Below are positions 1 to 64,000 of a stretch of DNA of 64,000 nt, one piece after another. The notes under the pieces are model-generated. The model was not told the origin of the DNA, did not search any database, and was given only the letters and a program-made list of their open reading frames with translations. The position numbers and the translations under genes were made by a program. This stretch comes from Streptomyces sp. TN58. GTDB lineage: Bacteria; Actinomycetota; Actinomycetes; Streptomycetales; Streptomycetaceae. How positions within the stretch are numbered: the stretch's first letter is position 1; each line of letters begins with the position of its first letter. The stretch lies in assembly GCF_001941845.1 (NCBI RefSeq), contig NZ_CP018870.1, forward strand, positions 1,054,001 through 1,118,000. Direction: 5' to 3'.

Positions 1-1143
1 CGCGCGGTCGAGGAGTGCTTCGGCTTCGAACTGGTGCTGTTTCTGCTGCGGGACGGCGGGCGCACGGTGGCCGGCGTACAGGGCCTGCTGGTGCGGGACC
101 CGGACGCGTTCCCGTACCACGATCCGGCGGGCGCCCTGTTCGGCGACTACGAGATGGACCACCTCCGGCAGGCGCTGGCACGCGACCGGTCGCCGCGGGA
201 GTCGGCCGACGCGGGCGCGCTGCTCGCCGCGGTCGTGCGCGCCGAGGCCGCGCACACGCGTGCGGCGGCCTATCCGGCGCTGGTGATGACCAGTCCGTAC
301 GGGTACGCGAGCGACGTGCTGACCCTGCCCGGGACCGACCGGGAGGCCGCGATCGGCGAACTGCTCGCCGCCGTGGAGGCGTTCTGCCGCACCGAGCGGA
401 TCCCCTCGCAGTCCTTCCTGTGGGAGTCCGGCGGGGACGCGGAGCTGCACCGGGCGCTCGCCGGCCACGGCTACCTGGAGTTCCTCTCCGACCTGGAGTA
501 CCACCTCGACACCGCGTCCTGCGGCTCGCTGGAGGAGTACCTGGAGACCCTGGAACGCAAGCGGCGTACGGCCGCCCGCGCCGAGATCCGCAAGTTCGGC
601 GAGGCCGGGCTGCGTGTGGAGCGGATCGCGGACCCCGACCCCGCGGTGATCGCCCGCTGCGCCGAACTGTCCGAGGGGCAGCAGAAGAAGTACGGGCTGC
701 CCGTCGACCGCGGCGCGATGGAGCGGCTGTTCACCGCGCTGCTGGCCGCCCCGGCGCTGGGCCCCTCGCTGTTCGTGGTGCGGCGGCACGGCGCGCAGGG
801 CCCGGACGTCTCGGGCTTCCTGCTCTGCCTGGAGGCCGGCGGCGTCCTGCACCCCAAGTTCCTCGGCTTCGACGCCGCCGCCGTCGGGGCCGGCTATGCC
901 TACTTCAACCTCGTCTTCTACCACCAGGTCGAGCGGGCGGTGGCGGGCGGCGCCCGCCGCGTCTCGTACGGCATGGGTTCGGCGGACGCGAAGCGGCTGC
1001 GCGGCTGCCGCCCGGCCCCGGTGCGCGGATGGATCCGGTTCTCCTCGCCGGCGGCGCAGCGGCGGATCGAGCCGTACGTCGCCGTCTTCGACTGCCTCAA
1101 GAAACAGCTTCTCGGCGACCAGGACGGACGCGTTCAGCGATGA
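1..1143 (+). CDS. GNAT/FemAB-like acyl or aminoacyl transferase (5' truncated)
   Basis: The reading frame is open from base 1, so the start lies upstream; 380 residues are visible. The C-terminal half looks like the Acetyltransf_6 / peptidoglycan-recognition type GNAT fold: an acidic-basic helix around ETLERKRRTAARAEIRKF, then a second GNAT half with HPKFLGFD and YAYFNLVFYHQVERA, a pattern of proteins that use acyl-CoA or aminoacyl donors. It ends in an ATGA overlap with the fused dehydratase gene, so the two are translationally coupled. The context (one-carbon extension genes, aminotransferase and ATP-grasp ligase) suggests a role in building or capping a small peptide such as a stravidin. 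The substrate cannot be read from sequence, and a role in resistance by acylation is equally possible. Confidence 0.75.
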   Translation, partial: RAVEECFGFELVLFLLRDGGRTVAGVQGLLVRDPDAFPYHDPAGALFGDYEMDHLRQALARDRSPRESADAGALLAAVVRAEAAHTRAAAYPALVMTSPYGYASDVLTLPGTDREAAIGELLAAVEAFCRTERIPSQSFLWESGGDAELHRALAGHGYLEFLSDLEYHLDTASCGSLEEYLETLERKRRTAARAEIRKFGEAGLRVERIADPDPAVIARCAELSEGQQKKYGLPVDRGAMERLFTALLAAPALGPSLFVVRRHGAQGPDVSGFLLCLEAGGVLHPKFLGFDAAAVGAGYAYFNLVFYHQVERAVAGGARRVSYGMGSADAKRLRGCRPAPVRGWIRFSSPAAQRRIEPYVAVFDCLKKQLLGDQDGRVQR

Positions 1144-3188
1144 CTCTCGTAAAACAGCTCTTCGAGCACAAACTCGGCCGTCCCGTCAGCACCGGCGAGG
1201 TCGTGGACCTGCCGTTCGACCTGTGCTGGGGCAGCGAGATGACCGTCAAGTGGGCCCTGGACATCCTGCGCGACTCCGGCTTCGACGACGCGTACATCGC
1301 CGCGGGCCTCGCCGCGCAGCGGGAGAAGACCGCCTTCGTCTTCGACCACGTGGTCCCCACCCACACCGCCTCGATGGCCTCGATCCTCGTGGAGCTGCGG
1401 CGCTTCGCGCGCGAGCACGGGATCAGGGTGTTCGACGTGGGCTACGACGGCGGCATCCAGCACAAGATCCTCATCGAGCAGGGTCTGATCCGCCCCGGCG
1501 ACGTCGCGGTCGGCGCGGACTCGCACAGCTGCACCGCGGGCGCGATCGCCTCGCTCGCGACCGGCATCGGCTCCACGGACCTGGCGGTGGCGCTGGTCCG
1601 GGGCAGCTGCTGGATGCGGGTGCCTGAGGCGACGCTGGTCCGCTTCCACGGGAGCCTGCGCCCGCACGTCCAGGGCAAGGACGTGGCGCTGTACCTGTGC
1701 GGCCTGATCGGCGTGCACGGGGCGGTCTACCGCAGCCTGGAGTTCGGCGGACCGGGTCTGGCGTCCCTCGCGGTCACCGACCGGCTGTCGCTGAGCAACA
1801 TGGCGGTGGAGATGGGCGCCAAGTACGGCCTGTTCCCCACGGACGGGGTGCTCGCCGACTACCTCGGCGACGGGGTGGAGTACCCGTCCTTCACCGTCGA
1901 CGAGGACGACGCCGGGTACGCCGACGTGATCGACGTCGACCTGGGCCTGATCGAGCCGACGGTCGCGCTGCCGTTCTCCCCGGACAACGCCGTGGGCACC
2001 CACCAGCTCCGGCACCTGCTGCGCAACTGGGACGAGTACAAGGACCGCGAGGACCTGATGACCGGTGTGGCGCCGCTGGCCCGCAGGGCCGACGAGAACG
2101 GCGCGATACCCGTGGACCAGGTCTTCATCGGCTCCTGCACCAACGGCCACCTGGAGGACCTGCGGGTCGTGGCGGACGTGCTGCGCGGCAGGCGCGTCCA
2201 CGAGGGGGTGCGCACCATCGTCATCCCGGCCTCCCAGAAGGCCTACCGGGCGGCGATGAAGGAGGGCCTGATCGACGTGCTGATCGAGGCGGGCTGCTAT
2301 GTGGAGTCCTCCAGCTGCGGTCCGTGCATCGGCATCAAGTCGGGTGTGCTCGGCAAGGGGGAGGTCGCCGTCTTCACCTCCAACCGGAACTTCCGCGGCC
2401 GGTGCGGTGACGTCGACGCCAGTGTCGTCCTCGCCAGCCCGGCCGTCGCCGCGCGGGCCGCGCTGACCGGTGTGCTCGCCCCGATCGGCGACCGGAGCGA
2501 CTACTACGCCGACGAGGACGCGCTGCGGAGCGGCATCGAGGAGCTGTTCGCGCTCCACGCGGCGCGCGAGGGCCGGGCCCCGCTCACGGACGCCGCGGAC
2601 GAGGTCCCCGCCCCGGCCGAGGCCCCGGGCGGGGGCGGGGCTGGGGGCGGCGGAAGCCGGGCCTGGGTGTTCGGCGACCACGTCAACACCGACGTGATCC
2701 TGCCGGGTGTGTTCTGCCAGATCCCCGACCCCGCCGAGTACAAGAAGCACATCATGGCCCACGCGGGCAACCAGCCGTTCCTCGACCACTACGCGGCATC
2801 CGGGCACGACCTGCGCGGCTCGGTGATCGTCGGCGGGATGAACTTCGGCTGCGGCTCCTCCCGCGAGAACGCCCCGATGGGCATCAAGGCGTCCGGCGCG
2901 CCCTTCGTCGTCGCGCACAGCTTCGCCCGGATCTTCTTCCGCAACGCCCTCAACATCGGCCTCAGGCTGGTGGAGGTCGGGGAGTTCGCGTACGAGATCC
3001 GGGAGGGCGACCGGCTGGTCGTCGACGACGAGCGCGGCGAGCTGCTCAACGTCACCCGGGGGACGTCCGCACCCATCGCCCCGCCCTCCGCGTTCGAGCG
3101 GGAGCTGCTCGACGCGGGCGGCCTCGTCGCCCACGCCGGCGCGCAGGTACGGGCGGAGCAGGTCCGGGCGGAAGCGTCGGCCGTATGA
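1140..3188 (+). CDS. Fused LeuC-LeuD-type hydro-lyase (HphCD-like, aconitase family)
   Basis: A 682-residue single chain joins a large (LeuC-like) and a small (LeuD-like) subunit of a 3-isopropylmalate dehydratase/homoaconitase. The [4Fe-4S] ligands are visible as Cys333 (GSCTNGH) and Cys393/Cys396 (SSSCGPCIG). The swivel domain follows a Pro-Ala-Gly linker near residues 485-510 and carries the GCGSSRENAP motif. In leucine synthesis these are usually separate proteins; fused forms are known from homophenylalanine/homotyrosine pathways (HphCD). It would isomerise a 2-substituted malate during one-carbon extension of a 2-oxo acid. No LeuA-like synthase lies in the window; it is probably upstream. 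The start is the ATG in the ATGA overlap with the previous gene, and the stop overlaps the next gene. Role in amiclenomycin extension is inferred. Confidence 0.9.
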   Translation: MTLVKQLFEHKLGRPVSTGEVVDLPFDLCWGSEMTVKWALDILRDSGFDDAYIAAGLAAQREKTAFVFDHVVPTHTASMASILVELRRFAREHGIRVFDVGYDGGIQHKILIEQGLIRPGDVAVGADSHSCTAGAIASLATGIGSTDLAVALVRGSCWMRVPEATLVRFHGSLRPHVQGKDVALYLCGLIGVHGAVYRSLEFGGPGLASLAVTDRLSLSNMAVEMGAKYGLFPTDGVLADYLGDGVEYPSFTVDEDDAGYADVIDVDLGLIEPTVALPFSPDNAVGTHQLRHLLRNWDEYKDREDLMTGVAPLARRADENGAIPVDQVFIGSCTNGHLEDLRVVADVLRGRRVHEGVRTIVIPASQKAYRAAMKEGLIDVLIEAGCYVESSSCGPCIGIKSGVLGKGEVAVFTSNRNFRGRCGDVDASVVLASPAVAARAALTGVLAPIGDRSDYYADEDALRSGIEELFALHAAREGRAPLTDAADEVPAPAEAPGGGGAGGGGSRAWVFGDHVNTDVILPGVFCQIPDPAEYKKHIMAHAGNQPFLDHYAASGHDLRGSVIVGGMNFGCGSSRENAPMGIKASGAPFVVAHSFARIFFRNALNIGLRLVEVGEFAYEIREGDRLVVDDERGELLNVTRGTSAPIAPPSAFERELLDAGGLVAHAGAQVRAEQVRAEASAV

Positions 3189-4252
3189 ATACCGTCGCGG
3201 TCATCCCGGGAGACGGCATCGGACCCGAGGTCATGGCCGAGGTGCTGAAGGTGCACGCGGTGGTCGAGGACGTCTTCGCCACCGGCCTGAAGACCGAGGT
3301 GCTGCCCTACAGCGCCGACTGGTTCCTGGAGCACGGGGACGTCGAGATCGACATCCAGGCGATCCGCCGCGACCACCGGGCGGTGCTGCTCGGGGCGCTC
3401 GGCGACGCCCGGATCCCCGACAACCGGCACGCGGTCCGCGTCATCGGCGGACTGCGCCAGCAGCTCGAACTGGGCGTGAACCTGCGCCCGGTGCGCCTGC
3501 GCACGCTCGCGCACTGCCCCCTCAAGCACGTGCGCGCGGTCGAGGACGTCGACCTCGTCATCGTGCGGGAGAACACCGAGGACGTGTACGTGGGCGTGGG
3601 CGGCACGGTCCGCGGCGGCGGCCCCGGCCATGTCGCGATGGAGGTCGGCGTCCACACCCGCTGGGCGGTGGACCGGGTGGTCACGGCCGCCTTCGAGCTG
3701 GCCCGCTCCCGGCGCCGCCGGCTCACCCTGGTGGACAAGAGCAACGCCATGCCGAGCGCCGGCCCGCTGTGGCAGGGCCGGTTCCGCGCGATCGCCGCGT
3801 CCTACCCCGACGTGGAGTGCGACCACCTGTACGTCGACGCCGCCGCCATGGAGTTGATCCGCGACCCGGCCCGCTTCGACGTGGTGGTGGCCGGCAACCT
3901 CTTCGGGGACATCCTCAGCGACGAGGCCTCCATGCTCGCCGGCGGCCTCGGCGTCGCGCCCTCGGCGAGCTACGACCCCGAAGACACCGGCTTCGCCGGC
4001 GTGTTCGAGGCGGTACACGGCAGCGCCCCCGGTCTGGTGGGCACGGGCCGCGCCAACCCGCTGGCCTCCGTCATGAGTTATTCGCTGATGCTGGACCGTA
4101 TGGGGCTGCGCGCGGCGCACGCCGCCGTGGAGCGCGCCGTCGACGAGGTGCTGTGCGGGGACCTGCTGACCCCCGACCTGGGCGGCACCGCTCGCACCGG
4201 CGAGGTGGGCGACCTGATTTGCCGGGCGGTCGCCCGGCACGACAAGGACTGA
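3185..4252 (+). CDS. LeuB-type beta-decarboxylating dehydrogenase (HphB-like)
   Basis: A 355-residue member of the isopropylmalate/homoisocitrate/isocitrate dehydrogenase family. The N-terminus has the family start (VIPGDGIGPEV). The substrate loop VRENTEDVYVG resembles homoisocitrate and tartrate dehydrogenases more than ordinary LeuB. The metal-binding aspartates lie in NLFGDILSDEAS, and GVFEAVHGSAP is the cofactor-domain signature. It should oxidise and decarboxylate the 3-substituted malate made by the preceding dehydratase, giving the 2-oxo acid longer by one carbon. The ATG overlaps the upstream stop (ATGA). Primary leucine synthesis is unlikely because the gene sits among secondary-metabolism genes and its upstream partner is a fused dehydratase. 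Confidence 0.9.
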   Translation: MNTVAVIPGDGIGPEVMAEVLKVHAVVEDVFATGLKTEVLPYSADWFLEHGDVEIDIQAIRRDHRAVLLGALGDARIPDNRHAVRVIGGLRQQLELGVNLRPVRLRTLAHCPLKHVRAVEDVDLVIVRENTEDVYVGVGGTVRGGGPGHVAMEVGVHTRWAVDRVVTAAFELARSRRRRLTLVDKSNAMPSAGPLWQGRFRAIAASYPDVECDHLYVDAAAMELIRDPARFDVVVAGNLFGDILSDEASMLAGGLGVAPSASYDPEDTGFAGVFEAVHGSAPGLVGTGRANPLASVMSYSLMLDRMGLRAAHAAVERAVDEVLCGDLLTPDLGGTARTGEVGDLICRAVARHDKD

Positions 4253-4257
4253 GAAGG

Positions 4258-5166
4258 ATGAACGAACCAGCGAAGCTGATGTGGTGGCAGGGCAGCGTGG
4301 TCCCCGCCGGGGACACCGCCCTGACCCTCGCCAACCACAGCCTCCACTACGGGCTCTGCGTCTTCGAGGGCGTCTCCGCGTTCCCGTCGGCGGAGGGCGG
4401 CCACCACGTCTTCCGGCTCGACGAGCACATGGCCCGGTTCGCCGAGTCGTGCCGCCTCGTGGGGATCTCGCTCGGGCAGACGCCCGCCGAGCTGGCGGCC
4501 GCCTGCCACGAGACGCTGACCGCCAACGGCCTGCGCCGGGCCTATCTGCGTCCCCTCGCCTTCCTCGGGGACGGGGTGCTCGGTCTGGCGGCTCCCGGCA
4601 CCGAGGCGCAGGTGGCCGTGCTGGCCTTCGACGTCTCGTCCTTCGACTCGGTGATCCGCGCGCAGCAGCCGCGGCTGACCCTGTCGCCGGTCGCCCGGCT
4701 CAGCCCGCACGCCTTCCCGACCAAGGCGAAGGTCTCCGCCGGCTACCTGGGCTCCCGGCTCGCCTGGATGGACGCCCGGCAGCGCGGCTTCGACGACGCC
4801 CTGCTGCTGGACGACGCGGGCTTCGTCGCCGAGTGCACCGTGCAGAACGTCTTCGGCGTGCGCGGCCGTACGCTGCTGGTGCCCGACTCCCCCGCCGCGC
4901 TCGACGGCATCACCGTGGACTCCGTGATCGGGATCGCGGGCGGCCTCGGCTACGAGGTGGACCGCGGCCCGCTGACGGCCGCGGACCTGTGGGCCTGCGA
5001 GGCGCTGTGCGTGGCCAGCACCGCCGGCGGGGTGCGCCCCGTACGGTGCGTGGACGACATCGTCTTCGACACGGACAACGCCGTGGCCGCCGAGATCATC
5101 CGGGCGTACCGGCAGGCCGAACTGGGCCTGCTGCCCGGCCACGAGCGGTGGGCGGCCCGACCGTGA
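4258..5166 (+). CDS. Class IV PLP aminotransferase (branched-chain aminotransferase-like)
   Basis: 302 residues of fold-type IV: N-terminal HYGLCVFEGVSAF, the likely PLP lysine Lys158 in AKVSAGYLGSRLA, then GFVAECTVQNVFGV and the phosphate-cup region LCVASTAGGVRPV. IlvE-like enzymes transaminate 2-oxo acids to L-amino acids, so here it would convert the extended 2-oxo acid into the final amino acid. The ATG follows the upstream stop by 5 bases with AGAAGGA just before it. The 3' end overlaps the GTG of the ATP-grasp gene. An aminodeoxychorismate lyase role (same fold) is less likely because the N-terminal half matches branched-chain aminotransferases better. The amino acid made is inferred from context. 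Confidence 0.88.
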   Translation: MNEPAKLMWWQGSVVPAGDTALTLANHSLHYGLCVFEGVSAFPSAEGGHHVFRLDEHMARFAESCRLVGISLGQTPAELAAACHETLTANGLRRAYLRPLAFLGDGVLGLAAPGTEAQVAVLAFDVSSFDSVIRAQQPRLTLSPVARLSPHAFPTKAKVSAGYLGSRLAWMDARQRGFDDALLLDDAGFVAECTVQNVFGVRGRTLLVPDSPAALDGITVDSVIGIAGGLGYEVDRGPLTAADLWACEALCVASTAGGVRPVRCVDDIVFDTDNAVAAEIIRAYRQAELGLLPGHERWAARP

Positions 5167-6548
5167 GCGACACCGGCAGCCGCGTACGCGGCGACGTACG
5201 CGTGGTCGACGTGTACGGCACCCTCCCGGCAAAGGTGCGCGGCCGGATCGACGCGCTCGGCCGGGAGCACTGGCGGCGGGCCCACGCCGGTGTCCCGCGC
5301 CCTGCGGACTCCTGGTGCCCCACCCGTCCGCTGATGCTGGACGCCGACGCGTTCGCCCTGGTCGGCGCGGTCGCCGACCGCGCTGCGGGCCTGGTGCTGG
5401 AGGCCTGCCGGCGCCGGGCGTCGACGGCCGGGGAGCTGCTGGACGCGCTTTCCATGCCTCTCAGCCAGTTCCCGCTGCTCGACCCGGCGGAGCCGCTCAC
5501 CGAGCGGCTGCTGACCTCGGTGCGCGCGGACGTGATGGTCGAGCGGGGCGTGCCCAGGGTCGTCGAGCTCAACATCGACGGGGCGATCGGCGGGGCCATC
5601 GAGGCCGACCTCGTCGCCGGGCAGTTCCAGGAGGTCTACGCCGGCCCGGCAGCCTCCGGGCCGGAGCCGTCGGGGAGCCCGCTGCGCACCCCGCCGTCCG
5701 CGGTCGACGCGTTCTTCACCGAGCTGGTCGCCTTCCTCGGCCTGGCCGAGGGCGACTGCCTCGTCGTACCGGTCTTCCGCGAGGACGGCCACGACCACCT
5801 GGCGGACCCCGACGACTTCATCGCCTTCCTCGCCCCCATGGCCGAACGGGGCAAGGCCCACGGCATCACCGTGGTCGGCTACCCGCTGGACGGGCTGACC
5901 CTCGACGACCGGCAGCGGCTGCGGGCCGGCGAGCACGTCGCGCGCGGGGTGTTCCGCCTCTTCCTGCCCGTCGAGCAGGCCGGTCCCGGGCTCGACGCCC
6001 TGGGCGCGGCGCTGCGGGCGGGCACGGCCCGCATGTACACCCCGGAGGCGACCAGCCCGGTCAGCGACAAGCGGGTGCTGGCCTGGCTCTGGCAGGACCT
6101 GGGCCTGCTCGGCGCGGACGACCGGGACTTCGTACGCCGGCACGTGCCGCACACGGTGATCGCCGGGGAGGGGGCCCTGGACGGGGACCGGGCCTCGCTG
6201 GTGCTCAAGCCCGGTGACGGCTACGGCGGTGCCGGAGTGACCCTGGGCCGCTCGGTGGGTGAGGAGGAGTGGCGGGAGCTGGTCCTGGCGGCCGCCGGGA
6301 CGGGCGACCACATCCTCCAGCGGGTGGTGGAGGCCGACCTCGTCACCTTCGATTTCGCACACGGGACCACCGGGGAGATCCGCAGCGCCGCCGTCCCCTG
6401 CGTCCTGGGGCCGATGGTGTACGGCCGCGGGCTCTCGGGTATCTACGTCCGGCACGGCACTCCCAGGCCGGGCGTCCTCGTCAACACGCACCAGGGCGCT
6501 GCCTCCAACAGCGTGCTGATCGCGAAGAGCCCGACGGCCGGACGATGA
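5163..6548 (+). CDS. ATP-grasp ligase, glutathionylspermidine-synthase-like
   Basis: A 461-residue protein with the order seen in circularly permuted, glutathionylspermidine-synthase-like ATP-grasp enzymes: VVELNIDGAIGGAIEAD (about residue 135), a central region with LVVPVFREDGHDH, then SDKRVLAWLWQ and the glycine-rich nucleotide loop LVLKPGDGYGGAGV near residue 350, followed by the metal-binding strand ILQRVVEADLVTFDF. Such enzymes activate a carboxylate as acyl phosphate and attach an amine. In this operon it is the best candidate for forming a peptide bond to the non-standard amino acid without an NRPS. The GTG start is chosen because it overlaps the upstream stop (GTGA); the reading frame further upstream is a shadow of the aminotransferase gene. 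Confidence 0.82.
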   Translation: MSDTGSRVRGDVRVVDVYGTLPAKVRGRIDALGREHWRRAHAGVPRPADSWCPTRPLMLDADAFALVGAVADRAAGLVLEACRRRASTAGELLDALSMPLSQFPLLDPAEPLTERLLTSVRADVMVERGVPRVVELNIDGAIGGAIEADLVAGQFQEVYAGPAASGPEPSGSPLRTPPSAVDAFFTELVAFLGLAEGDCLVVPVFREDGHDHLADPDDFIAFLAPMAERGKAHGITVVGYPLDGLTLDDRQRLRAGEHVARGVFRLFLPVEQAGPGLDALGAALRAGTARMYTPEATSPVSDKRVLAWLWQDLGLLGADDRDFVRRHVPHTVIAGEGALDGDRASLVLKPGDGYGGAGVTLGRSVGEEEWRELVLAAAGTGDHILQRVVEADLVTFDFAHGTTGEIRSAAVPCVLGPMVYGRGLSGIYVRHGTPRPGVLVNTHQGAASNSVLIAKSPTAGR

Positions 6549-7816
6549 GCGCCGAGGGGTCCCGCGCCCCCACCCTGCTGGCTCCGCTGCGGCAGCGGAA
6601 CTTCCGCTGCCTCGCGGGCGGCCGCATGGCCACGTACTTCGCCAACGCCATGGCGCCGATCGTGCTCTCCTTCGCGGTGCTCGACCTGACGGGGTCGCTG
6701 ATCGACCTCGGGATCGTGGTCGGGGCACGGTCGGTGGCCAATGTGGCGCTGCTCCTGTTCGGCGGGGTGATCGCCGACCGGCTGCCGCGCCGGCTGGTGC
6801 TCCAGGGGTCGAGTGTGGCGGCCGGGCTGGCCCAGGCCGTGATCGCGGCGAGCGTGCTGTTCGGCTTCGCCTCGATCCCGGTGCTGGTCGTCATCAGCGT
6901 GATCAACGGCATGGTGTCGGCGGTGTCCCTTCCGGCGGCGGCCGCCCTCGTACCGCAGACCGTCCCGCACGAGATGATCCGGCCGGCCAACGCGGTCGTC
7001 CGGATGGCCGTCAACGCGGGCATGGTCCTCGGCGCCTCCACCGGCGGCATCGTCGTCGGCCTCGCGGGCCCCGGCTGGGGCATCGCCGTGAACGCGGGGG
7101 TGTTCCTGCTGGCGGGGCTGTGCTTCGCCGGACTGCGGGCGGCGGGGACGCCGCCGGTGCCGGCCGGCCCGGCCCGGCCGCTGGCCGAACTGCGCGAGGG
7201 CTGGAAGGAGTTCACCTCCCGCACCTGGGTGTGGGTGGTGGTGCTCCAGTTCCTGGTCATCAACGCGGTGGTCGCCGGCGGGCTCCAGGTCCTCGGACCG
7301 ACCATCGCCGACCAGTCCTTCGGCCGGACGACCTGGGGGCTGCTGCTCGCCTCGCAGACGGCCGGCGCGTTCGCGGGCGGCTTCCTCGCGGCCCGCACCC
7401 GGCCCCGCCACGCCCTGCGGATCGGGGCGGCCGTCGGGGCGTTCGAGGCGGTGCCGCTGCTCGCCCTGGGGACGACCTCGCACGTCGCCGTGCTGGCGGG
7501 CGCGATGTTCGTCAACGGTGTGGCCCTGGAACAGCTGGCCGTCGCCTGGGACGTGTCCCTCCAGGAGAACATTCCGCAGGAGCGGCTGGCCCGGGTCTAC
7601 TCCTACGACGCGCTCGGCTCCTTCGTGGCCATCCCGATCGGGGAGGTGGCGGCGGGCCCGGTCGCGCTGCACGCGGGCATCGACACCACGCTCGTGGCCG
7701 GCGCCGTCCTCGTCGTCGCGGCCACCGGTTTCGCCCTGTGCAGCTCCAGCGTGCGCCGCCTCACCGTGAAACCGGCCGCGCCGCCGCGGCAGCCCGCCGG
7801 GGAGGCGGCCGCATGA
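6545..7816 (+). CDS. MFS exporter (EntS/MFS_3-like)
   Basis: 423 residues with about twelve hydrophobic segments, an MFS motif A-like loop (VIADRLPRRLV) between helices 2 and 3, and a central cytoplasmic linker near residues 200-215 (PPVPAGPARPLAELREG). The family is close to EntS-type exporters of siderophores and antibiotics. The ATG overlaps the ligase stop (ACGATGA), so it belongs to the same transcript. The likely task is export of the product of this operon and thereby self-protection. The substrate cannot be derived from sequence. Confidence 0.87.
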   Translation: MSAEGSRAPTLLAPLRQRNFRCLAGGRMATYFANAMAPIVLSFAVLDLTGSLIDLGIVVGARSVANVALLLFGGVIADRLPRRLVLQGSSVAAGLAQAVIAASVLFGFASIPVLVVISVINGMVSAVSLPAAAALVPQTVPHEMIRPANAVVRMAVNAGMVLGASTGGIVVGLAGPGWGIAVNAGVFLLAGLCFAGLRAAGTPPVPAGPARPLAELREGWKEFTSRTWVWVVVLQFLVINAVVAGGLQVLGPTIADQSFGRTTWGLLLASQTAGAFAGGFLAARTRPRHALRIGAAVGAFEAVPLLALGTTSHVAVLAGAMFVNGVALEQLAVAWDVSLQENIPQERLARVYSYDALGSFVAIPIGEVAAGPVALHAGIDTTLVAGAVLVVAATGFALCSSSVRRLTVKPAAPPRQPAGEAAA

Positions 7817-7889
7817 CCCCGGCAGCCGCGGCACCACCGCACCGAACAGCACCACGAGCATCAGGAGCACCACAAACAGGGGGACCACC

Positions 7890-9107
7890 ATGCCGCACGG
7901 CATACCGCTCATCGACAAACCGGGCTGGTACGGCGGGGAACCGTATCCGGCCGAAGCTCTCGACCACATCGCCGCGCTGCCCGCCTCCCAGCAGCCCGAC
8001 TGGGCCGCTCACGAGGCTCTGCCCGCGGCGCTGCGGGAGCTGCGCTCCGCGCCGGGGCTCGTGGGCCCCGGCGACGTGCGCGACTTCGCCCTGCTCGTCG
8101 CCGGGGCCGCGCGGGGCGAGGTGAACATCCTGCAGGCCGGGGACTGCGCCGAGGACCCTGCTGACAGCACGCCCGAGGCCGTGGGGGCCAAGGTCCGCAT
8201 GCTCGACACGCTCGCCACGGCCCTCTCGGAGGCCACCGGCCGGCCGACGGTACGGGTCGGCCGCATGGCCGGCCAGTACGCCAAGCCGCGCTCCCGGCCC
8301 ACCGAGCGCCACCAGGGCCGTGAACTCCCGGTATTCCGCGGTCACATGGTCAACTCTCCGGCCCCAGACCCCGCCGCCCGGGTCCACGACCCGCGCCGGC
8401 TGACGGGCTGCCACCGGGCGGCCCGGGCGGTGCACGCCGCGCTGCGCGTGGACGGCGCACGGACCCGCTCCACGACGTGGACCAGCCACGAGGCCCTCGT
8501 CCTGGACTACGAACTGCCCCTGGTCCGCGGGGACGGATCGGGCCAGGCCTTCCTCTCCTCCACGCACTGGCCGTGGATCGGCGAGCGCACCCGCTCCGCA
8601 CGCGGGGCCCACGCGGCTCTGCTCGCCGCGGTGGACAACCCCGTCGCCTGCAAGGTCGGGCCGGCGACGACCCCGGCGGAACTGCTGGAGCTGTGCGGCC
8701 TGCTGGACCCCCGGCGGCAGCCCGGCCGGCTCACCCTCATCGCCCGCCAGGGGGCCGCCGCGGTGCGGCGGAACCTTCCCGCGCTCGTGGAGTGCGTACG
8801 CCGGGCCGGGCATCCGGTGGTCTGGATGTGCGACCCGATGCACGGCAACACCCTCACCACCCCGGCCGGCCGCAAGACGCGCCTCGTCGAGGAGGTCGTC
8901 CACGAGGTCCGGGGCTTCCGGCGGGCCGTGGCGGACGCGGGCGGAACCGCGGGAGGACTCCACCTGGAGGCCACGCCGGAGGACGTACTGGAATGCGTGG
9001 CCGGCGCCGGCTCGATCGCCGGGCTCGACGGGCGGGCCAGGCCCCTGTGCGACCCCCGGCTGAACCAGGAACAGGCGGCCTCGGTCGTGGCCGCCTGGCG
9101 GCTCTGA
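7890..9107 (+). CDS. Class II DAHP synthase (PhzC-type, 3-deoxy-7-phosphoheptulonate synthase)
   Basis: 405 residues, the size of the pathway-dedicated PhzC type and shorter than housekeeping class II enzymes (about 450-470). Family motifs are complete: LQAGDCAED with the metal Cys, RVGRMAGQYAKPRS, TSHEALVLDYE, PWIGERTR, KVGP, and CDPMHGNT. It condenses phosphoenolpyruvate and erythrose 4-phosphate, the entry to the shikimate pathway. A copy inside a biosynthetic operon normally boosts chorismate supply, here plausibly for a 4-amino-4-deoxychorismate-derived building block. It starts at ATG after CAGGGGG with a six-base spacer, 73 bp after the MFS stop, and is probably still in the same operon. 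The N-terminal extension that mediates feedback inhibition in housekeeping enzymes appears reduced. Confidence 0.92.
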   Translation: MPHGIPLIDKPGWYGGEPYPAEALDHIAALPASQQPDWAAHEALPAALRELRSAPGLVGPGDVRDFALLVAGAARGEVNILQAGDCAEDPADSTPEAVGAKVRMLDTLATALSEATGRPTVRVGRMAGQYAKPRSRPTERHQGRELPVFRGHMVNSPAPDPAARVHDPRRLTGCHRAARAVHAALRVDGARTRSTTWTSHEALVLDYELPLVRGDGSGQAFLSSTHWPWIGERTRSARGAHAALLAAVDNPVACKVGPATTPAELLELCGLLDPRRQPGRLTLIARQGAAAVRRNLPALVECVRRAGHPVVWMCDPMHGNTLTTPAGRKTRLVEEVVHEVRGFRRAVADAGGTAGGLHLEATPEDVLECVAGAGSIAGLDGRARPLCDPRLNQEQAASVVAAWRL

Positions 9108-9126
9108 GCGCCGTCGGCCGCGCCTC

Positions 9127-9142
9127 GCGGGCGGACGCCCGC
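9127..9142. terminator. Short GC hairpin between convergent genes
   Basis: GCGGGC-GGAC-GCCCGC, six-base-pair stem, lies between the convergent DAHP synthase and phosphopantetheinyl transferase genes. There is no T-tract, as is usual in Streptomyces terminators. Weak evidence. Confidence 0.35.
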
Positions 9143-9172
9143 CCGTCGGCCGCGGGGTGCCGGTGTCCGTTC

Positions 9173-9880
9173 TCAACCCGTCGGCGGGACGGCGCGATCC
9201 GGCCGATTCCCGACGGTGGCGGGGCCGGCCGGCACGACGACCGCGGCCAGGAGCAGCTCGGGGGCGGCCGCCCAGCGTCCCTCGTAGACGAGGGGTGCGG
9301 GCGGCTCCTCCCCCGTCCCTTCCACGATCCGGGCGCGGAAGGTCCCGCCGACCGGATCGAACGTGACGGAGGCGTCCCGGAAGCCCAGCCGGCGCCGCAG
9401 CATGGGGAACCACGCCTTGTAGACGGCCTCCTTGGCGCAGAACAGCATGCGGTCCCAGTGCACGTGGGGGAAGTCCGCGGCAAGGGCGGCCAGCCGGTCC
9501 CGCTCCTCGGGGAGGGTGACGGCCCCGAGCGTCCGCCCGGGCAGCGGCGCGTGGGGTTCGGCGTCGATGCCGACGGCCCGCACACGGTCGCCTCGCGCGA
9601 CGGCCGCCGCCCGGTACCCGGCGCTGTGCGTCATGCTGCCGACCACTCCGTCCGGCCACACCGGCGCCCCGCGTTCGCCGGGCAGCACCGGGGCGGGCGG
9701 TACGCCGATGTCCGCGAGAGCCCGTCGGGCGCAGTGCCGGACGGTCGTGAACTCCCGGCGGCGCCCTGCGTGGCGCGCTGCCCCGAGTACTTCCAATTCC
9801 TCGGGGAAAAGCGTGGATTCCGGTACGTCGGCAAAGCTCTCGGCACATGCCACGGCGGCCGGAAGGATCAGTTCGAGCAC
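9173..9880 (-). CDS. 4'-phosphopantetheinyl transferase, Sfp/EntD type
   Basis: 235 residues with the two hallmark motifs: VGIDAEP (Mg-binding Asp) and FCAKEAVYKA (KEAxxK), plus VGSMTHSAGY upstream, the pattern of EntD-like enzymes in actinomycetes. It transfers phosphopantetheine from CoA to carrier-protein serines and so would activate the two carrier domains of the NRPS at 13-18 kb. GTG start. It is divergent from the P450 gene with a 131 bp shared promoter region. Confidence 0.93.
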   Translation of the reverse strand: MLELILPAAVACAESFADVPESTLFPEELEVLGAARHAGRRREFTTVRHCARRALADIGVPPAPVLPGERGAPVWPDGVVGSMTHSAGYRAAAVARGDRVRAVGIDAEPHAPLPGRTLGAVTLPEERDRLAALAADFPHVHWDRMLFCAKEAVYKAWFPMLRRRLGFRDASVTFDPVGGTFRARIVEGTGEEPPAPLVYEGRWAAAPELLLAAVVVPAGPATVGNRPDRAVPPTG

Positions 9881-9969
9881 TTCAGGACCCTAGCGACCGG
9901 AACCGTTCTTCCGCCATTTCTGCGGCCCTTCTCGGCTGCTAGCGTGAGTCGGGACCGGCAATTGCATGC

Positions 9970-9992
9970 GAACGAAACACACGAGTTCGTTC
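9970..9992. promoter_or_regulatory. Inverted repeat upstream of the P450 gene
   Basis: GAACGAA and TTCGTTC form a perfect 7+7 bp inverted repeat with a 9 bp spacer, ending 19 bp before the P450 start codon and just ahead of its ribosome binding site (GAGGGGG). It lies in the divergent promoter region shared with the phosphopantetheinyl transferase gene. It could be a repressor operator or an RNA hairpin in the leader. No regulator gene lies next to it. Confidence 0.5.
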
Positions 9993-10011
9993 TCCGAGGG
10001 GGATTTCCGCA

Positions 10012-11367
10012 ATGACCAGCGGTATAGACGATCTGCCGACCTCCTTATCGGCGCCCGCCACCGGCCGCGCGGTACGCCCGCCCGGTCTGCGGCTGCCCGC
10101 GGTGGTCCAGACCCTGCTGTTCGCCCAGTACCGGCACCGGCTGTTCCCCTTGCTGAAGCGGCGTCACGGGGACGTCTTCACGCTCCGGCTGACGACGCCG
10201 ACCCGCCATCTGGTGATCCTCACCAGGCAGGAGGACATCAAGACGGTGTTCGGCGGTCCGGTGGAGGTCCTGCACGCGGGCGAGGGCAACGCGATCATGG
10301 GGCCGGCCCTGGGAGAGCACTCCGTGCTCCTCACCGACGAGGCCGAACACCGCAGGGCCCGCCGGCTGCTGATGCCCGCCTTCACCGGCGCGGCGCTCGC
10401 CGGCTACCGGGAGATGGTCGGCGAGCTGACGCGGGCGGAGGTCGAGAGCTGGCCCGACGGGACGGTGTTCAGCGCCCACGAGCGGATGCAGGCCCTGACC
10501 CTGGAGGTGATCCTCCAGGTGGTGTTCGGCGTGACCGACCGTGGGCGGCTGGAGCGGATGCGCCCGCTCGTGCGGGGCATCGCGGACATCGGCCCGGTCA
10601 CCCTGCTCGGGCTGCCCTATCCGCTGCTGCAGCGCTTCGGGCCGTGGCGGCGCCACATCGGTCTCCAGCGGGGGCTGGACAAGCTGCTGTACGCGGAGAT
10701 CGCCGGCCGGCGCCGTGCGGCGGACCTGCACAGCCGGACCGACGTGCTGTCGCGCCTGCTGCAGGCCGCGGAGAACGAGGAGGGCGGCGGGTTCAGCGAC
10801 GCGGAACTGCGCGACCAGCTGATCACCCTCCTGCTCGCCGGGCACGAGACCACGGCCACGGGCCTGGCCTGGGCCCTGCACGAACTGGTCCGCCGGCCCG
10901 AGCAGCTGCGCAGGGCGCAGCAGGCCGCGGACGAGGGCGACGACGCGTACCTCACGGCCGTCGCCAAGGAGGCGCTGCGGCTCAAGCCGGTGGTGTACGA
11001 GGTGGCCCGGCAGCTCACGCAGCCGATGACGGTCGGCGGCTACCGGCTGCCCGCGGGCGCCACGGTGATGCCCGCCATCGGCATGGTGCAGTCGGACCCG
11101 GCCTACCACCACCAGCCCGACCAGTTCCGTCCGGAGCGCTTCCTCGACGGCCAGCCGCCGGCCAACACGTGGATCCCGTTCGGGGGCGGCGCCCGCCGCT
11201 GCATCGGCGCCGGCTTCGCGCTGCTGGAGGCGACCGTGGCGTTGCGGGAGGTGCTTCAGCGCTACGAGATCCGGCCGGACCGGCCCGAGCCGGAGCAGCA
11301 GAAGGCCCACCACGTGACGCTGATCCCGGCCCGGGGTGCGCGCCTCGTGGTGAGCCGGCGCCGCTGA
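10012..11367 (+). CDS. Cytochrome P450
   Basis: 451 residues with the full set of P450 signatures: I-helix oxygen-binding LAGHETTATG, ExxR as KEALRLK, and heme ligand Cys397 in FGGGARRCIGAG. Soluble, no membrane anchor. It lies opposite the FAAL/NRPS operon and next to the phosphopantetheinyl transferase gene, so it probably oxidises the NRPS product. My specific proposal is oxidation and decarboxylation at thiazoline C4 to give a 4-thiazolidinone, which is inference only. Codon 12 is TTA (10045-10047), very rare in Streptomyces, which points to bldA-dependent translation. Start ATG is preceded by GAGGGGGATTTCCGCA. Confidence 0.95.
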   Translation: MTSGIDDLPTSLSAPATGRAVRPPGLRLPAVVQTLLFAQYRHRLFPLLKRRHGDVFTLRLTTPTRHLVILTRQEDIKTVFGGPVEVLHAGEGNAIMGPALGEHSVLLTDEAEHRRARRLLMPAFTGAALAGYREMVGELTRAEVESWPDGTVFSAHERMQALTLEVILQVVFGVTDRGRLERMRPLVRGIADIGPVTLLGLPYPLLQRFGPWRRHIGLQRGLDKLLYAEIAGRRRAADLHSRTDVLSRLLQAAENEEGGGFSDAELRDQLITLLLAGHETTATGLAWALHELVRRPEQLRRAQQAADEGDDAYLTAVAKEALRLKPVVYEVARQLTQPMTVGGYRLPAGATVMPAIGMVQSDPAYHHQPDQFRPERFLDGQPPANTWIPFGGGARRCIGAGFALLEATVALREVLQRYEIRPDRPEPEQQKAHHVTLIPARGARLVVSRRR

Positions 11368-11407
11368 GCCGGCGCCGCCACAGGGCTGTCCGGTGACCCG
11401 CCGCCCC

Positions 11408-11440
11408 GCCGTGGCCGCCCCGCACCGGGGCGGCCACGGC
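11408..11440. terminator. Bidirectional terminator between P450 and FAAL genes
   Basis: A perfect 15-bp inverted repeat (GCCGTGGCCGCCCCG and its complement) with a 3-base loop sits between two converging genes, 40 bp after the P450 stop and 5 bp after the FAAL stop. Confidence 0.8.
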
Positions 11441-11445
11441 CGGTG

Positions 11446-13155
11446 TCAGCGCGCGACCTCCGCCAGGGCCGCCAGGCGGCCCGTCAGGTACCGCTCCCGG
11501 CACAGGCCGCGCTGGACCTTGCCGGAGGAGGTGCGCGGGATCGTGCCCTTGTCCAGGGCCACGACCTTGTCGGGGGCGTGGCCGAGATGTTCGCGCAGCC
11601 GCCGCATCACCTGGGCTGCCACCTCCTGGTGGTCCTCCACGCCCTTCGCGGACTCGAAGGCCACGATCATGCGCTCGGTGTCCGGCACGGCGAAGGCCGC
11701 GCACACGGGCCGTACCCCCTCCACCTTGGCGGTCACGTGCTCGTAGTCCTCGGGGTACAGGTTGCGGCCGGAGACGATGATCATGTCCTTGATCCGGCCG
11801 CAGACGACGACCCCGCCGTCCTCGGTGCGGTAGCCGAGGTCGCCGGTGTGCAGCCAGCCGTCGCGCAGGACGGCCGCGGTCGCCTCCGGGTCCTGCCAGT
11901 AGCCCTGCATCAGGGAGGGGCTGCTCACGCAGATCTCGCCGACCTGCCGCTCGCTCCGCGGCTTGCCGTCCTCGTCCCTGATCTCGACGCGGACACCGGG
12001 TACGGGCGGCCCGCAGACCGCCAGCGCGCGGGCGTCCGGGGCACCGGCCGGCACCGGGCGGGCGGTCCCGCCCGCCTGCAGGCCGTCACGGGAGACGTGG
12101 TCCCAGACCAGCGGCCGGGCCGCCTCCCCCATGGCGACGGCCAGGGTCGCCTCGGCCATTCCGTACATCGGGGTCATCGCCTGCGGCCTGAGCCCGTGCA
12201 CGGCGCCCGCCTCGACGAACTGCTCCAGCGTGCCGGCCCGGATCGGTTCGGCGCCGTCCCCGCACACCTCCAGCCGCGACAGGTCGAGTTCGCGCGGGCG
12301 CAGCCGCATGCCCTGGGCGGCGAGGCCGTAGGCGAAGTTCGGGGCGACCGTGCTGGTGGCCTTGAAGCGGGACAGTGCGTCCACCCAGGAGTCGGGGCGG
12401 GCCAGGAAGTCCTCCGGCGGCTGCAGGACGAGCTTGATCCGGTAGGCCATGCCGGCGAGCACCGAGATCAGGCCCATGTCGTGGTAGAGCGGCAGCCAGC
12501 TCACGTGCACGCTGCGGTCCCGCTCCAGCTCCAGCCGTTCGCAGCACACGGCCGCGTTGGTGAGCATCTGCCGGTGGGTGAGGGCGACCGCCCGGGGCAG
12601 TCCGGTGGTGCCCGAGGTGAACTGCAGGTACGCGAGGTCGTCGGGCCGGGTCTCGACCGGTCCGCTGATCTCCTCGCGCTCCCCGGCCAGGTCGCCGCAG
12701 GTCAGTACGGGACGCCCGCCCGTGATCCGGCCGGTCACGAAGTCGCCGAAGGCGTCGGCCACCACCACGCAGCGCGCGTCCACGTGGTCGAGGCGGCGGT
12801 TGACCTCGGTGACGAAGTCCGGCAGGTCCGACAGCCGGTGCGGCAGGGGCAGGATGACGGGTACGGCGCCCGCCCGCCAGGCGCCGAACAGGCTGAGAAG
12901 GAAGCCGGGCGAGGTGGAGGAGACGATGGCGACCCGGTCGCCCCTGTGCACGCCCGCCCTCGCCAGCCCGCCGGCCACCCGGCGGGCTCCGGCGGCGAGC
13001 AGCGCGTAGGGCAGCGGGGTCTGGTCGAGGTGCCGGTTGACGACGGTGATGCCGCGCGGGGTGGCGGCGGCGAGCTCCAGCACCTCGGGCACGGTCACCG
13101 CGCCGAACATGTCCTCGGGACGCGGGTGGTCCATGGTCGTGCTCTCCCCGTTCAT
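11446..13155 (-). CDS. Fatty-acyl-AMP ligase (FAAL), loads the NRPS starter
   Basis: A 569-residue adenylate-forming enzyme. Core motifs: FTSGTTGLPRAVALTH (ATP loop), WLPLYHDMGLI (typical of FAALs), YGMAEATLAV, LHTGDLGYR, GRIKDMIIVSGRNLYPED, and the C-terminal lysine region RTSSGKVQRG. FAALs make acyl-AMP and pass the acyl group straight to an acyl carrier domain. The NRPS encoded just upstream begins with a free-standing-type carrier domain, the obvious acceptor. The ATG overlaps the NRPS stop (ATGA); an alternative ATG at 13134 has the better ribosome binding site (GGGGAG, 9-base spacer). A carboxylic acid such as pimelate is a candidate substrate from context, but sequence alone does not fix chain length. 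Confidence 0.9.
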   Translation of the reverse strand: MNGESTTMDHPRPEDMFGAVTVPEVLELAAATPRGITVVNRHLDQTPLPYALLAAGARRVAGGLARAGVHRGDRVAIVSSTSPGFLLSLFGAWRAGAVPVILPLPHRLSDLPDFVTEVNRRLDHVDARCVVVADAFGDFVTGRITGGRPVLTCGDLAGEREEISGPVETRPDDLAYLQFTSGTTGLPRAVALTHRQMLTNAAVCCERLELERDRSVHVSWLPLYHDMGLISVLAGMAYRIKLVLQPPEDFLARPDSWVDALSRFKATSTVAPNFAYGLAAQGMRLRPRELDLSRLEVCGDGAEPIRAGTLEQFVEAGAVHGLRPQAMTPMYGMAEATLAVAMGEAARPLVWDHVSRDGLQAGGTARPVPAGAPDARALAVCGPPVPGVRVEIRDEDGKPRSERQVGEICVSSPSLMQGYWQDPEATAAVLRDGWLHTGDLGYRTEDGGVVVCGRIKDMIIVSGRNLYPEDYEHVTAKVEGVRPVCAAFAVPDTERMIVAFESAKGVEDHQEVAAQVMRRLREHLGHAPDKVVALDKGTIPRTSSGKVQRGLCRERYLTGRLAALAEVAR

Positions 13156-16100
13156 CCGGCGCTCCGCGCCAGCGTGTGCAGTTCGTCGGTGAAGCGGTCG
13201 GCCAGGGCCCGGACGGTCGCCTCCGTGTGCAGGTCGGTGCTGTAGGTCCACACCAGGCGCAGGGTGCCGTCCGAGGTCATGGCCATCAGGTCGAGGGTCC
13301 GGGTGCGGTGCCCGAGGCCGCTGCGGTGGTGGCCGAAGGAGTCGACGACGGGCCGGGCGTCACCGGTGAAGTACTCGCTGACGTCGCCCCAGTAGTTGAA
13401 GCCGATCTCCGGGGCGGGGACCCGGGCCATCCGGGCCCGCACGGCGGGGTCCGGGTGCAGATGGCGCAGGAGGCCGTAGCCGACGCCGTGGTGGGGCATC
13501 TCCCGGATCTGGTCGCGCACGTCCGTGAGCTCGCCGGGGCGCAGGACCAGCGGGGCGAGCGTCGAGAAGCGGCCGACGGTGCGGGAGATGTCCAGCGGGC
13601 CGAAGGCTGACTGTCGGCCGTGCCCCTCGATCTCGACGAGCAGTTCGGAATGCCCGGTCCACGCGGTGACGGCTCGGGCCAGTGCGGTGAGCAGCACCTC
13701 GCGGATCTCGACCCCGAGCCGCCGCGGCAGCCCGCTCACGACGGCGGCGGCGGTCTCGCCGGTCACCTCGTCGAAGTGGCGGACGGCGGAGGCCTGCGTG
13801 TTGGGGCCGCGGCGGTGGTCGACGGGCAGCGGCGGCGGCGAGAGGTCGGCGAGCCGGGTCCAATAGGGCAGTTCCGCCTCGACCTGCTCGCTCGCGGCGT
13901 GTGCCCGCAACTGCTCGGCGGCCTGCGGCAGCGGGGCCGTCTTGGGCGGCAGGTGCGGTTCGTCGTCCCGCTCGACGGCGAAGTAGGCCGTGCGCAGGTC
14001 CTCGTAGAACACGCGGGAGGAGTAGTAGTCCATGACCAGCCAGTGGGCGCTGACCAGCAGCCTGGGCCTGCGCCGGGGGCCCAGGTCGAACTGGGTGAGC
14101 AGGACGGTCGTGCCGTCGGCCAGGTCGAGGGAGCTGTTGCGGAGCGCGACGTGGCGGGCGATCTCCGCCTCCACGTCGGCGTCGGCGATGTCACCGAGGT
14201 CGACCTCGGTGACGCGGGAGGCGTCCGGCGGGCGTACGCCGGGCAGTTCGGCGTACGGACCGTCGGCGTCGGTGCCGAAGCGGGCGCGCAGTCCGTCGTG
14301 GTGGGCGAGCACGGTGGCCAGTGCCCGGTGCAGTGCGCCGGGCTCCAGCCGCCGGTCGAGTTCGAAGACGGGCCACATGCCGTTCCAGTGGTCGGCGGCG
14401 GTGAAGTCCTGCTCGAAGAACCAGAGCTGGCTGGGCGACAGGCCGGCACGGCCGGTGATCTCCGTCTGGTCGGCCGCGGCCGGGAGGCGGTCGGTGGCGC
14501 AGCCGGCCTGTTCGGCGATGGTGGGGCGGGCGAAGAAGTCGGCGAGCGTGAGGTGGAGTCCCTCTTCGGCGGCCCTGGCGACGGCTCGTACGCCGAGGAG
14601 GGAGTCTCCGCCGAGCGCGTAGAAGTTGTCGTGTCGGCCGATCCGTTCGACGGGGAGTACCGAGGCCCAGGCGCGGGCCAGCGCCTCCTCGGTGGTGTTC
14701 GCGGGTGGCTCGTCGCCCGGTGCGGCCGCCTGCGGCACCGGCAGGGCCCGCCGGTCGAGCTTGCCGTTGGCGCCCGTCGGCAGCCGGTCCAGGGTCATGA
14801 CGACGGCGGGGACCATGTAGGAGGGCAGTTTGGCGGCGAGGTGGTCGCGCAGCTCGCCCTCGGCGAACTCGGCCCCGGTCTCGGGCACGGCGTAGGCGAT
14901 CAGCCGCCTGCCGTCCTGGGCGGTGACGACCGCGGTGCGGACGCCGGGGTGTCCGCCGAGCACGGCCTCGATCTCGCCGAGCTCGATGCGGTGGCCGCCG
15001 ATCTTGACCTGGAAGTCGTCCCGGCCGAGGAGTTCCAGGGTGCCGTCGGGCAGGTAGCGGCCGAGGTCGCCGGTCCGGTAGAGCCGTTCGCCGGTGGCGG
15101 GGTGGACGGTGAACTGCGCGGCGGTGCGCTCGGGGTCGCGCCAGTATCCGCGGGCCACGCCGACGCCGCCGATGTGGAGTTCGCCGGTGACGTGGTCCGG
15201 CTTGTCGGTGAGGTCGGCGTCGAGGACGTGGAAGGTCTGGTTGCGCAGCGGGGTGCCGTACGGGATGCTGCGCCACTCGGGGTCGATGTCCCCGACGGGG
15301 TGCCAGATCGACCAGATCGCGGCCTCGGTGGCGCCGCCCAGGCTGATCAGTTCGGGGCCCCCCAAGGAGACGGCCCGGACCCGCCCGGGCAGGCTCAGCG
15401 GGATCCAGTCGCCGCTGAGCAGCGCCGTCCGCACCGATCGCGGGAAGCCCGTGCCCTGCTGCTCGCAGTGTTCCACCAGCAGTTCGAGCAGCGGCGGGAC
15501 GCTGTTCCACAGCGTCACCCGGTGTTCGTCGGCGAGGGCAGCCCAGCGGCCGGGGTCGCGGGACTCGCCGGGCGCGGGCAGGACCAGTGCCCCGCCCGCT
15601 CCCAGCACGCCGAAGACGTCGTACACGGACAGGTCGAAGCTGAGCGACGAGAGTCCGAGCACGCGGTCCTCGCGGCCCACGGTGAATCGGGTGTTGATGT
15701 CGTCGACGGTGTTGACCGCGGCGCGGTGGCTGATCATCACGCCCTTGGGGAGGCCGGTCGAGCCCGAGGTGAAGATGACGTAGGCGAGGTCGTCGGGGCC
15801 GGTGGCGGGCGCCGGTACCGGCCCGTCGGGCACGTCCCGCTCCCCGGCGCCTTCCGGCTCGGGACCCCGCTCGACGGTCAGGGCGGTGATGCCGGCCGGG
15901 ACGCGGGTGCCGGGCTGGGTCAGCGCCACGCTCACGCCGCCCGCCTTCAGCAGCTGTCCGACCCGCTCGGGCGGCAGGCCCGCGTCCACGGGCAGATAGG
16001 CCGCGCCGGCCCGGAGCACGCCCAGGACGGCGGGGACCTGCTCCCACCCCTTGTGCATCAGGACGGCGACCAGGGTGTTCGGCTCCGCGCCCAGCTCGCG

Positions 16101-17882
16101 CAGCCGGTGGGCGATCTTGTCGGCGCGGCGGTCGAGTTCGCCGTAGGTGAGGGTGGCCTCGGCGCTGATCACGGCGGGAGCCCCGGGGTGTGCGGCCGCC
16201 TGTCGGCCGATGGCGGCGTGCAGGAGCTCGCCGGGCTGCGGGCCGGCGGTGTCGTTGACGGACCTGCGGACGGCGAGCTGCCGTACCGGCAGGCCGGGCG
16301 GTGCGGGCTCCTCCTGCTCGGCGATGCGCCCGACCAGGTCGGTGTAGGCGGTGAACATGTCGTCCAGCACGCCCTCGGGGAAGACCTCCTCGACGGCGTC
16401 CCAGCTGATCAGCAGGTCGGTGCCGCGGGCCACGACCTGGTTGTCCAGGTACACCTGCGGGGTCTGGGAGACGGCGTACCCGGTCTCGAAGACCAGGCCT
16501 TCGAGGGAGCCGAGGCTGTCCTGTTCGCGCAGCAGGCTGGTGAAGACGACGGGCATCCGTGCCTGGGTGCCGTCGCCGCGGCGGGCCAGCTCGCGCTGCA
16601 CCTCCACCCCGCTGAAGCGCGCGTGGGCGAGGTCGCGGCGCAGCTGCCCCTGGATCCGGGTCGCGGCCGTGGCCAGGTCCGGTGCGCCGCCGAGGTCGCA
16701 CTCCAACAGGACGGTGCTGGTGAAGTCGCCGATCAGCCGGTCGATGTCGGCGTGCCAGCGGGGCCGGTCGGCGAGGGTCAGGTTGAGGGTGAAGCGGGAC
16801 GAGCGGCTCCAGGTGCGCAGCACCTGTGCGTACGCGGCGCACAGCAGCACGGAGGGCGTGACGCCCAGGGCGTTCGCGCGGTCCCGGATCTGCCGCCACA
16901 CCCGGCCGGGCAGCCGGCGCTCGCGGCGTACGAAGGCGGGGGCCTGGGCGTGGGCGACGGCCCGGACGGGCAGTTCGGGAGCGGGCGGCAGCGTGTCGAG
17001 GCGGTCCAGCCAGTACGCGCGGGCCCGCTCGTGGCCGGGCTGGGTGCGGTAGGCGGCGACGCCGTCGAGGTAGTCGCGGAAGGTGGCCGCCGGGGCCGGG
17101 CCGAGTGAGTCGGCGTCGAGCATCAGGTGGATCCACTCGGCCAGCAGGACCTGGATGCTGCCCGCGTCGGCGAAGAGGAGGTCGACGCTGAGGTGGAGGC
17201 GGAGCCGGCCGGCGTCCAGCTGGTGGGTGCGTATGTCGTACAGCGGCCAGGTGTGCGGGTCGAAGACCTGGGCGGCCATCTCCTCGCGGGTCTCCTCAAG
17301 GCGACATCGTCCGTCCGCCTCGGGGAGCCCGGTCAGGTCCGCGTGGCGGATGCGGTAGTAGGGGACCTCCCGCGCCACCTGCTGGCGGCCGTCGGGCAGC
17401 AGCGTCGCGCGCAGCATGCCGTGGCGGCCGACCAGGGTGTTGAAGGCCTCCTCGACGCGTGCCCGGTCGGCGGCGAACAGGTCCACTTCGACGTAGAAGT
17501 GGGCGGAGCGTCCGCCGAGGTCGAATCCCCGGCTGCCCAGCCAGTACGCCTGCTGGACGTCGGTGAGTTCGAAGGGCTCGTGGTCGCGGCCGGGTGCCGG
17601 GACCAGCTGCGGGACGGCCGCGCCGTCCGTGCCGTGGTTGAGCAGCGCCGAGGCGATCGTCTCCAGGGTGCAGTGACCGAAGAAGATCTCCAGCGGGAGG
17701 TCGGTCGTACAGGCGGTGTCGATCGCGGACTTGAACCGTACGGCGTCCAGCGAGTCGAGGATCAAGGGCTCCTGCGGACGGACCTGGCGGTCGTAGTCGG
17801 TGTTGATCCCGGCCAGCAGGTCGCGGAGCCGGGTCAGGCCCTCGTCCTGGTCGGGAGCGGGCACAGCGGAGAGTTCGGACAT
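13152..17882 (-). CDS. Single-module NRPS: ACP-Cy-A(Cys)-PCP-epimerase-like
   Basis: 1576 residues. Order: acyl carrier domain (15-85, Ser44 in LILDSLD); heterocyclisation domain (about 100-540) with the DxxxxD signature as DLLFAD in place of HHxxxDG; adenylation domain (about 590-1070) with FTSGSTGLPKG, YRTGDLGRYL and NGKLDRR; peptidyl carrier domain with LGGDSLLGV; and a C-terminal domain (about 1180-1570) with epimerisation-type motifs EGHGRQ, DISRTVGRFS, GVGYG and FNYWG. Reading the ten specificity positions by alignment to GrsA gives D-L-Y-N-L-S-L-I-W-K, the cysteine code. So an acyl group on the ACP should be joined to Cys and cyclised to a 2-substituted thiazoline-4-carboxyl thioester. 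In the last domain the HHxxxD motif reads HWLVMD, so the catalytic second His is Trp. No thioesterase. The ATG at 17882 follows ACGGGGGAA; it starts 25 bp after the SDR stop. Confidence 0.93.
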   Translation of the reverse strand: MSELSAVPAPDQDEGLTRLRDLLAGINTDYDRQVRPQEPLILDSLDAVRFKSAIDTACTTDLPLEIFFGHCTLETIASALLNHGTDGAAVPQLVPAPGRDHEPFELTDVQQAYWLGSRGFDLGGRSAHFYVEVDLFAADRARVEEAFNTLVGRHGMLRATLLPDGRQQVAREVPYYRIRHADLTGLPEADGRCRLEETREEMAAQVFDPHTWPLYDIRTHQLDAGRLRLHLSVDLLFADAGSIQVLLAEWIHLMLDADSLGPAPAATFRDYLDGVAAYRTQPGHERARAYWLDRLDTLPPAPELPVRAVAHAQAPAFVRRERRLPGRVWRQIRDRANALGVTPSVLLCAAYAQVLRTWSRSSRFTLNLTLADRPRWHADIDRLIGDFTSTVLLECDLGGAPDLATAATRIQGQLRRDLAHARFSGVEVQRELARRGDGTQARMPVVFTSLLREQDSLGSLEGLVFETGYAVSQTPQVYLDNQVVARGTDLLISWDAVEEVFPEGVLDDMFTAYTDLVGRIAEQEEPAPPGLPVRQLAVRRSVNDTAGPQPGELLHAAIGRQAAAHPGAPAVISAEATLTYGELDRRADKIAHRLRELGAEPNTLVAVLMHKGWEQVPAVLGVLRAGAAYLPVDAGLPPERVGQLLKAGGVSVALTQPGTRVPAGITALTVERGPEPEGAGERDVPDGPVPAPATGPDDLAYVIFTSGSTGLPKGVMISHRAAVNTVDDINTRFTVGREDRVLGLSSLSFDLSVYDVFGVLGAGGALVLPAPGESRDPGRWAALADEHRVTLWNSVPPLLELLVEHCEQQGTGFPRSVRTALLSGDWIPLSLPGRVRAVSLGGPELISLGGATEAAIWSIWHPVGDIDPEWRSIPYGTPLRNQTFHVLDADLTDKPDHVTGELHIGGVGVARGYWRDPERTAAQFTVHPATGERLYRTGDLGRYLPDGTLELLGRDDFQVKIGGHRIELGEIEAVLGGHPGVRTAVVTAQDGRRLIAYAVPETGAEFAEGELRDHLAAKLPSYMVPAVVMTLDRLPTGANGKLDRRALPVPQAAAPGDEPPANTTEEALARAWASVLPVERIGRHDNFYALGGDSLLGVRAVARAAEEGLHLTLADFFARPTIAEQAGCATDRLPAAADQTEITGRAGLSPSQLWFFEQDFTAADHWNGMWPVFELDRRLEPGALHRALATVLAHHDGLRARFGTDADGPYAELPGVRPPDASRVTEVDLGDIADADVEAEIARHVALRNSSLDLADGTTVLLTQFDLGPRRRPRLLVSAHWLVMDYYSSRVFYEDLRTAYFAVERDDEPHLPPKTAPLPQAAEQLRAHAASEQVEAELPYWTRLADLSPPPLPVDHRRGPNTQASAVRHFDEVTGETAAAVVSGLPRRLGVEIREVLLTALARAVTAWTGHSELLVEIEGHGRQSAFGPLDISRTVGRFSTLAPLVLRPGELTDVRDQIREMPHHGVGYGLLRHLHPDPAVRARMARVPAPEIGFNYWGDVSEYFTGDARPVVDSFGHHRSGLGHRTRTLDLMAMTSDGTLRLVWTYSTDLHTEATVRALADRFTDELHTLARSAG

Positions 17883-17907
17883 CGGTTCCCCCGTATGGGC
17901 CGGCGGG

Positions 17908-18750
17908 TCAGGCCGGCTCAGAGTGTCGTTGTGAACGTGTCTGCGCGTCGGCGACCCCGCGCAGGTACTTGTAGATCCCACCGTTTCGGGCGATCCAGGC
18001 GGTGAGCCGCGGGGAGAGGGCGCTGACCACGTCCGCGACCTTCTCCATCACCGGCGCCACGGTGATCTCCACCCTGTCCTCCCGGATGCACTTCAGGACC
18101 GCGCGCGCGACCTCGTCGGGTCCGACCCGGCCGAGCAGCGGCGGGCGCCGGCCCGCCTGCCAGCCGGCGGAGATGCCGACGTCGGAGATCAGCGTCGGGT
18201 ACACGGCCGACACCCCCACCCCGGTCCCCCGCAGCTCCTCGCGCAGGGACCAGGTGAAGCCGACGAGGCCGTGCTTGGCGGAGGAGTTGATCGTGGCGTA
18301 CGGATAGGCCGTACGCCCGCCCACGGACCCGATGTTGACCACGTGTCCGCGCCCGGCTTCGAGCATGTCCGGCAGGACCAGCCGGGTCAGGGCCTCGGCG
18401 CCGAACAGGTTGACCAGCAGGACCTGCCGGATGCTCTCGACCGTGGCGTCCTGGAACCGGGTGACGTGCTCGATCCCGGCGTTGTTGACCAGGATCCCGG
18501 CCGGCCCCAGTTCGCGGCGGACCGTCTCCACGATCCGCCGCTGCGCCCCTTCGTCGGAGACGTCGGCGGGCACCACGAGCGGCTCGGGACCGAGCCGCCC
18601 GATCTCCTCCGCGGCGGTCTTGAGTCCTTCGCCGGACCGGGCGACGAGTGCCAGTCGGACACCCGCCCGGGCCAGTTCCGCGGCGATGTGCGGGCCGACG
18701 CCGCGCGACGCCCCCGTGACGATTCCCACAACGTTGTTCAGTTCGCGCAC
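17908..18750 (-). CDS. Short-chain dehydrogenase/reductase with altered active site
   Basis: 280 residues, Rossmann fold with TGASRGVG near the N-terminus, NNAG at the end of strand 4, and the catalytic Ser in VVNIGSVGGR. The usual YxxxK pair reads NSSAK: Lys159 is present but the catalytic Tyr is Asn155. It may therefore have lost normal ketoreductase activity, use another residue, or act structurally. A C-terminal extension (SPRLTAWIARNGGIYKYL) suggests membrane association. GTG start with AAGGA eight bases upstream. It lies 31 bp after the MFS stop and 25 bp before the NRPS start, so it belongs to the MFS-SDR-NRPS-FAAL operon. Its place in the pathway is unknown. Confidence 0.88.
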   Translation of the reverse strand: MRELNNVVGIVTGASRGVGPHIAAELARAGVRLALVARSGEGLKTAAEEIGRLGPEPLVVPADVSDEGAQRRIVETVRRELGPAGILVNNAGIEHVTRFQDATVESIRQVLLVNLFGAEALTRLVLPDMLEAGRGHVVNIGSVGGRTAYPYATINSSAKHGLVGFTWSLREELRGTGVGVSAVYPTLISDVGISAGWQAGRRPPLLGRVGPDEVARAVLKCIREDRVEITVAPVMEKVADVVSALSPRLTAWIARNGGIYKYLRGVADAQTRSQRHSEPA

Positions 18751-18781
18751 GGACGTCGTCCTTTACCGAGAGGGACAGGTT

Positions 18782-19933
18782 TCAGCGGGTCGGCTGCAGT
18801 ACGGCACGCCTGCCGCAGACCATGTGGATCAAGGCCGCGACGCAGCACAGCAGCGCCCCGGTCAGCGCCACGGCGGTGATGCCGGCGTGGTCGAGCACCG
18901 CGCCCCCGACGACCCCGGACAGGCCGATGCCCAGATAGAGGGCGGAGGCGTTGAGCGCCAGCAGCAGACCGCCGGCGTCCGGCGAGAGTTCGAGCAGCCG
19001 GCGCTGGACCGGCGGGTTGAAGCCCCAGCTCGACACCCCCCAGAAGAACAGCAGTACCGCCGCGATCGCCGTGCTGTGCACCGCGGACAGCGCGGACAGG
19101 GCGATCACGCTGCCGGACACGGCCACCAGCAGCGGCATCCGGTAGCCGTAGCGGTCGGCGGCGAACCCGCCGGCCGCGTTGCCGACGGCGCCGCCGATCC
19201 CGTAGCCGAAGAGGAGCAGGCTCAGCCCGGTGCCGTGCGCCCCGACGGTCTCGGCCAGTACCGGTGCCGCGTACGTGTACACGGTGAACACCCCGAGGCT
19301 GGCCGCGAGCGTGATGGCGAGGACGGCGACGACCCGGCCGTCGGAGGCGACGGCCAGCCGCCGGCGCAGGGTCACCCTGGCGGGCGCCGCGACCTCGGGC
19401 ACGGCCACCGCGACGGCCACCGCGGAGAGCGCGCAGAAACCCGCGACGAGCCAGAAGACGCCCCGGTGCCCGAGCGGGCCGACGAGCAGCGTGCCGGCCG
19501 GCACGCCGACGATGGTGGCGGTCACCAGCCCGCCGAAGACCCAGGCCGCCGCGCGCGCCCGCCGCTCGGGGCCGCTCAGTTCGGCGGCGACCGCGGTGGC
19601 GGCCGGGGTGAACACCGCGGCGCCCACGGCGGTGACGATCCTGGCGGCCGTCAGGACGGCGAAGTCCGTCGCCAGTGCGGCGAGCGCGTTGCCGGCCGCG
19701 GCCACCAGCAGCGCCGTGATGATCAGTGGCCGGCGGCGCCACCCGCCAAGGGCCACGGCCAGCAGCGGTGAGCCGATGGCGTAGGCCACCGCGAAGGACG
19801 TGGTAAGCAGTCCCGCCGTGGACAGCGAGACGGACAGCTCTTCGCTCAGCTGCGGCAGCATTCCGGTGACGACGTAACCACTCGTCCCCACTGCGAACGC
19901 TCCGAGCGCGAGCGTGGAGATCTTGCCTAACAC
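18782..19933 (-). CDS. MFS transporter (DHA1/AraJ-like) with TTA second codon
   Basis: About 383 residues and twelve predicted membrane helices, resembling AraJ/Cml-type drug exporters: helix 1 FAVGTSGYVVTGMLP, a loop with GGWRRRP, and a helix 5 stretch GVPAGTLLVG. The chosen start is GTG at 19933, preceded by AGGGGG with a 9-base spacer; starts further upstream (for example ATG at 19981) have no comparable site. Its second codon would be TTA (19928-19930), so translation should depend on the bldA tRNA. It is the first gene of the operon running to the FAAL gene and is the likely exporter or self-resistance determinant for the NRPS product. Confidence 0.85.
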   Translation of the reverse strand: MLGKISTLALGAFAVGTSGYVVTGMLPQLSEELSVSLSTAGLLTTSFAVAYAIGSPLLAVALGGWRRRPLIITALLVAAAGNALAALATDFAVLTAARIVTAVGAAVFTPAATAVAAELSGPERRARAAAWVFGGLVTATIVGVPAGTLLVGPLGHRGVFWLVAGFCALSAVAVAVAVPEVAAPARVTLRRRLAVASDGRVVAVLAITLAASLGVFTVYTYAAPVLAETVGAHGTGLSLLLFGYGIGGAVGNAAGGFAADRYGYRMPLLVAVSGSVIALSALSAVHSTAIAAVLLFFWGVSSWGFNPPVQRRLLELSPDAGGLLLALNASALYLGIGLSGVVGGAVLDHAGITAVALTGALLCCVAALIHMVCGRRAVLQPTR

Positions 19934-20095
19934 GAGAACGAACCCCCTGCCCCCCGGCTGGTCAGTGCGGAACGCGATCATGACACGGGGCTCGAAGGCC
20001 GCGCGAACCGGAGTCCGTTCCACACTCCCACAACAGAAGTTGCAGGCCAACGGAGGTTTTGCGCCATGGTCACCTCGCCGCGCACGGGCATGCGG

Positions 20096-20136
20096 GATCC
20101 GTCCGCCACGGGATGCCTCCTCGCCGCGGACGGATC
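20096..20136. terminator. Inverted repeat after the streptavidin gene
   Basis: GATCCGTCCGC and GCGGACGGATC are perfect 11-bp arms around a 19-base loop, 25 bp downstream of the streptavidin stop codon on the minus strand. It is most simply a terminator separating this gene from the MFS-SDR-NRPS-FAAL operon. It also lies upstream of the MFS start, so an operator role is possible. Confidence 0.6.
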
Positions 20137-20160
20137 ACACGCTCGGCCGGTGCTGCCGGG

Positions 20161-20733
20161 TCACTCCCCTTCGGAGGCCTGCGGATTCGCAGTAGTCACG
20201 CCCAGCCGGCGCGCCTTCTCGATGTCGGCGGCGGAGGGCTTGACCCGGGTGAACTCGTCGTGGCCGAGGACGGTCGACTTCCACTGGTCGGCGGGCGTCG
20301 TGCCGTAGCTCAGCAGCCACTGGGTGACGATCCGCTCCTGGCTGCCGCCGACGTACTGTCCGCTCCAGGTCGCGACAGAGTGGGCGTTGCGGTGGGCGTT
20401 GCGGTAGGCGACGGTCCATCCGACGGTGGTCCCGGTGCCGTCGGCGGGCGCGCTGTCGTAGCGGCCCGTCATGGTGTAGCGCTTCTCGGCGTTGCCGACC
20501 GCGGACTCGTAGGTTCCGGTGAACCCGCCGTTCGCGGCCCGCGTCACCACCATGACGGAGCCGAGCTGGTTGTACCAGGTGCCCAGGATGCCGGGCCGGG
20601 ACTCCGTCACGGAACCGCTCTCCGCGGTCTGCGACACGGTCGCGCGGGTGTCCGCCGAAGCGCTCGCGGACACGGTGACGAAGGTCAGGGACAGGGCGCA
20701 CAGTGCGACCAGGGTTTGGCGTACACGCGTCAC
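20161..20733 (-). CDS. Streptavidin homologue (secreted biotin-binding protein)
   Basis: A 190-residue precursor. GTG start with AGGGGGA nine bases upstream. The signal peptide has RVRQ, then a hydrophobic core ([15 protein letters not shown]) and a likely cut after ASASA (residue 27). The beta-barrel is clearly streptavidin: [29 protein letters not shown] (RYD motif), [14 protein letters not shown], and [13 protein letters not shown]. In streptavidin numbering Asn23, Ser27, Tyr43, Ser45, Asn49, Ser88, Trp92, Trp108, Trp120 and Asp128 are kept. Trp79 appears as Tyr and Thr90 as Ala, both biotin contacts, so affinity may differ from the classical protein. It is secreted and binds biotin outside the cell. 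It sits at the edge of the stravidin-like and thiazoline genes, which fits a joint role in starving competitors of biotin. Confidence 0.97.
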
Positions 20734-20949
20734 GAGATCATTTCCCCCTGTGAGGGCCTCCAGGGCCCGCCGGTCGCCCGCGCGGTGGGGGCCGCGGGCG
20801 CTTTCGGCAAGAAGCGTAGGGTCGTGACCGGCGGTAAGCCGGGGCCGGTTCCGTGAAGTGTCGCAGTTCATACGGACAGTCGGCGTGATGTGTTCGCCCA
20901 CCGGCCCCTGGGCGACGCGGAGGCCGACGGTCCGCCGGGAGGGTCAGCG

Positions 20950-20964
20950 GTCGCGTACCGCGAC
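20950..20964. terminator. Small hairpin downstream of the nickel transporter operon
   Basis: GTCGCG-TAC-CGCGAC, six-bp stem, 58 bp downstream of the last transporter gene and 217 bp upstream of the streptavidin start, both on the minus strand. It may end the transporter transcript. The rest of 20734-21021 should hold the streptavidin promoter; a possible -10 (TACGCT, minus strand) lies near 20817, without a convincing -35. Confidence 0.35.
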
Positions 20965-21021
20965 GATGCCGTTGCGAAGGCCCCGATGTACGCGGTGCCG
21001 TCGGGCCGAGGGTGACGGGCG

Positions 21022-21681
21022 TCAGTCCTTGACGATCTCGCTCCAGTGGGCGGTGTTCGCGCACCAGCGCCCCAGCAGTACCGGGTCGTGGCCCACCGCG
21101 AGGAGCCCGGCGCCGGTCTCGGCGCGGTAGTCCTCGACGACGCCGACCAGCGCGGCCGTGGTGGAGGCGTCGAGCATGGCGGTCATCTCGTCGCAGACCA
21201 GCCAGCGCGGCCGCAGCGCCAAGGCCCGGGCCAGGCAGGCGCGTTGCAGCTGGCCGTCGCTGACCTCGTGGGGCCGGCGGGAGAGCAGGTCCGCGCCGAG
21301 TCCCACCCGCTCGGCCAACTCGGCCACCCGCGCCGCCGCTTCCCTACGCCGGCCGGTCGCCCGCAGCGGTTCCGCGACGAGGTCGCGCAGCCGCAGGCGG
21401 GGGTCGGCGGCGAGCCGCGGCTGCTGGAAGACGACGCCGACCGCGGTGCGCAGCGAGCGCGGGGCGCGGTGGGAGAAGCCGGTCACGGTGTGGCCGTCGA
21501 GGGTGACGGTCCCCCGGTCGGGCCGGTGCAGCAGGGCGGCGACCCGGGCCAGGGTGGACTTGCCGCAACCGCTCGGGCCGAGCAGGCCCAGGGACTCCCC
21601 CGGGCGCAGGGTGAGGTGCGCGCCCCGGACCGCGGGGGCACGGCGGTCGTAGCCGGCGGTGATGTCCGTGAGCTCAAGCAT
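21022..21681 (-). CDS. nikE: Nickel ABC transporter ATP-binding protein (NikE-like)
   Basis: 219 residues, ABC ATPase with Walker A GPSGCGKST, signature VSDGQLQRA, Walker B WLVCDE and switch GHDP. The short length and the SDGQLQR variant fit the second ATPase of Dpp/Opp/Nik transporters. The chosen ATG (MLELTDITAGY) overlaps the previous gene by 8 bp; the open frame extends further upstream but only as low-complexity sequence. Last gene of a five-gene operon with a Nur-like box at its head, hence nickel rather than peptides as the preferred substrate. Confidence 0.85.
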   Translation of the reverse strand: MLELTDITAGYDRRAPAVRGAHLTLRPGESLGLLGPSGCGKSTLARVAALLHRPDRGTVTLDGHTVTGFSHRAPRSLRTAVGVVFQQPRLAADPRLRLRDLVAEPLRATGRRREAAARVAELAERVGLGADLLSRRPHEVSDGQLQRACLARALALRPRWLVCDEMTAMLDASTTAALVGVVEDYRAETGAGLLAVGHDPVLLGRWCANTAHWSEIVKD

Positions 21682-22675
21682 GGTGGCAGGCCACCCCTTC
21701 GGTGAGCGTGGGCCGCCGGGTGCGGCAGAGCGGGTCGGCCGCGGCGCAGCGGGCGGCGAAGGCGCAGCCGGGCGGGAGAGCGCCGAGCTCGGGCGGCGCT
21801 CCGGGTACGGGGGCGAAGGCGCGTTCGGGGAGGGCGTCGAGGAGGCCGCGCGCATAGGGGTGACGGGGCCCGGGGCCGCCGAAGAAGTCTGCGGCCGGGG
21901 TGATCTCGACGATCCGCCCCGCGTACATCACGGCGACGGTGTCGGCGATCCGCTCGGCCGCGGCCAGGTCGTGGGTGATCATCAGCAGTGCCCGGCCGTC
22001 GGCTCGGGTGTGGGCGCGCAGTTCGTCGGCGGTGCGCTCGACGAGGTCCCGGTCCAGGCCGGTGGTCGGCTCGTCGGCCAGGAGCAGGGGGGCGTCGCCG
22101 ACGAGGGCGAGGGCGGTGGCCGCACGCTGGGCGAGGCCGCCGGAGAGTTCGTGGGGGTGGCGGTCGAGGTGGGTGGCGGGGAAGGCGGCGCGCGCTGCGG
22201 CCGCCTCCGCCGCCGCGCGCAGGGCGGCCCGGCGGGCGCGCCCGCGGCGGGCGGCCCGGCCGGGTCCGTGGGGTGCGGGGGCGGGGTCGGCCAGTTCGCG
22301 GACGGTCTCCTCCAGGTGGGCGCGGACGGTCCGGACCGGGGTGAGGTGCGCGGCGGGGCTCTGCGGGACCAGGCCCACGCGGCGGCCCCGTACGGTGCGG
22401 GCGAGGGTGCGCTCGTCGGCGGCGAGCAGGTCGAGGCCGTCGGCGAGGCGGGCCGACCCGGCGGTCTCGGCGTTGCCGGGGAGCAGGCCGAGGAGGGCGG
22501 AGGCGAGCACGGACTTCCCGCAGCCGCTCTCGCCGACGAGGGCGAGGCTCTCGCCGGGCGCCAGCGTGAGGTCGGCGTCGGTGACGGCCTCCACGTACCG
22601 TCCCGCGGGCATCCGGAAGCGCACGGAGAGCCGTTCGACGCGGAGCACGGGCGGAGGGGGCGGTGGCGGGGTCAC
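21674..22675 (-). CDS. nikD: Nickel ABC transporter ATP-binding protein (NikD-like)
   Basis: 333 residues. Walker A GESGCGKSV, Q-loop VPQSP, signature LSGGLAQRA, Walker B LLLADEPTTGLD, H-loop THD, and the C-terminal oligopeptide/nickel ATPase extension with a Cys pattern (CAFAARCAAADPLC). The GTG start overlaps the permease stop as GTGA, preceded by a proline-rich leader (VTPPPPPPPVLR). It powers import together with the next gene's product. Confidence 0.87.
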   Translation of the reverse strand: MTPPPPPPPVLRVERLSVRFRMPAGRYVEAVTDADLTLAPGESLALVGESGCGKSVLASALLGLLPGNAETAGSARLADGLDLLAADERTLARTVRGRRVGLVPQSPAAHLTPVRTVRAHLEETVRELADPAPAPHGPGRAARRGRARRAALRAAAEAAAARAAFPATHLDRHPHELSGGLAQRAATALALVGDAPLLLADEPTTGLDRDLVERTADELRAHTRADGRALLMITHDLAAAERIADTVAVMYAGRIVEITPAADFFGGPGPRHPYARGLLDALPERAFAPVPGAPPELGALPPGCAFAARCAAADPLCRTRRPTLTEGVACHHA

Positions 22676-23538
22676 AGGGTCAGCTCCGATCGGCGGCGCG
22701 GGTTCAGGCGGTCGCGCCAGGCGCCCGCGAGGCCGGCGACGGCCAGGGTCGGGACGATCAGGAGCAGGCCGGGGAAGAAGGTGGGCCACCAGTCCCCGGC
22801 GAGCAGCGAGCCGCGCCCGGTCTGTACGAGGCCGCCCAGGCTGGCCTGGTGGGCGGGCAGTCCTAGGCCGAGGAAGGACAGGGCGGACTCGTGCCACATC
22901 GCGTGCGGGATCATCAGCACGGCGGCGAGGCCGGCCTGCGGGAGGATGCCGGGCACCAGGTGCCGTACGGTGACCCGCCACCGGGAGGCTCCGCCGGAGA
23001 CGGCGGCGTCCACGTAGGGCCGGCCGCGCAGGGACAGGACTTCCGCGCGGACGATCCGGGCCGTGGAGAGCCAGTGGGTGGCCGCCACCGAGGCGACGAC
23101 GGGCCAGACCCCCGGACGGAACAGGGCGACGACGAAGATGCCCAGGAGCAGGTGGGGGACGGAGGAGAGGGTGTCCACCGCGCGCATCGCCAGCCGGTCG
23201 GTCCAGCCGCCGAGGGCGCCCGCTGCGGCTCCCACCGCGGTGCCGATCACGGTGGCGGCGAGTGCGGCCACGAGGCCGACGAGGAGGGAGACGCGCAGGC
23301 CGTAGACGCACCGCAGCAGCAGGTCTCGGCCGACGTCGTCGGTACCGAAGGGGTGTTCCCACGAGGGGGGTTGCAGCTTCGACGCCAGGTCGACCGCCTG
23401 TTGGTCAAGCTGTGCCAGCGGCGGTACGGCCAGCACGGCCAGCACGATGACCGCCATGGCGGCGGCGGAGGCTCGGACCCGCAGGGTGCGGGTGGTGGGC
23501 CGGGTGCGGCCCCGCGGACGCCAGACGGTGTCAGCCAT
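22672..23538 (-). CDS. nikC: Nickel ABC transporter permease (NikC-like)
   Basis: 288 residues, DppC/NikC family: N-terminal helix followed by HPFGTDDVGRDLLLR, five further helices, and the cytoplasmic EAA loop around VDAAVSGGASRWRVTVRHL that contacts the ATPases. The start overlaps the end of the NikB-like gene by 8 bp. Confidence 0.87.
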   Translation of the reverse strand: MADTVWRPRGRTRPTTRTLRVRASAAAMAVIVLAVLAVPPLAQLDQQAVDLASKLQPPSWEHPFGTDDVGRDLLLRCVYGLRVSLLVGLVAALAATVIGTAVGAAAGALGGWTDRLAMRAVDTLSSVPHLLLGIFVVALFRPGVWPVVASVAATHWLSTARIVRAEVLSLRGRPYVDAAVSGGASRWRVTVRHLVPGILPQAGLAAVLMIPHAMWHESALSFLGLGLPAHQASLGGLVQTGRGSLLAGDWWPTFFPGLLLIVPTLAVAGLAGAWRDRLNPRRRSELTL

Positions 23539-24532
23539 CGAAGCCCACCCTGGGGTCGGCCAGCCCGTACAGCAGGTCGGACAGCAGGTTCCCGGCGAGT
23601 ACGGCCGCGGTGGCCAGCACCGTCAGGGCCGCCAGCAGGGGGAAGTCGACGGCAGTGGCCGCCTGTACGGTTGCCGCGGCGATGCCGGGCCAGCTGAAGA
23701 CGGTCTCCACCAGCAGGGCGCCGGTGATCAGTTCGGGCACCCGGGAGCCGATCAGCGTCAGCATCGGCAGCATTCCGGAGCGCAGGGCGTGGCCGAGGAG
23801 GATCCGGTGTTCGGCCAGACCCCGCGCGCGGGCGCCCCGTACGGGGTCCTCGCCCAGTGCGTCGGCGACGCCCTGGCGGACGTACAGGAAGAACCAGGGC
23901 AGTTGGGAGGCGCCCAGCACCAGCGCGGGCAGCACCAGGTGGGAGGCGACCTGCGCGAAGGTGACGGTGTCGCTGCCGGCGTCGGTGAGGCCGCCCGAGG
24001 GCAGTGCGCCGAGCCGTACCGAGAAGAGCCAGATGGCGAGCAGTGCCGGCCAGAAGACGGGGGCGGCCTCCAGGGTGTAGGCGAGCGCGGAGACGGCCCG
24101 GTCCAACGCGCCGCCCGCCCGGCGCGCGGCCAGGACGCCGAGCGCGGTGCCCGCGAGGACGGCCGCGGTGAAGGCGCAGGCGGCGAGCAGCGCCGACCAG
24201 CCGACCCGCTCCGTGATGACGTCGGTGACGGGCTGGCGCATGACGGTGGAGGTGCCGAGGTCGCCGGTGAGCGCCGAGGTCAGCCAGTCCCACCAGCGGG
24301 CGGTCAGGGGCCGGTCGGCGCCGAGGTTGGTCCGCAGCTGGTCGAGTTCGGCCTGCGAGGCGGTGAGTCCCGCGGTTCCGGCGTAGGCCTTGACGGGGTC
24401 GAAGGGGGAGAGCGCGGCGAGGGCGAAGACGCCGAAGGTGACGGCGAGCAGGACGGGGGCGGCGGACAGGGTGCGCCGCCCCGCCATGCGCGCCATCGGC
24501 CTCCAGGGGAGGCGGACGGGGTGGGTGGTCAC
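23531..24532 (-). CDS. nikB: Nickel ABC transporter permease (NikB-like)
   Basis: 333 residues, DppB/NikB family: first helix in PVLLAVTFGVFALAALSP, periplasmic loop with LGADRPLTARWWDWL and GDLGTST, then five helices and the EAA loop (YVRQGVADALGEDPVRGARARG). GTG start 10 bp after the binding-protein stop. The pairing with an upstream Nur-like box suggests nickel import, although sequence alone cannot separate nickel from peptide permeases. Confidence 0.86.
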   Translation of the reverse strand: MTTHPVRLPWRPMARMAGRRTLSAAPVLLAVTFGVFALAALSPFDPVKAYAGTAGLTASQAELDQLRTNLGADRPLTARWWDWLTSALTGDLGTSTVMRQPVTDVITERVGWSALLAACAFTAAVLAGTALGVLAARRAGGALDRAVSALAYTLEAAPVFWPALLAIWLFSVRLGALPSGGLTDAGSDTVTFAQVASHLVLPALVLGASQLPWFFLYVRQGVADALGEDPVRGARARGLAEHRILLGHALRSGMLPMLTLIGSRVPELITGALLVETVFSWPGIAAATVQAATAVDFPLLAALTVLATAAVLAGNLLSDLLYGLADPRVGFDG

Positions 24533-24542
24533 GGGGTGGGGC

Positions 24543-26147
24543 TCACTTCTGCTTCTGCCGGGGCTTCCAGTTCTCGACGTTCCACCAGGGGCCGGCGCCG
24601 AGGCCGTGGTCGTGCGGCTCCACCTGGGTTCCGAGCCCGTCCCACCGGTCGTTCACGACGTAGAGGTGGTCGATGTGGGTGAGGAAGACGTAGCCCGGGT
24701 TCTCGGCGAGCCGGCGCTGCACCGTGTCGTAGGCGGCCTTGCGGATGGCCGGGTCGGCGCTGCGGCGCCCTTCGGCGAGGGCCGCGTCCACGGCCGGATC
24801 GTCGTACCAGGCCATGTTGTTGAAGCCGTCGCCGCCGAGGGAGGAGGTGAGCAGCAGGTACTGGTCGAAGTCCGGGTCGGCGGGTGAGCCGCCGCCGGCG
24901 AGGACGGCCTCGGTCCTCATCCGGGGTTCGATGACCTCCCAGGTCCCGGCCTCGGTCCTGACCTCGATGCCCGCCTTCTTGGCGTCGGAGGCGAAGGCGA
25001 GGGCGTGGTCCTGGCGGATCTTGTCGCCGGAGGTGTACCAGAGGGGGAAGGAGGCGCGGACGCCGTCCTTGGCGCGGATGCCGTCCTCGCCCGTCTTCCA
25101 GCCGGCGTCGTCGAGGATCCTGCGGGCCCGGTCGAGGTCGTGGGGGCGCTCGGTGCCGGCGGCGAACCACGGGCTGCCGGTGGGGACCGGGCCGTAGGCG
25201 GGCCTGCCCGCGCCCTCCAGCAGCTTGTCGACCATGGCCGTGCGGTCCACGGCGATGTCCAGGGCCTGCCGGACGGCGAGGTCGCCGGTGACCTTGTGGT
25301 GCGTCGGGAGGGTGACGTTGCGGTAGTCGAAGGTCCTGGCGGCGTAGGTGCGGCGCGCCGGGTCCTTCGCGAAGCCCTTGGCGAGGTTCGGGGGCAGGAT
25401 GGCGCCGTCCAGTTCGCCGGAGCGCAGGCGGGTGGCGCGTACGTCGTCGTCCTTGATCACGGCCATGGTGAGCTTCTTGACGGCGGGCTCGCCGCCCCAG
25501 TGGCCGGGGTTGGCCTTGAAGCTGAGCTTCTCCCCCTTGGACCAGCCGGTGAGCACGTAGGGGCCGGTGCCGACGGGACGGGTGGTGAAGTCGCCGCTGT
25601 TGACGTCCTGCCCGCCGGCGATGTGCTCGGGGGCGATGGGCAGCACGGTCCGCTCGGCGAAGGGCGCGTAGGGGTACTTCAGGGTGAAGACGACGGTGTC
25701 CTCGCCCTTCGCCTCGACGGACTCGATCGCGTCCAGCTCGGTCCTGGAGGCGTTGTTCGTCGCCGGGTCGAGGATCGTCCTGTAGGTGAAGACGACGTCC
25801 TTGGCGGAGAAGGGGGCGCCGTCGCTGAACTTCACGCCCCGGCGCAGCGTGAAGGAGTAGGTGCGCCCGTCCGCGGAGACGTCCGGGAGGGCTTCGGCCA
25901 GGGCGGGCTTCAGCTTCATGTCCGCGTCGTGCGTGAGCAGGCCGTCGAAGATCTTGGAGTTGCCGTCCTTGCCGTAGCCCAGCAGCGGGCTGAGGCTCTC
26001 CGGCTCGGTCGCGATGCCGACGACGACGGAGTCCGCGCCGGCGGCGCCGGCGGCCCCGGTTCCGGGGGTGGAGCATGCCGCCACGCCCGTGATGAGTGCG
26101 GCGGCCACCGTCGCCCTGGCCGCTCCCCGTACTGTCCGGGCCGTCAT
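24543..26147 (-). CDS. nikA: Nickel/peptide-binding lipoprotein (NikA-like, SBP family 5)
   Basis: A 534-residue precursor with lipobox ITGVAAC after a short basic signal peptide, then the family-5 solute-binding fold (TEPESLSPLLGYG, LRRGVKFSDGAPF, TRPVGTGPYVLTG, VRQALDIAVDR). It would be lipid-anchored outside the membrane and deliver substrate to the two permeases. The start is placed at ATG 26147 because AGGGA lies ten bases upstream; the earlier ATG at 26174 is only four bases from the operator-like palindrome and lacks a site. Peptide, nickel or nickel-chelate substrates are possible for the family; the Nur-like box argues for nickel. The urease genes at 40-44 kb are potential users. Confidence 0.87.
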   Translation of the reverse strand: MTARTVRGAARATVAAALITGVAACSTPGTGAAGAAGADSVVVGIATEPESLSPLLGYGKDGNSKIFDGLLTHDADMKLKPALAEALPDVSADGRTYSFTLRRGVKFSDGAPFSAKDVVFTYRTILDPATNNASRTELDAIESVEAKGEDTVVFTLKYPYAPFAERTVLPIAPEHIAGGQDVNSGDFTTRPVGTGPYVLTGWSKGEKLSFKANPGHWGGEPAVKKLTMAVIKDDDVRATRLRSGELDGAILPPNLAKGFAKDPARRTYAARTFDYRNVTLPTHHKVTGDLAVRQALDIAVDRTAMVDKLLEGAGRPAYGPVPTGSPWFAAGTERPHDLDRARRILDDAGWKTGEDGIRAKDGVRASFPLWYTSGDKIRQDHALAFASDAKKAGIEVRTEAGTWEVIEPRMRTEAVLAGGGSPADPDFDQYLLLTSSLGGDGFNNMAWYDDPAVDAALAEGRRSADPAIRKAAYDTVQRRLAENPGYVFLTHIDHLYVVNDRWDGLGTQVEPHDHGLGAGPWWNVENWKPRQKQK

Positions 26148-26177
26148 GCTCTGCACATCCCTGTTCGCGTTCATCCG

Positions 26178-26200
26178 TTATTGCAAAGAGCTGGCAATAA
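26178..26200. promoter_or_regulatory. Nur-box-like operator upstream of nikA
   Basis: TTGCAA-AGAGC-TGGCAA (26181-26197) fits the Streptomyces Nur consensus as I remember it (TTGCAA-N5-TTGCAA) with one mismatch. It is embedded in a perfect 7-bp inverted repeat TTATTGC-N9-GCAATAA (26178-26200). It sits 31 bp upstream of the nikA start, where nickel-loaded Nur would block transcription. Confidence 0.7.
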
Positions 26201-26331
26201 TGCCAGACGTGATCAGAAGTCGACGAATGGGGTCACATCACCGACAAGAAACGCACGGGTCTTGTCGCCCTCCCGCCTTCCGTGCCATATATGTCTAGAC
26301 CTTTACGGAAGCCGGCCGAGGAAGGCACCCC

Positions 26332-27342
26332 GTGCGACGCAGCGCCCCCACGCCCGCCCTCTTCCCCGCCGCCACCGGCCGCACGGGCCGCGTAGGCCTC
26401 GCAGTCCTCGCGGGGTTCGTGGGCCTCGTCGGCCTCGTGGCCCTCACCGCCTGCACCGCACCCGACACCGAGCCGCCACCCGCCCCCACCGGGCTCACCG
26501 CCCAGGCCGGCAGCGCCACCTCCGTGCACGTCATGTGGGACGCCCCGGCGGACCGCGCCGGGGTGACGCGCCACCAGGTCTTCGAGGGCGGACGCCTGGT
26601 GCGGGAACTCCCGGCCGAGAAGACCATGGTGGACATCACCGGCCTCGCCCCGAAGACCGGTTACTCCTTCACGGTGCGGGCCGAGGACGCCGCCGGGAAC
26701 CTCTCCGGAGCAGGCCCCGCCGCGCTCGTGACCACGCCCGAGGCCAAGGCCGAGGACCGCACCGCGCCCACCGCCCCCGCCGCCACCACCGCGCGCGCGA
26801 CCGGCCCCCGCTCCGCCCGGCTGTCGTGGGAACCCTCCACGGACGACACCGGCGTCACGGCGTACGACGTCTACCAGGGCGGCGTGCGCATCCACACCGC
26901 CGGAGCAGGCGAGAAGGAGACCACACTGACCGGCCTGCGGCCCGACACCGTCTACACCTTCACGGTCCGGGCCCGGGACGGCGCGGACAACTCCTCCCCC
27001 GACGGCCCCGCCGTGGACGTCGGCACCCCGCCCGCCTCCGGCGACGGGCCGCCCACCGCACCCGCCGACCTCACCGCGACCGCCTCACCGCGCACGGTCA
27101 CCCTCACCTGGACCGCCCCGGACACCGGCCGCGCGACCACGGAGTACGAGCTGTACGTCAACGGACGGCCCACCACCGTCATCCAGTTCGGCGCCGGCGC
27201 GGTGCCCGCCGGCCGGGTGGAGCACCGCCTCACCGTGGCCGAACCGACCGGCACCGAGTGGTCCGTGAAACTGCGGGCCAGGCTCCCTGACGGCAACTGG
27301 GGAGCCTTCTCCGCGGAACGGCGGATCACCCTCGTCGCATGA
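26332..27342 (+). CDS. Fibronectin type III lipoprotein, three FnIII domains
   Basis: 336 residues. GTG start with GAGGAAGG six bases upstream. The signal peptide ends in a lipobox (VALTAC, Cys near residue 42). Three FnIII repeats follow, at about 48-132, 146-230 and 243-335, each with the pattern P-x2-L-x5-S/T-V-x-L-x-W and a closing TYTFTVRA-like strand. No catalytic domain is attached, so it is probably a surface-anchored binding or scaffold protein. It is divergent from nikA with a 184 bp promoter region and lies 63 bp before the AfsR-like gene. Function unknown. Confidence 0.85.
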   Translation: MRRSAPTPALFPAATGRTGRVGLAVLAGFVGLVGLVALTACTAPDTEPPPAPTGLTAQAGSATSVHVMWDAPADRAGVTRHQVFEGGRLVRELPAEKTMVDITGLAPKTGYSFTVRAEDAAGNLSGAGPAALVTTPEAKAEDRTAPTAPAATTARATGPRSARLSWEPSTDDTGVTAYDVYQGGVRIHTAGAGEKETTLTGLRPDTVYTFTVRARDGADNSSPDGPAVDVGTPPASGDGPPTAPADLTATASPRTVTLTWTAPDTGRATTEYELYVNGRPTTVIQFGAGAVPAGRVEHRLTVAEPTGTEWSVKLRARLPDGNWGAFSAERRITLVA

Positions 27343-27405
27343 CCGGCGGACACCGATCCCGCCCTAACGGCACGGTGGGATAAGAAGATCGCGCACAATA
27401 CTCCC

Positions 27406-29502
27406 GTGTTCGGTGAGTACTCGGTCAATGACAATCAGCCAGATTCCGCGAACGGCGCGCCCCGGGGCGGCGCCGGATCACCCTGGGGAAACCTGCCGCC
27501 GGAACCGGCGAGCTTCATCGGCAGGGAGGCCGAACTGCACCTGCTCGGACAGCTGTTACGCGAACGGAGACTGATCACCCTGACCGGGGTCGGCGGAGTC
27601 GGCAAGACCCGGCTCGCCCTGCGCGCCGCCGCCGACGCCCGGCAGGCCCGGCCCGACGGCGTCTGGTGGGTCGACCTGTCACCGCTGCGCGACCCCGCCC
27701 TCCTGACGACTACCACCGCGCACACCGTCGGCCTCGTCGACCACTCCCCGCGCCCGCTCGACGAGGAACTGTGCGCCTGGATGGCCGACAAGGAGCTCCT
27801 GCTCGTCCTGGACACCTGCGAGCACCTGGTCGCCGACTGCCGCCACCTGGCAGGTGAACTCCTGCAGTCCGCACCCGGGTTGACCATCCTGATCACCTCA
27901 CGCGAGCCCCTGCGCTGCGCGATCGAGGAAGTCGTCGAGGTCCGTCCGCTGCCCTGCGAAGGACCCGACAGCGACGCCCTGGCCCTCTTCCGCGCCCGCG
28001 CCCTCACCGCGGCACCCCACGCCGCCGCGGTCTTCGCCGACCCTGAGCGGACCGCGGTCGCCGCCGAGGTGTGCCGGCGTCTGGACGGCATCCCCCTCGC
28101 GCTGGAACTCGCCGGTGCCCGGTTGCGGTCGTGGACGGTCGAGCAGATGGCCGAGCGGATCGGCGAGCGCTTCGAGATGCTGTCGGACGCCCGGGCGACC
28201 CGGCCGCCCCGGCACCGGACCATGCGCACCACGATCGGCTGGAGCCACGAGCTGTGCGAGCCGCTCGAACGCCTGCTGTGGGCCCGGCTCTCGGTGTTCA
28301 CCGGTGACTTCGACATCGCCGCGGCGCGCGCCGTGTGCGCGGGCGGCCCGCTGCCCGCCTCCCGGGTGGAACGCGTACTGGCCGGCCTCACCGCCAAGTC
28401 CGTTGTCCTGCGCTCCCGGGAGCGCGGCGCCGGCACCCGCTACCGGCTGCTGGACACGATCCGCGAGTACGGGCAGGACTGGCTGGCCGAACTGGGCGAG
28501 ACCCAGCTGGTCTCCGACCGGCACGCGCACTGGTACGCGGCGCTCTCGCAGGCCGCCGACCGGGGTTGGATGGGCCCCGGACAGGTCGACTGGTACCGCA
28601 GGATCACCGCCGAGCACACCCAGCTGCGCACCGCCCTGGAACACCTGCTGACGGCCGACCCGGCGGCGGCGCTGGAGATGGCCGGGAACCTGTGGTTCTT
28701 CTGGTGCGCGTGCGGGCACGTGAACGAGGGCCGCGCCTTTCTGGAGCGGGCGCTGCGGCTCGCGCCGCGCACGGAGGTCGCCTACAACCAGGCCCTGTGG
28801 TCCCTCGGGCTCACCATGGTGCTCCAGGGCGACATGGACGAGGCCCGGCGCGTCGGCGAGCAGTGCGCCCTGCACGCCGCCCGCCTCGCCGACCCCGAAC
28901 GGGAACTGCGCGCCGCCTACCTGCACGCGGCGTCGGTCCTCATGCCGGGCGACCCGGTACGGGCCCTGGAGCTGTCCGGCCCGCGGGCGCGGGCCGCCCA
29001 CGGCGGCAGGCCCACCGGACCCGGCTGGCTCCTGTGCAAGCTGACCACCGGCTACTCCCTGTGCGCGCTGGAGCGCTTCGAGGAGGCGGCCGAGGAGGCG
29101 CGGTCCCTGCGGGAGGCGTGCACGGAGCTGGGCGAGCGGTGGATGCGGGCCTACGCGGACTACGTCCTGGCGGTGGCCGCACTGGGCCTGGGCGACCACG
29201 GGGAGGCGGCACGCCACGTCCGGGCGATGCTGTCCGGCAAGCGGCTCCTCGGCGACCGTCTGGGCATCGCACTGGGCCTCGACCTGCTGGCCACGGCGGT
29301 GGCCGGGCTGGGCGACGGCGAGCTGGCGGCCCGCCTGCTGGGCACCGGGCACGCGTGGTGGCGGACCGTGGGACGGCCGCAGATGGGCTCGCCCTCCCTG
29401 ACGGCCCTGCGCGACGAGGGCGAACGGCAGGCACGGGCGGTGATCGGGGACGCGGCCTTCGAGGCGGCGTTCCGGGGCGGTGCGGCGGCGTTCACGGGCT
29501 AG
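27406..29502 (+). CDS. AfsR-type STAND ATPase without DNA-binding domain
   Basis: 698 residues. The N-terminal 35 are low complexity. FIGREAELHLLGQLL starts a STAND NTPase with P-loop GVGGVGKTR (61-69), LLLVLDTCEHL (Walker B) and ITSREPL (sensor), then GIPLALELAGARLR and RLLDTIREYGQ. The C-terminal half is made of TPR-like helices. It matches the ATPase-TPR part of AfsR/LuxR-family regulators, but neither an OmpR-type winged helix nor a C-terminal LuxR helix-turn-helix is present, so it probably acts by protein contact. GTG start. Codon 51 is TTA (27556-27558), suggesting bldA control. Target genes unknown; the biosynthetic locus 7 kb away is one possibility. Confidence 0.87.
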   Translation: MFGEYSVNDNQPDSANGAPRGGAGSPWGNLPPEPASFIGREAELHLLGQLLRERRLITLTGVGGVGKTRLALRAAADARQARPDGVWWVDLSPLRDPALLTTTTAHTVGLVDHSPRPLDEELCAWMADKELLLVLDTCEHLVADCRHLAGELLQSAPGLTILITSREPLRCAIEEVVEVRPLPCEGPDSDALALFRARALTAAPHAAAVFADPERTAVAAEVCRRLDGIPLALELAGARLRSWTVEQMAERIGERFEMLSDARATRPPRHRTMRTTIGWSHELCEPLERLLWARLSVFTGDFDIAAARAVCAGGPLPASRVERVLAGLTAKSVVLRSRERGAGTRYRLLDTIREYGQDWLAELGETQLVSDRHAHWYAALSQAADRGWMGPGQVDWYRRITAEHTQLRTALEHLLTADPAAALEMAGNLWFFWCACGHVNEGRAFLERALRLAPRTEVAYNQALWSLGLTMVLQGDMDEARRVGEQCALHAARLADPERELRAAYLHAASVLMPGDPVRALELSGPRARAAHGGRPTGPGWLLCKLTTGYSLCALERFEEAAEEARSLREACTELGERWMRAYADYVLAVAALGLGDHGEAARHVRAMLSGKRLLGDRLGIALGLDLLATAVAGLGDGELAARLLGTGHAWWRTVGRPQMGSPSLTALRDEGERQARAVIGDAAFEAAFRGGAAAFTG

Positions 29503-29511
29503 CCCGTGAAC
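29490..29511. terminator. Perfect 22-bp palindrome over the STAND ATPase stop codon
   Basis: GTTCACGGGCT and its exact complement meet with no loop, and the TAG stop (29500-29502) lies in the middle. Probably the terminator of this gene, possibly also serving the converging micro-ORF. Confidence 0.6.
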
Positions 29512-29542
29512 GGCGCGCCGGTTAATCCCGTCGGGGCTCCCG

Positions 29543-29635
29543 TCAGTACGGGAGGGGTCTGCCCGACGGTGTGCGCAGGTCCAGGTCTCGGGGGGCGGGC
29601 TTGGGGACGGGCTTGCGGATCAGCTGCTGGCGCAT
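29543..29635 (-). CDS. 30-residue basic micro-protein in the DUF5999 operon
   Basis: ATG with an excellent GAGGAGG six bases upstream, 13 bp after the DUF5999 stop. The product begins MRQQLIRKPVPKPAPR and ends RPLPY: proline- and lysine/arginine-rich, no membrane segment. Its position and ribosome binding site argue for real translation. Function unknown. Confidence 0.55.
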   Translation of the reverse strand: MRQQLIRKPVPKPAPRDLDLRTPSGRPLPY

Positions 29636-29648
29636 GCTGCCTCCTCGC

Positions 29649-29834
29649 TCAGACCAGGGCGGGGCGGCGGGGTGCCACCGCGCGGCGGTCGGGGAGCAGT
29701 TCACCGGTGTCGTCGAAGATCACCACTCCGTTGCAGAGCAGGCTCCAACCCTGTTCGGGGCGGGAGACCACAGTGCGGGCGGCGTCGTGGTCGGCGCTTT
29801 CGGCGGCTGGGCAGGGGGGCTGGTGGGAGCACAT
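29649..29834 (-). CDS. DUF5999 family small protein
   Basis: 61 residues beginning MCSHQPPCPAAESADHDAA and containing EQGWSLLCNGVVIFDDTG and ELLPD, which I recognise as the DUF5999 family conserved in Streptomyces. Three cysteines, two of them in a CSHQPPC pair that could bind metal. GAGGAGG seven bases before ATG. The function of the family is unknown. Confidence 0.85.
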   Translation of the reverse strand: MCSHQPPCPAAESADHDAARTVVSRPEQGWSLLCNGVVIFDDTGELLPDRRAVAPRRPALV

Positions 29835-29989
29835 GGCGCACCTCCTCGCGATGTGGGGCGGGAGGGCCGGTGGTCACCCGGTCGAATCCGCGATCCACGG
29901 TGGCGGCGAGTATTACTGATCGCCACCCCCGGACGGAACCCGTTTCGGCCGTCCAGTTCACGGTGTGTATGCCCGATTACCATGCGCTC

Positions 29990-30427
29990 ATGCCCGTTAT
30001 CCGGATCGTTCACCGCACATCCGCACCGGCCGCCGAGGCATGGTCGAGGCTCACCGACTGGGAGCTCCACGGTGCGCAGGTGCCCCTCACGCGGACGATC
30101 ATCGAGACGGCGCCCCCGACACACGCGGGAACGGTCTTCACAGCCCGCACGGGTGTGGGCAGGATCACATTCGACGACCGCATGGAGGTCGTCGTCTGGC
30201 GCCCGCCCGCGGAGGGCTCGCCGGGACTCGTACGGCTGGAGAAGCGCGGACGGGCGGTGACGGGCTGGGCGGAGATCGAGATCCGCCCCCTTCCCGCGGG
30301 CGGTTCGGAGGTCCACTGGCGCGAGGAGCTGCGCCTGCGCGGCCTCCCCCGCGCCCTGGACCCGGCGGTCGCGGCGGCGGGCCGGCTCCTCTTCGGCCGG
30401 GCCGTCACCCGCCTGCTGCGCCGCTGA
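29990..30427 (+). CDS. SRPBCC family protein
   Basis: 145 residues with START/SRPBCC-like layout: N-terminal strand IRIVHRTSAPAAEAWSRLTD, a curved sheet, and a long C-terminal helix (LDPAVAAAGRLLFGRAVTRLL). These proteins bind hydrophobic ligands in a deep cavity; some are cyclases or polyketide aromatases. ATG at 29990 is preferred since the family sequence starts there; ATG at 29969 is possible. It stands alone between DUF5999 and an LppU-like gene, so the ligand is unknown. Confidence 0.75.
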   Translation: MPVIRIVHRTSAPAAEAWSRLTDWELHGAQVPLTRTIIETAPPTHAGTVFTARTGVGRITFDDRMEVVVWRPPAEGSPGLVRLEKRGRAVTGWAEIEIRPLPAGGSEVHWREELRLRGLPRALDPAVAAAGRLLFGRAVTRLLRR

Positions 30428-30441
30428 CCGCGCTGGTTACT

Positions 30442-30474
30442 GTTCCGTGATCACCCTGCCGGTGATCACGGAAC
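30442..30474. promoter_or_regulatory. Perfect 14-bp inverted repeat before the LppU-like gene
   Basis: GTTCCGTGATCACC and GGTGATCACGGAAC flank a 5-base loop, 15 bp after the SRPBCC stop and 16 bp before the next start. It can be the terminator of the first gene, but its position and the embedded TGATCA also suit an operator or attenuator of the second. Confidence 0.6.
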
Positions 30475-30490
30475 GAACGAGGAGAGATCC

Positions 30491-31219
30491 GTGGCCACTC
30501 CGCCACCGCCGCAGCAGGCTCCCGGTCCGTACGGCCCGGCCGGAGGCCCCGTGTTCACGGGCCCGCAGCAGCCGTACGGCGCGTACGGCGCCCACCCGCA
30601 GCCCGGCCGGTACGGGTGCAGCCTGTGCGGGTGCTGGCCGGCGGCGCCCGCCACCGTGCGGGGCCACCAGGGCATGGTCGTCCTGGCGCGGTTCCTGAGC
30701 CGCCGCGGCCCCTTCTGCCGGGACTGCGGCCTCGCCACCTACCGCGGCATGTCGTCCGACACGCTGTGGCAGGGCTGGTGGAGCCCGCTGTCCCTGTTCG
30801 TCACGCCCGTGACCCTGCTCATGAACCTCGGCCCGCGCGCGGCCTTCCGCAGGCTCGCTCCCCCGTCGGGCGGCTTCCGCCCGCCCCTCGACCCGGGCAA
30901 GCCGCTGTGGCGCCGCCCCCCGGCCCTGCTCTTCCTCATGCCGGTGCTGCTCGTGGTGCTGGCCGTACAGGCGCTCATCGTGCTCGGCCTGGTGGTCGAC
31001 GGCCCGCCGAAGCTGTCCGTGGGGCAGTGCGTGCGCAACGAGGGCACCTGGGGCGAGCAGGACCTGGAGGTCGTGTCCTGCGACTCGTCCCGCGCCGCGT
31101 ACAAGGTCACCGGACTGCTGGACACCCCCGGTGCGCGCTGCGCCCCGCTGGACTACCTCGCCGACCCGAAGTACGGCCCGGACGACTTCACCAGCGCCTG
31201 CCTGACGCCGCTGCGCTGA
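30491..31219 (+). CDS. Membrane protein with LppU/SCO3897-like C-terminal domain
   Basis: 242 residues. GTG start with GAGGAGAG before it. Pro/Gly/Tyr-rich N-terminus, then a four-cysteine segment CSLCGC...CRDCGL that may bind zinc, a helix near 95-112, a second strong helix near 150-175 (LLFLMPVLLVVLAVQALIVL), and an external domain with VGQCVRN...VVSCDSSRAAYKV and two further Cys, as in LppU/SCO3897-type proteins. Function unknown; probably a surface-exposed domain stabilised by disulphides. Confidence 0.75.
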   Translation: MATPPPPQQAPGPYGPAGGPVFTGPQQPYGAYGAHPQPGRYGCSLCGCWPAAPATVRGHQGMVVLARFLSRRGPFCRDCGLATYRGMSSDTLWQGWWSPLSLFVTPVTLLMNLGPRAAFRRLAPPSGGFRPPLDPGKPLWRRPPALLFLMPVLLVVLAVQALIVLGLVVDGPPKLSVGQCVRNEGTWGEQDLEVVSCDSSRAAYKVTGLLDTPGARCAPLDYLADPKYGPDDFTSACLTPLR

Positions 31220-31293
31220 CACGCGCGCCGGGGCGCGGATGGGGGCGGATGGGGGCCCGCCCCGCGCCCCCGTCCGCCCGCCGGGGCCCCGCG

Positions 31294-32523
31294 CTAGCGG
31301 ATCGGCATGCCGGAGATCGTGCGGGCGATCACCAGCCGCTGGATCTCGCTGGTGCCCTCGAAGATGGTGTAGATCGCGCTGTCCCGGTGCATGCGCTCCA
31401 CCGGGTACTCGCGGGTGAAGCCGTTTCCGCCGAGGATCTGGACGGCCTGGGCGGTCACCTTCTTGGCGACCTCGCTCGCGAAGAGCTTGGACATCGAGCC
31501 CTCGGCCGACTCGAACGGCCGGCCCGCGACCGCCATCCAGGACGCCCGCCACACCAGCAGCCGGGCGGCGTCGATCTGCGTGCGCATGTCGGCGAGCTGG
31601 AAGGCGACGCCCTGGTTGTCGATGATCGGGCGGCCGAACTGCGTACGGGTCTTCGCGTAGTCGAGCGCGACCTCGTACGCGGCGCGCGCGGTGCCCACGG
31701 CCATCGCGCCGACGGCCGGCCGGGAGGCCTCGAAGGTGGCCATGGCGGCGTTCTTGACCCGCTCGCCCCCGCCGCTTCGGGCGCGCTCGCGGGCCCGGGC
31801 GAGCCGCTCGTCCAGCTTCTCCTTGCCGCCGAGCAGGCAGTTTCCGGGGATGCGTACGTCCTCCAGCACCACCTCGGCGGTGTGCGAGGCGCGGATGCCG
31901 TGCTTCTTGAACTTCTGCCCCTGCGACAGCCCCGGGGTGCCGGGCGGCACGATGAAGGAGGCGTGGCCCTTGCTGCCCAGGGCCGGGTCGACGACGGCGA
32001 CCACGATGTGGACGTTGGCGATACCGCCGTTGGTGGCCCAGGTCTTGGTGCCGTTGAGGACCCACTCGTCCTTGGCCTGGTCGTAGACCGCCCGGGTGCG
32101 CATGGAGCCGACGTCCGAGCCGGCGTCCGGCTCGGAGGAGCAGAAGGCGGCGACCTTCACGTCGTCGGGGGTGCCGTACATCTGGGGGATCCAGGTGCCG
32201 ATCTGCTCCTCGGTGCCGTTGGCGACGACTCCGATCGCCGCGAGCCCGGTGCCGACGATGGACAGGGCGATGCCCGCGTCTCCCCAGAAGAGCTCCTCCA
32301 TGGCCATCGGGATGCCGAGCCCGGTCGGGTCGAAGAACTGCTGGGCGTAGAAGTCCAGCGAGTAGATGCCGACCTTGGCGGCCTCCTGGATGACGGGCCA
32401 CGGAGTTTCCTCGCGCTCGTCCCACTCCGCGGCCGCGGGTCGCATCACATCGGCCGCGAAGCCGTGGATCCAGTCCCGCACCTGCTTCTGGTCCTCGTTC
32501 AGCTCCATGGTGAACTCCGCCAT
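31294..32523 (-). CDS. Acyl-CoA dehydrogenase
   Basis: 409 residues with the acyl-CoA dehydrogenase fold: SEPDAGSDVGSMRTRA (FAD/substrate loop), KTWATNGGIANV, RTQFGRPIIDNQGV, QILGGNGFTREYPVER, and the catalytic Glu in IFEGTSEIQRLV. It catalyses the FAD-dependent first oxidation step of fatty-acid beta-oxidation. The start at MAEFTMEL is chosen over an upstream in-frame ATG because GGAGGGG lies directly before it. It is divergent from a TetR gene, with two palindromic sites between them. Confidence 0.9.
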   Translation of the reverse strand: MAEFTMELNEDQKQVRDWIHGFAADVMRPAAAEWDEREETPWPVIQEAAKVGIYSLDFYAQQFFDPTGLGIPMAMEELFWGDAGIALSIVGTGLAAIGVVANGTEEQIGTWIPQMYGTPDDVKVAAFCSSEPDAGSDVGSMRTRAVYDQAKDEWVLNGTKTWATNGGIANVHIVVAVVDPALGSKGHASFIVPPGTPGLSQGQKFKKHGIRASHTAEVVLEDVRIPGNCLLGGKEKLDERLARARERARSGGGERVKNAAMATFEASRPAVGAMAVGTARAAYEVALDYAKTRTQFGRPIIDNQGVAFQLADMRTQIDAARLLVWRASWMAVAGRPFESAEGSMSKLFASEVAKKVTAQAVQILGGNGFTREYPVERMHRDSAIYTIFEGTSEIQRLVIARTISGMPIR

Positions 32524-32559
32524 GTCCCCTCCACCTGTCCGCACTCGTCACTCCGGAGG

Positions 32560-32608
32560 TTACTAGCGGTAACCTACGTGGTTGCCACAGTCTGTTACCG
32601 GCGAGTAA
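32560..32608. promoter_or_regulatory. Two related TetR-type operators
   Basis: TTACTAGCGGTAA (32560-32572) and TTACCGGCGAGTAA (32595-32608) are near-palindromes with the same TTAC...GTAA ends. They are spaced about 35 bp apart in the region dividing the acyl-CoA dehydrogenase and TetR genes, where a repressor could control both. Confidence 0.7.
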
Positions 32609-32734
32609 ACACTGTCAAGCACGGTCGATGCCGCTCCCGGCCCCCAGCTCGTGTCCGCTGATTCGATCGCCGGGGTGCCATGGGTGTTACGTTGCGTGGG
32701 CGTCAGGCACATCGCAAGGGCGGGGAGAGAACTC

Positions 32735-33379
32735 ATGGAGACCACGCAGCAGACCGGCGAACCGGGAGCGGCCGAGCGCCGCCGGCGGGAGCTGCTCGAA
32801 GCGGCAGACCGGGTCGTGCTCAGGGACGGCCCCAAGGCCTCCATGAACGCCATCGCGGCCGAGGCCGGCATCACCAAACCCATCCTCTACCGGCACTTCG
32901 GGGACAAGGCGGGCCTCTACCAGGCACTCGCGGTCCGGCACACCGACGCCCTGCTCGACTCGCTGCGGGCCGCGCTCGACGCCCCCGCCGAACGCCGCCG
33001 ACGGGTGGAGGCGACCCTCGACACCTACCTGGCGGCCATCGAGGCCCGCCCGCAGGTCTACCGCTTCCTGATGCACCCGGCCGAGGACTCCCACACCTCC
33101 GAGCGCGGCTTCGACGTCGGCCTGCACTCCGCGCCGCTGCTGCGCAGGCTCGGCGAGGAGCTGGCCCAGGTGATCAGCGAGCGGGTCGACCTCGGCCCCG
33201 CCGGCGAGCAGCTGGCCCGCGTCTGGGGCCACGGCATCGTCGGCATGATGCACGCGGCGGGCGACTGGTGGCTGGGCGAACGCCCCTGCGCCCGCGCGGA
33301 CCTCGTGGCCGGCCTGACCGACCTCCTCTGGGGCCGCCTCGCCACCGCCGGCAACCGCGAAAACGGCCCCGGCTTCTGA
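32735..33379 (+). CDS. TetR family regulator
   Basis: 214 residues. N-terminal TetR helix-turn-helix: RRELLEAADRVVLRDG, then MNAIAAEAGITKPILYRHFG, followed by a ligand-binding domain with RPQVYRFLMHP. It resembles repressors of fatty-acid catabolism, and its divergent neighbour is an acyl-CoA dehydrogenase, so acyl-CoA is a likely inducer. ATG chosen by GGGGAGAG six bases upstream; the upstream frame is open but lies in the promoter. Confidence 0.88.
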   Translation: METTQQTGEPGAAERRRRELLEAADRVVLRDGPKASMNAIAAEAGITKPILYRHFGDKAGLYQALAVRHTDALLDSLRAALDAPAERRRRVEATLDTYLAAIEARPQVYRFLMHPAEDSHTSERGFDVGLHSAPLLRRLGEELAQVISERVDLGPAGEQLARVWGHGIVGMMHAAGDWWLGERPCARADLVAGLTDLLWGRLATAGNRENGPGF

Positions 33380-33418
33380 CGTCCGCACCCCCACCGCCTC
33401 CCCGGCCACGCAGGAGCC

Positions 33419-33446
33419 GCCCGCCAAGGCGCGCCGCCTTGCGGGC
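33419..33446 (+). terminator. Hairpin after the TetR gene
   Basis: GCCCGC(C)AAGGCG pairs with CGCCTTGCGGGC, a 12-bp stem with one bulged C, 40 bp after the stop codon. Confidence 0.6.
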
Positions 33447-33522
33447 GGGCCGGGCCGGCGGCATTCTCAGCCTCGCCGGACGGGCGCAGCCCGGCGGGGA
33501 CAGCATCAGCAGGGGCTGCGCT

Positions 33523-33698
33523 GGGCCGTGTCTGACAAATCCCGCCTGGCGCACGACGCCCGGCACGCACACTCGCTGCGTTGTCGGAGTCATCCACGTA
33601 CGCCCAGTACAAGGATGATCCTGCGCCTGGCGATCGCACGCACCGGACGCCGCGCGCCCCGCCCTGCGGGCGGACGGCGCAATCGGTCAGACACGGCC
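33523..33698. mobile_element. MITE-like element with 13-bp terminal inverted repeats
   Basis: GGCCGTGTCTGAC (33524-33536) and its exact complement GTCAGACACGGCC (33686-33698) enclose about 150 bp with no credible gene. The size and lack of coding suggest a non-autonomous derivative of an insertion sequence. No clear target duplication is seen. Its right end touches the stop codon of the peptide deformylase gene. Confidence 0.6.
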
Positions 33699-34243
33699 TA
33701 GCGAGCCCGGCCCCACGGGGCCTTGCGGATCGCCCGCCGCAGGCGACGGGCCCGCATGCCCGTCACGCGGTCCGCGTAGACCGTCCCGTCGAGGTGGTCG
33801 CACTCGTGCTGGAGGCAGCGCGCGAAGAACCCCGTACCCGCGATCCGCACAGCGGCGCCGTCCGACGTGACCCCCTCCACGACCGCGTGGTCGAAGCGGA
33901 CGGTGCCCGCCTCCAGCCCCGGCAGGGACAGACATCCCTCCGGTCCGAGGAACTCGTCCCCGTCGGCCGCCATCAGACGGGGGTTGACGACGTGCCCGAC
34001 GTGCCGTACGTCTTCGTCATCGGGGCAGTCGTAGACGAACACCCGCTGGGCGACGCCGATCTGGTTCGCGGCCAGGCCGACGCCCTCGGCGGCGTACATC
34101 GTCGCAAACATGTCCTCGATGAGGCGGTCGAGTCGCGGCCCGAACTCGGTGACCTCCGGGCAGGGCGAGTGGAGCACCGGATCACCCAGCAGGCTCATGG
34201 TGCGGACGAGGCCGGTGGTACCGGGGATGGGGCGCTGTCGCAT
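33698..34243 (-). CDS. def: Peptide deformylase
   Basis: 181 residues with all three metal-enzyme motifs: GVGLAANQIG, EGCLSLPG (Cys ligand) and QHECDHLDG (two His ligands and catalytic Glu). It removes the formyl group from new proteins. The stop codon (complement of 33698-33700) overlaps the outer end of the MITE-like element, so the last residues (RKAPWGRAR) may have been altered by that insertion. It is divergent from murT. A second, more conserved deformylase is usual in Streptomyces genomes. Confidence 0.92.
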   Translation of the reverse strand: MRQRPIPGTTGLVRTMSLLGDPVLHSPCPEVTEFGPRLDRLIEDMFATMYAAEGVGLAANQIGVAQRVFVYDCPDDEDVRHVGHVVNPRLMAADGDEFLGPEGCLSLPGLEAGTVRFDHAVVEGVTSDGAAVRIAGTGFFARCLQHECDHLDGTVYADRVTGMRARRLRRAIRKAPWGRAR

Positions 34244-34367
34244 GGCCGCAAGCCTACGACGGGCGGCCGTACGAGGAGATCCGTGGTGGGGCGGGGGGCG
34301 CCGCGGTCAAGGCTCCTGCCTGTACTGGATAGGCTGGGGCCGACCGACGCTAGGAGGACAAGGGACG

Positions 34368-35606
34368 ATGGCAGGCAACACGGAGCCGCTTTCGCCGCGG
34401 GCCAAGCTGGCCGTGACGGCGGGCAAGGCCGCGGCGGCGGTGTCGCGGGCCGCGGGACGCGGAAGCGGATCGGTGATCGGCGGCAAGGTCGCACTCAGGC
34501 TCGACCCCGATCTCCTCGGCGCGCTGGCGCAACATCTCGACGTCGTCCTCGTCTCCGCGACGAACGGCAAGACCACGACGACCCGGCTGATCGCCGAGGC
34601 CCTGCGGGCCAGCGGTCCGGTCGTCTCCAACGCCCTCGGCGCCAACATGCCGGCGGGCATCACCTCGGCCCTCGCGGGCGGCTCGGACGCCAAGTACGGC
34701 GTCATCGAGGTCGACGAGAAGTACCTCGCCGGAGTGGCCCGGGACGTCACCCCCAAGGTGATCGCCCTGCTCAACCTCTCCCGCGACCAGCTGGACCGCG
34801 CCGCCGAGACCCGCATGCTGGCGGAGAAGTGGCGTGAGGGCCTCCAGGGGTCCAAGGCGGTCATCGTCGCGAACTGCGACGACCCGCTGATCGTCTGGTC
34901 CGCCTCCTCCTCGCAGAACGTGGTGTGGGTCGCGGCCGGCCAGGAGTGGAAGGACGACGCCTGGTCGTGCCCCTCCTGCGGCGGTGTCATGCAGCGCCCG
35001 GGCGACGACTGGTTCTGCGGCGAGTGCGGCTTCCGGCGCCCGACCCCGACCTGGGTGCTCTCCGGCGACCACGTGCTGGACCCGCACGGTTCGGCCTGGC
35101 CGATCCACCTCCAGCTGCCCGGCCGTGCCAACAAGGCCAACGCCGCGACCTCGGCCGCCGTGGCCGCCGTCTTCGGCGTCCCGCCGCAGGTCGCGCTGGA
35201 GCGGATGTACCAGGTGCAGGCCGTCGCCGGCCGCTACGACGTGGTGAACTTCCAGGGCCGTGAGCTGCGGCTGCTGCTCGCCAAGAACCCGGCGGGCTGG
35301 CTCGAAACGTTTTCGCTGATCGACCCGCCGCCGACCCCGGTGATCCTCTCCGTGAACGCGCGCGGCGCCGACGGAACCGACACCTCCTGGCTGTGGGACG
35401 TCGACTACCCGCGCCTGGCCGGCCACCCGATCTTCGTGATCGGCGACCGCAAGCTGGACCTCGCGGTCCGCCTGGAGGTCGCGGGCCTGGACTTCCGGGT
35501 GTGCGAGACCCTCGACGAGGCCGTGCAGCTCGCGCCGCCCGGACAGATCGAGCTGATCGCCAACTACACCGCCTTCCAGGACGTGCGCCGCCGCGTCGGC
35601 AACTAG
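34368..35606 (+). CDS. murT: Lipid II isoglutaminyl synthase subunit MurT
   Basis: 412 residues, Mur-ligase-like: ATP loop SATNGKTTTTR, central domain with YGVIEVDEKYL and LLNLSRDQLDR, a four-cysteine zinc ribbon (CPSCGG...WFCGECGF), and the C-terminal DUF1727 domain. With GatD it amidates the D-Glu alpha-carboxyl of peptidoglycan stem peptides. ATG with AGGAGGACAAGGGACG before it. gatD follows after 27 bp, forming the standard pair. Confidence 0.95.
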   Translation: MAGNTEPLSPRAKLAVTAGKAAAAVSRAAGRGSGSVIGGKVALRLDPDLLGALAQHLDVVLVSATNGKTTTTRLIAEALRASGPVVSNALGANMPAGITSALAGGSDAKYGVIEVDEKYLAGVARDVTPKVIALLNLSRDQLDRAAETRMLAEKWREGLQGSKAVIVANCDDPLIVWSASSSQNVVWVAAGQEWKDDAWSCPSCGGVMQRPGDDWFCGECGFRRPTPTWVLSGDHVLDPHGSAWPIHLQLPGRANKANAATSAAVAAVFGVPPQVALERMYQVQAVAGRYDVVNFQGRELRLLLAKNPAGWLETFSLIDPPPTPVILSVNARGADGTDTSWLWDVDYPRLAGHPIFVIGDRKLDLAVRLEVAGLDFRVCETLDEAVQLAPPGQIELIANYTAFQDVRRRVGN

Positions 35607-35633
35607 TACTCATACCCCAGAGGACACAAGAGC

Positions 35634-36362
35634 ATGAGCGACAACAGCCTGCGTCTGGTGTGGGTCTACCCCGACCTGCTCAGCACGTACGGAGACCAGG
35701 GCAACGCCCTCGTCGTGGAGCGCCGCGCCCGCCAGCGCGGCCTGGACGTGCAGCGCGTGGACGTGCGCAGCGACCAGCCCATCCCCACCTCGGGCGACAT
35801 CTACCTGATCGGCGGCGGCGAGGACCGTCCGCAGCGCCTGGCCGCGGAGCGGCTGCTGCGCGACGGGGGTCTGGAGCGGGCCGTCTCGAACGGGGCGATC
35901 GTCTTCTCCGTCTGTGCCGGCTACCAGATCCTCGGCAAGGAGTTCGTCAACGACCAGGGGCAGCGCCAGGAGGGCCTCGGCCTGCTGGACGTCGTCACCG
36001 TGCGCGGTGAGGGCGAGCGGTGTGTCGGCGACGTCCTCGCCGACATCGACCCGCGCCTGGGCCTGCCGCAGCTGACGGGCTTCGAGAACCACCAGGGCGT
36101 CACGCACCTCGGCCCGACGGCGAAGCCGTTCGCCCGGGTGACCATGGGCCGCGGCAACGGCACCGGCGACGGTACCGAAGGCGCGTACAACGACACGGTG
36201 TTCGGCACCTACATGCACGGTCCCGTGATGGCCCGCAACCCGCACATCGCGGACCTGCTGCTGAAGCTGGCCCTCGACGTGAACGCGCTGCCGGCCATAG
36301 ACGACCGGTGGTACGAGGCGCTGCGCGCGGAGCGCATCGCGGCGGCTACGCAGCCCGCGTAG
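35634..36362 (+). CDS. gatD: Lipid II isoglutaminyl synthase glutaminase subunit GatD
   Basis: 242 residues, class I glutamine amidotransferase (CobB/CobQ-like): nucleophile Cys in FSVCAGYQILGKEF near residue 90 and the catalytic His in GTYMHGPVMARNP near residue 195. It supplies ammonia to MurT. The start follows GAGGACACAAGAGC. Confidence 0.95.
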   Translation: MSDNSLRLVWVYPDLLSTYGDQGNALVVERRARQRGLDVQRVDVRSDQPIPTSGDIYLIGGGEDRPQRLAAERLLRDGGLERAVSNGAIVFSVCAGYQILGKEFVNDQGQRQEGLGLLDVVTVRGEGERCVGDVLADIDPRLGLPQLTGFENHQGVTHLGPTAKPFARVTMGRGNGTGDGTEGAYNDTVFGTYMHGPVMARNPHIADLLLKLALDVNALPAIDDRWYEALRAERIAAATQPA

Positions 36363-36420
36363 CACCCCGTCCGCACCCACCCGCAGCCGCTCATCGGGGC
36401 GGCCCCCGCATCATGTGTTC

Positions 36421-36450
36421 GGCCCGGTTTTCCCTAGGGGGAACCGGGCC
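36421..36450 (+). terminator. Terminator of murT-gatD
   Basis: GGCCCGGTT...AACCGGGCC, nine-bp outer stem extended by TTCCC/GGGAA pairs around TAG, 58 bp after the gatD stop. Confidence 0.75.
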
Positions 36451-36589
36451 GACGTCGTTTTGTACGACGATCACGACCAGCATGTGGAGGATGGTTCAGG
36501 GCACCTCCAAACCGCTTGTAGGGTGGCCGTAGTTCCAACCGGACGACGTGGTCCGGTCGTCGGCCCACGTTGCAAAGGTCTCTTCTGCC

Positions 36590-37615
36590 ATGCGCATAGG
36601 TGTGCTCACTTCCGGTGGCGACTGCCCCGGCCTCAACGCCGTCATCCGCTCCGTCGTGCACCGCGCCGTCGTCGACCACGGTGACGAGGTGATCGGCTTC
36701 CACGACGGCTGGAAGGGCCTGCTGGAGGCGGACTACCGCAAGCTCGACCTCGATGCCGTCGCCGGCATCCTCGCCCGCGGGGGCACCATCCTCGGCTCCT
36801 CCCGGGTCCAGCCCGCGCACCTGCGCGACGGTGTCGAGCGCGCCCGCGGGCACGTCGCGGACCTCGGCCTCGACGCGATCATCCCGATCGGCGGCGAGGG
36901 CACCCTGAAGGCCGCGAACCTGCTCTCCGAGGCAGGCCTGCCGATCGTCGGCGTCCCGAAGACCATCGACAACGACATCGCCTCCACCGACGTCACCTTC
37001 GGCTTCGACACCGCCGTCGGGGTCGCGACGGAGGCGCTCGACCGGCTGAAGACGACCGCCGAGTCCCACCAGCGTGTGATGGTCGTCGAGGTCATGGGCC
37101 GCCACACCGGCTGGATCGCCCTGCACTCGGGCATGGCGGCGGGCGCGCACGCGATCGTCGTTCCGGAGCGGCCCTTCGACATCGACGAGCTGACGGCGAT
37201 CGTCGGCGAGCGGTTCTCGGCGGGCAAGCGGTTCGCGATCGTCGTGGTCGCGGAGGGCGCCAAGCCGAAGCCCGGCTCCATGGCCTTCGAGGAGCGCGGC
37301 AAGGACATCTACGGCCACGAGCGGTTCGCCGGCATCGGCAACCTGCTGGCCGCGGAGCTGGAGAACCGCCTGGGCAAGGAGGCCCGTCCGGTGATCCTGG
37401 GCCACGTCCAGCGCGGCGGCACGCCCACCGCGTACGACCGGGTCCTGGCCACCCGTTTCGGCTGGCACGCGGTGGAGGCGGCGCACCGGGGCGAGTTCGG
37501 CATGCTGACCGCGCTGCGCGGCACGGACATCGTGATGGTGCCGCTCGCCGAGGCGACCTCGTCCCTGAAGACGGTCCCGGCCGACCGCTACGACGAGGCC
37601 CAGACCGTTCTCTGA
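36590..37615 (+). CDS. pfkA: 6-phosphofructokinase, ATP type
   Basis: 341 residues. TSGGDCPGLNAVIR at the N-terminus, IGGEGTLKAA, PKTIDNDIAST and MGRHTGWIAL. The glycine in GGEGT, where pyrophosphate enzymes carry Asp, points to ATP as phosphoryl donor, while the Lys in PKTIDND is typical of this actinobacterial group. It phosphorylates fructose 6-phosphate in glycolysis. ATG follows a 227 bp gap with the gatD terminator. Confidence 0.94.
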   Translation: MRIGVLTSGGDCPGLNAVIRSVVHRAVVDHGDEVIGFHDGWKGLLEADYRKLDLDAVAGILARGGTILGSSRVQPAHLRDGVERARGHVADLGLDAIIPIGGEGTLKAANLLSEAGLPIVGVPKTIDNDIASTDVTFGFDTAVGVATEALDRLKTTAESHQRVMVVEVMGRHTGWIALHSGMAAGAHAIVVPERPFDIDELTAIVGERFSAGKRFAIVVVAEGAKPKPGSMAFEERGKDIYGHERFAGIGNLLAAELENRLGKEARPVILGHVQRGGTPTAYDRVLATRFGWHAVEAAHRGEFGMLTALRGTDIVMVPLAEATSSLKTVPADRYDEAQTVL

Positions 37616-37644
37616 CGGCTCCCCGGCGTCCCATTTGTGGCAGA

Positions 37645-37676
37645 CCGCCCCCGCGCGCACGAGCGTGCGGGGGCGG
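37645..37676 (+). terminator. Terminator after pfkA
   Basis: CCGCCCCCGC pairs with GCGGGGGCGG (10-bp stem), 30 bp after the pfkA stop. Confidence 0.7.
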
Positions 37677-37716
37677 CACTACTGTGGTGGGGCAGCACAG
37701 TCAAGGGAGTGAACAG

Positions 37717-38673
37717 ATGGATCACAGCGGGCACGGCATGGACATGAACATGGACTTGCCGCCGTTCACTCTCGGGCGCGGGCTGGAGTTCTCCTTCGAC
37801 GCCTTCTTCCTGTTCGGCTCGCTGCTGGGCCTCGCCCTGTACGGGTGGGGCGTGCTGCGGCTGCGCCGGCGCGGGGACTCCTGGCCGCTGGGCCGGACCA
37901 TCGCGTTCACCCTCGGTGTGCTGACCGTGATCCTGGTGATGTGCACCAAGCTGAACGACTACGGCATGGTCATGTTCAGCGTGCACATGGTCCAGCACAT
38001 GGTGATCAGCATGATCACCCCGATCCTGGTGCTGCTGGGTGCCCCGGTGACGCTGGCGCTGCGCGCGCTGCCCCCGGCCGGCCGCGGCCGCAGGGGGCCG
38101 CGCGAGCTCCTGCTGGCGCTGCTGCACAGCCGGTACATGAGGGTGATCACCCATCCGGCGTTCACCATCCCGATGTTCATCGCGAGCCTCTACGCGCTGT
38201 ACTTCACGCCGCTCTTCGACTTCCTGATGGAGAGCCGCACCGGGCACATCGCGATGATGGTCCACTTCTTCGCGGTCGGTCTGATCTTCTTCTGGCCGAT
38301 CATGGGCATCGACCCCGGTCCGCACCGTCCGGGCTACGTCATGCGGATGCTGGAGCTCTTCGCGGGCATGCCGTTCCACGCGTTCTTCGGCATCGCCCTG
38401 ATGATGGCGAGCCAGCCCATGATCAGGACGTACGCGGACCCGCCGGCCTCCCTCGGCATCGATCCGCTTTTGGACCAGCAGTGGGGCGGCGGCATCGCCT
38501 GGGCGTTCAGCGAGATCCCCTCGGTCCTGGTCCTGATCGCCCTGATCTACCAGTGGTACCACTCCGAGCAGCGGGCAGCGAAGCGCTCCGACCGGGCCGC
38601 CGACCGCAACGGCGACCAGGAGCTGGAGGCGTACAACGCGTATCTCGCCTCGCTCCGCGCGCGTGGCCAGTAG
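37717..38673 (+). CDS. Cytochrome c oxidase assembly protein, CtaG-like
   Basis: 318 residues with about seven hydrophobic helices and the His/Met-rich pattern of the caa3/CtaG family: an N-terminal MDHSGHGMDMNMD stretch, VHMVQHMVISM, HIAMMVHFFAVG and MPFHAFFGIAL. The His and Met residues probably bind copper or heme. ATG chosen with AGGGAG seven bases upstream. It stands between pfkA and a small membrane protein gene. Confidence 0.88.
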   Translation: MDHSGHGMDMNMDLPPFTLGRGLEFSFDAFFLFGSLLGLALYGWGVLRLRRRGDSWPLGRTIAFTLGVLTVILVMCTKLNDYGMVMFSVHMVQHMVISMITPILVLLGAPVTLALRALPPAGRGRRGPRELLLALLHSRYMRVITHPAFTIPMFIASLYALYFTPLFDFLMESRTGHIAMMVHFFAVGLIFFWPIMGIDPGPHRPGYVMRMLELFAGMPFHAFFGIALMMASQPMIRTYADPPASLGIDPLLDQQWGGGIAWAFSEIPSVLVLIALIYQWYHSEQRAAKRSDRAADRNGDQELEAYNAYLASLRARGQ

Positions 38674-38705
38674 CGCGACCCCGCGTCCGCGCGCCACCAT
38701 GGGGC

Positions 38706-38864
38706 ATGACCGGATCCGTTAAGGCGATGGCAGTCATGACCTTCGCCTCCCTGGTGGCCGTCGCCACGTACTCGGTGGTGCTCGGGAGCAACGGCTGGCT
38801 GTGGTTCGGCTGGGTGGTCCTGGGGCTGCTGACGGCGGGGATGGCCGCCTCGCGCAGTACCTGA
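38706..38864 (+). CDS. Small two-helix membrane protein
   Basis: 52 residues: MTGSVKAMAVMTFASLVAVA starts helix 1, and WLWFGWVVLGLLTAGMAA is helix 2. ATG lies 32 bp after the CtaG-like stop, without a strong ribosome binding site. High GC at third positions supports coding. Function unknown. Confidence 0.55.
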   Translation: MTGSVKAMAVMTFASLVAVATYSVVLGSNGWLWFGWVVLGLLTAGMAASRST

Positions 38865-38948
38865 GGAAGGTCGACACCGCCCCCTCCGTCCCGCGACTCA
38901 CCGTCCGTAGACTGGCCGTGACAACGGGATACCCACAGGAGCGGCCTG

Positions 38949-39659
38949 GTGTTCTACCACTTGCTCAAGCACGTGTTCCTCGGACCCCTGCTGCGGCTGC
39001 TGTTCCGGCCGCGGATCGAGGGGCTGGAGAACATCCCGGCGGAGGGCGCGGCGATCGTCGCGGGCAATCACCTGTCGTTCTCCGACCACTTCCTGATGCC
39101 CGCCATCCTGGCGCGGCGGATCACCTTCCTGGCGAAGGCCGAGTACTTCACCGGCCCCGGGATCAAGGGCAGGCTCACCGCGGCGTTCTTCCGCAGCGCC
39201 GGGCAGATCCCCGTGGACCGGTCCGGCAAGGACGCCGGCCAGGCGGCCCTGCGCGAGGGGCTGGGCGTCCTGGCCAAGGGCGAGCTGCTGGGCATCTACC
39301 CGGAGGGCACCCGATCCCACGACGGCCGGCTCTACAAGGGCAAGGTGGGCGTGGCCGCCATGGCCCTCGGCGCGGGGGTGCCGGTCGTGCCCTGCGCGAT
39401 GGTGGGCACCTTCGAGATCCAGCCGCCCGGGAAACGGATCCCGAAGATCCGGCGCGTGACGATCCGCTTCGGCGAGCCCTTGAACTTCTCCCGGTACGCC
39501 GGGATGGAGGGCGAGCGCACCGTCCTGCGGGCGGTCACCGACGAGATCATGTACGAGATCCTCGCCCTGTCCGGTCAGGAGTACGTCGACCGGTACGCGG
39601 CCGAGGTGAAGGCCGAGGAGGAGGAAGCGCGGAAGCAGGCCCGGCGCACGGTGCGCTGA
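38949..39659 (+). CDS. 1-acyl-glycerol-3-phosphate acyltransferase (PlsC family)
   Basis: 236 residues with NHLSFSD (NHx4D catalytic pair), PVDRSGKDA, YPEGTRSHDG and a membrane-associated N-terminus. It acylates lysophosphatidic acid or a related lipid. GTG start with GGAGCGGCCTG before it. A charged C-terminus (VKAEEEEARKQARRTV) is common in actinobacterial members. Confidence 0.9.
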   Translation: MFYHLLKHVFLGPLLRLLFRPRIEGLENIPAEGAAIVAGNHLSFSDHFLMPAILARRITFLAKAEYFTGPGIKGRLTAAFFRSAGQIPVDRSGKDAGQAALREGLGVLAKGELLGIYPEGTRSHDGRLYKGKVGVAAMALGAGVPVVPCAMVGTFEIQPPGKRIPKIRRVTIRFGEPLNFSRYAGMEGERTVLRAVTDEIMYEILALSGQEYVDRYAAEVKAEEEEARKQARRTVR

Positions 39660-39822
39660 GCCCGCTCCGCCTGCGGGCGGTCCCGGTGGCGGACGGCGGT
39701 CAGCTCCTCGCGCGCCGGGAGTCCGGCCCCGGCGGCGTCCGCTGAGCGGGGGGCCTCCGCGGCCGGGGCGACCGGTGTGGCGTGCGGCGCACATGTCACG
39801 CCCGGGGCGTCGACCTTGCCGG

Positions 39823-40607
39823 TCAGTGGCCGTAGGCACGGCCGGCGGCGGCGAGCACTTCACGCAGCCGGAGGGCGTCCGCGGCCAGAGCCGTCACGAG
39901 GACGGCGGGTCCGGCCAGCGGGGTCGCGACGGCGCACTCCCCCAGCACCGCGGCCGGCGGCGGGTCCTCCTCGAACGCCGGGTCGACGACGAGGAGTTGA
40001 CCGACGGCCCGGTGCCCGGCGAGTCCCGCCGGGCCGTCCCAGCCGCCGGGAGCGCCGGGGCCGCAGGCGAGTTCCTGGTCCAGCAGCGGCCGGCCGCCGT
40101 GGGTGACGGTGAGCCGGCTGCGCAGCAGACCGGGCGGCTCCCCGTGCCGTCCCAGCACCTGTTCCTCGCGCAGCAGTAGGCGTGCGGTGGGGGCGAGCCG
40201 GACGCGGGTGCGTACCCGGAGGTCGCTGCCGCGGACCGACACCAGCGGCTCCGGCAGCCACCGCACCGAGGCCCCGTCCTCCAGGTCGAGCTCCACGTCG
40301 TAGCGGGCGGGGTCGCCCGTCCGGCCGGGCAGGGCGAGGGTGGCAGCCGCCGAGGTCAGGGCCAGCCGGGCGCCGGGCCCGGCGGTGGCGCGGACGGTCA
40401 GGTGGTCACCGCCCAGCGGGGCGCTCATCGCGCCGACGAGCACCACCCCGGCTTCCGCGGACTCCCGGCCACGGGTACGCCGCAGGGCGAGCGGGCCCTC
40501 TCCGGCGAGCAGGGGCAGCGCGGTCCCGCCCCTGCCGTCGGCCACGGCGTGGACGCGGGCGGTGGCCCGTACTCCGGTCGCGGGCGCAGGGACGGGGGGC
40601 GCGGTGG

Positions 40608-40611
<4 letters not shown>
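39823..40611 (-). CDS. ureD: Urease accessory protein UreD
   Basis: 262 residues, UreD/UreH family: [20 protein letters not shown] and [15 protein letters not shown] match the family core. It forms the UreDFG chaperone complex that loads nickel into urease. The GTG overlaps the ureG stop as GTGA. Last gene of the ureABCFGD operon; 163 bp separate it from the converging acyltransferase gene. Confidence 0.93.
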
Positions 40612-41303
<692 letters not shown>

Positions 41304-41333
41304 GGGGTGCTCCGGGTGTGGAAGGGGGCGTGG

Positions 41334-42008
41334 TCAGGAGGCGAACAGCCGTACCGGCCAGCCGGCATGGACCTCGGCCGTGATCTCCAGCAGGGGCGAG
41401 GAGGCCGCGGGCAGGGCGTCGACCCCGTCCGGCAGGGCCTGGCGGGCGGCCTCGGCGGCGCGGCCGGCGACGTCGTCGAGCTCGGGGGCGAGCCGGGCCA
41501 GTACCCCGCTCGCCTCGAAGGGGTCCAGGCCCAGCAGCCGTACGGTGGCGGTCGCCGGCCCGCCGACGCTCTCGTACGCCGCCACGTGCGCGGCGTCGAG
41601 CGGCCCGAGCCCGGCCGCCCGGGCGGTGAGTCCGAGCACCACGGGCTGGTGGGCGCCGCGCGGGAACGCGGCGGCGAGCTGTTCCAGTCCGGGGTCGGGC
41701 CAGGTGGCCCGCGCGGCCCGGAGCAGCTGGCGGCCCAGTCGCCGCGCCGCGGTGCGCAGTGCGGGCGACGGTGTGCGGGCGTCTGCGGCGGCGTCGAGTG
41801 CCGCCGGGTCGAGGCCGAGGGCTGCCGCGGCGGCGAGGGCCGCCGCGGTGAGTCCGGCGGTGTGCAGCCTGCCCCGGCAGAAGTCCTCCAGGGTGGCCGC
41901 GTCGTGGATCCGGCCCGCCTTGCAGGCGGCCTCGGCCCCGCCGGAGTGGGCGTGGCCCCCGGCGGGGAAGCGGCCGTCCGCGAGGACGAGGAGCGCGGCG
42001 AGGCTCAT
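41334..42008 (-). CDS. ureF: Urease accessory protein UreF
   Basis: 224 all-helical residues with DGRFPAGGHAHSGGAEAA, the typical UreF start, and PRGAHQPVVLGLTARAAG. It works with UreD and UreG in nickel loading. ATG is 13 bp after the ureC stop. Confidence 0.93.
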   Translation of the reverse strand: MSLAALLVLADGRFPAGGHAHSGGAEAACKAGRIHDAATLEDFCRGRLHTAGLTAAALAAAAALGLDPAALDAAADARTPSPALRTAARRLGRQLLRAARATWPDPGLEQLAAAFPRGAHQPVVLGLTARAAGLGPLDAAHVAAYESVGGPATATVRLLGLDPFEASGVLARLAPELDDVAGRAAEAARQALPDGVDALPAASSPLLEITAEVHAGWPVRLFAS

Positions 42009-42021
42009 GTGGCGGGGCCTG

Positions 42022-43743
42022 TCAGAAGAGGAAGTAGCGCTGGGCCATGGGCAGTTCCGCGGCGGGTGCGGGCTCCACCGGCTCGCCGTCGATGGTGACG
42101 GTGAAGGTGTCGGCGTCGACCTCGACCCGCGGCATGGCGTCGTTGTTGCGCATGTCCGCCTTGGTCACCTTGCGCGTGGTCTCGATGGCGGTGAACCGTT
42201 TGGCGAGTCCGAGCCGTTCGGGCAGTCCGTCGTCGAGTGCGGCCTGCGCGGTGAAGTTCAGCGAGTTCAGGCCGGGGGCGCGGCCGTGGCTGCCGAACAT
42301 CGGCCGGGGCAGGACGGGCTGCGGGGTGGGGATGGAGGCGTTGGCGTCGCCCATCTGCGCGTAGGCGATCTGGCCGCCCTTGATGACGAGTTCGGGCTTG
42401 ACCCCGAAGAAGGCCGGGTTCCACAGGACCAGGTCGGCTAGCTTGCCGGTCTCGGCCGAGCCGACGTCGCGGGAGATGCCCTGGGCCACGGCCGGGTTGA
42501 TCGTGTACTTGGCGACGTAGCGGCGGGCGCGGTGGTTGTCGGCCGGTCCGTCGCCGGGGAGGAAGCCGCGCCGCCGCTTCATCACGTGGGCGGTCTGCCA
42601 GGTGCGCAGCACGACCTCGCCGACGCGGCCCATGGCCTGGGAGTCGGAGGAGATGATGGAGATGGCGCCGAGGTCGTGCAGGACGTCCTCGGCGGCGATC
42701 GTCGAGGGCCGGATGCGGGATTCGGCGAAGGCGAGGTCCTCGGGGACGGCGGGGTTGAGGTGGTGGCAGACCATCAGCATGTCGAGGTGTTCCTCGACGG
42801 TGTTGACGGTGTGCGGCCGGGTGGGGTTGGTGGAGCTGGGCAGGATGTTCGGTTCGGAGACGACGGTGATGATGTCGGGTGCGTGCCCTCCGCCGGCGCC
42901 CTCGGTGTGGTACGAGTGGATGGTCCGCCCGGCGATGGCCGCGAGGGTGTCGGCGACGAAGCCGGCCTCGTTGAGGGTGTCGGTGTGGATGGCGACCTGG
43001 GCGCCGGTCTCGTCGCAGACGCTCAGGCAGGCGTCGATGGCGGCGGGGGTGGCGCCCCAGTCCTCATGGATCTTGAATCCGATCGCTCCGCCGCGCAGTT
43101 GGGAGTGCATGGCCTCGCGGGAGGTGGTGTTGCCCTTGCCGAGGAGGCCGATGTTGACCGGGTAGGACTCCAGCGCCGCGAACATGCGGGCCAGGTGCCA
43201 GGGCCCGGGGGTGACGGTGGTCGCCTTGGTGCCCTCGGCGGGTCCGGTGCCGCCGCCGACCAGGGTGGTGATCCCGGAGGCGAGGGCTTCGTCGACGACC
43301 GTGGGGGAGATGAAGTGCACATGGGCGTCGATGGCGCCGGCGGTGACGATCTTGCCGTTGCCGGCGATGATCTCGGTCTCGGGGCCGATGACGAGGGCGG
43401 GGTGCACCCCGTCCATGGTGTCGGGGTTGCCGGCCTTGCCGATGCCGCAGATGCGGCCGTCGCGGATGCCGAGGTCGGCCTTGGTGATGCCCCAGTGGTC
43501 GAGGATCACGGCTCCGGTGATCACGGTGTCGGGTGCGCCTTCGGCCCGGGTGGTGCGGGCCTGGCCCATGGACTCGCGGATCACCTTGCCGCCGCCGAAG
43601 ACGGCTTCGTCGCCGGAGCGGCCGGGGCCGCCGGCGAGGTCCTGCTCGATCTCGACGAAGAGGTCGGTGTCGGCGAGCCGGATGCGGTCCCCGGCCGTGG
43701 GCCCGAAGAGGTCGGCGTACACCTGGCGGGGGATCTCAGCCAT
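42022..43743 (-). CDS. ureC: Urease alpha subunit (catalytic)
   Basis: 573 residues, full length. Metal and active-site motifs: [15 protein letters not shown] (carbamylated Lys bridging the two nickels), [22 protein letters not shown], and the flap MVCHHLNP with its catalytic His. It hydrolyses urea to ammonia and carbamate in the cytoplasm. It overlaps ureB by 8 bp. Nickel need links it to the nik operon at 21-26 kb. Confidence 0.97.
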
Positions 43744-44047
43744 CGAGCGGCCCTCCGGTCTCCCCGCGCAGTCCGGGGACGGTCCGCAGGCCTGCGAGCG
43801 GGACCAGTTCCACCGAGGCGGGGATGCCCGGCTCGAAGCGGACGGCGGTGCCGGCGGCGATGTTGAGCCGGAGCCCGTGTGCGGCGGCGCGGTCGAAGCG
43901 GAGGCCGGGGTTGGCTTCGGCGAAGTGGTAGTGGGAGCCGACCTGGACGGGCCGGTCGGCGGAGTTGAGCACGGTCAGACGGGTGACGGGGCGGCCCTCG
44001 TTGAGGAGTACCGGCCCCTCCCCGAGGGCGATTTCGCCGGGGATCAT
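43736..44047 (-). CDS. ureB: Urease beta subunit
   Basis: 103 residues with [20 protein letters not shown] and [16 protein letters not shown], the conserved UreB core. Structural subunit. ATG 15 bp after ureA. Confidence 0.96.
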
Positions 44048-44062
44048 GCGGGGGGCTCCTTG

Positions 44063-44365
44063 TCAGACGATGGGGTCGTGGACCGTGACGAGCTTGGTGC
44101 CGTCCGGGAAGGTCGCCTCGACCTGCACGTCGTGGATCATCTCGGGAATCCCCTCCATGACCTCCGCGCGGCTCAGCACGGTGCGGCCGGAGGCCATCAG
44201 CTCGGCCACCGTCCGGCCGTCGCGGGCGCCTTCGAGGATGTGCGAGGTGATGAGTGCCACCGCCTCGGGGTGGTTGAGGCGTACTCCGCGCGCCCGCCGC
44301 TTCTCGGCCACGTCGGCGGCGACGTGGATGAGCAGTCGCTCCTGTTCGTGCGGTGTCAGTTGCAC
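44063..44365 (-). CDS. ureA: Urease gamma subunit
   Basis: 100 residues: [41 protein letters not shown] and a C-terminal TLVTVHDPI typical of UreA. First gene of ureABCFGD. GTG start. Confidence 0.96.
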
Positions 44366-44409
44366 TCGTGTTCACCAAGCTTCCGGGACAGGGCCGACAC
44401 GCCGAGGCG

Positions 44410-44437
44410 ACCCTAGCGGCCCGCGGCACTCTGTCGA
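44410..44437 (-). promoter_or_regulatory. Possible ureA promoter
   Basis: Minus-strand TCGACA (44437-44432) and TAGGGT (44415-44410) separated by 16 bp resemble a vegetative promoter, about 45 bp upstream of ureA. The rest of the 303 bp gap 44366-44668 holds a terminator and no gene that I can support. Confidence 0.4.
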
Positions 44438-44615
44438 CCTGCGCGTTTCCCACCCAGGCGTCTCTTGCCCCGACGCAGGGGAAGGCTTTCCGTTCCGCGC
44501 ACCGCGGCTTTACCGGCCCATGGGTGATCATTGGCGGTGGCACGGACCGCCAGGTTAGGGGCGGGACTTTTCCACCGGGTTAACCCGTGTTTCGGGCAGG
44601 CACCCGGTTCCGCCC

Positions 44616-44634
44616 GGCGGGCCACCGGCCCGCC
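44616..44634 (-). terminator. Hairpin after the anti-sigma-type ATPase gene
   Basis: GGCGGGCC-ACC-GGCCCGCC, perfect 8-bp stem, 34 bp downstream of the stop codon. Confidence 0.7.
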
Positions 44635-44668
44635 GCTTCCGTATACGGATCCGCGGCGCTCGCCGCGG

Positions 44669-45118
44669 TCAGCAGCCCCTGCCGGCCGCGGCCGGCGCCC
44701 CCGCGGTCCAGGGCAGCGCGATCCACACCGTCTTGCCGCCGTCCTCGGTGGGCGTGACCGAGAGCCGGCCGCCCGCCTCCGCGGCGAGCCAGCGGATGAT
44801 GACCATGCCGCGGCCGTTGTCCTGCTGGACGGCGGCGGGGAGCCGGCGGGGCCGGCGCGGGTGGCTGTCGGTCACCCCGACCCGGAGCCATTCCTCGCGC
44901 TCCAGCCGGATGTCGACGGTGAAGGTGGGCGACTGGCCGAAAGTGTGCTGTACGGCGTTGGTGGCGAGCTCTGAGACGATCAACCGAACACTGTCGGCGG
45001 TCTCGGCGTCGCCGGGCAGTCCCCACTCCTCCAGCACTTCCGCGACATAACGGCGGGCAGCGGCCACCGAGGCGGGATCGCTCGGCAGAGTGACGGATGC
45101 TTCCTGGTGGTCTGCCAT
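44669..45118 (-). CDS. RsbW-like ATP-binding protein (HATPase, anti-sigma type)
   Basis: 149 residues with a single histidine-kinase-like ATPase domain: N-box VSELATNAVQHT, G1-like DNGRGMVII, and GGKTVWIALP. No kinase dimerisation or sensor region. Such proteins act as anti-sigma factors or anti-anti-sigma kinases, and Streptomyces has many. ATG with AAAGGGA seven bases before it. Divergent from the XRE/DUF397 pair, a common companion arrangement. Confidence 0.85.
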   Translation of the reverse strand: MADHQEASVTLPSDPASVAAARRYVAEVLEEWGLPGDAETADSVRLIVSELATNAVQHTFGQSPTFTVDIRLEREEWLRVGVTDSHPRRPRRLPAAVQQDNGRGMVIIRWLAAEAGGRLSVTPTEDGGKTVWIALPWTAGAPAAAGRGC

Positions 45119-45213
45119 GGCGACGTCCCTTTCCCACCGGAGCGGATGAGCCCCGGATCTGTGCTGGACGCCAGAGTGCCACCCATCGTGCCGCCACATC
45201 AGCCTTTCCCCAA

Positions 45214-45229
45214 AGATATGCATATATCT
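45214..45229. promoter_or_regulatory. AT-rich inverted repeat between ATPase and XRE genes
   Basis: AGATAT-GCAT-ATATCT stands out in very GC-rich DNA and lies about 95 bp from either start in the divergent promoter region. It could be an operator for the XRE protein or contain -10 elements. Confidence 0.45.
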
Positions 45230-45314
45230 GTCGCCCGATGCGGTGAACTCTGCTACGGAAGAGCGTATTTGGACGGCAGACTGGTGCGAGCTGTGCCGGT
45301 GGAAGGAGGCGGGT

Positions 45315-46199
45315 GTGCAGCACGGTCCCGCGGTGCGTCGGCGCAAGCTCGGCGAGGAACTGCGTGCCCTGCGTGACCGGTCCGGGCTCACCAGTGGTGA
45401 GGCCGCCCGGATCGTGGGATGGCACCAGTCGAAAATCAGCCGTATCGAGACGGGTCGCAGCGGCGTGAAACCGGAGGACATCCGCCTGCTCCTCGACGTC
45501 TACGGGGAGTTCGTGAGCCCGGAGCAGCGCGCCCTCCTGGAAGCCCTGTCGGCCTCGGCCGCCGGCCCGGGGCCGGGCGGCGACACCGGGCGGGGACGCC
45601 AGTGGTGGCACGACTACCGGGGGCTGCTGCCGCAGGAGTACCGGGACTTCATCAGCCTGGAGGCGGGCGCCCGGTCGGCCCGTACGGTGGAACTGTCCGT
45701 GGTGCCCGGGCTGTTACAGACCCCCGAGTACGCGCGTGCCGTGACCCGGGCCGCGCTCGGCGGGCTTCCGGAACCGAAGGTGGACGCGCTGGTCGAGGTA
45801 CGGCTGGCCCGGCAGTCGGTGCTGCGGGCGGATCCGCCGCTGGAGCTGAGCGCGGTGCTGGACGAGGCGGTGCTGCGCCGGCAGATCGGCGGGCCCGGGG
45901 TGATGGCGGAGCAGCTGCGGCACCTGGTGGAGGTGGCGCGGCTCCCCCAAGTGAGCCTCCAGGTCCTTCCGTTCAGCGTGGGCGGCCATCTCGGCCTCAC
46001 CGGACCGTTCGTCATTTTCTCATTTACGAACATCGCCGATCTGGATGTGGTGGTACTCGACCATTTGACGAGTAGCCTCTATCTGGAGCGGAAGGAAGAC
46101 CTAGAGGCGTACGGCGCCGCGTTCCGCACCATCCAGGCGCACGCCCTCCCGCCCGAGGACTCGTCGGAACTCATCAGCTCACTCGCTGACGACGCGTAG
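45315..46199 (+). CDS. XRE family regulator with DUF5753 domain
   Basis: 294 residues. Helix-turn-helix near residues 12-60 (LGEELRALRDRSGLTSGEAA, WHQSKISRIETGRSGV), then the DUF5753 domain (PGLLQTPEYARAV to SLYLER). The GTG at 45315 is chosen because of AAGGAGG just upstream; the frame is open further 5'. Contains a TTA codon at 45714-45716, so it may be bldA-dependent. It is followed after 13 bp by a DUF397 gene, the usual Streptomyces pair. Confidence 0.92.
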   Translation: MQHGPAVRRRKLGEELRALRDRSGLTSGEAARIVGWHQSKISRIETGRSGVKPEDIRLLLDVYGEFVSPEQRALLEALSASAAGPGPGGDTGRGRQWWHDYRGLLPQEYRDFISLEAGARSARTVELSVVPGLLQTPEYARAVTRAALGGLPEPKVDALVEVRLARQSVLRADPPLELSAVLDEAVLRRQIGGPGVMAEQLRHLVEVARLPQVSLQVLPFSVGGHLGLTGPFVIFSFTNIADLDVVVLDHLTSSLYLERKEDLEAYGAAFRTIQAHALPPEDSSELISSLADDA

Positions 46200-46212
46200 A
46201 GGAGGCACCCCC

Positions 46213-46440
46213 GTGTCCGCAACCCCCTTGAGCACCAGCGGACTTCTGATCAGAACCGCGCGGTGGCGGCGGAGCAGCCGCAGCACCGGGATGAACAACT
46301 GCGTGGAAGCGGCCGTCCTCGGCGACGGTCTGCTGGCCGTCCGCGACTCCAAGCGGACGGACGGCCCGGCCGTGCTCTTCACCGGGCCGGCCTGGGACGG
46401 CTTCCTCGCCTCCGTACAGGCGGACGCGCACGCGTCCTAG
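46213..46440 (+). CDS. DUF397 family protein
   Basis: 75 residues. Contains WRRSSRSTGMNNCVEAAVLG, VRDSKRTDGPAVLF and WDGFLASVQ, the DUF397 signature. GTG with GAGGAGG before it. Partner of the upstream XRE protein; some such pairs act as antitoxin-like or developmental switches (BldB/WhiJ-type systems). Confidence 0.9.
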   Translation: MSATPLSTSGLLIRTARWRRSSRSTGMNNCVEAAVLGDGLLAVRDSKRTDGPAVLFTGPAWDGFLASVQADAHAS

Positions 46441-46480
46441 GCGCACGCGTCCTGGTGCTGCGGCTCGGAAAACCTCGCGG

Positions 46481-47656
46481 TCACGGCACCAGTAGGTGTC
46501 CGGCGGGCGCGGTCGCGATGATCGTCTCGACGGCCCGGTCGATCTCGTCCCCCGTGAGGTCGGCCCGGGCGGTCAGCCGCAGCCGGGAGATGCCGTCCGG
46601 CACCGACGGCGGGCGGAAGCAGCCCACGGACAGACCTGCCTCGCGGCAGTCGGCGGCCCAGCGCAGTGCCGCCGACGCCGACGGGGCCCGTACCGACACC
46701 ACGGCCGCGTCCGGCCGGGCCGCGGTCAGGCCGGACGCGGTGAGCCGCCCGTACAGCCGGTCGGCCACCTCGCGGGCGCGGCCGGCGCGCTCCGGTTCCC
46801 GCCGCAGCAGGCGCAGGCTCGCGAGGGCCGCGCCCGCGGCGGCCGGGGCCAGGCCGGTGTCGAAGATGAAGGTGCGCGCGGTGTTGACCAGGTGTCTGAT
46901 CACCTTGGCCGGGCCGAGCACGGCGCCGCCCTGGCTGCCCAGCGACTTCGACAGGGTCAGGGTGGCGACCACGTACGGCGCGCCGGCGAGTCCGGCGGCG
47001 TCCAGCGCGCCCCGGCCCCCCTCACCCAGCACGCCCAGTCCGTGCGCGTCGTCGACGAGCAGGGCGGCGCCCTCGTCGCGGCAGGCGGCGGCGTATCCGG
47101 CGAGCGGTGCGGCGTCGCCGTCGACGGAGAACACCGAGTCGCTGACCAGCAGGGCCCGGCCCTCGTGCGCGGCGAGCGCCTTGCGCGCGGCGTCCGGGTC
47201 GGAGTGCGGGACCACCGCGGTCTCGGCGCGCGAAAGCCTGCAGCCGTCGACGATGGAGGCGTGGTTGCCGGCGTCGGAGACGACGAGCGTGCCCCAGTCG
47301 CTGAGCGCCGTGACGGCGGCGAGGTTTGCCGCGTATCCGGAGGACAGCACGAGCGCGGCCTCGAAGCCGCAGAAGGCGGCGAGCTCCCGTTCCAGTTCCG
47401 CGTGCAGTTCGGTGGTGCCGGTGACGAGACGGGAACCGGTGGCTCCGGCTCCCCAGCACTCGGCCGCCTCGCGGGCCCCCCGGATGGTCTCGGGATGCCG
47501 GGACAGGCCGAGGTAGTCGTTGCTCGCGAGGTCCAGCAGCGTCGACACCGGCGGCCGGGGGCGCAGGGAGCGGACCAGTCCGGCCTGCTCCCGTGCGCGC
47601 TCCGCGTCGTCGATCCAGGCGAAGACGTCCGCGGGGTCGGGAGTGTGCTGGCGCAT
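46481..47656 (-). CDS. bioF: 8-amino-7-oxononanoate synthase
   Basis: 391 residues, alpha-oxoamine synthase: [40 protein letters not shown], and PLP Lys in [12 protein letters not shown]. It joins pimeloyl thioester and alanine, the first biotin-ring step. ATG at 47656; the frame runs further upstream only over bioB antisense. Divergent from bioBAD. Confidence 0.94.
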
Positions 47657-47812
47657 CGGCGTGTCCTCGTGTTTTGTCGGCAGTCCACAGACCTGCCCGA
47701 CCCTAGTCGCCGGGACTTGTCCGCCAGGTGTGGTGATACACACACACCCATCCGGCCATGTTGTGCGATCTCTCCTTGGCCGCGATGGGTCCGGTGGGAC
47801 AGGATCGGGTCC
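47657..47812. promoter_or_regulatory. Divergent bioF/bioBAD promoter region
   Basis: 156 bp shared by bioF and bioB. It contains GGTGTG-N10-CACACC (47727-47748), a weak inverted repeat that could be the site of a biotin repressor. No match to the BirA or BioQ operators I remember. Confidence 0.35.
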
Positions 47813-49084
47813 ATGGACCTGCTGAACACCCTGGTGGACAAGGGGCTGCGGCGCGAGCTGCCGACCCGCGAAGAAGCGCTCGCCGTGCTGGCGACTTCTG
47901 ACGACGAACTGCTCGACGTGGTGGCCGCGGCCGGCAAGGTGCGCCGCCAGTGGTTCGGGCGTCGGGTCAAGCTGAACTACCTGGTCAACCTGAAGTCGGG
48001 CCTGTGCCCGGAGGACTGCTCCTACTGTTCCCAGCGCCTGGGCTCGAAGGCCGAGATCCTCAAGTACACCTGGCTCAAGCCTGAAGAGGCCTCCCAGGCC
48101 GCCGCCGCGGGCGTCGCCGGCGGGGCGAAGCGGGTCTGCCTGGTCGCCAGCGGCCGGGGGCCGACGGACCGGGACGTGGAGCGCGTCGGCAGGACGATCG
48201 AGGCCATCAAGGAGCAGAACGAGGGCATCGAGGTGTGCGCGTGCCTCGGCCTGCTGTCGGACGGCCAGGCGGAGAAGCTGCGCGAGGCGGGCGCCGACGC
48301 CTACAACCACAATCTGAACACCTCCGAGGCCACCTACGGCCAGATCACCAAGACCCACACCTACGCCGACCGCGTGGACACCGTGGAGAAGGCGCACGCG
48401 GCGGGCCTGTCGGCCTGCTCGGGCCTGATCGCGGGCATGGGCGAGACCGACGAGGACCTCGTCGACGTGGTCTTCTCGCTGCGCGAGCTGGACGCCGACT
48501 CGGTTCCGGTCAACTTCCTGATCCCCTTCGAGGGAACTCCGCTGGCCAAGGAGTGGAACCTCACCCCGCAGCGCTGCCTGCGGATCCTGGCGATGGCCCG
48601 GTTCGTCTGCCCCGACGTCGAGGTCCGGCTGGCGGGCGGGCGCGAGGTGCACCTGCGCTCGCTGCAGCCGCTGGCGCTGAACATCGTCAACTCGATCTTC
48701 CTGGGCGACTACCTCACCAGTGAGGGCCAGGCCGGGCAGGCAGACCTCGACATGATCGCGGACGCCGGTTTCGAGGTGGAGGGCGCCGGTACGACGACCC
48801 TTCCCGCGCACCGCTCCGACCTGGCGGACACGACCTCCGGCGGCGGCTGCGGTTCGGGCGGCGGTGCCTCGCTGTGCGGTTCGGGCGCGGGCGCGGCTTC
48901 GTCCGAGGCCTCGGACGAGGCGGCGGGCTGCGGGTCGGCGTGCGGCGGCTGCTCGGGCCACGCGCACGCCGAAGCCGAGCCGGTGCCGGCGCGGCCGGCG
49001 CAGGCCGAGCCGGGCGCGCTCCGGTCGGACCTGGTGGCCGTGCGCCGCCGCGGCGCGGGGACGGACATCGCCCCCAATGCCTGA
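47813..49084 (+). CDS. bioB: Biotin synthase with Cys-rich C-terminal tail
   Basis: 423 residues, longer than the usual ~320-350. Radical-SAM motif CPEDCSYC binds the [4Fe-4S] cluster; [13 protein letters not shown] and [14 protein letters not shown] are BioB-specific. After about residue 325 comes a Gly/Ser/Cys/His tail with [16 protein letters not shown] and [15 protein letters not shown]. BioB inserts sulphur into dethiobiotin, the last step. It is also the target of acidomycin, the compound type I propose for the NRPS locus 30 kb away. ATG at 47813. Confidence 0.95.
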
Positions 49085-50399
49085 TCTGCACCACCCGCGC
49101 CCGGCCGGCGCGGAACTGCTCGCGCTGGACCGGCAGCACGTCTGGCACCCGTACGGCCCGATGCCCGGGCGGCAGGAGCCGCTGGTCGTCGACTCGGCCG
49201 CGGGCGTGCGGCTGAGGCTCGCCGACCCGTCCCAGGGGGAGGGCCACGACGAACTGGTCGACGGCATGTCCTCCTGGTGGTCCGCCATCCACGGCTACAA
49301 CCACCCGGTGCTCAACGAGGCCGTGACCGCGCAGCTCGGCCGGATGTCGCACGTGATGTTCGGCGGGCTGACCCATGAGCCCGCCGTCCGGCTCGCCGCG
49401 AAGCTCGTCGAGATCACCCCCGCGGGGCTGGAGCACGTCTTCCTATCCGACTCGGGTTCGGTCGCCGTCGAAGTCGCCGTCAAGATGTGCCTGCAGTACT
49501 GGCGTTCGCTCGGGCGCACGGGCAAGACGCGCCTGCTGACCTGGCGCGGCGGCTACCACGGGGACACCTGGCAGCCCATGGCCGTCTGCGACCCCCAGGG
49601 CGGCATGCACGAGCTGTGGCAGGGTCACCTGCCGCGGCAGGTGTTCGCGGACGCGCCGCCCGGCGGCTTCGACACGCCCGTGGATCCCGCGTACGCCGAC
49701 CACCTTCGCGGCAAGATCGCAGCGCACGCGGACGAGCTGGCCGCGGTGATCGTGGAGCCGGTGGTGCAGGGCGCCGGCGGCATGCGCTTCCACCACCCCG
49801 GCTATCTGCGGGTGCTGCGCGAGCTGTGCGACGAGTACGGGGTCCTGCTGATCCTGGACGAGATCGCGACGGGCTTCGGCCGTACGGGCGCGCTGTTCGC
49901 GGCCGACCATGCGGGCATCACCCCGGACGTCATGTGCCTGGGCAAGTCCCTGACCGGGGGCTACCTCACGCTGGCGGCGACCCTGTGCACGGAGCGGGTG
50001 GCCGACGGGATCTCGCAGGGCGAGGTACCGGTGCTCGCCCACGGCCCCACCTTCATGGGGAACCCGCTGGCCACGGCGGTGGCGTTGGCCTCCGTGGAGC
50101 TGCTGCTGGGCCAGGACTGGGCGCTGGAGGTCAAGCGGATCGAGGCCGGGCTGCGCGAGGGCCTGTCGGCCGCGGCCGGGATTCCCGGCGTACGGGACGT
50201 ACGGGTGCTCGGCGCCATCGGCGTGGTCCAGCTGGACCACGCGGTGGACATGGCGGCGGCCACTCGGGCGGCGGTGCGCGAGGGCGTGTGGCTGAGGCCG
50301 TTCCGGGACCTCATCTACGTGATGCCGCCGTTCGTGACGGGCGACGAGGACGTGAACCGTATCTGCCGCGCGGTGTGCGCGGCGGCCCAGGAAGGCTGA
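49077..50399 (+). CDS. bioA: Adenosylmethionine-8-amino-7-oxononanoate aminotransferase
   Basis: 440 residues, class III aminotransferase: VWHPYGPM and [15 protein letters not shown] (active-site Tyr and Trp pair), [35 protein letters not shown] and PLP Lys in [11 protein letters not shown]. It makes 7,8-diaminopelargonate and is the target of amiclenomycin/stravidin. The active-site residues that I can see are the usual ones, with no obvious resistance change. It overlaps bioB by 8 bp. Confidence 0.95.
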
Positions 50400-50408
50400 G
50401 AGCGCCAG

Positions 50409-51152
50409 ATGTCCGTAGTGATGGTGTCCGGGACGGGCACGGAGATCGGCAAGACCGTGGTCACCGCGGCCGTCGCGGCGGCGGCGGTCGCGGCGGGCCG
50501 GTCGGTGGCGGTGCTCAAGCCGGCGCAGACGGGTGTCGGCCCGCAGGAGCCGGGGGACGCCGCCGAGGTGGTGCGGCTGGCCGGCTCCTCCGTCACGGCG
50601 ATGGAACTGGCCCGCTACCCGGAGCCCCTGGCCCCGGACACGGCCGCCCGGCGCTCGGGTCTGCCCACGCTGGCGCCGGCGCAGATCGCGGAGGCCGCCC
50701 GGCGGCTGGCCGGGGACCACGACCTGGTCCTGGTGGAGGGTGCGGGCGGGCTGCTCGTGCAGTTCGACGAGGCGGGCCACACGCTGGCCGACGCCGCGCG
50801 GCTGCTGGGCGCCCCGACCCTGATCGTCGCCCCGGCGGGGCTGGGGACGCTCAACTCCACGACCCTCACGGCGGAGGCCCTGCGGGCCCGGGGCCTGACC
50901 CCGCTGGGTGTGGTCGTGGGGAGTTGGCCGCACTCGCCTGACCTGGCGGCCCGCTGCAACCTGGCGGACCTCCCGAAGTCCTCGGAGCTGCCGCTCCTGG
51001 GCGCGGTCCCGGAGGGCGCGGGCACCCTTCCCCCGGAGCTCTTCCGCGCCGAGGCCCCCTCCTGGCTGTCCCCGCCCCTCTCGGGCACCTGGTCGGCCCC
51101 GTCCTTCCTCACCGCCTGGTCCCCCCCGGCCTACACCCCCGCCACCACCTGA
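50409..51152 (+). CDS. bioD: Dethiobiotin synthetase
   Basis: 247 residues with SGTGTEIGKTVVTAA (P-loop), LKPAQTGV, VEGAGGLLVQ. It closes the ureido ring of biotin using CO2 and ATP. ATG 9 bp after bioA. The C-terminal ~25 residues are Ser/Pro-rich. Followed by the intergenic repeat cluster. Confidence 0.94.
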   Translation: MSVVMVSGTGTEIGKTVVTAAVAAAAVAAGRSVAVLKPAQTGVGPQEPGDAAEVVRLAGSSVTAMELARYPEPLAPDTAARRSGLPTLAPAQIAEAARRLAGDHDLVLVEGAGGLLVQFDEAGHTLADAARLLGAPTLIVAPAGLGTLNSTTLTAEALRARGLTPLGVVVGSWPHSPDLAARCNLADLPKSSELPLLGAVPEGAGTLPPELFRAEAPSWLSPPLSGTWSAPSFLTAWSPPAYTPATT

Positions 51153-51187
51153 CCACCCGTCGCAGCCCCGGGCGCAGCCCGCAGTTC

Positions 51188-51424
51188 CAGCCCCGCCGGC
51201 GCTTGAGGCGCGGGGCCCGGAGCGGAGCCCCGCTCTTTCAGCCCCGCCGGCGCTTGAGGCGCGGGGCCCGCATCCCAGCCCCGCCGGCGCTTGAGGCGCG
51301 GGGCCCGCATCCCAGCCCCGCCGGCGCTTGAGGCGCGGGGCCCGCATCCCAGCCCCGCCGGCGCTTGAGGCGCGGGGCCCGGGGCGGAGCCCCGGTACGG
51401 GGCCCGGGGCGGAGCCCCGGTACG
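51188..51424. repeat. Cluster of GC-rich intergenic repeats
   Basis: Five copies of CAGCCCCGCCGGCGCTTGAG followed by GCGCGGGGCCCG start at 51188, 51239, 51276, 51313 and 51350; the last four follow a strict 37-bp period. Two copies of GGGCCCGGGGCGGAGCCCCG follow (51376-51420). Each unit can fold into a hairpin (CCCCGCC...GGCGCGGGG). It resembles intergenic palindromes scattered in Streptomyces genomes. There is no gene in 51153-51456. Confidence 0.9.
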
Positions 51425-51456
51425 GCGGGGGCAACGGGCCGCCGGGCCCGGGCACC

Positions 51457-51900
51457 TCACCCCTGCGGCCCCGGCGGCGAGCCGACCGGCTTCACCCACC
51501 GCGTCCACTGCTCCTGCGCCCCGTACCCGGCCGCCGCCCACGCCGGGTGCGCCCGCACGTTGCCGTCGAGCACCATCGCGTCGGCCCGCCGCCCGCCCAG
51601 CGCGGCGAACCGCTCCTCGGCGGCGGCCAGCAGCGCCGCGCCTATCCCCCGCCGCCGGTGCCCCGGGTGCACGGCGAGCCGGTAGAGGTGGCAGCGCCAG
51701 CCGTCGAACCCGGCGATCACGGTCCCCACGAGTTCGCCGTCGCGGCGCGCGAGCAGCAGCGCCTGCGGGTCGCGCTCGTGGAGCAATCCGATACCCGCGA
51801 GGTCGTCGCTGATGCTCGTCCCCTCGGCGGCGGTCTTCCAGAAGTCCAGTACGGCGGTGAGGTCGTCCGCCCCCGCGGGGCCGATATGAAGATCACTCAT
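51457..51900 (-). CDS. GNAT acetyltransferase
   Basis: 147 residues with the acetyl-CoA loop RLAVHPGHRRRGIGAALL and YGAQEQWTRWVK at the end. ISDDLAGIGLLHERDPQALL forms the substrate side. A single-domain RimI-like acetyltransferase; substrate unknown. It converges with bioD across the repeats. Confidence 0.88.
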   Translation of the reverse strand: MSDLHIGPAGADDLTAVLDFWKTAAEGTSISDDLAGIGLLHERDPQALLLARRDGELVGTVIAGFDGWRCHLYRLAVHPGHRRRGIGAALLAAAEERFAALGGRRADAMVLDGNVRAHPAWAAAGYGAQEQWTRWVKPVGSPPGPQG

Positions 51901-51999
51901 GTCCTGATCCCATCACCCGGCGGTGCTCGACCCAACCGCCGATCCGCCTGCTTTGCTCGTCCTTTACCATGTGGTCACAGTCCCTCCTGAGTGAAAGGT

Positions 52000-52128
52000 G
52001 TGAGCGTCCGCCCATGGGCGAGCCTCCCAGTCCACGACATCCCGCCCCACGACCTCCGCGTTCGCGACCCCCGCGTCCGCGACGTCGCGCGATCCCCCTC
52101 CACCTGGCCGATCATGGGACGGAGGTGA
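52000..52128 (+). CDS. Possible 42-residue leader protein before the CNNM genes
   Basis: GTG-started frame VSVRPWASLPVHDIPPHDLR followed by VRDPRVRDVAR, ending in GGACGGAGGTGA so that its stop overlaps the ribosome binding site of the next gene. 37 of 42 codons end in G or C, as in real Streptomyces genes. The upstream AAAGGT is too close for a good ribosome binding site. Could regulate the CNNM genes by translational coupling, or be chance. Confidence 0.35.
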   Translation: MSVRPWASLPVHDIPPHDLRVRDPRVRDVARSPSTWPIMGRR

Positions 52129-52135
52129 TCGACCG

Positions 52136-53479
52136 ATGACCGAGGTCCTCCTGCTCGTCGTGGCACTGGTTCTCTGCCTTGCCTGCGGAGTCTTCGTCGC
52201 GGCCGAGTTCTCGCTCACGACCGTCGAGCGCAGCGAGCTGGAACGGGCCGTCGAGCGCGGTGAGCGCGGTGCCGACAGCGCCCTGGCGGCCGTCCGCACC
52301 CTCACCTTCCAGCTCTCCGGCGCCCAGCTCGGCATCACCGTGACCGGTCTGGTCATCGGCATGATCTCCAAGCCGTCCATCGCCGCCCTGCTCCAGGGGC
52401 CGTTCAACGCGATGGGCCTGTCACCGAGTGCCGCGTCCTCCACCGCCCTGGTCCTCGGGACCGTGCTGTCCACCGTCGTCCTGATGGTGGTCGGCGAGCT
52501 GGTCCCGAAGAACTGGGCGATCTCCTCGCCGCTGGCGATCGCCAAGCGGGTGGCGACCTTCCAGCGGGTCTTCAGCCGGGCGTTCAGGCCGCTGATCAGC
52601 CATCTCAACACCACCGCGAACCACCTGGTGCGCCGCCTGGGCATGGAGCCGACCGAGGAGCTCGCCTCCGCCCGCACCCCGCAGGAGCTGGTGGCCCTGG
52701 CCCGGCACTCCGCCAAGGAGGGCGCCCTGGAGAAGGACACGGCCGAGTTGTTCGTCCGGACCCTGAACCTGGCCGACCTGACCGCGGAGAACGTGATGAC
52801 CCCCCGCGTCCAGGTCACCGCCCTCGACGTGCAGACCACCGCCGAGGACGTGGCGAACGCGACGATGGCCACCGGCCTGTCCCGCTTCCCCGTCTACCGC
52901 GGAAGCCTCGACACCGTCGTCGGCACCGTCCACATCAAGGACGTGCTGGCGCTGCCCGCCGAGGAGCGGCGCCGCCGCCCGGTGTCGCAGCTCCTGCGCG
53001 AGCCCCTGCTCGTACCGGAGTCGCTGACCGTGGACCGGCTGCTGGACCGGCTGTCCGGCAAGCAGACCATGGCCGTGGTCATCGACGAGTACGGCGGCAC
53101 GGCGGGTGTGGCCACCCTGGAGGACATCGTCGAGGAGGTCGTCGGCGAGGTGCGCGACGAGCACGACCCGCACGAGACCCCCGACCTCGCCCCGGCAGGT
53201 TCGGACGGCTCCGGACGGCAGCTCTACTCCGCCGACGGCGCCGCGCGCACCGACCAGCTCCGCCGGATCGGACTGCGGGTGCCGGACGGCCCGTACGAGA
53301 CCCTGGCCGGTCTGATAGCGACCGAGCTGGGCCGGATCCCGGCCGTCGGCGACAGTCTGGAGCTGGACGGCTGGCGGCTGGACGTGGTGGACGACATCGG
53401 ACGCCGGGCGGCGCGGGTGCTGCTGCACGCGCCCGTCGCCGCCACCGGCTCCGCCGACGGGACGGAGGACGCGCGATGA
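52136..53479 (+). CDS. CNNM/CorC family membrane protein with CBS pair (HlyC/CorC)
   Basis: 447 residues. CNNM (DUF21) membrane domain (about 1-200: VLCLACGVFVAAEFSLTTVE, GAQLGITVTGLVIGMI, VVGELVPKNWAI), two CBS domains (about 215-340: ENVMTPRVQVTAL, GGTAGVATLEDIVEEVVGE) and a C-terminal CorC_HlyC domain. Related proteins move Mg or other divalent cations and sense nucleotides through the CBS pair. ATG after CGGAGGTGATCGACC. The stop overlaps the second CNNM gene (ATGA). Confidence 0.9.
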   Translation: MTEVLLLVVALVLCLACGVFVAAEFSLTTVERSELERAVERGERGADSALAAVRTLTFQLSGAQLGITVTGLVIGMISKPSIAALLQGPFNAMGLSPSAASSTALVLGTVLSTVVLMVVGELVPKNWAISSPLAIAKRVATFQRVFSRAFRPLISHLNTTANHLVRRLGMEPTEELASARTPQELVALARHSAKEGALEKDTAELFVRTLNLADLTAENVMTPRVQVTALDVQTTAEDVANATMATGLSRFPVYRGSLDTVVGTVHIKDVLALPAEERRRRPVSQLLREPLLVPESLTVDRLLDRLSGKQTMAVVIDEYGGTAGVATLEDIVEEVVGEVRDEHDPHETPDLAPAGSDGSGRQLYSADGAARTDQLRRIGLRVPDGPYETLAGLIATELGRIPAVGDSLELDGWRLDVVDDIGRRAARVLLHAPVAATGSADGTEDAR

Positions 53480-54501
53480 CCGTGATCCAGCTGTTGATCG
53501 GCCTGGCGACCCTGGTCGTGAACGCCTTCTTCGTCGGTGCGGAGTTCGCGCTGATCTCGGTCCGGCGCAGCCAGATCGAGCCGTACGCCGAGCAGGGCGA
53601 CCGGCGGGCCCGCGCCGTCCTGTGGGGGCTGGAGCACGTGTCGGCGCTGATGGCGGCGGCGCAGCTCGGCATCACCCTGTGCACGCTGGTGCTGGGTGTG
53701 GTGGCCGAGCCGGCCATCGCCCATCTGCTGACGCCGCTCTTCGACCTGGTCGGGGTGCCGTCCGGGCTGACCCACGCCATCTCCTTCGTGGTGGCGCTGG
53801 CCCTGGCGACGTACCTGCACATGCTCTTCGGCGAGATGGTGCCGAAGAACATGGCGCTGTCCGAGCCTGTGCGCACGGCGCTGCTGCTGGGGCCTCCGCT
53901 GGTGGCCCTCACGAGGGCGCTGCGGCCGGTGATCTTCGCGGTCAACGCCTTCGCGAACGCCCTGCTGCGGCTGCTGCGGGTGGAGGTCAGGGACGAGGTC
54001 ACCGCGACGTTCTCGGACGACGAGCTGGCCCGCATGGTGAAGGACTCCAGCGACGCCGGGCTCATCGACGACCGGGCGAGCGAGCGCCTGCACGACGCCC
54101 TGGAGCTGGGCCGGCGGCCCGTGGCCGACGTGGTGCTGCCGGCCGAGCGGGTGATCTCGGCCCGTGAGGGCATCACTCCGGCCGGGCTGGAGCGGCTGTC
54201 CGCCGAGAGCGGGTACTCCCGCTTCCCGGTGGTCGACGCGCAGCACGGGATCCTGGGCTACCTGCATGTGAAGGACGCCCTGGACGCGGACGGGGAGTCG
54301 CGGGACGAGCCGTTCCCGGCGTCCGCGCTGCGGCCGATCGCGCAGGTGCGGGCGGAGACGCCGCTGGACGACGTGCTGACCGCGATGCGGCGCAGCCGCA
54401 CCCACCTGGCGGCCGTCCTCGGGGCCGCGGACGCCATGACGGGCCTGGTGACGATGGAGGACGTGCTGCGGGAACTGTTCGGAAGGCCGGCTTCCGCGTG
54501 A
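53476..54501 (+). CDS. CNNM/CBS family membrane protein
   Basis: 341 residues: NAFFVGAEFALISVRRSQ, AAAQLGITLCTLVLG, FGEMVPKNMALSEP, then a CBS pair ending in MTGLVTMEDVLRELFG. It lacks the C-terminal CorC domain of its partner, so the two overlapping genes probably encode a heteromer or two versions of a divalent-cation transporter. Confidence 0.9.
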   Translation: MTVIQLLIGLATLVVNAFFVGAEFALISVRRSQIEPYAEQGDRRARAVLWGLEHVSALMAAAQLGITLCTLVLGVVAEPAIAHLLTPLFDLVGVPSGLTHAISFVVALALATYLHMLFGEMVPKNMALSEPVRTALLLGPPLVALTRALRPVIFAVNAFANALLRLLRVEVRDEVTATFSDDELARMVKDSSDAGLIDDRASERLHDALELGRRPVADVVLPAERVISAREGITPAGLERLSAESGYSRFPVVDAQHGILGYLHVKDALDADGESRDEPFPASALRPIAQVRAETPLDDVLTAMRRSRTHLAAVLGAADAMTGLVTMEDVLRELFGRPASA

Positions 54502-54508
54502 TCGTGGG

Positions 54509-54535
54509 CCCCGGCCCTGCGAGGCAGGGTCGGGG
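54509..54535 (+). terminator. Terminator of the CNNM operon
   Basis: CCCCGGCCCTGC-GAG-GCAGGGTCGGGG, 12-bp stem with one mismatch, 7 bp after the stop. Confidence 0.75.
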
Positions 54536-54560
54536 TACCGCGCGGTAACATCACTCCGCC

Positions 54561-55343
54561 ATGGAGATGAATGCGCCTTACACCAGTTTCGTAGCGGTCG
54601 GCGACTCCTTCACCGAGGGAATGTCCGACCTCCTGCCCGACGGCTCCTACCGCGGCTGGGCCGACCTGCTGGCCGCCCGTCTCGCGGCGCGCGAGCCGGG
54701 ATTCCGCTACGCCAACCTCGCGGTCCGCGGAAAGCTCATCGGGCAGATCGCGCGGGACCAGGTTCCCGTGGCGGCCGCGATGGGAGCCGACGTTGTCACG
54801 CTGGTGGGCGGGCTCAACGACGCGCTGCGCCCCAAGGTGGACATGGGCCGCGTCCGCGACCACCTGGAGGAGTCGGTGGAGCTCCTCGCCCCCTCCTGCA
54901 AGAAGCTCGTCCTGATGCGCTCCCCCGGCCGCAACGGGCCGGTGATGGAGCGCTTCCGCCCCCGCATGGAGCAGCTCTTCGCCACCATCGACGAGCTCGC
55001 CGCCCGGCACGGGGCGCTCGTGGTGGACCTCTACGGCGCTCCCGTCCTCGCGGACCCCCGGATGTGGGACGTCGACCGGCTGCACCTGACCGCCGAAGGC
55101 CACCGCCGGGTGGCGGAGGCCGTCTGGCAGACCCTGGGCCTGCCCTCCGAGCTGGACTGGCGCACCGAACTGGCCGCAGCGGAGCCGCCCGGCTGGACGG
55201 CACGCCGGTCGCAGGACCTGAGCTTCGCCCGGCAGCACCTGCTGCCCTGGATCGGCCGCCGCCTGACGGGCCGCTCCTCCGGGGACGGCCGCCCGGCCAA
55301 GCGCCCCGAACTGCAGCCGTACGGGGAAGCCCCGCCCTCGTAG
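54561..55343 (+). CDS. SGNH/GDSL hydrolase
   Basis: 260 residues. Block I VAVGDSFTEGM (catalytic Ser), block III-like VGGLNDALRP, and block V VDRLHLTAEGH (catalytic Asp-His). No signal peptide, so probably a cytoplasmic esterase or lipase. There is no ribosome binding site before the ATG, but TAACAT (54546-54551) lies ten bases upstream, which would give a leaderless transcript. Confidence 0.9.
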   Translation: MEMNAPYTSFVAVGDSFTEGMSDLLPDGSYRGWADLLAARLAAREPGFRYANLAVRGKLIGQIARDQVPVAAAMGADVVTLVGGLNDALRPKVDMGRVRDHLEESVELLAPSCKKLVLMRSPGRNGPVMERFRPRMEQLFATIDELAARHGALVVDLYGAPVLADPRMWDVDRLHLTAEGHRRVAEAVWQTLGLPSELDWRTELAAAEPPGWTARRSQDLSFARQHLLPWIGRRLTGRSSGDGRPAKRPELQPYGEAPPS

Positions 55344-55400
55344 CAAGCCACAATCGCAAGCGGTGGCCCGACCTGCGTAAACACACAGCGGCGGCCCAAG

Positions 55401-55406
55401 TAGAAT
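55401..55406 (+). promoter_or_regulatory. -10 element of purB, leaderless type
   Basis: TAGAAT is eight bases before the GTG of purB. Transcription would start at or next to the start codon, and there is no ribosome binding site. Confidence 0.6.
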
Positions 55407-55414
55407 CCCTACAC

Positions 55415-56848
55415 GTGACTGCCAAGCCCCGCATCCCCAATGTCCTGGCCGGCCGCTACGCCTCTGCGGAGCTCGCCGTCCTGTGGTCCCCCGAGTACAA
55501 GGTGACGCTGGAGCGGCGGCTGTGGCTCGCCGTGCTGCGTGCCCAGAAGGACCTCGGTATCGAGGTCCCGGACGCGGCCCTCGCCGACTACGAGCGCGTC
55601 CTCGAAACGGTCGACCTGGCCTCCATCGCCGAACGCGAGAAGGTCACCCGGCACGACGTGAAGGCCCGCATCGAGGAGTTCAACGACCTCGCCGGCCACG
55701 AGCACGTCCACAAGGGCATGACCTCCCGCGACCTGACCGAGAACGTCGAGCAGCTCCAGATCCGCCTCTCGCTGGAGCTGGCGCGCGACCGTACGGTCGC
55801 CGTACTCGCCCGCCTGGGCAAGCTGGCCGGCGAGCACGCCGAGCTGGTCATGGCCGGCCGCTCCCACAACGTGGCCGCGCAGGCCACCACCCTGGGCAAG
55901 CGCTTCGCGACCGCCGCCGACGAGCTGCTGGTGGCCTACGACCGCCTGGAGAACCTCCTCGACCGCTACCCGCTGCGCGGCATCAAGGGCCCCGTCGGCA
56001 CCGCCCAGGACATGCTCGACCTGCTCGGCGGCGACGCCGCCAAGCTGGCCGACCTGGAGCAGCGGATCGCGACCCACCTCGGCTTCGCGCACGCCTTCAC
56101 CTCGGTGGGCCAGGTCTACCCGCGCTCGCTCGACTACGACGTGGTGACCGCGCTGGTCCAGCTGGCCGCCGCCCCCTCCTCGATCGCCAAGACGATCCGC
56201 CTGATGGCCGGCCACGAGCTGGTCACCGAGGGCTTCAAGCCCGGCCAGGTCGGCTCTTCCGCGATGCCCCACAAGATGAACACCCGCTCCTGCGAGCGCG
56301 TGAACGGCCTGATGGTCATCCTGCGGGGCTATGCCTCGATGACCGGTGAGCTCGCCGGCGACCAGTGGAACGAGGGCGACGTCTCCTGCTCCGTGGTCCG
56401 CCGCGTGGCCCTGCCGGACGCCTTCTTCGCTTTCGACGGTCTGCTGGAGACCTTCCTGACGGTCCTCGACGAGTTCGGTGCGTTCCCCGCGGTCGTCGCC
56501 CGCGAGCTGGACCGCTACCTGCCCTTCCTCGCGACGACCAAGGTCCTGATGGGCGCGGTGCGGGCCGGCGTGGGGCGGGAGGCCGCCCACGAGGTCATCA
56601 AGGAGCACGCGGTCGCCTCCGCGCTCGCCATGCGCGAGCAGGGCGCCGAGCGCAACGAGCTGCTGGACAAGCTGGCCGCCGACGAGCGGATGCCGCTGGA
56701 CCGGGCGCAGCTCGACGCGCTGATGGCGGACAAGCTCTCCTTCACCGGCGCCGCGGGCGACCAGGTCGCGGCGGTGGTCTCCCGCATCGAGGCGATCGCC
56801 AAGCAGCACCCCGAGGCGGCCGGTTACGCGCCGGGCTCGATCCTCTGA
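55415..56848 (+). CDS. purB: Adenylosuccinate lyase
   Basis: 477 residues. Signature GSSAMPHKMNTRSCERV (flexible catalytic loop with Ser), HKGMTSRDLTENVEQ and GRSHNVAAQATTLGKR. It splits SAICAR and adenylosuccinate in purine synthesis. GTG start supported by the promoter position and by conserved PNVLAGRYASAELA following it. The stop overlaps the start of mug. Confidence 0.95.
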   Translation: MTAKPRIPNVLAGRYASAELAVLWSPEYKVTLERRLWLAVLRAQKDLGIEVPDAALADYERVLETVDLASIAEREKVTRHDVKARIEEFNDLAGHEHVHKGMTSRDLTENVEQLQIRLSLELARDRTVAVLARLGKLAGEHAELVMAGRSHNVAAQATTLGKRFATAADELLVAYDRLENLLDRYPLRGIKGPVGTAQDMLDLLGGDAAKLADLEQRIATHLGFAHAFTSVGQVYPRSLDYDVVTALVQLAAAPSSIAKTIRLMAGHELVTEGFKPGQVGSSAMPHKMNTRSCERVNGLMVILRGYASMTGELAGDQWNEGDVSCSVVRRVALPDAFFAFDGLLETFLTVLDEFGAFPAVVARELDRYLPFLATTKVLMGAVRAGVGREAAHEVIKEHAVASALAMREQGAERNELLDKLAADERMPLDRAQLDALMADKLSFTGAAGDQVAAVVSRIEAIAKQHPEAAGYAPGSIL

Positions 56849-57387
56849 CGCCCGAAGAGCTGGCCGCCGCCCGCGACCGCGTCCTCCCGGACGTGGTCGC
56901 GGGCGGTCTGCGTGTGCTGTTCTGCGGCATCAACCCCGGTCTCCTCTCCGCCGCGACGGGCCACCACTTCGCCCGCCCGGGCAACCGCTTCTGGCCGGTC
57001 CTGCACCTCTCCGGCTTCACCCCGCGCCGCCTTGCCCCCGCCGAGCAGGAAGAGCTCCTGGCCTACCGCCTCGGCATCACCAACGTCGTGGCCCGCGCCA
57101 CGGCCCGCGCCGACGAGCTGAGCGCCGAGGAGTTCCGTGAGGGCGGCCGCATCCTGACGGCCAAGGTGGAACAGCTGCGCCCCCAGTGGCTGGCCGTCGT
57201 CGGGGTCACGGCCTACCGCACGGCCTTCGGCGAGCGGAAGGCGCAGATCGGCCCCCAGGAGCGCACCATCGGCTCCACCCGCATCTGGGCCCTCCCCAAT
57301 CCCAGCGGCCTCAACGCCCACTGGACCGCCGAGTCCATGGCCCGGGAGTACGCCCGCCTCCGCGAAGCAGCCACTCCCCCGTCCTGA
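56845..57387 (+). CDS. mug: G/U mismatch-specific DNA glycosylase (Mug), probable CTG start
   Basis: About 180 residues with FCGINPGL and the catalytic-site pattern NPSGLNAHW of the Mug/TDG family. It removes uracil or damaged bases from G:U/G:T pairs. The conserved N-terminus (TPEELAAARDR) is reached only from CTG at 56845, which overlaps the purB stop as CTGA; the next usual start is GTG at 56893, which would cut 16 residues. Translational coupling to purB could allow the rare start. Confidence 0.85.
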   Translation: MTPEELAAARDRVLPDVVAGGLRVLFCGINPGLLSAATGHHFARPGNRFWPVLHLSGFTPRRLAPAEQEELLAYRLGITNVVARATARADELSAEEFREGGRILTAKVEQLRPQWLAVVGVTAYRTAFGERKAQIGPQERTIGSTRIWALPNPSGLNAHWTAESMAREYARLREAATPPS

Positions 57388-57413
57388 CGGCCCTCGGCAA
57401 GCTCGTCCCGCTG

Positions 57414-58397
57414 TCAGCCCCTGCGGATGCGGTGGGCCCGGGCGACGAGGCTCGGTGGCAGCTTCGGCCCGGCACAGGCGTGGTCGATCAGCCGGTTCCG
57501 GTAGGCGGTGTTCGCGAGCTCCGGCGCCAGGCTGATCAGGAGTTGTAGGTCATCGGATGAGCCGGAGAGGCGTGTGCGGTAGGCGGCGCCCGCCGCACGC
57601 AGGGAGACCTCGCGGGGTTCGTGCTCCAGACCCTGTGCGACAAGGCTCGCCGCTGCGGCGAAGTCGCCCTGGTCGGCGCGCACATCTGCGAGGTCCAGGT
57701 AGAGGGACCAGTTGGCGGGATCCAGGAGCAAGGCGCTTTCGAAGGCCACAGCGGCCTGTGTCAGATCGCCCATCCTGAGCCAGGTCGCTGCTCGTGCGAC
57801 TGCCGTCCACATGACCCGCTCGACGGCATCCGCACGGTCGCACAGGTCGAAGGCCAGCTCGTACCGGCCGCAGGACCGGGGCAACCGGGCCATGGAGGCG
57901 AGCGGCTCAGGAACGGGGCTCCGGGCGGACACGACGTCGACGGCATGGAACCAGGGCGCGAACCGTTCACGCATCTCATCAGTGTCCAGGTCAGGACCGT
58001 AGTCCAGGGTCCGCAGACACGCCTCGGCCAGCGCCTCGGCACTCACCGCGTCGAGGAAGCCCGCATCACCGAACCATGGCGCAGCGCCCCAGGCCACATC
58101 GGGCCGCACTCCCGTCACGGAGCCAAGAGCCATCACCGCGTCGTCCATGTTCCCTTCGAGGAACAGGAAGTACGCCTGCGCAAGCACAGCACTCGACGAG
58201 CCGTCCTCCGCGAGGCTCTGCTGCAGTTCTGAGCACCGCTCCCGCCACAACTCGGCGAGGGCCGTGTAGGGCTCCATAGCCGCCGGGGCCGCGGCTATCG
58301 CCGCCACCAAGAGCTCCACGGCTGCGACCGGGCTTCCACCGCAGTGCGCCATCACACCGGCGAGACCGACGCCCGCCGCCGCTGACTGATTCGACAT
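57414..58397 (-). CDS. TPR-like helical repeat protein, function unknown
   Basis: 327 residues of alanine-rich helix pairs, for example LGSVTGVRPDVAWGAAPWFG, QAAVAFESALLLDPANWSLY and DFAAAASLVAQGLEHEPREV. At least two canonical TPR units lie near residues 210-285. No signal peptide or enzyme motif. The start MSNQSAAAG is the best ATG but lacks proper spacing of a ribosome binding site. Probably a protein-interaction scaffold. Confidence 0.6.
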   Translation of the reverse strand: MSNQSAAAGVGLAGVMAHCGGSPVAAVELLVAAIAAAPAAMEPYTALAELWRERCSELQQSLAEDGSSSAVLAQAYFLFLEGNMDDAVMALGSVTGVRPDVAWGAAPWFGDAGFLDAVSAEALAEACLRTLDYGPDLDTDEMRERFAPWFHAVDVVSARSPVPEPLASMARLPRSCGRYELAFDLCDRADAVERVMWTAVARAATWLRMGDLTQAAVAFESALLLDPANWSLYLDLADVRADQGDFAAAASLVAQGLEHEPREVSLRAAGAAYRTRLSGSSDDLQLLISLAPELANTAYRNRLIDHACAGPKLPPSLVARAHRIRRG

Positions 58398-58508
58398 CTC
58401 CGGAGAACAGCCGGACGCGTCGTGGATCCGTGACGACTGGTCAACCCGGTCCGCACGCGGGTCGACAGAACCGGTTCGACCGCAACGGCTCCTCCTCCAC
58501 ATCGCCGG

Positions 58509-58946
58509 TTACGGCGGGTCGATGACCGTGACGGCTGCTGTCAGTACATAGGGGTCCTCCCGGTCTCGTTGGGTCACGCAGGCCACCAGCCAGCGCTCTC
58601 CGGCCTGCCAGAGGTGGACGTGGTCGGTGCTGGTGCTCAGGTCGGTCCAGGGCTGCGGTATCTCCTCCCCCTCGAACACGCGGTTCCTCAGCGTCCCCAG
58701 GCTGAAGATCTGCGGGCTCCCCCACCGGTCGGTCGCGGCCTGGGTGAGCGCCCCGTACTCCGCGCTGATCTGGTCGGCGGCCTCGATGCGGCGCGTGCCG
58801 TCGTCGTCCCAGAAGTGTGGTGTCCGGGAGAACTGCGCCAGGTGGAAGCCCGGACCGCTGCTGCTGTCGACGGTGCGGACCGGCTCCTGCGGGAACTCCT
58901 TCGTCAGGAGCCGGTCGATCGTGTCGAGGTGCTCTGCCGTGGTCAT
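58509..58946 (-). CDS. Hypothetical protein, 145 residues
   Basis: Acidic soluble protein beginning MTTAEHLDTIDRLLTKEFPQ with an aromatic-rich second half (EIPQPWTDLSTSTDHVHLWQ). No motif that I recognise. GATACT lies ten bases upstream of ATG, so a leaderless mRNA is possible. Codon bias supports coding. Confidence 0.6.
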   Translation of the reverse strand: MTTAEHLDTIDRLLTKEFPQEPVRTVDSSSGPGFHLAQFSRTPHFWDDDGTRRIEAADQISAEYGALTQAATDRWGSPQIFSLGTLRNRVFEGEEIPQPWTDLSTSTDHVHLWQAGERWLVACVTQRDREDPYVLTAAVTVIDPP

Positions 58947-58986
58947 GGCGCCAGTATCCCGAGCAGCACTGACAACTGGCCTGGCG

Positions 58987-59736
58987 TCACGCGTCCCTGC
59001 GGCGCACCGCCGCCCAGCCGGCGAGCACGGCGGCACCCGCCCACAGGGCCATCACGCCGAGACCCGTCCAGGGGCCGAGGCTGCCCTCCTGCTGGGAGTG
59101 CAGCACCAACTGCCCGGCGCGGTCCGGCAGGAACTGGGCCGCGCCGCCCGAGGCCTCGCCGATGACGAAGGACACCATCAGGACGAAGGGTATGAGCAGG
59201 CTCAGCACCACCGTTCCACTGCGCAGTACGGCGGTCAGACCGGCTGCGAACAGCGCCATCAGGGCCAGGTAGAGGCCGCTTCCGACGACTGCGCGGTAGG
59301 TGCCGGGGTCTCCGAGCTCCAGGGCGTAAGGCCCCATGAACGCCTGCCCGGCCACGAATGTCGCCCATCCGGTGACCTGGCCTGTCAACAGGGCCAGCAC
59401 GCCCACTGTCGCGATCTTCGACAGGTAGAAGCGGGTGCGGTTCGGCACCGCTGCCAGGGAGGTGCGCAGCGCTCCGTTGTGGAACTCGCTGGACACGGCG
59501 CCGGCACCGAAGACCATCGCGGCGATCTGTCCGAAGGAGACGCCGTAGTAGGCGGCGAAGAGCGGATCGGAACCCATGCTGCCTTCCTCGGCCTGGCCGA
59601 TCGCCGCGGCTGTCAGCGCCTGGATGCCGGCGGTGGCGGCCAAGACGGCTATCAGCCCGCCGAGGGTGCCGCGCAGGGACCGTATTTTGATCCATTCCGA
59701 GTGCAGGGTGGGGACGGTGGGCAGAGCGGCGCGCAT
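58987..59736 (-). CDS. ABC-2 type transporter permease
   Basis: 249 residues, six hydrophobic segments, starting with the typical cytoplasmic HSEWIKIRSLRGTLGGL of ABC-2 permeases. ATG with AGGAGG seven bases upstream. It pairs with the ATPase gene 28 bp upstream. Probably exports a drug, peptide or lipid. Confidence 0.88.
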   Translation of the reverse strand: MRAALPTVPTLHSEWIKIRSLRGTLGGLIAVLAATAGIQALTAAAIGQAEEGSMGSDPLFAAYYGVSFGQIAAMVFGAGAVSSEFHNGALRTSLAAVPNRTRFYLSKIATVGVLALLTGQVTGWATFVAGQAFMGPYALELGDPGTYRAVVGSGLYLALMALFAAGLTAVLRSGTVVLSLLIPFVLMVSFVIGEASGGAAQFLPDRAGQLVLHSQQEGSLGPWTGLGVMALWAGAAVLAGWAAVRRRDA

Positions 59737-59764
59737 GGCGGTGCCTCCTGAAGGCTCGGGAAAG

Positions 59765-60676
59765 TCAGTTGGTTGCGGTGAACTGCGCGTGATCGGCGGT
59801 GAGATCGAGGTAGGCCTGCTCCAGTGAGGCGCGCTCGTCGGACAGTTCCAGGACCGGGATGCCCTCTCGGGCTGCGAGGTTGCCGAGTTGTTCGGCCTGT
59901 ATGCCCTCGACGGTCCACCGCCCGTCGCCGGAGTCGGTCAGCTCGAAGCCGTCCCGGGCCAGGGCGGCCCGCAGCCGGGTCGGATCGGAGGTGCGCAGGC
60001 GCACTCGCCGGGCGCTGCGGGCGTCGATGAACTCCGCCATCGACGTGTCGGCGAGGACCTTGCCGTTGCCGAGGACGACCAGGTGGTCGGCGAACGCGGA
60101 GGTCTCCGACATCAGGTGGCTGGAGACCAGTACGGTGCGTCCTTCGGCGGCGAGGCCGCGCATCAGCTCGCGTATCCAGATGATGCCTTCGGGGTCGAGT
60201 CCGTTGGTCGGCTCGTCCAGGAGGAGCACCCCGGGGTCGCCCAGCAGCGCGGCGGCTATGCCGAGGCGCTGGCGCATGCCGAGTGAGAAGGACTTGATCC
60301 GCCGCCGGGCCACCGAGGCTATGCCGGCCTGTTCCAGGACCTCGTCGACCCGGCGGACGGGGATGCGGCCTGCGGCGGCCAGGAAGCGGAGGTGGTCGCG
60401 GGCGGTGCGTCCGCCGTGTGCCGAATGTGCGTCGAGGAGGGCGCCGACCCGGTGGAGCGGGTCCGGCAGGTCCAGATAGCGCCGGCCGCCGATGGTTGCC
60501 GTGCCGGAGGTCGCCCGGTCCAGGCCCAGCAGGAGGCGCATGGTGGTGGACTTCCCGGCGCCGTTGGGGCCCAGGAATCCGGTGACCCGCCCGGGCCGTA
60601 CATCGAAGGTGAGGCCGTCCACCGCACGGTGGGAGCCGTATGCCTTGGTCAGTTCTCGAATCTCGATGCTGTTCAT
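59765..60676 (-). CDS. ABC transporter ATP-binding protein
   Basis: 303 residues: Walker A GPNGAGKST, signature FSLGMRQRLG, Walker B VLLLDEPTNGLDP, switch SSHLMSET, then a ~90-residue C-terminal extension. Drug-export (BcrA/NatA-like) family. Divergent from a sensor kinase gene, so the two-component system may control this exporter, a common layout for cell-envelope stress or bacitracin-like resistance. Confidence 0.92.
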   Translation of the reverse strand: MNSIEIRELTKAYGSHRAVDGLTFDVRPGRVTGFLGPNGAGKSTTMRLLLGLDRATSGTATIGGRRYLDLPDPLHRVGALLDAHSAHGGRTARDHLRFLAAAGRIPVRRVDEVLEQAGIASVARRRIKSFSLGMRQRLGIAAALLGDPGVLLLDEPTNGLDPEGIIWIRELMRGLAAEGRTVLVSSHLMSETSAFADHLVVLGNGKVLADTSMAEFIDARSARRVRLRTSDPTRLRAALARDGFELTDSGDGRWTVEGIQAEQLGNLAAREGIPVLELSDERASLEQAYLDLTADHAQFTATN

Positions 60677-60725
60677 GGCTCAAGATTCGCCGCCCGCCCC
60701 ACCCTCCTCCCTCCCCCGTGCGGGG

Positions 60726-60757
60726 GTGCCGTCTCCCCCGCACGGGGGAGACGGCAC
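60726..60757. promoter_or_regulatory. Inverted repeat between exporter and two-component genes
   Basis: GTGCCGTCTCCCCC and its perfect complement around a 4-base loop, 27 bp before the kinase start and 49 bp before the exporter start. A second CCCCCGTGCGGGGG palindrome-like element overlaps its left side (60713-60726). Candidate binding site for the response regulator. Confidence 0.6.
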
Positions 60758-60784
60758 CTGGCGGGGCGCTGCGACCATGGGGGC

Positions 60785-61963
60785 ATGTACCGACTGCTCA
60801 GGGCCCCGTTCCGACCAGTGACGTATTCGCGCTGGCTGCACCTCTGCGTGCCGGTGCTGGTGCTGGCCATATGGATGTTCGTGGTCCCGGAGTGGCCGTG
60901 GGGGCCGTTGCTGCTCGTGCTCCCGTTCGGGCTGGTGCCCTGGGTCCGGCTCGCGGAAGGGCTCCAGGCGCAGTTCCTGCTCACGCCGCACGACCGCGGC
61001 TCGGCCGAGGGCGCCATAAGCCTGGCCTCGTCCGCGCACTGGGGGGACCGCTGGCGGACGGTGCTGTGGCTGGCGACGCGCATGGTCGTCGCCATCGGCG
61101 CGGTCGGCGCCACCGTCTGGATGCCGGCGATGACCGTCGAACTCATCGCGACGGCTCTCGGGCATTCCCTCGACCCCGACCCCCTGGCGCCGCACATACC
61201 GGAGAGTCGCTGGCTCGCCGCGCTGTTGGCGCCCTTTCCGCTCGTCGTCCTCATGGCCGTCGTGGTCGTGCTCGGCGAACTGGTCACTGCTGCCGCCACC
61301 CGGTTGCTCGGCCCTTCGGCGGCCGAGCGGCTGAGCGCGCTGGAGGAGCGGACGGAGCAGCTGCTGGAGCGGACACGGATCGCGCGGGAGTTGCACGATT
61401 CGATCGGGCACGCGCTGACCGTGGCCGTCGTGCAGGCGGGGGCGGCGCGCGCGGCAGGCGATCCCGCCTTCACCGACCGGGCATTGTGCGCCATCGAGGA
61501 GACGGGCAGAGCCGCGCTGGAGGATCTGGAGCGCGTGCTCGGCGTGCTGCGGGAGTCGGGACAGCCGCCCTCGCAGCGGCCGACGCTGGCGGAAGCCGAC
61601 CGGCTGCTGGAGTCGGCGCGGGCGTCCGGCTCCGAGGTGGACGCGCAACTGACAGGGCCGCTGGCGACGTTGCCGGGACCGGTCACCCGTGAGGGGTACC
61701 GGATCCTGCAGGAGGCGCTCACCAACGTGCTGCGCCACTGCGGCCCCGTGCCGGTCCGGGTCCGGGTGGAGATGGCCGAGGACCGGCTGGATCTGGAGGT
61801 GACGAACGCCCTGCCGGAACGCCCCGGCATGACGATCGGCGGCGGAAGCGGACTGCGCGGGATACGCGAACGGGCCGCGCTGCTCGGCGGGGAGGCCGAG
61901 ACCGGGCTGTACGAGGGAGGCTGGAGGGTTCGCGCGCGGCTGCCGCTGGAGCGAATACGCTGA
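60785..61963 (+). CDS. Sensor histidine kinase (HisKA_3, NarL-type partner)
   Basis: 392 residues: N-terminal membrane part with about four helices, dimerisation helix with the phospho-acceptor His204 in IARELHDSIGHAL, and ATPase domain (YRILQEALTNVLRHC, GGGSGLRGIRERAALLGG). ATG without a strong ribosome binding site. Four bases separate its stop from the regulator gene. Confidence 0.92.
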   Translation: MYRLLRAPFRPVTYSRWLHLCVPVLVLAIWMFVVPEWPWGPLLLVLPFGLVPWVRLAEGLQAQFLLTPHDRGSAEGAISLASSAHWGDRWRTVLWLATRMVVAIGAVGATVWMPAMTVELIATALGHSLDPDPLAPHIPESRWLAALLAPFPLVVLMAVVVVLGELVTAAATRLLGPSAAERLSALEERTEQLLERTRIARELHDSIGHALTVAVVQAGAARAAGDPAFTDRALCAIEETGRAALEDLERVLGVLRESGQPPSQRPTLAEADRLLESARASGSEVDAQLTGPLATLPGPVTREGYRILQEALTNVLRHCGPVPVRVRVEMAEDRLDLEVTNALPERPGMTIGGGSGLRGIRERAALLGGEAETGLYEGGWRVRARLPLERIR

Positions 61964-61967
61964 CGGG

Positions 61968-62618
61968 ATGCCGGTTACCGTTCTGCTCGTCGACGACGAA
62001 CCCCTGGTCCGCGCGGGTCTGCGCGCCGTTCTGGACGCCCAGCCCGACATCGAGGTGGTGGGTGAAGCCGCCGACGGCGCCTCCGTGATCCCGCTCGTAC
62101 GGCAGCTGCGGCCGGACGTCGTGGCCATGGACGTGCGGATGCCGCTGCTCGACGGGATCGAGGCCACCCGCGCGGTGCTGCGGACCGTGGACTCCCCGCC
62201 GAAGATCCTCGTGGTGACCACCTTCGAGAACGACGAGTACGTCTACCAGGCGCTGCGGGCCGGAGCGGACGGCTTCCTCCTGAAGCGGGCCAAGCCTTCG
62301 GAGATCGTCCACGCCGTACGGCTGGTGGCGGAGGGCGAGACGCTGCTCTTCCCGGCGGCCGTACGGGCGCTGGCGGCGGAGTACGGCAACCGGCAGGCGC
62401 GGGCGGTGCTGGAGCGGGCCGCCCTGACCGAGCGGGAGGAGGCGGTCCTGCGGCTCATGGCGCGGGGACTCACCAACGTGGAGATCGCGTCCGAGCTCAT
62501 CGTCGGGACGGAAACGGTGAAGTCGCATGTCAGTGCCATCCTGGCGAAGCTGGGGGCGCGGGACCGGACCCAGGCGGTGATCACGGCGTACGAGTCGGGC
62601 TTCGTCTCCCCCGCCTGA
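61968..62618 (+). CDS. LuxR/NarL-type response regulator
   Basis: 216 residues. Receiver domain with DDE near the N-terminus and phospho-acceptor Asp55 (VVAMDVRMP). C-terminal LuxR helix-turn-helix: LTEREEAVLRLMARGLTNVE, VGTETVKSHVSAILAKLG. Partner of the kinase. It likely regulates the divergent ABC exporter. Confidence 0.94.
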   Translation: MPVTVLLVDDEPLVRAGLRAVLDAQPDIEVVGEAADGASVIPLVRQLRPDVVAMDVRMPLLDGIEATRAVLRTVDSPPKILVVTTFENDEYVYQALRAGADGFLLKRAKPSEIVHAVRLVAEGETLLFPAAVRALAAEYGNRQARAVLERAALTEREEAVLRLMARGLTNVEIASELIVGTETVKSHVSAILAKLGARDRTQAVITAYESGFVSPA

Positions 62619-62698
62619 GGGGAAGGCCGGCTCCGGCCGATGGGGGGCTGCTTCTCGCAGCCTCACCCGGGGCGCAGTACGATCCGGCTGACAAGCTC

Positions 62699-62712
62699 GC
62701 TAGCTGGCTAGC
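62699..62712. promoter_or_regulatory. Double GCTAGC site before the ROK gene
   Basis: GCTAGC-TG-GCTAGC lies directly before the ribosome binding site (GGGAGGA). Each half is itself a palindrome. Likely an operator for autoregulation by the ROK protein. Confidence 0.55.
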
Positions 62713-62726
62713 TGGGAGGACACACG

Positions 62727-63884
62727 TTGGGGCAGCTGACCGGCGGGGACCCCTCTCTGCTCCGGCGGATCAATTCCGCGGTGGTGCTGCGTGCACTGCG
62801 TACGGCCGGCTCGCCGAGCCTCACCGACCTCACACGGCTGACCGGGCTCTCCCGGCCGACCGTCGAAGGGGTCGTGGAGGGACTGATCGGGACCGGGCTC
62901 GTCGTCGAGGCCGAGGCCGAGGAGGGCGCGCGGCGCCAGGGCCGTCCGGCCAGACGGTTCCGGTTCCGGGCCGAGGCGGGGCACCTGCTCGGCATCGAGA
63001 TCGGCTCGCACCGCGTCGCGGTCCTGCTGTCCGGGCTGGACGGGCGCATCATCGGCGCCGGCACCAAGGAGGTCGCAGAGACGGCCTCCGCCGACGAGCG
63101 ACTGGAGCGGGTACGCGCGGCCGTGGCCGATCTGCTGCGCCGCGCCGGCGTGCCGCGGGACTCCCTGCGCGCGGTCGGGGTCGGCAGTCCCGGGATCGTG
63201 GAGGCGGACGGCACGGTACGCCTCGGCACCGCCCTGCCCGGCTGGACCGGGCTGCCGCTCGGGGACCGGCTGCGGCGCTCGTTCCGCTGCCCGGTGCAGG
63301 TGGAGAACGACGCCAACGCGGCGGCGGTCGCCGAGCACTGGAAGGGGGCCGCGCGGGACACCGGAGACATGGTGTTCGTGATGGCGGGTCTCAGTCCGGG
63401 CGCGGGCTCGCTCATCGGCGGCCGGCTGCACCGGGGCTTCGGCGGGGCGGCCGGGGAGATCGGAGCCCTGCACCTGCTGGGCCGCGAAGCCACGCCCGAG
63501 CGGCTGCTGTCGACGACGGGCGAGCCTCTGCACCCGCTGGACGAGCCGGCCGTCGCCGAGGTGTTCGCGAAGGCCAAGCGGGGCGACGAGCGGGCCGTCG
63601 CCGCGGTCGAGCGGTTCCTGCAGCGTCTCGTCCACGACGTGGCGGCGCTGGTCCTGGCGATGGATCCGGAGCTGGTGGTCGTCGGCGGCTGGGCGGCCGG
63701 CCTGGACGGCGTCCTGGATCCCCTGCGCCGTGAGCTTGAGCGGTACTGCCTGCGCCCGCCGCGTGTGTCCCTGTCGCTGCTCGGCGAGGCCGCGGTGGCG
63801 ACCGGTGCCCTCCGGCTCGCGCTCGACCACGTCGAGGAGGAGCTCTTCGCGGTGGAGAAGACGGTCACGGCCCGCCCCCACTGA
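62727..63884 (+). CDS. ROK family transcriptional regulator
   Basis: 385 residues. TTG start with GGGAGGA six bases upstream. Winged helix-turn-helix (8-60: LRRINSAVVLRALR, LTGLSRPTVEGVVEGLIGTG), then the ROK domain (LGIEIGSHRVAVLLSG, VENDANAAAVAEHW, GFGGAAGEIGAL). The zinc motif of typical ROK proteins (GEIGH and CxCGxxGC) is missing: the His is Ala and no Cys cluster follows. It probably senses a sugar without kinase activity. Target unknown; the operator-like GCTAGC pair suggests self-control. Confidence 0.9.
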   Translation: MGQLTGGDPSLLRRINSAVVLRALRTAGSPSLTDLTRLTGLSRPTVEGVVEGLIGTGLVVEAEAEEGARRQGRPARRFRFRAEAGHLLGIEIGSHRVAVLLSGLDGRIIGAGTKEVAETASADERLERVRAAVADLLRRAGVPRDSLRAVGVGSPGIVEADGTVRLGTALPGWTGLPLGDRLRRSFRCPVQVENDANAAAVAEHWKGAARDTGDMVFVMAGLSPGAGSLIGGRLHRGFGGAAGEIGALHLLGREATPERLLSTTGEPLHPLDEPAVAEVFAKAKRGDERAVAAVERFLQRLVHDVAALVLAMDPELVVVGGWAAGLDGVLDPLRRELERYCLRPPRVSLSLLGEAAVATGALRLALDHVEEELFAVEKTVTARPH

Positions 63885-63946
63885 CACCGGTCACCGGCAC
63901 CGGGCACCGCGCAGTAGGCGGCCCGGCGGCCCCGGCACCCCGAAAG

Positions 63947-64000
63947 GCCGGACGGCCGTGGTGCGGCCCGCACACGCGGGCCGCACCACGGCCGTCCGGC
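63947..64000 (+). terminator. Strong 25-bp hairpin after the ROK gene
   Basis: Perfect 25-bp arms (63947-63971 and 63976-64000) around ACAC. The arm begins GCCGGACGGCCGTGG. It may extend beyond the window. Confidence 0.85.

Follow-up and report, generated by a model that had tools for sequence, protein, structure and literature searches.

A probable Streptavidin BGC Nexus in Streptomyces sp. TN58 with three gene sets directed at biotin

We analysed a window of 64,000 nucleotides from Streptomyces sp. TN58 (contig NZ_CP018870.1, positions 1,054,001 to 1,118,000), numbered from base 1, with negative numbers for positions to its left. Judging from its gene content, the region very probably belongs to the published Streptavidin BGC Nexus, a set of neighbouring pathways whose products deprive competitors of biotin. 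Two PF01382 matches were found in the TN58 genome, in genes at -13095 and 20733, and these streptavidin genes (sav1 to sav2) span 33.8 kb and enclose three gene sets: the mkp core, located left of the window with sav1 on one side and the stravidin operon on the other, the stravidin operon (sta) itself, and the acidomycin set (acd). The first-pass annotation had proposed that biotin-directed gene sets lie side by side here, and Pfam searches and ORF calls confirmed these genes at their coordinates. Protein identity of 85-97% to the functionally tested region of S. virginiae indicates that the biotin-antibiotic reading is right and also that it is not new.

Genomic setting and published counterparts

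The side-by-side arrangement is already in print from at least two groups (2026), and TN58 is a further example with a few instructive differences. In the nexus of S. virginiae DSM 40094 and S. avidinii DSM 40526 (Kurosawa et al. 2026, PMC13336041), two avidin genes flank mkp, sta and acd as they do in TN58, and gene order and strands are the same. In contrast, nda is present in S. virginiae and not in TN58, where no homologue of the nda PKS was found between -40000 and 64000. Likewise, mkpE and mkpF both occur in S. virginiae, only mkpE in S. avidinii and neither in TN58, and the second bioA of the S. avidinii nexus is missing from TN58. In acidomycin BGC 2.28 of Streptomyces sp. RLA021, as described by Vignolle et al. 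2026 (PMC13111796), the avidin, MFS, SDR, NRPS, AMP-ligase, P450 and PPTase genes are ordered as in TN58 and lie near stravidin genes; an extra MFS, a thioesterase and a type I PKS, which we interpret as nda-like, are listed alongside. The linkage of a stravidin operon to a thiazoline NRPS, for which the first-pass annotation named no earlier report, is real, but it was published in 2026 in both of these papers. A biotin megacluster preprint (Gordzevich et al., bioRxiv 2025) also exists and may already include non-Streptomyces loci.

The primary biotin genes begin 26 kb to the right of the nexus, and the distance from sav2 to bio was approximately 26-31 kb in the copies measured. bioF (KAPA synthase, 46481..47656, minus strand) is divergent from bioBAD and was assigned by its place and by 60% identity of the mkpD-type BioF. 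On the plus strand follow bioB (47813..49084; TIGR00433, 385 bits at 47864-48775) and bioA (49077..50399; TIGR00508, 547.5 bits), each the only one in the genome over the family cut-off, and bioD (50409..51152), assigned by its place after bioA and its similarity to ORFs beside bioA/bioB elsewhere (70% and 62%). Comparison of seven promoter gaps (sav1, mkpG, mkp/sta divergent, acd P450/PPTase, acd MFS, sav2 and bioF/bioB) for a common 16-mer, up to 3 mismatches being allowed, revealed no biotin-responsive operator, as the best candidate reached 2 of 6 other regions, the same as in each of 4 block shuffles.

That chance alone brought three unrelated clusters together where the chromosome is rich in clusters, with streptavidin as an orphan biotin binder, appears extremely improbable. 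Avidin can occur alone: in 20-kb stretches from 7 of the 8 other avidin-bearing genomes (one with a short contig being omitted), no ORF matched a nexus gene besides avidin, although the gene caller missed avidin itself in 3 of the 7. At genus level, 11 of the 392 genomes surveyed carried an avidin gene; at class level, 4 of 394 did, two of these four being weak, with TN58 counted both times. Within the genus of Amycolatopsis sacchari, 2 of 19 genomes had a match (A. sacchari itself and a weak one). In contrast to the 11 of 392, a contig scan revealed avidin in 8 of the 9 genomes with a full-length acd-type NRPS, spanning three genera and always within 10 kb of the NRPS. Furthermore, the target pathway common to the products and a Sav2-acidomycin complex are both published, which argues against chance.

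Stravidin operon and mkp core

The stravidin operon consists of 14 genes (-6366 to 9107), all of which have S. virginiae matches at 85-97%. Left of base 1, it encodes an ADC synthase (GATase and chorismate-binding domains), a GNAT protein, an HDAC-family protein, a type II chorismate mutase, a 195-aa orphan, a LeuA/homocitrate-synthase-like enzyme, a methyltransferase and a FemAB-like protein. Hence the aminodeoxychorismate synthase, chorismate-mutase-like enzyme and LeuA-like synthase that the first-pass annotation had suggested looking for left of base 1 were all found there, as was the second streptavidin gene on its list. The FemAB-like/GNAT-fold protein continues into the window (1..1143, start at -89; PF13480/PF04339; 93% to its S. 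virginiae ortholog) and is followed, likewise on the plus strand, by a 682-aa fused LeuC-LeuD-type (homo)aconitase (1140..3188; Pfam Aconitase and Aconitase_C, with NCBIfam LEUD_arch and IPMI_arch over cut-off; 94% to S. virginiae), a LeuB-type dehydrogenase (3185..4252; Iso_dh, E 3e-87; 96%), a class IV (IlvE-like) aminotransferase (4258..5166; Aminotran_4; 91%), a 466-aa protein (5148..6548), an MFS exporter (6545..7816; MFS_1; 95%) and a class II DAHP synthase that would supply the shikimate/chorismate branch (7890..9107; DAHP_synth_2, E 8e-115; 86%).

The 466-aa protein, a candidate amide ligase, shows a weak link to ATP-grasp ligases of the circularly permuted kind. It has no Pfam match of its own; 8 of its 67 homologues have PF14403, PF04174 or PF03738 among their precomputed annotations, and a further homologue bears the name circularly permuted ATPgrasp. 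Pfam scans of two homologues gave only sub-cut-off ATP-grasp matches in one and none in the other. For the 195-aa orphan, fold comparison among the families listed by Foldseek pointed to a prephenate-dehydratase (PDT) fold. Neither this protein nor 5 homologues matched anything in Pfam at E values up to 10, and the orphan had no meaningful PDB sequence match (best E 1.3). It may be likened to a BacA-type decarboxylase. A PDT fold for this protein was not found in print in open PMC full text or in the main text of the two nexus papers.

The DAHP and ADC synthases would provide 4-amino-4-deoxychorismate, which the chorismate mutase would convert to aminodeoxyprephenate. The PDT-fold enzyme may then remove CO2 without aromatising the ring, after which the LeuA-, LeuCD- and LeuB-like enzymes would extend the chain by one carbon and the IlvE-like enzyme would install the amino group, yielding amiclenomycin. 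The FemAB-like protein and the ATP-grasp-like one may attach amino acids. Modification or masking of the peptide possibly falls to the methyltransferase, the GNAT protein and the HDAC-family protein. For several of these proteins, the suggested chemistry is solely that of the family. Amiclenomycin inactivates BioA, as published. The stravidin BGC was reportedly described by Montaser and Kelleher in 2020; its chorismate and branched-chain-type operon, as characterised in PMC13336041, is like that of TN58.

The mkp core (-12311..-7121) encodes an ACP, a ketosynthase, a BioF-like enzyme and a P450, which, as published for relatives, would together produce alpha-methyl-KAPA (m/z 202.14 in PMC13336041), a substrate-inhibitor of BioA. 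With letters assigned by gene order and description, the genes found essential in print (mkpC, mkpD and mkpG) are present as the ketosynthase (-9831), BioF-like (-11011) and P450 (-12311) genes. The seven-gene mkp (A-G) is incomplete in TN58: in a search of -40000..64000, the matches of S. virginiae mkpE were confined to the NRPS and the acd ligase (27-28%) and mkpF matched nothing. Although these missing genes weigh against the nexus reading, disruption of mkpE or mkpF left alpha-methyl-KAPA unaffected in PMC13336041, and TN58, as a naturally reduced nexus, fits this published dispensability.

Acidomycin set and streptavidins

All six genes of the acd set are present (9173-19981). A P450 gene on the plus strand (10012..11367; p450, E 1e-67; 94% identical to its counterpart in the S. 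virginiae acd set) is accompanied, on the minus strand, by genes for an Sfp-type phosphopantetheinyl transferase (9173..9880; 4PPT_N and ACPS), a fatty acyl-AMP ligase-like enzyme probably activating pimelate (11446..13155; AMP-binding, its best matches including sub-cut-off ones to fatty acyl-AMP ligase models of NCBIfam), a 1576-aa NRPS of T-Cy-A-T-E* architecture (13152..17882; two C domains, A and PP-binding in Pfam), an SDR oxidoreductase (17908..18750; adh_short) and an MFS exporter (18782..19981; MFS_1). The ligase would load pimelate onto the first carrier domain of the NRPS, and the Cy domain would join it with cysteine and close the thiazoline. In the published model, the SDR and P450 would then reduce and oxidatively decarboxylate the thiazoline to the 4-thiazolidinone acidomycin (C9H15NO3S; m/z 218.09 in PMC13336041), an inhibitor of BioB. 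Two reports count against this scheme: loss of the P450 lowered acidomycin without abolishing it (PMC13111796), and Zhao et al. 2025 reportedly put forward a rival route via BioB-type enzymes.

In the NRPS, the T1 motif, the Cy motif DxxxxDxxS, T2 and the HWxxxDY motif of E* align in 10 of 10 homologues. The terminal domain has an overall E-domain sequence; its best PDB match is PvdL (308 bits over the whole chain, 264 for the best stretch), followed by tyrocidine, gramicidin S and bacitracin synthetases (205-240 bits), and it scores 30 bits against the glycopeptide X domain 4tx2. We take the PvdL, tyrocidine, gramicidin S and bacitracin chains to hold E domains and 4tx2 to be an X domain. The catalytic HHxxxDG is absent, and because HWxxxDY, in which the second His is lost, stands in its place in all 10 homologues, we do not class the domain as an active epimerase. 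The broken motif had initially suggested a P450-recruiting X domain, a candidate dropped since PDB sequence comparison strongly favours E-type domains. An HWxxxDY-type terminal domain was not found in print in open PMC full text or the main text of the two nexus papers, although figure 4 of PMC13336041 may show it.

It is very unlikely that the TN58 set makes some other thiazoline or thiazolidine acid, of different chain length or oxidation state. A glutarate-derived congener has been reported from the cluster of a relative (PMC13111796), and loci in A. sacchari and Streptomyces I05A-00742 retain NRPS and ligase with other oxidases nearby. At these two loci, no P450 was found among the called genes scanned with Pfam (14 of 24 at L013, 8 of 18 at L011), nor any tblastn match to the acd P450 above 45%. 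Against a different acid, the NRPS, ligase, SDR and P450 of TN58 are 92-95% identical to those of the acidomycin-making S. virginiae set and in the same gene order. The acd sets of S. virginiae and S. avidinii make acidomycin, the S. virginiae region also stravidins (PMC13336041), and RLA021 produces both compounds (PMC13111796). The first-pass reading of a stravidin-type operon beside an acidomycin-type set is therefore supported, as the acd and sta genes agree with those of S. virginiae and S. avidinii in sequence as well as in order and strand, and acidomycin remains the expected product.

Both streptavidins would bind biotin. Sav1 (-13095..-12544; PF01382) is identical to S. avidinii Sav1 at 17 of 17 listed biotin-pocket sites, whereas Sav2 (190 aa, 20161..20733, minus strand; Avidin, E 1.4e-23) agrees at 14 of 17 and has Tyr79, Ala90 and Tyr112 (mature Sav1 numbering), kept in 5 of 5 Sav2 sequences aligned (those of loci L006 and L009 being left out). 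The choice of pocket sites is partly borne out by a published source. Sav2 also matches the solved streptavidin C1 (7cpz) with 374 bits over residues 1-190. Streptavidins C1 and C2 of S. cinnamonensis KPP02129, a divergent/canonical pair like Sav2/Sav1, were studied as antifungal biotin binders, in passages of PMC7924230 that do not concern a gene cluster. Since both streptavidins are reported to neutralise acidomycin, we read them as self-protection. The first-pass model of a block at two steps with removal of free biotin held insofar as both sets are present, but it lacked mkp as a third antimetabolite module. Moreover, the role of streptavidin goes beyond that of a biotin sink, given its reported binding and neutralisation of acidomycin.

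Relatives outside Streptomyces

An acidomycin-type NRPS with avidin was also found in Dactylosporangium roseum and A. sacchari. Searches for BioB and bioA each covered 8 of the 9 genomes with an acd-type NRPS (all except L006). The D. roseum and A. sacchari clusters contain, in addition to the host's own BioB, one of the Streptomyces class that is 71-75% identical to the BioB of nexus Streptomyces and 38% to the host copy. Both clusters also encode a BioY/CbiQ/ABC biotin-type transporter and share a ligase-ACP-CMAS-desaturase cassette (18403-22726 at locus L010). BioY occurs once in A. sacchari, inside the cluster, twice in D. roseum and once in TN58, elsewhere; A. sacchari thus has no surplus BioY, which makes a role of the transporter in resistance less likely. 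Such loci with extra BioB, transporter and cassette were not found in print within open PMC full text and the main text of the two nexus papers.

With rather more doubt than confidence, we propose that the NRPS/acyl-AMP-ligase core and avidin form an old unit extending beyond Streptomyces, that the cassette makes a further biotin antimetabolite, and that the extra BioB is an acidomycin-tolerant target copy; instead of epimerising, the E-like domain could work at C4-H of the thiazoline while this is tethered, in a tautomerisation before oxidative decarboxylation. In TN58, one organism would hit one vitamin pathway at several enzymes and also remove its end product, an idea already published. 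The comparison with Dactylosporangium and Amycolatopsis may provide leads on self-resistance through the extra BioB, on an uncharacterised antimetabolite cassette and on the last steps of acidomycin synthesis.

Gene organization between the two streptavidin genes

The window (G000:C1:1054001-1118000, G+C content of 73%) belongs to a genome consisting of a single contig of 7,585,034 bases, and the best matches of its NRPS are from Streptomyces. Genes were called by codon usage over -40000..64000, with negative coordinates lying left of window base 1, and then scanned with Pfam and NCBIfam profiles; the genus genome sample takes in contigs of S. virginiae and S. avidinii. The gene call and both scans confirmed the first-pass annotation of bases 1-20733, which placed a streptavidin gene there together with a stravidin-type operon and a thiazoline NRPS set.

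According to the codon-usage call, same-strand and mostly overlapping genes run from -6366 to 7816. They encode, in order, an ADC synthase with glutamine amidotransferase and chorismate-binding domains (NCBIfam pabB above cut-off), a GNAT protein, a histone-deacetylase-family protein, a type II chorismate mutase, a 195-aa orphan, a LeuA/homocitrate-synthase-like HMGL protein, a methyltransferase, a FemAB-like protein, a fused LeuCD, LeuB, a class IV aminotransferase, a 466-aa protein and an MFS exporter. A DAHP synthase gene (7890-9107) follows directly, then the acidomycin (acd)-type set (9173-19981) and the avidin gene sav2 (20161-20733). All four genes predicted to lie left of base 1 were found: those of the ADC synthase, the type II chorismate mutase and the LeuA-like protein, and a second streptavidin gene, sav1, at -13095..-12544. 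The interpretation of the region as a biotin-starvation supercluster is thereby supported, and the arrangement is already in print.

The order sav1-mkp-sta-acd-sav2, where mkp is the alpha-methyl-KAPA cluster and sta the stravidin operon, is called the Streptavidin BGC Nexus in PMC13336041 (May 2026). That study mobilised the S. virginiae region, expressed it heterologously and obtained stravidins, acidomycin, alpha-methyl-KAPA and ANDA from it. In PMC13111796 (April 2026), insertional inactivation and heterologous expression established this NRPS set as the source of acidomycin in Streptomyces sp. RLA021, where stravidin genes and two streptavidins neighbour it; the paper reports both clusters in this setting also for S. 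virginiae, S. avidinii, Kitasatospora sp. NPDC056138 and Streptomyces sp. NPDC001135. A 2025 bioRxiv preprint on a biotin megacluster is also cited. Since the two papers already describe this arrangement, the locus is a further, somewhat reduced member of the published nexus.

In S. amritsarensis MTCC 11845, stravidin-operon genes from DAHPS to LeuCD (83-93%) adjoin acd. PMC13111796 counts strain JCM 19660 among those without the stravidin cluster, a discrepancy that may arise because the strains differ or because a contig is broken.

Reduced mkp module, biotin genes and streptavidins

A third module sits between sav1 and the stravidin operon and comprises genes for a P450 (-12311), a BioF-like enzyme (-11011), a ketosynthase (-9831), an ACP (-8650) and an MFS exporter (-8353); the BioF-like enzyme scored 374 bits with NCBIfam bioF, short of that model's cut-off of 426. 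The five genes were designated mkpG, D, C, B and A, respectively, from order and description in PMC13336041 rather than from its Table S4, and the five proteins share 94-96% identity with their S. virginiae counterparts. S. virginiae also carries an AMP-ligase gene (mkpE) and a thiolase-family gene (mkpF, FabH-like according to PMC13336041), neither of which has a counterpart here within -40000..64000, whereas S. avidinii possesses mkpE and lacks mkpF. According to PMC13336041, mkpC, D and G proved essential for alpha-methyl-KAPA, but disruption of mkpE or mkpF left it unaffected; mkp as found here thus resembles a naturally occurring minimal set. The S. virginiae nda PKS and thioesterase likewise have no counterpart here, the PKS matching only the mkp ketosynthase (31%).

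The primary biotin genes bioF (46481-47656, minus strand) and bioB, bioA and bioD (47813-51152, plus strand) lie together 26-30 kb right of sav2. This genome has a single bioB and a single bioA above the family cut-off, and no second bioA was found by this search. A second bioA occurs in two of the eight relatives searched: in S. avidinii (L077:9878-11182) it lies between the mkp and sta parts of the nexus, and in S. amritsarensis (G392:C90:4415-5650) it is on the same contig as sav2. This copy may serve as a target tolerant of stravidin or alpha-methyl-KAPA.

In the streptavidin comparison headed STREPTAVIDINS, Sav1 shares 96% identity with S. avidinii Sav1 and agrees with it at 17/17 listed pocket sites. 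Identity between Sav2 and Sav1 is 61%. In Sav2, mature positions 79, 90 and 112 are occupied by Tyr, Ala and Tyr, respectively, a combination found in all five aligned Streptomyces Sav2 (this one included; the alignment is without those of loci L006 and L009) versus none of nine other avidins. PMC13336041, which solved the structure of Sav2 with acidomycin, names two tyrosines in the complex, Tyr112 and Tyr145 in its own numbering; by our matching of the numbering, these correspond to positions 79 and 112. Its passage on the complex makes no mention of Ala at 90.

Directly adjoining sav2 is an ABC transporter operon of the oligopeptide type (SBP_5, permeases, ATPases; 21022-26108, minus strand). 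Matches to it occur in S. virginiae, in S. amritsarensis and in strains F-2580 and F-2664, with none in the S. avidinii flank examined. Next to sav1 lies an nSTAND1 NTPase with a WD40 propeller (-17266..-13400; L003:2734-6600 in the left flank); the equivalent place in S. virginiae is taken by a 1284-aa ORF. At seven other Streptomyces avidin loci (L067-L073), the 20-kb stretches compared contain no ORF matching another nexus gene; the avidins of L067, L068 and L072 group together, with His at position 49.

Terminal domain of the acidomycin-type NRPS

Motif alignment revealed T1, Cy (DxxxxDxxS), T2 and a terminal domain in 10/10 NRPS homologs, that of the window included. Against PDB chains, the terminal domain scored 308 bits with PvdL over the whole chain (264 for the best stretch), 208-217 with TycA and GrsA, and 30 with a glycopeptide X domain. 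We take the PvdL, TycA and GrsA chains to contain E domains and the glycopeptide chain an X domain; on sequence grounds, the terminal domain belongs to the E type. Its EGHGR-like motif retains the Glu in 6/6 aligned terminal domains, and HHxxxDG is replaced by HWxxxDY in all ten. Acidomycin retains no stereocentre at the cysteine alpha carbon, so a plain epimerase would be pointless here, and the domain may move the C4 proton. Term searches of the PMC13336041 and PMC13111796 main texts turned up no treatment of this domain.

Relatives outside the nexus Streptomyces

The NRPS search of genome contigs returned 30 loci, 9 of which are full-length relatives at 57-92% and 21 reach only 48% or less. 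An avidin is encoded in eight of the nine genomes with a full-length relative, the exception being Streptomyces sp. I05A-00742. The locus of that strain combines an acd-type NRPS and ligase with FMO-like, amine-oxidase, thioesterase and MMPL exporter genes, and its product probably differs.

In Dactylosporangium roseum, the acd-type part (SDR, NRPS, avidin, P450, ligase) is followed by a ligase-methyltransferase-ACP-CMAS-desaturase run. Also present are a second bioB with BioY, CbiQ-type and ABC genes, and relatives of the nda NRPS and PKS (69 and 73%). Amycolatopsis sacchari has SDR, bioB and avidin side by side, the bioB profile match lying 170 bases from the avidin match, along with NRPS, ligase and BioY/ABC/CbiQ genes. 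The two clusters have in common a desaturase-CMAS-ACP-ligase run (62-81% identity), the A. sacchari desaturase gene reading as two pieces.

BioB exceeded the cut-off in 8/8 genomes searched, with two copies only in D. roseum and A. sacchari, where the host's own gene adjoins bioD and bioA or bioF. Over aligned pieces of 272-291 residues (four copies in the two species), the cluster BioB shares 71-75% identity with nexus Streptomyces BioB versus 38% with the host's own copy. The extra BioB could be biosynthetic instead of a tolerant target. The cluster BioY is the sole BioY of the A. sacchari genome, which argues against reading the transporter simply as a resistance determinant.

The names Dactylosporangium and Amycolatopsis are absent from the main texts of PMC13336041 and PMC13111796, the two sources compared. 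What the present analysis adds to the published nexus is the clusters outside Streptomyces and the odd terminal NRPS domain.
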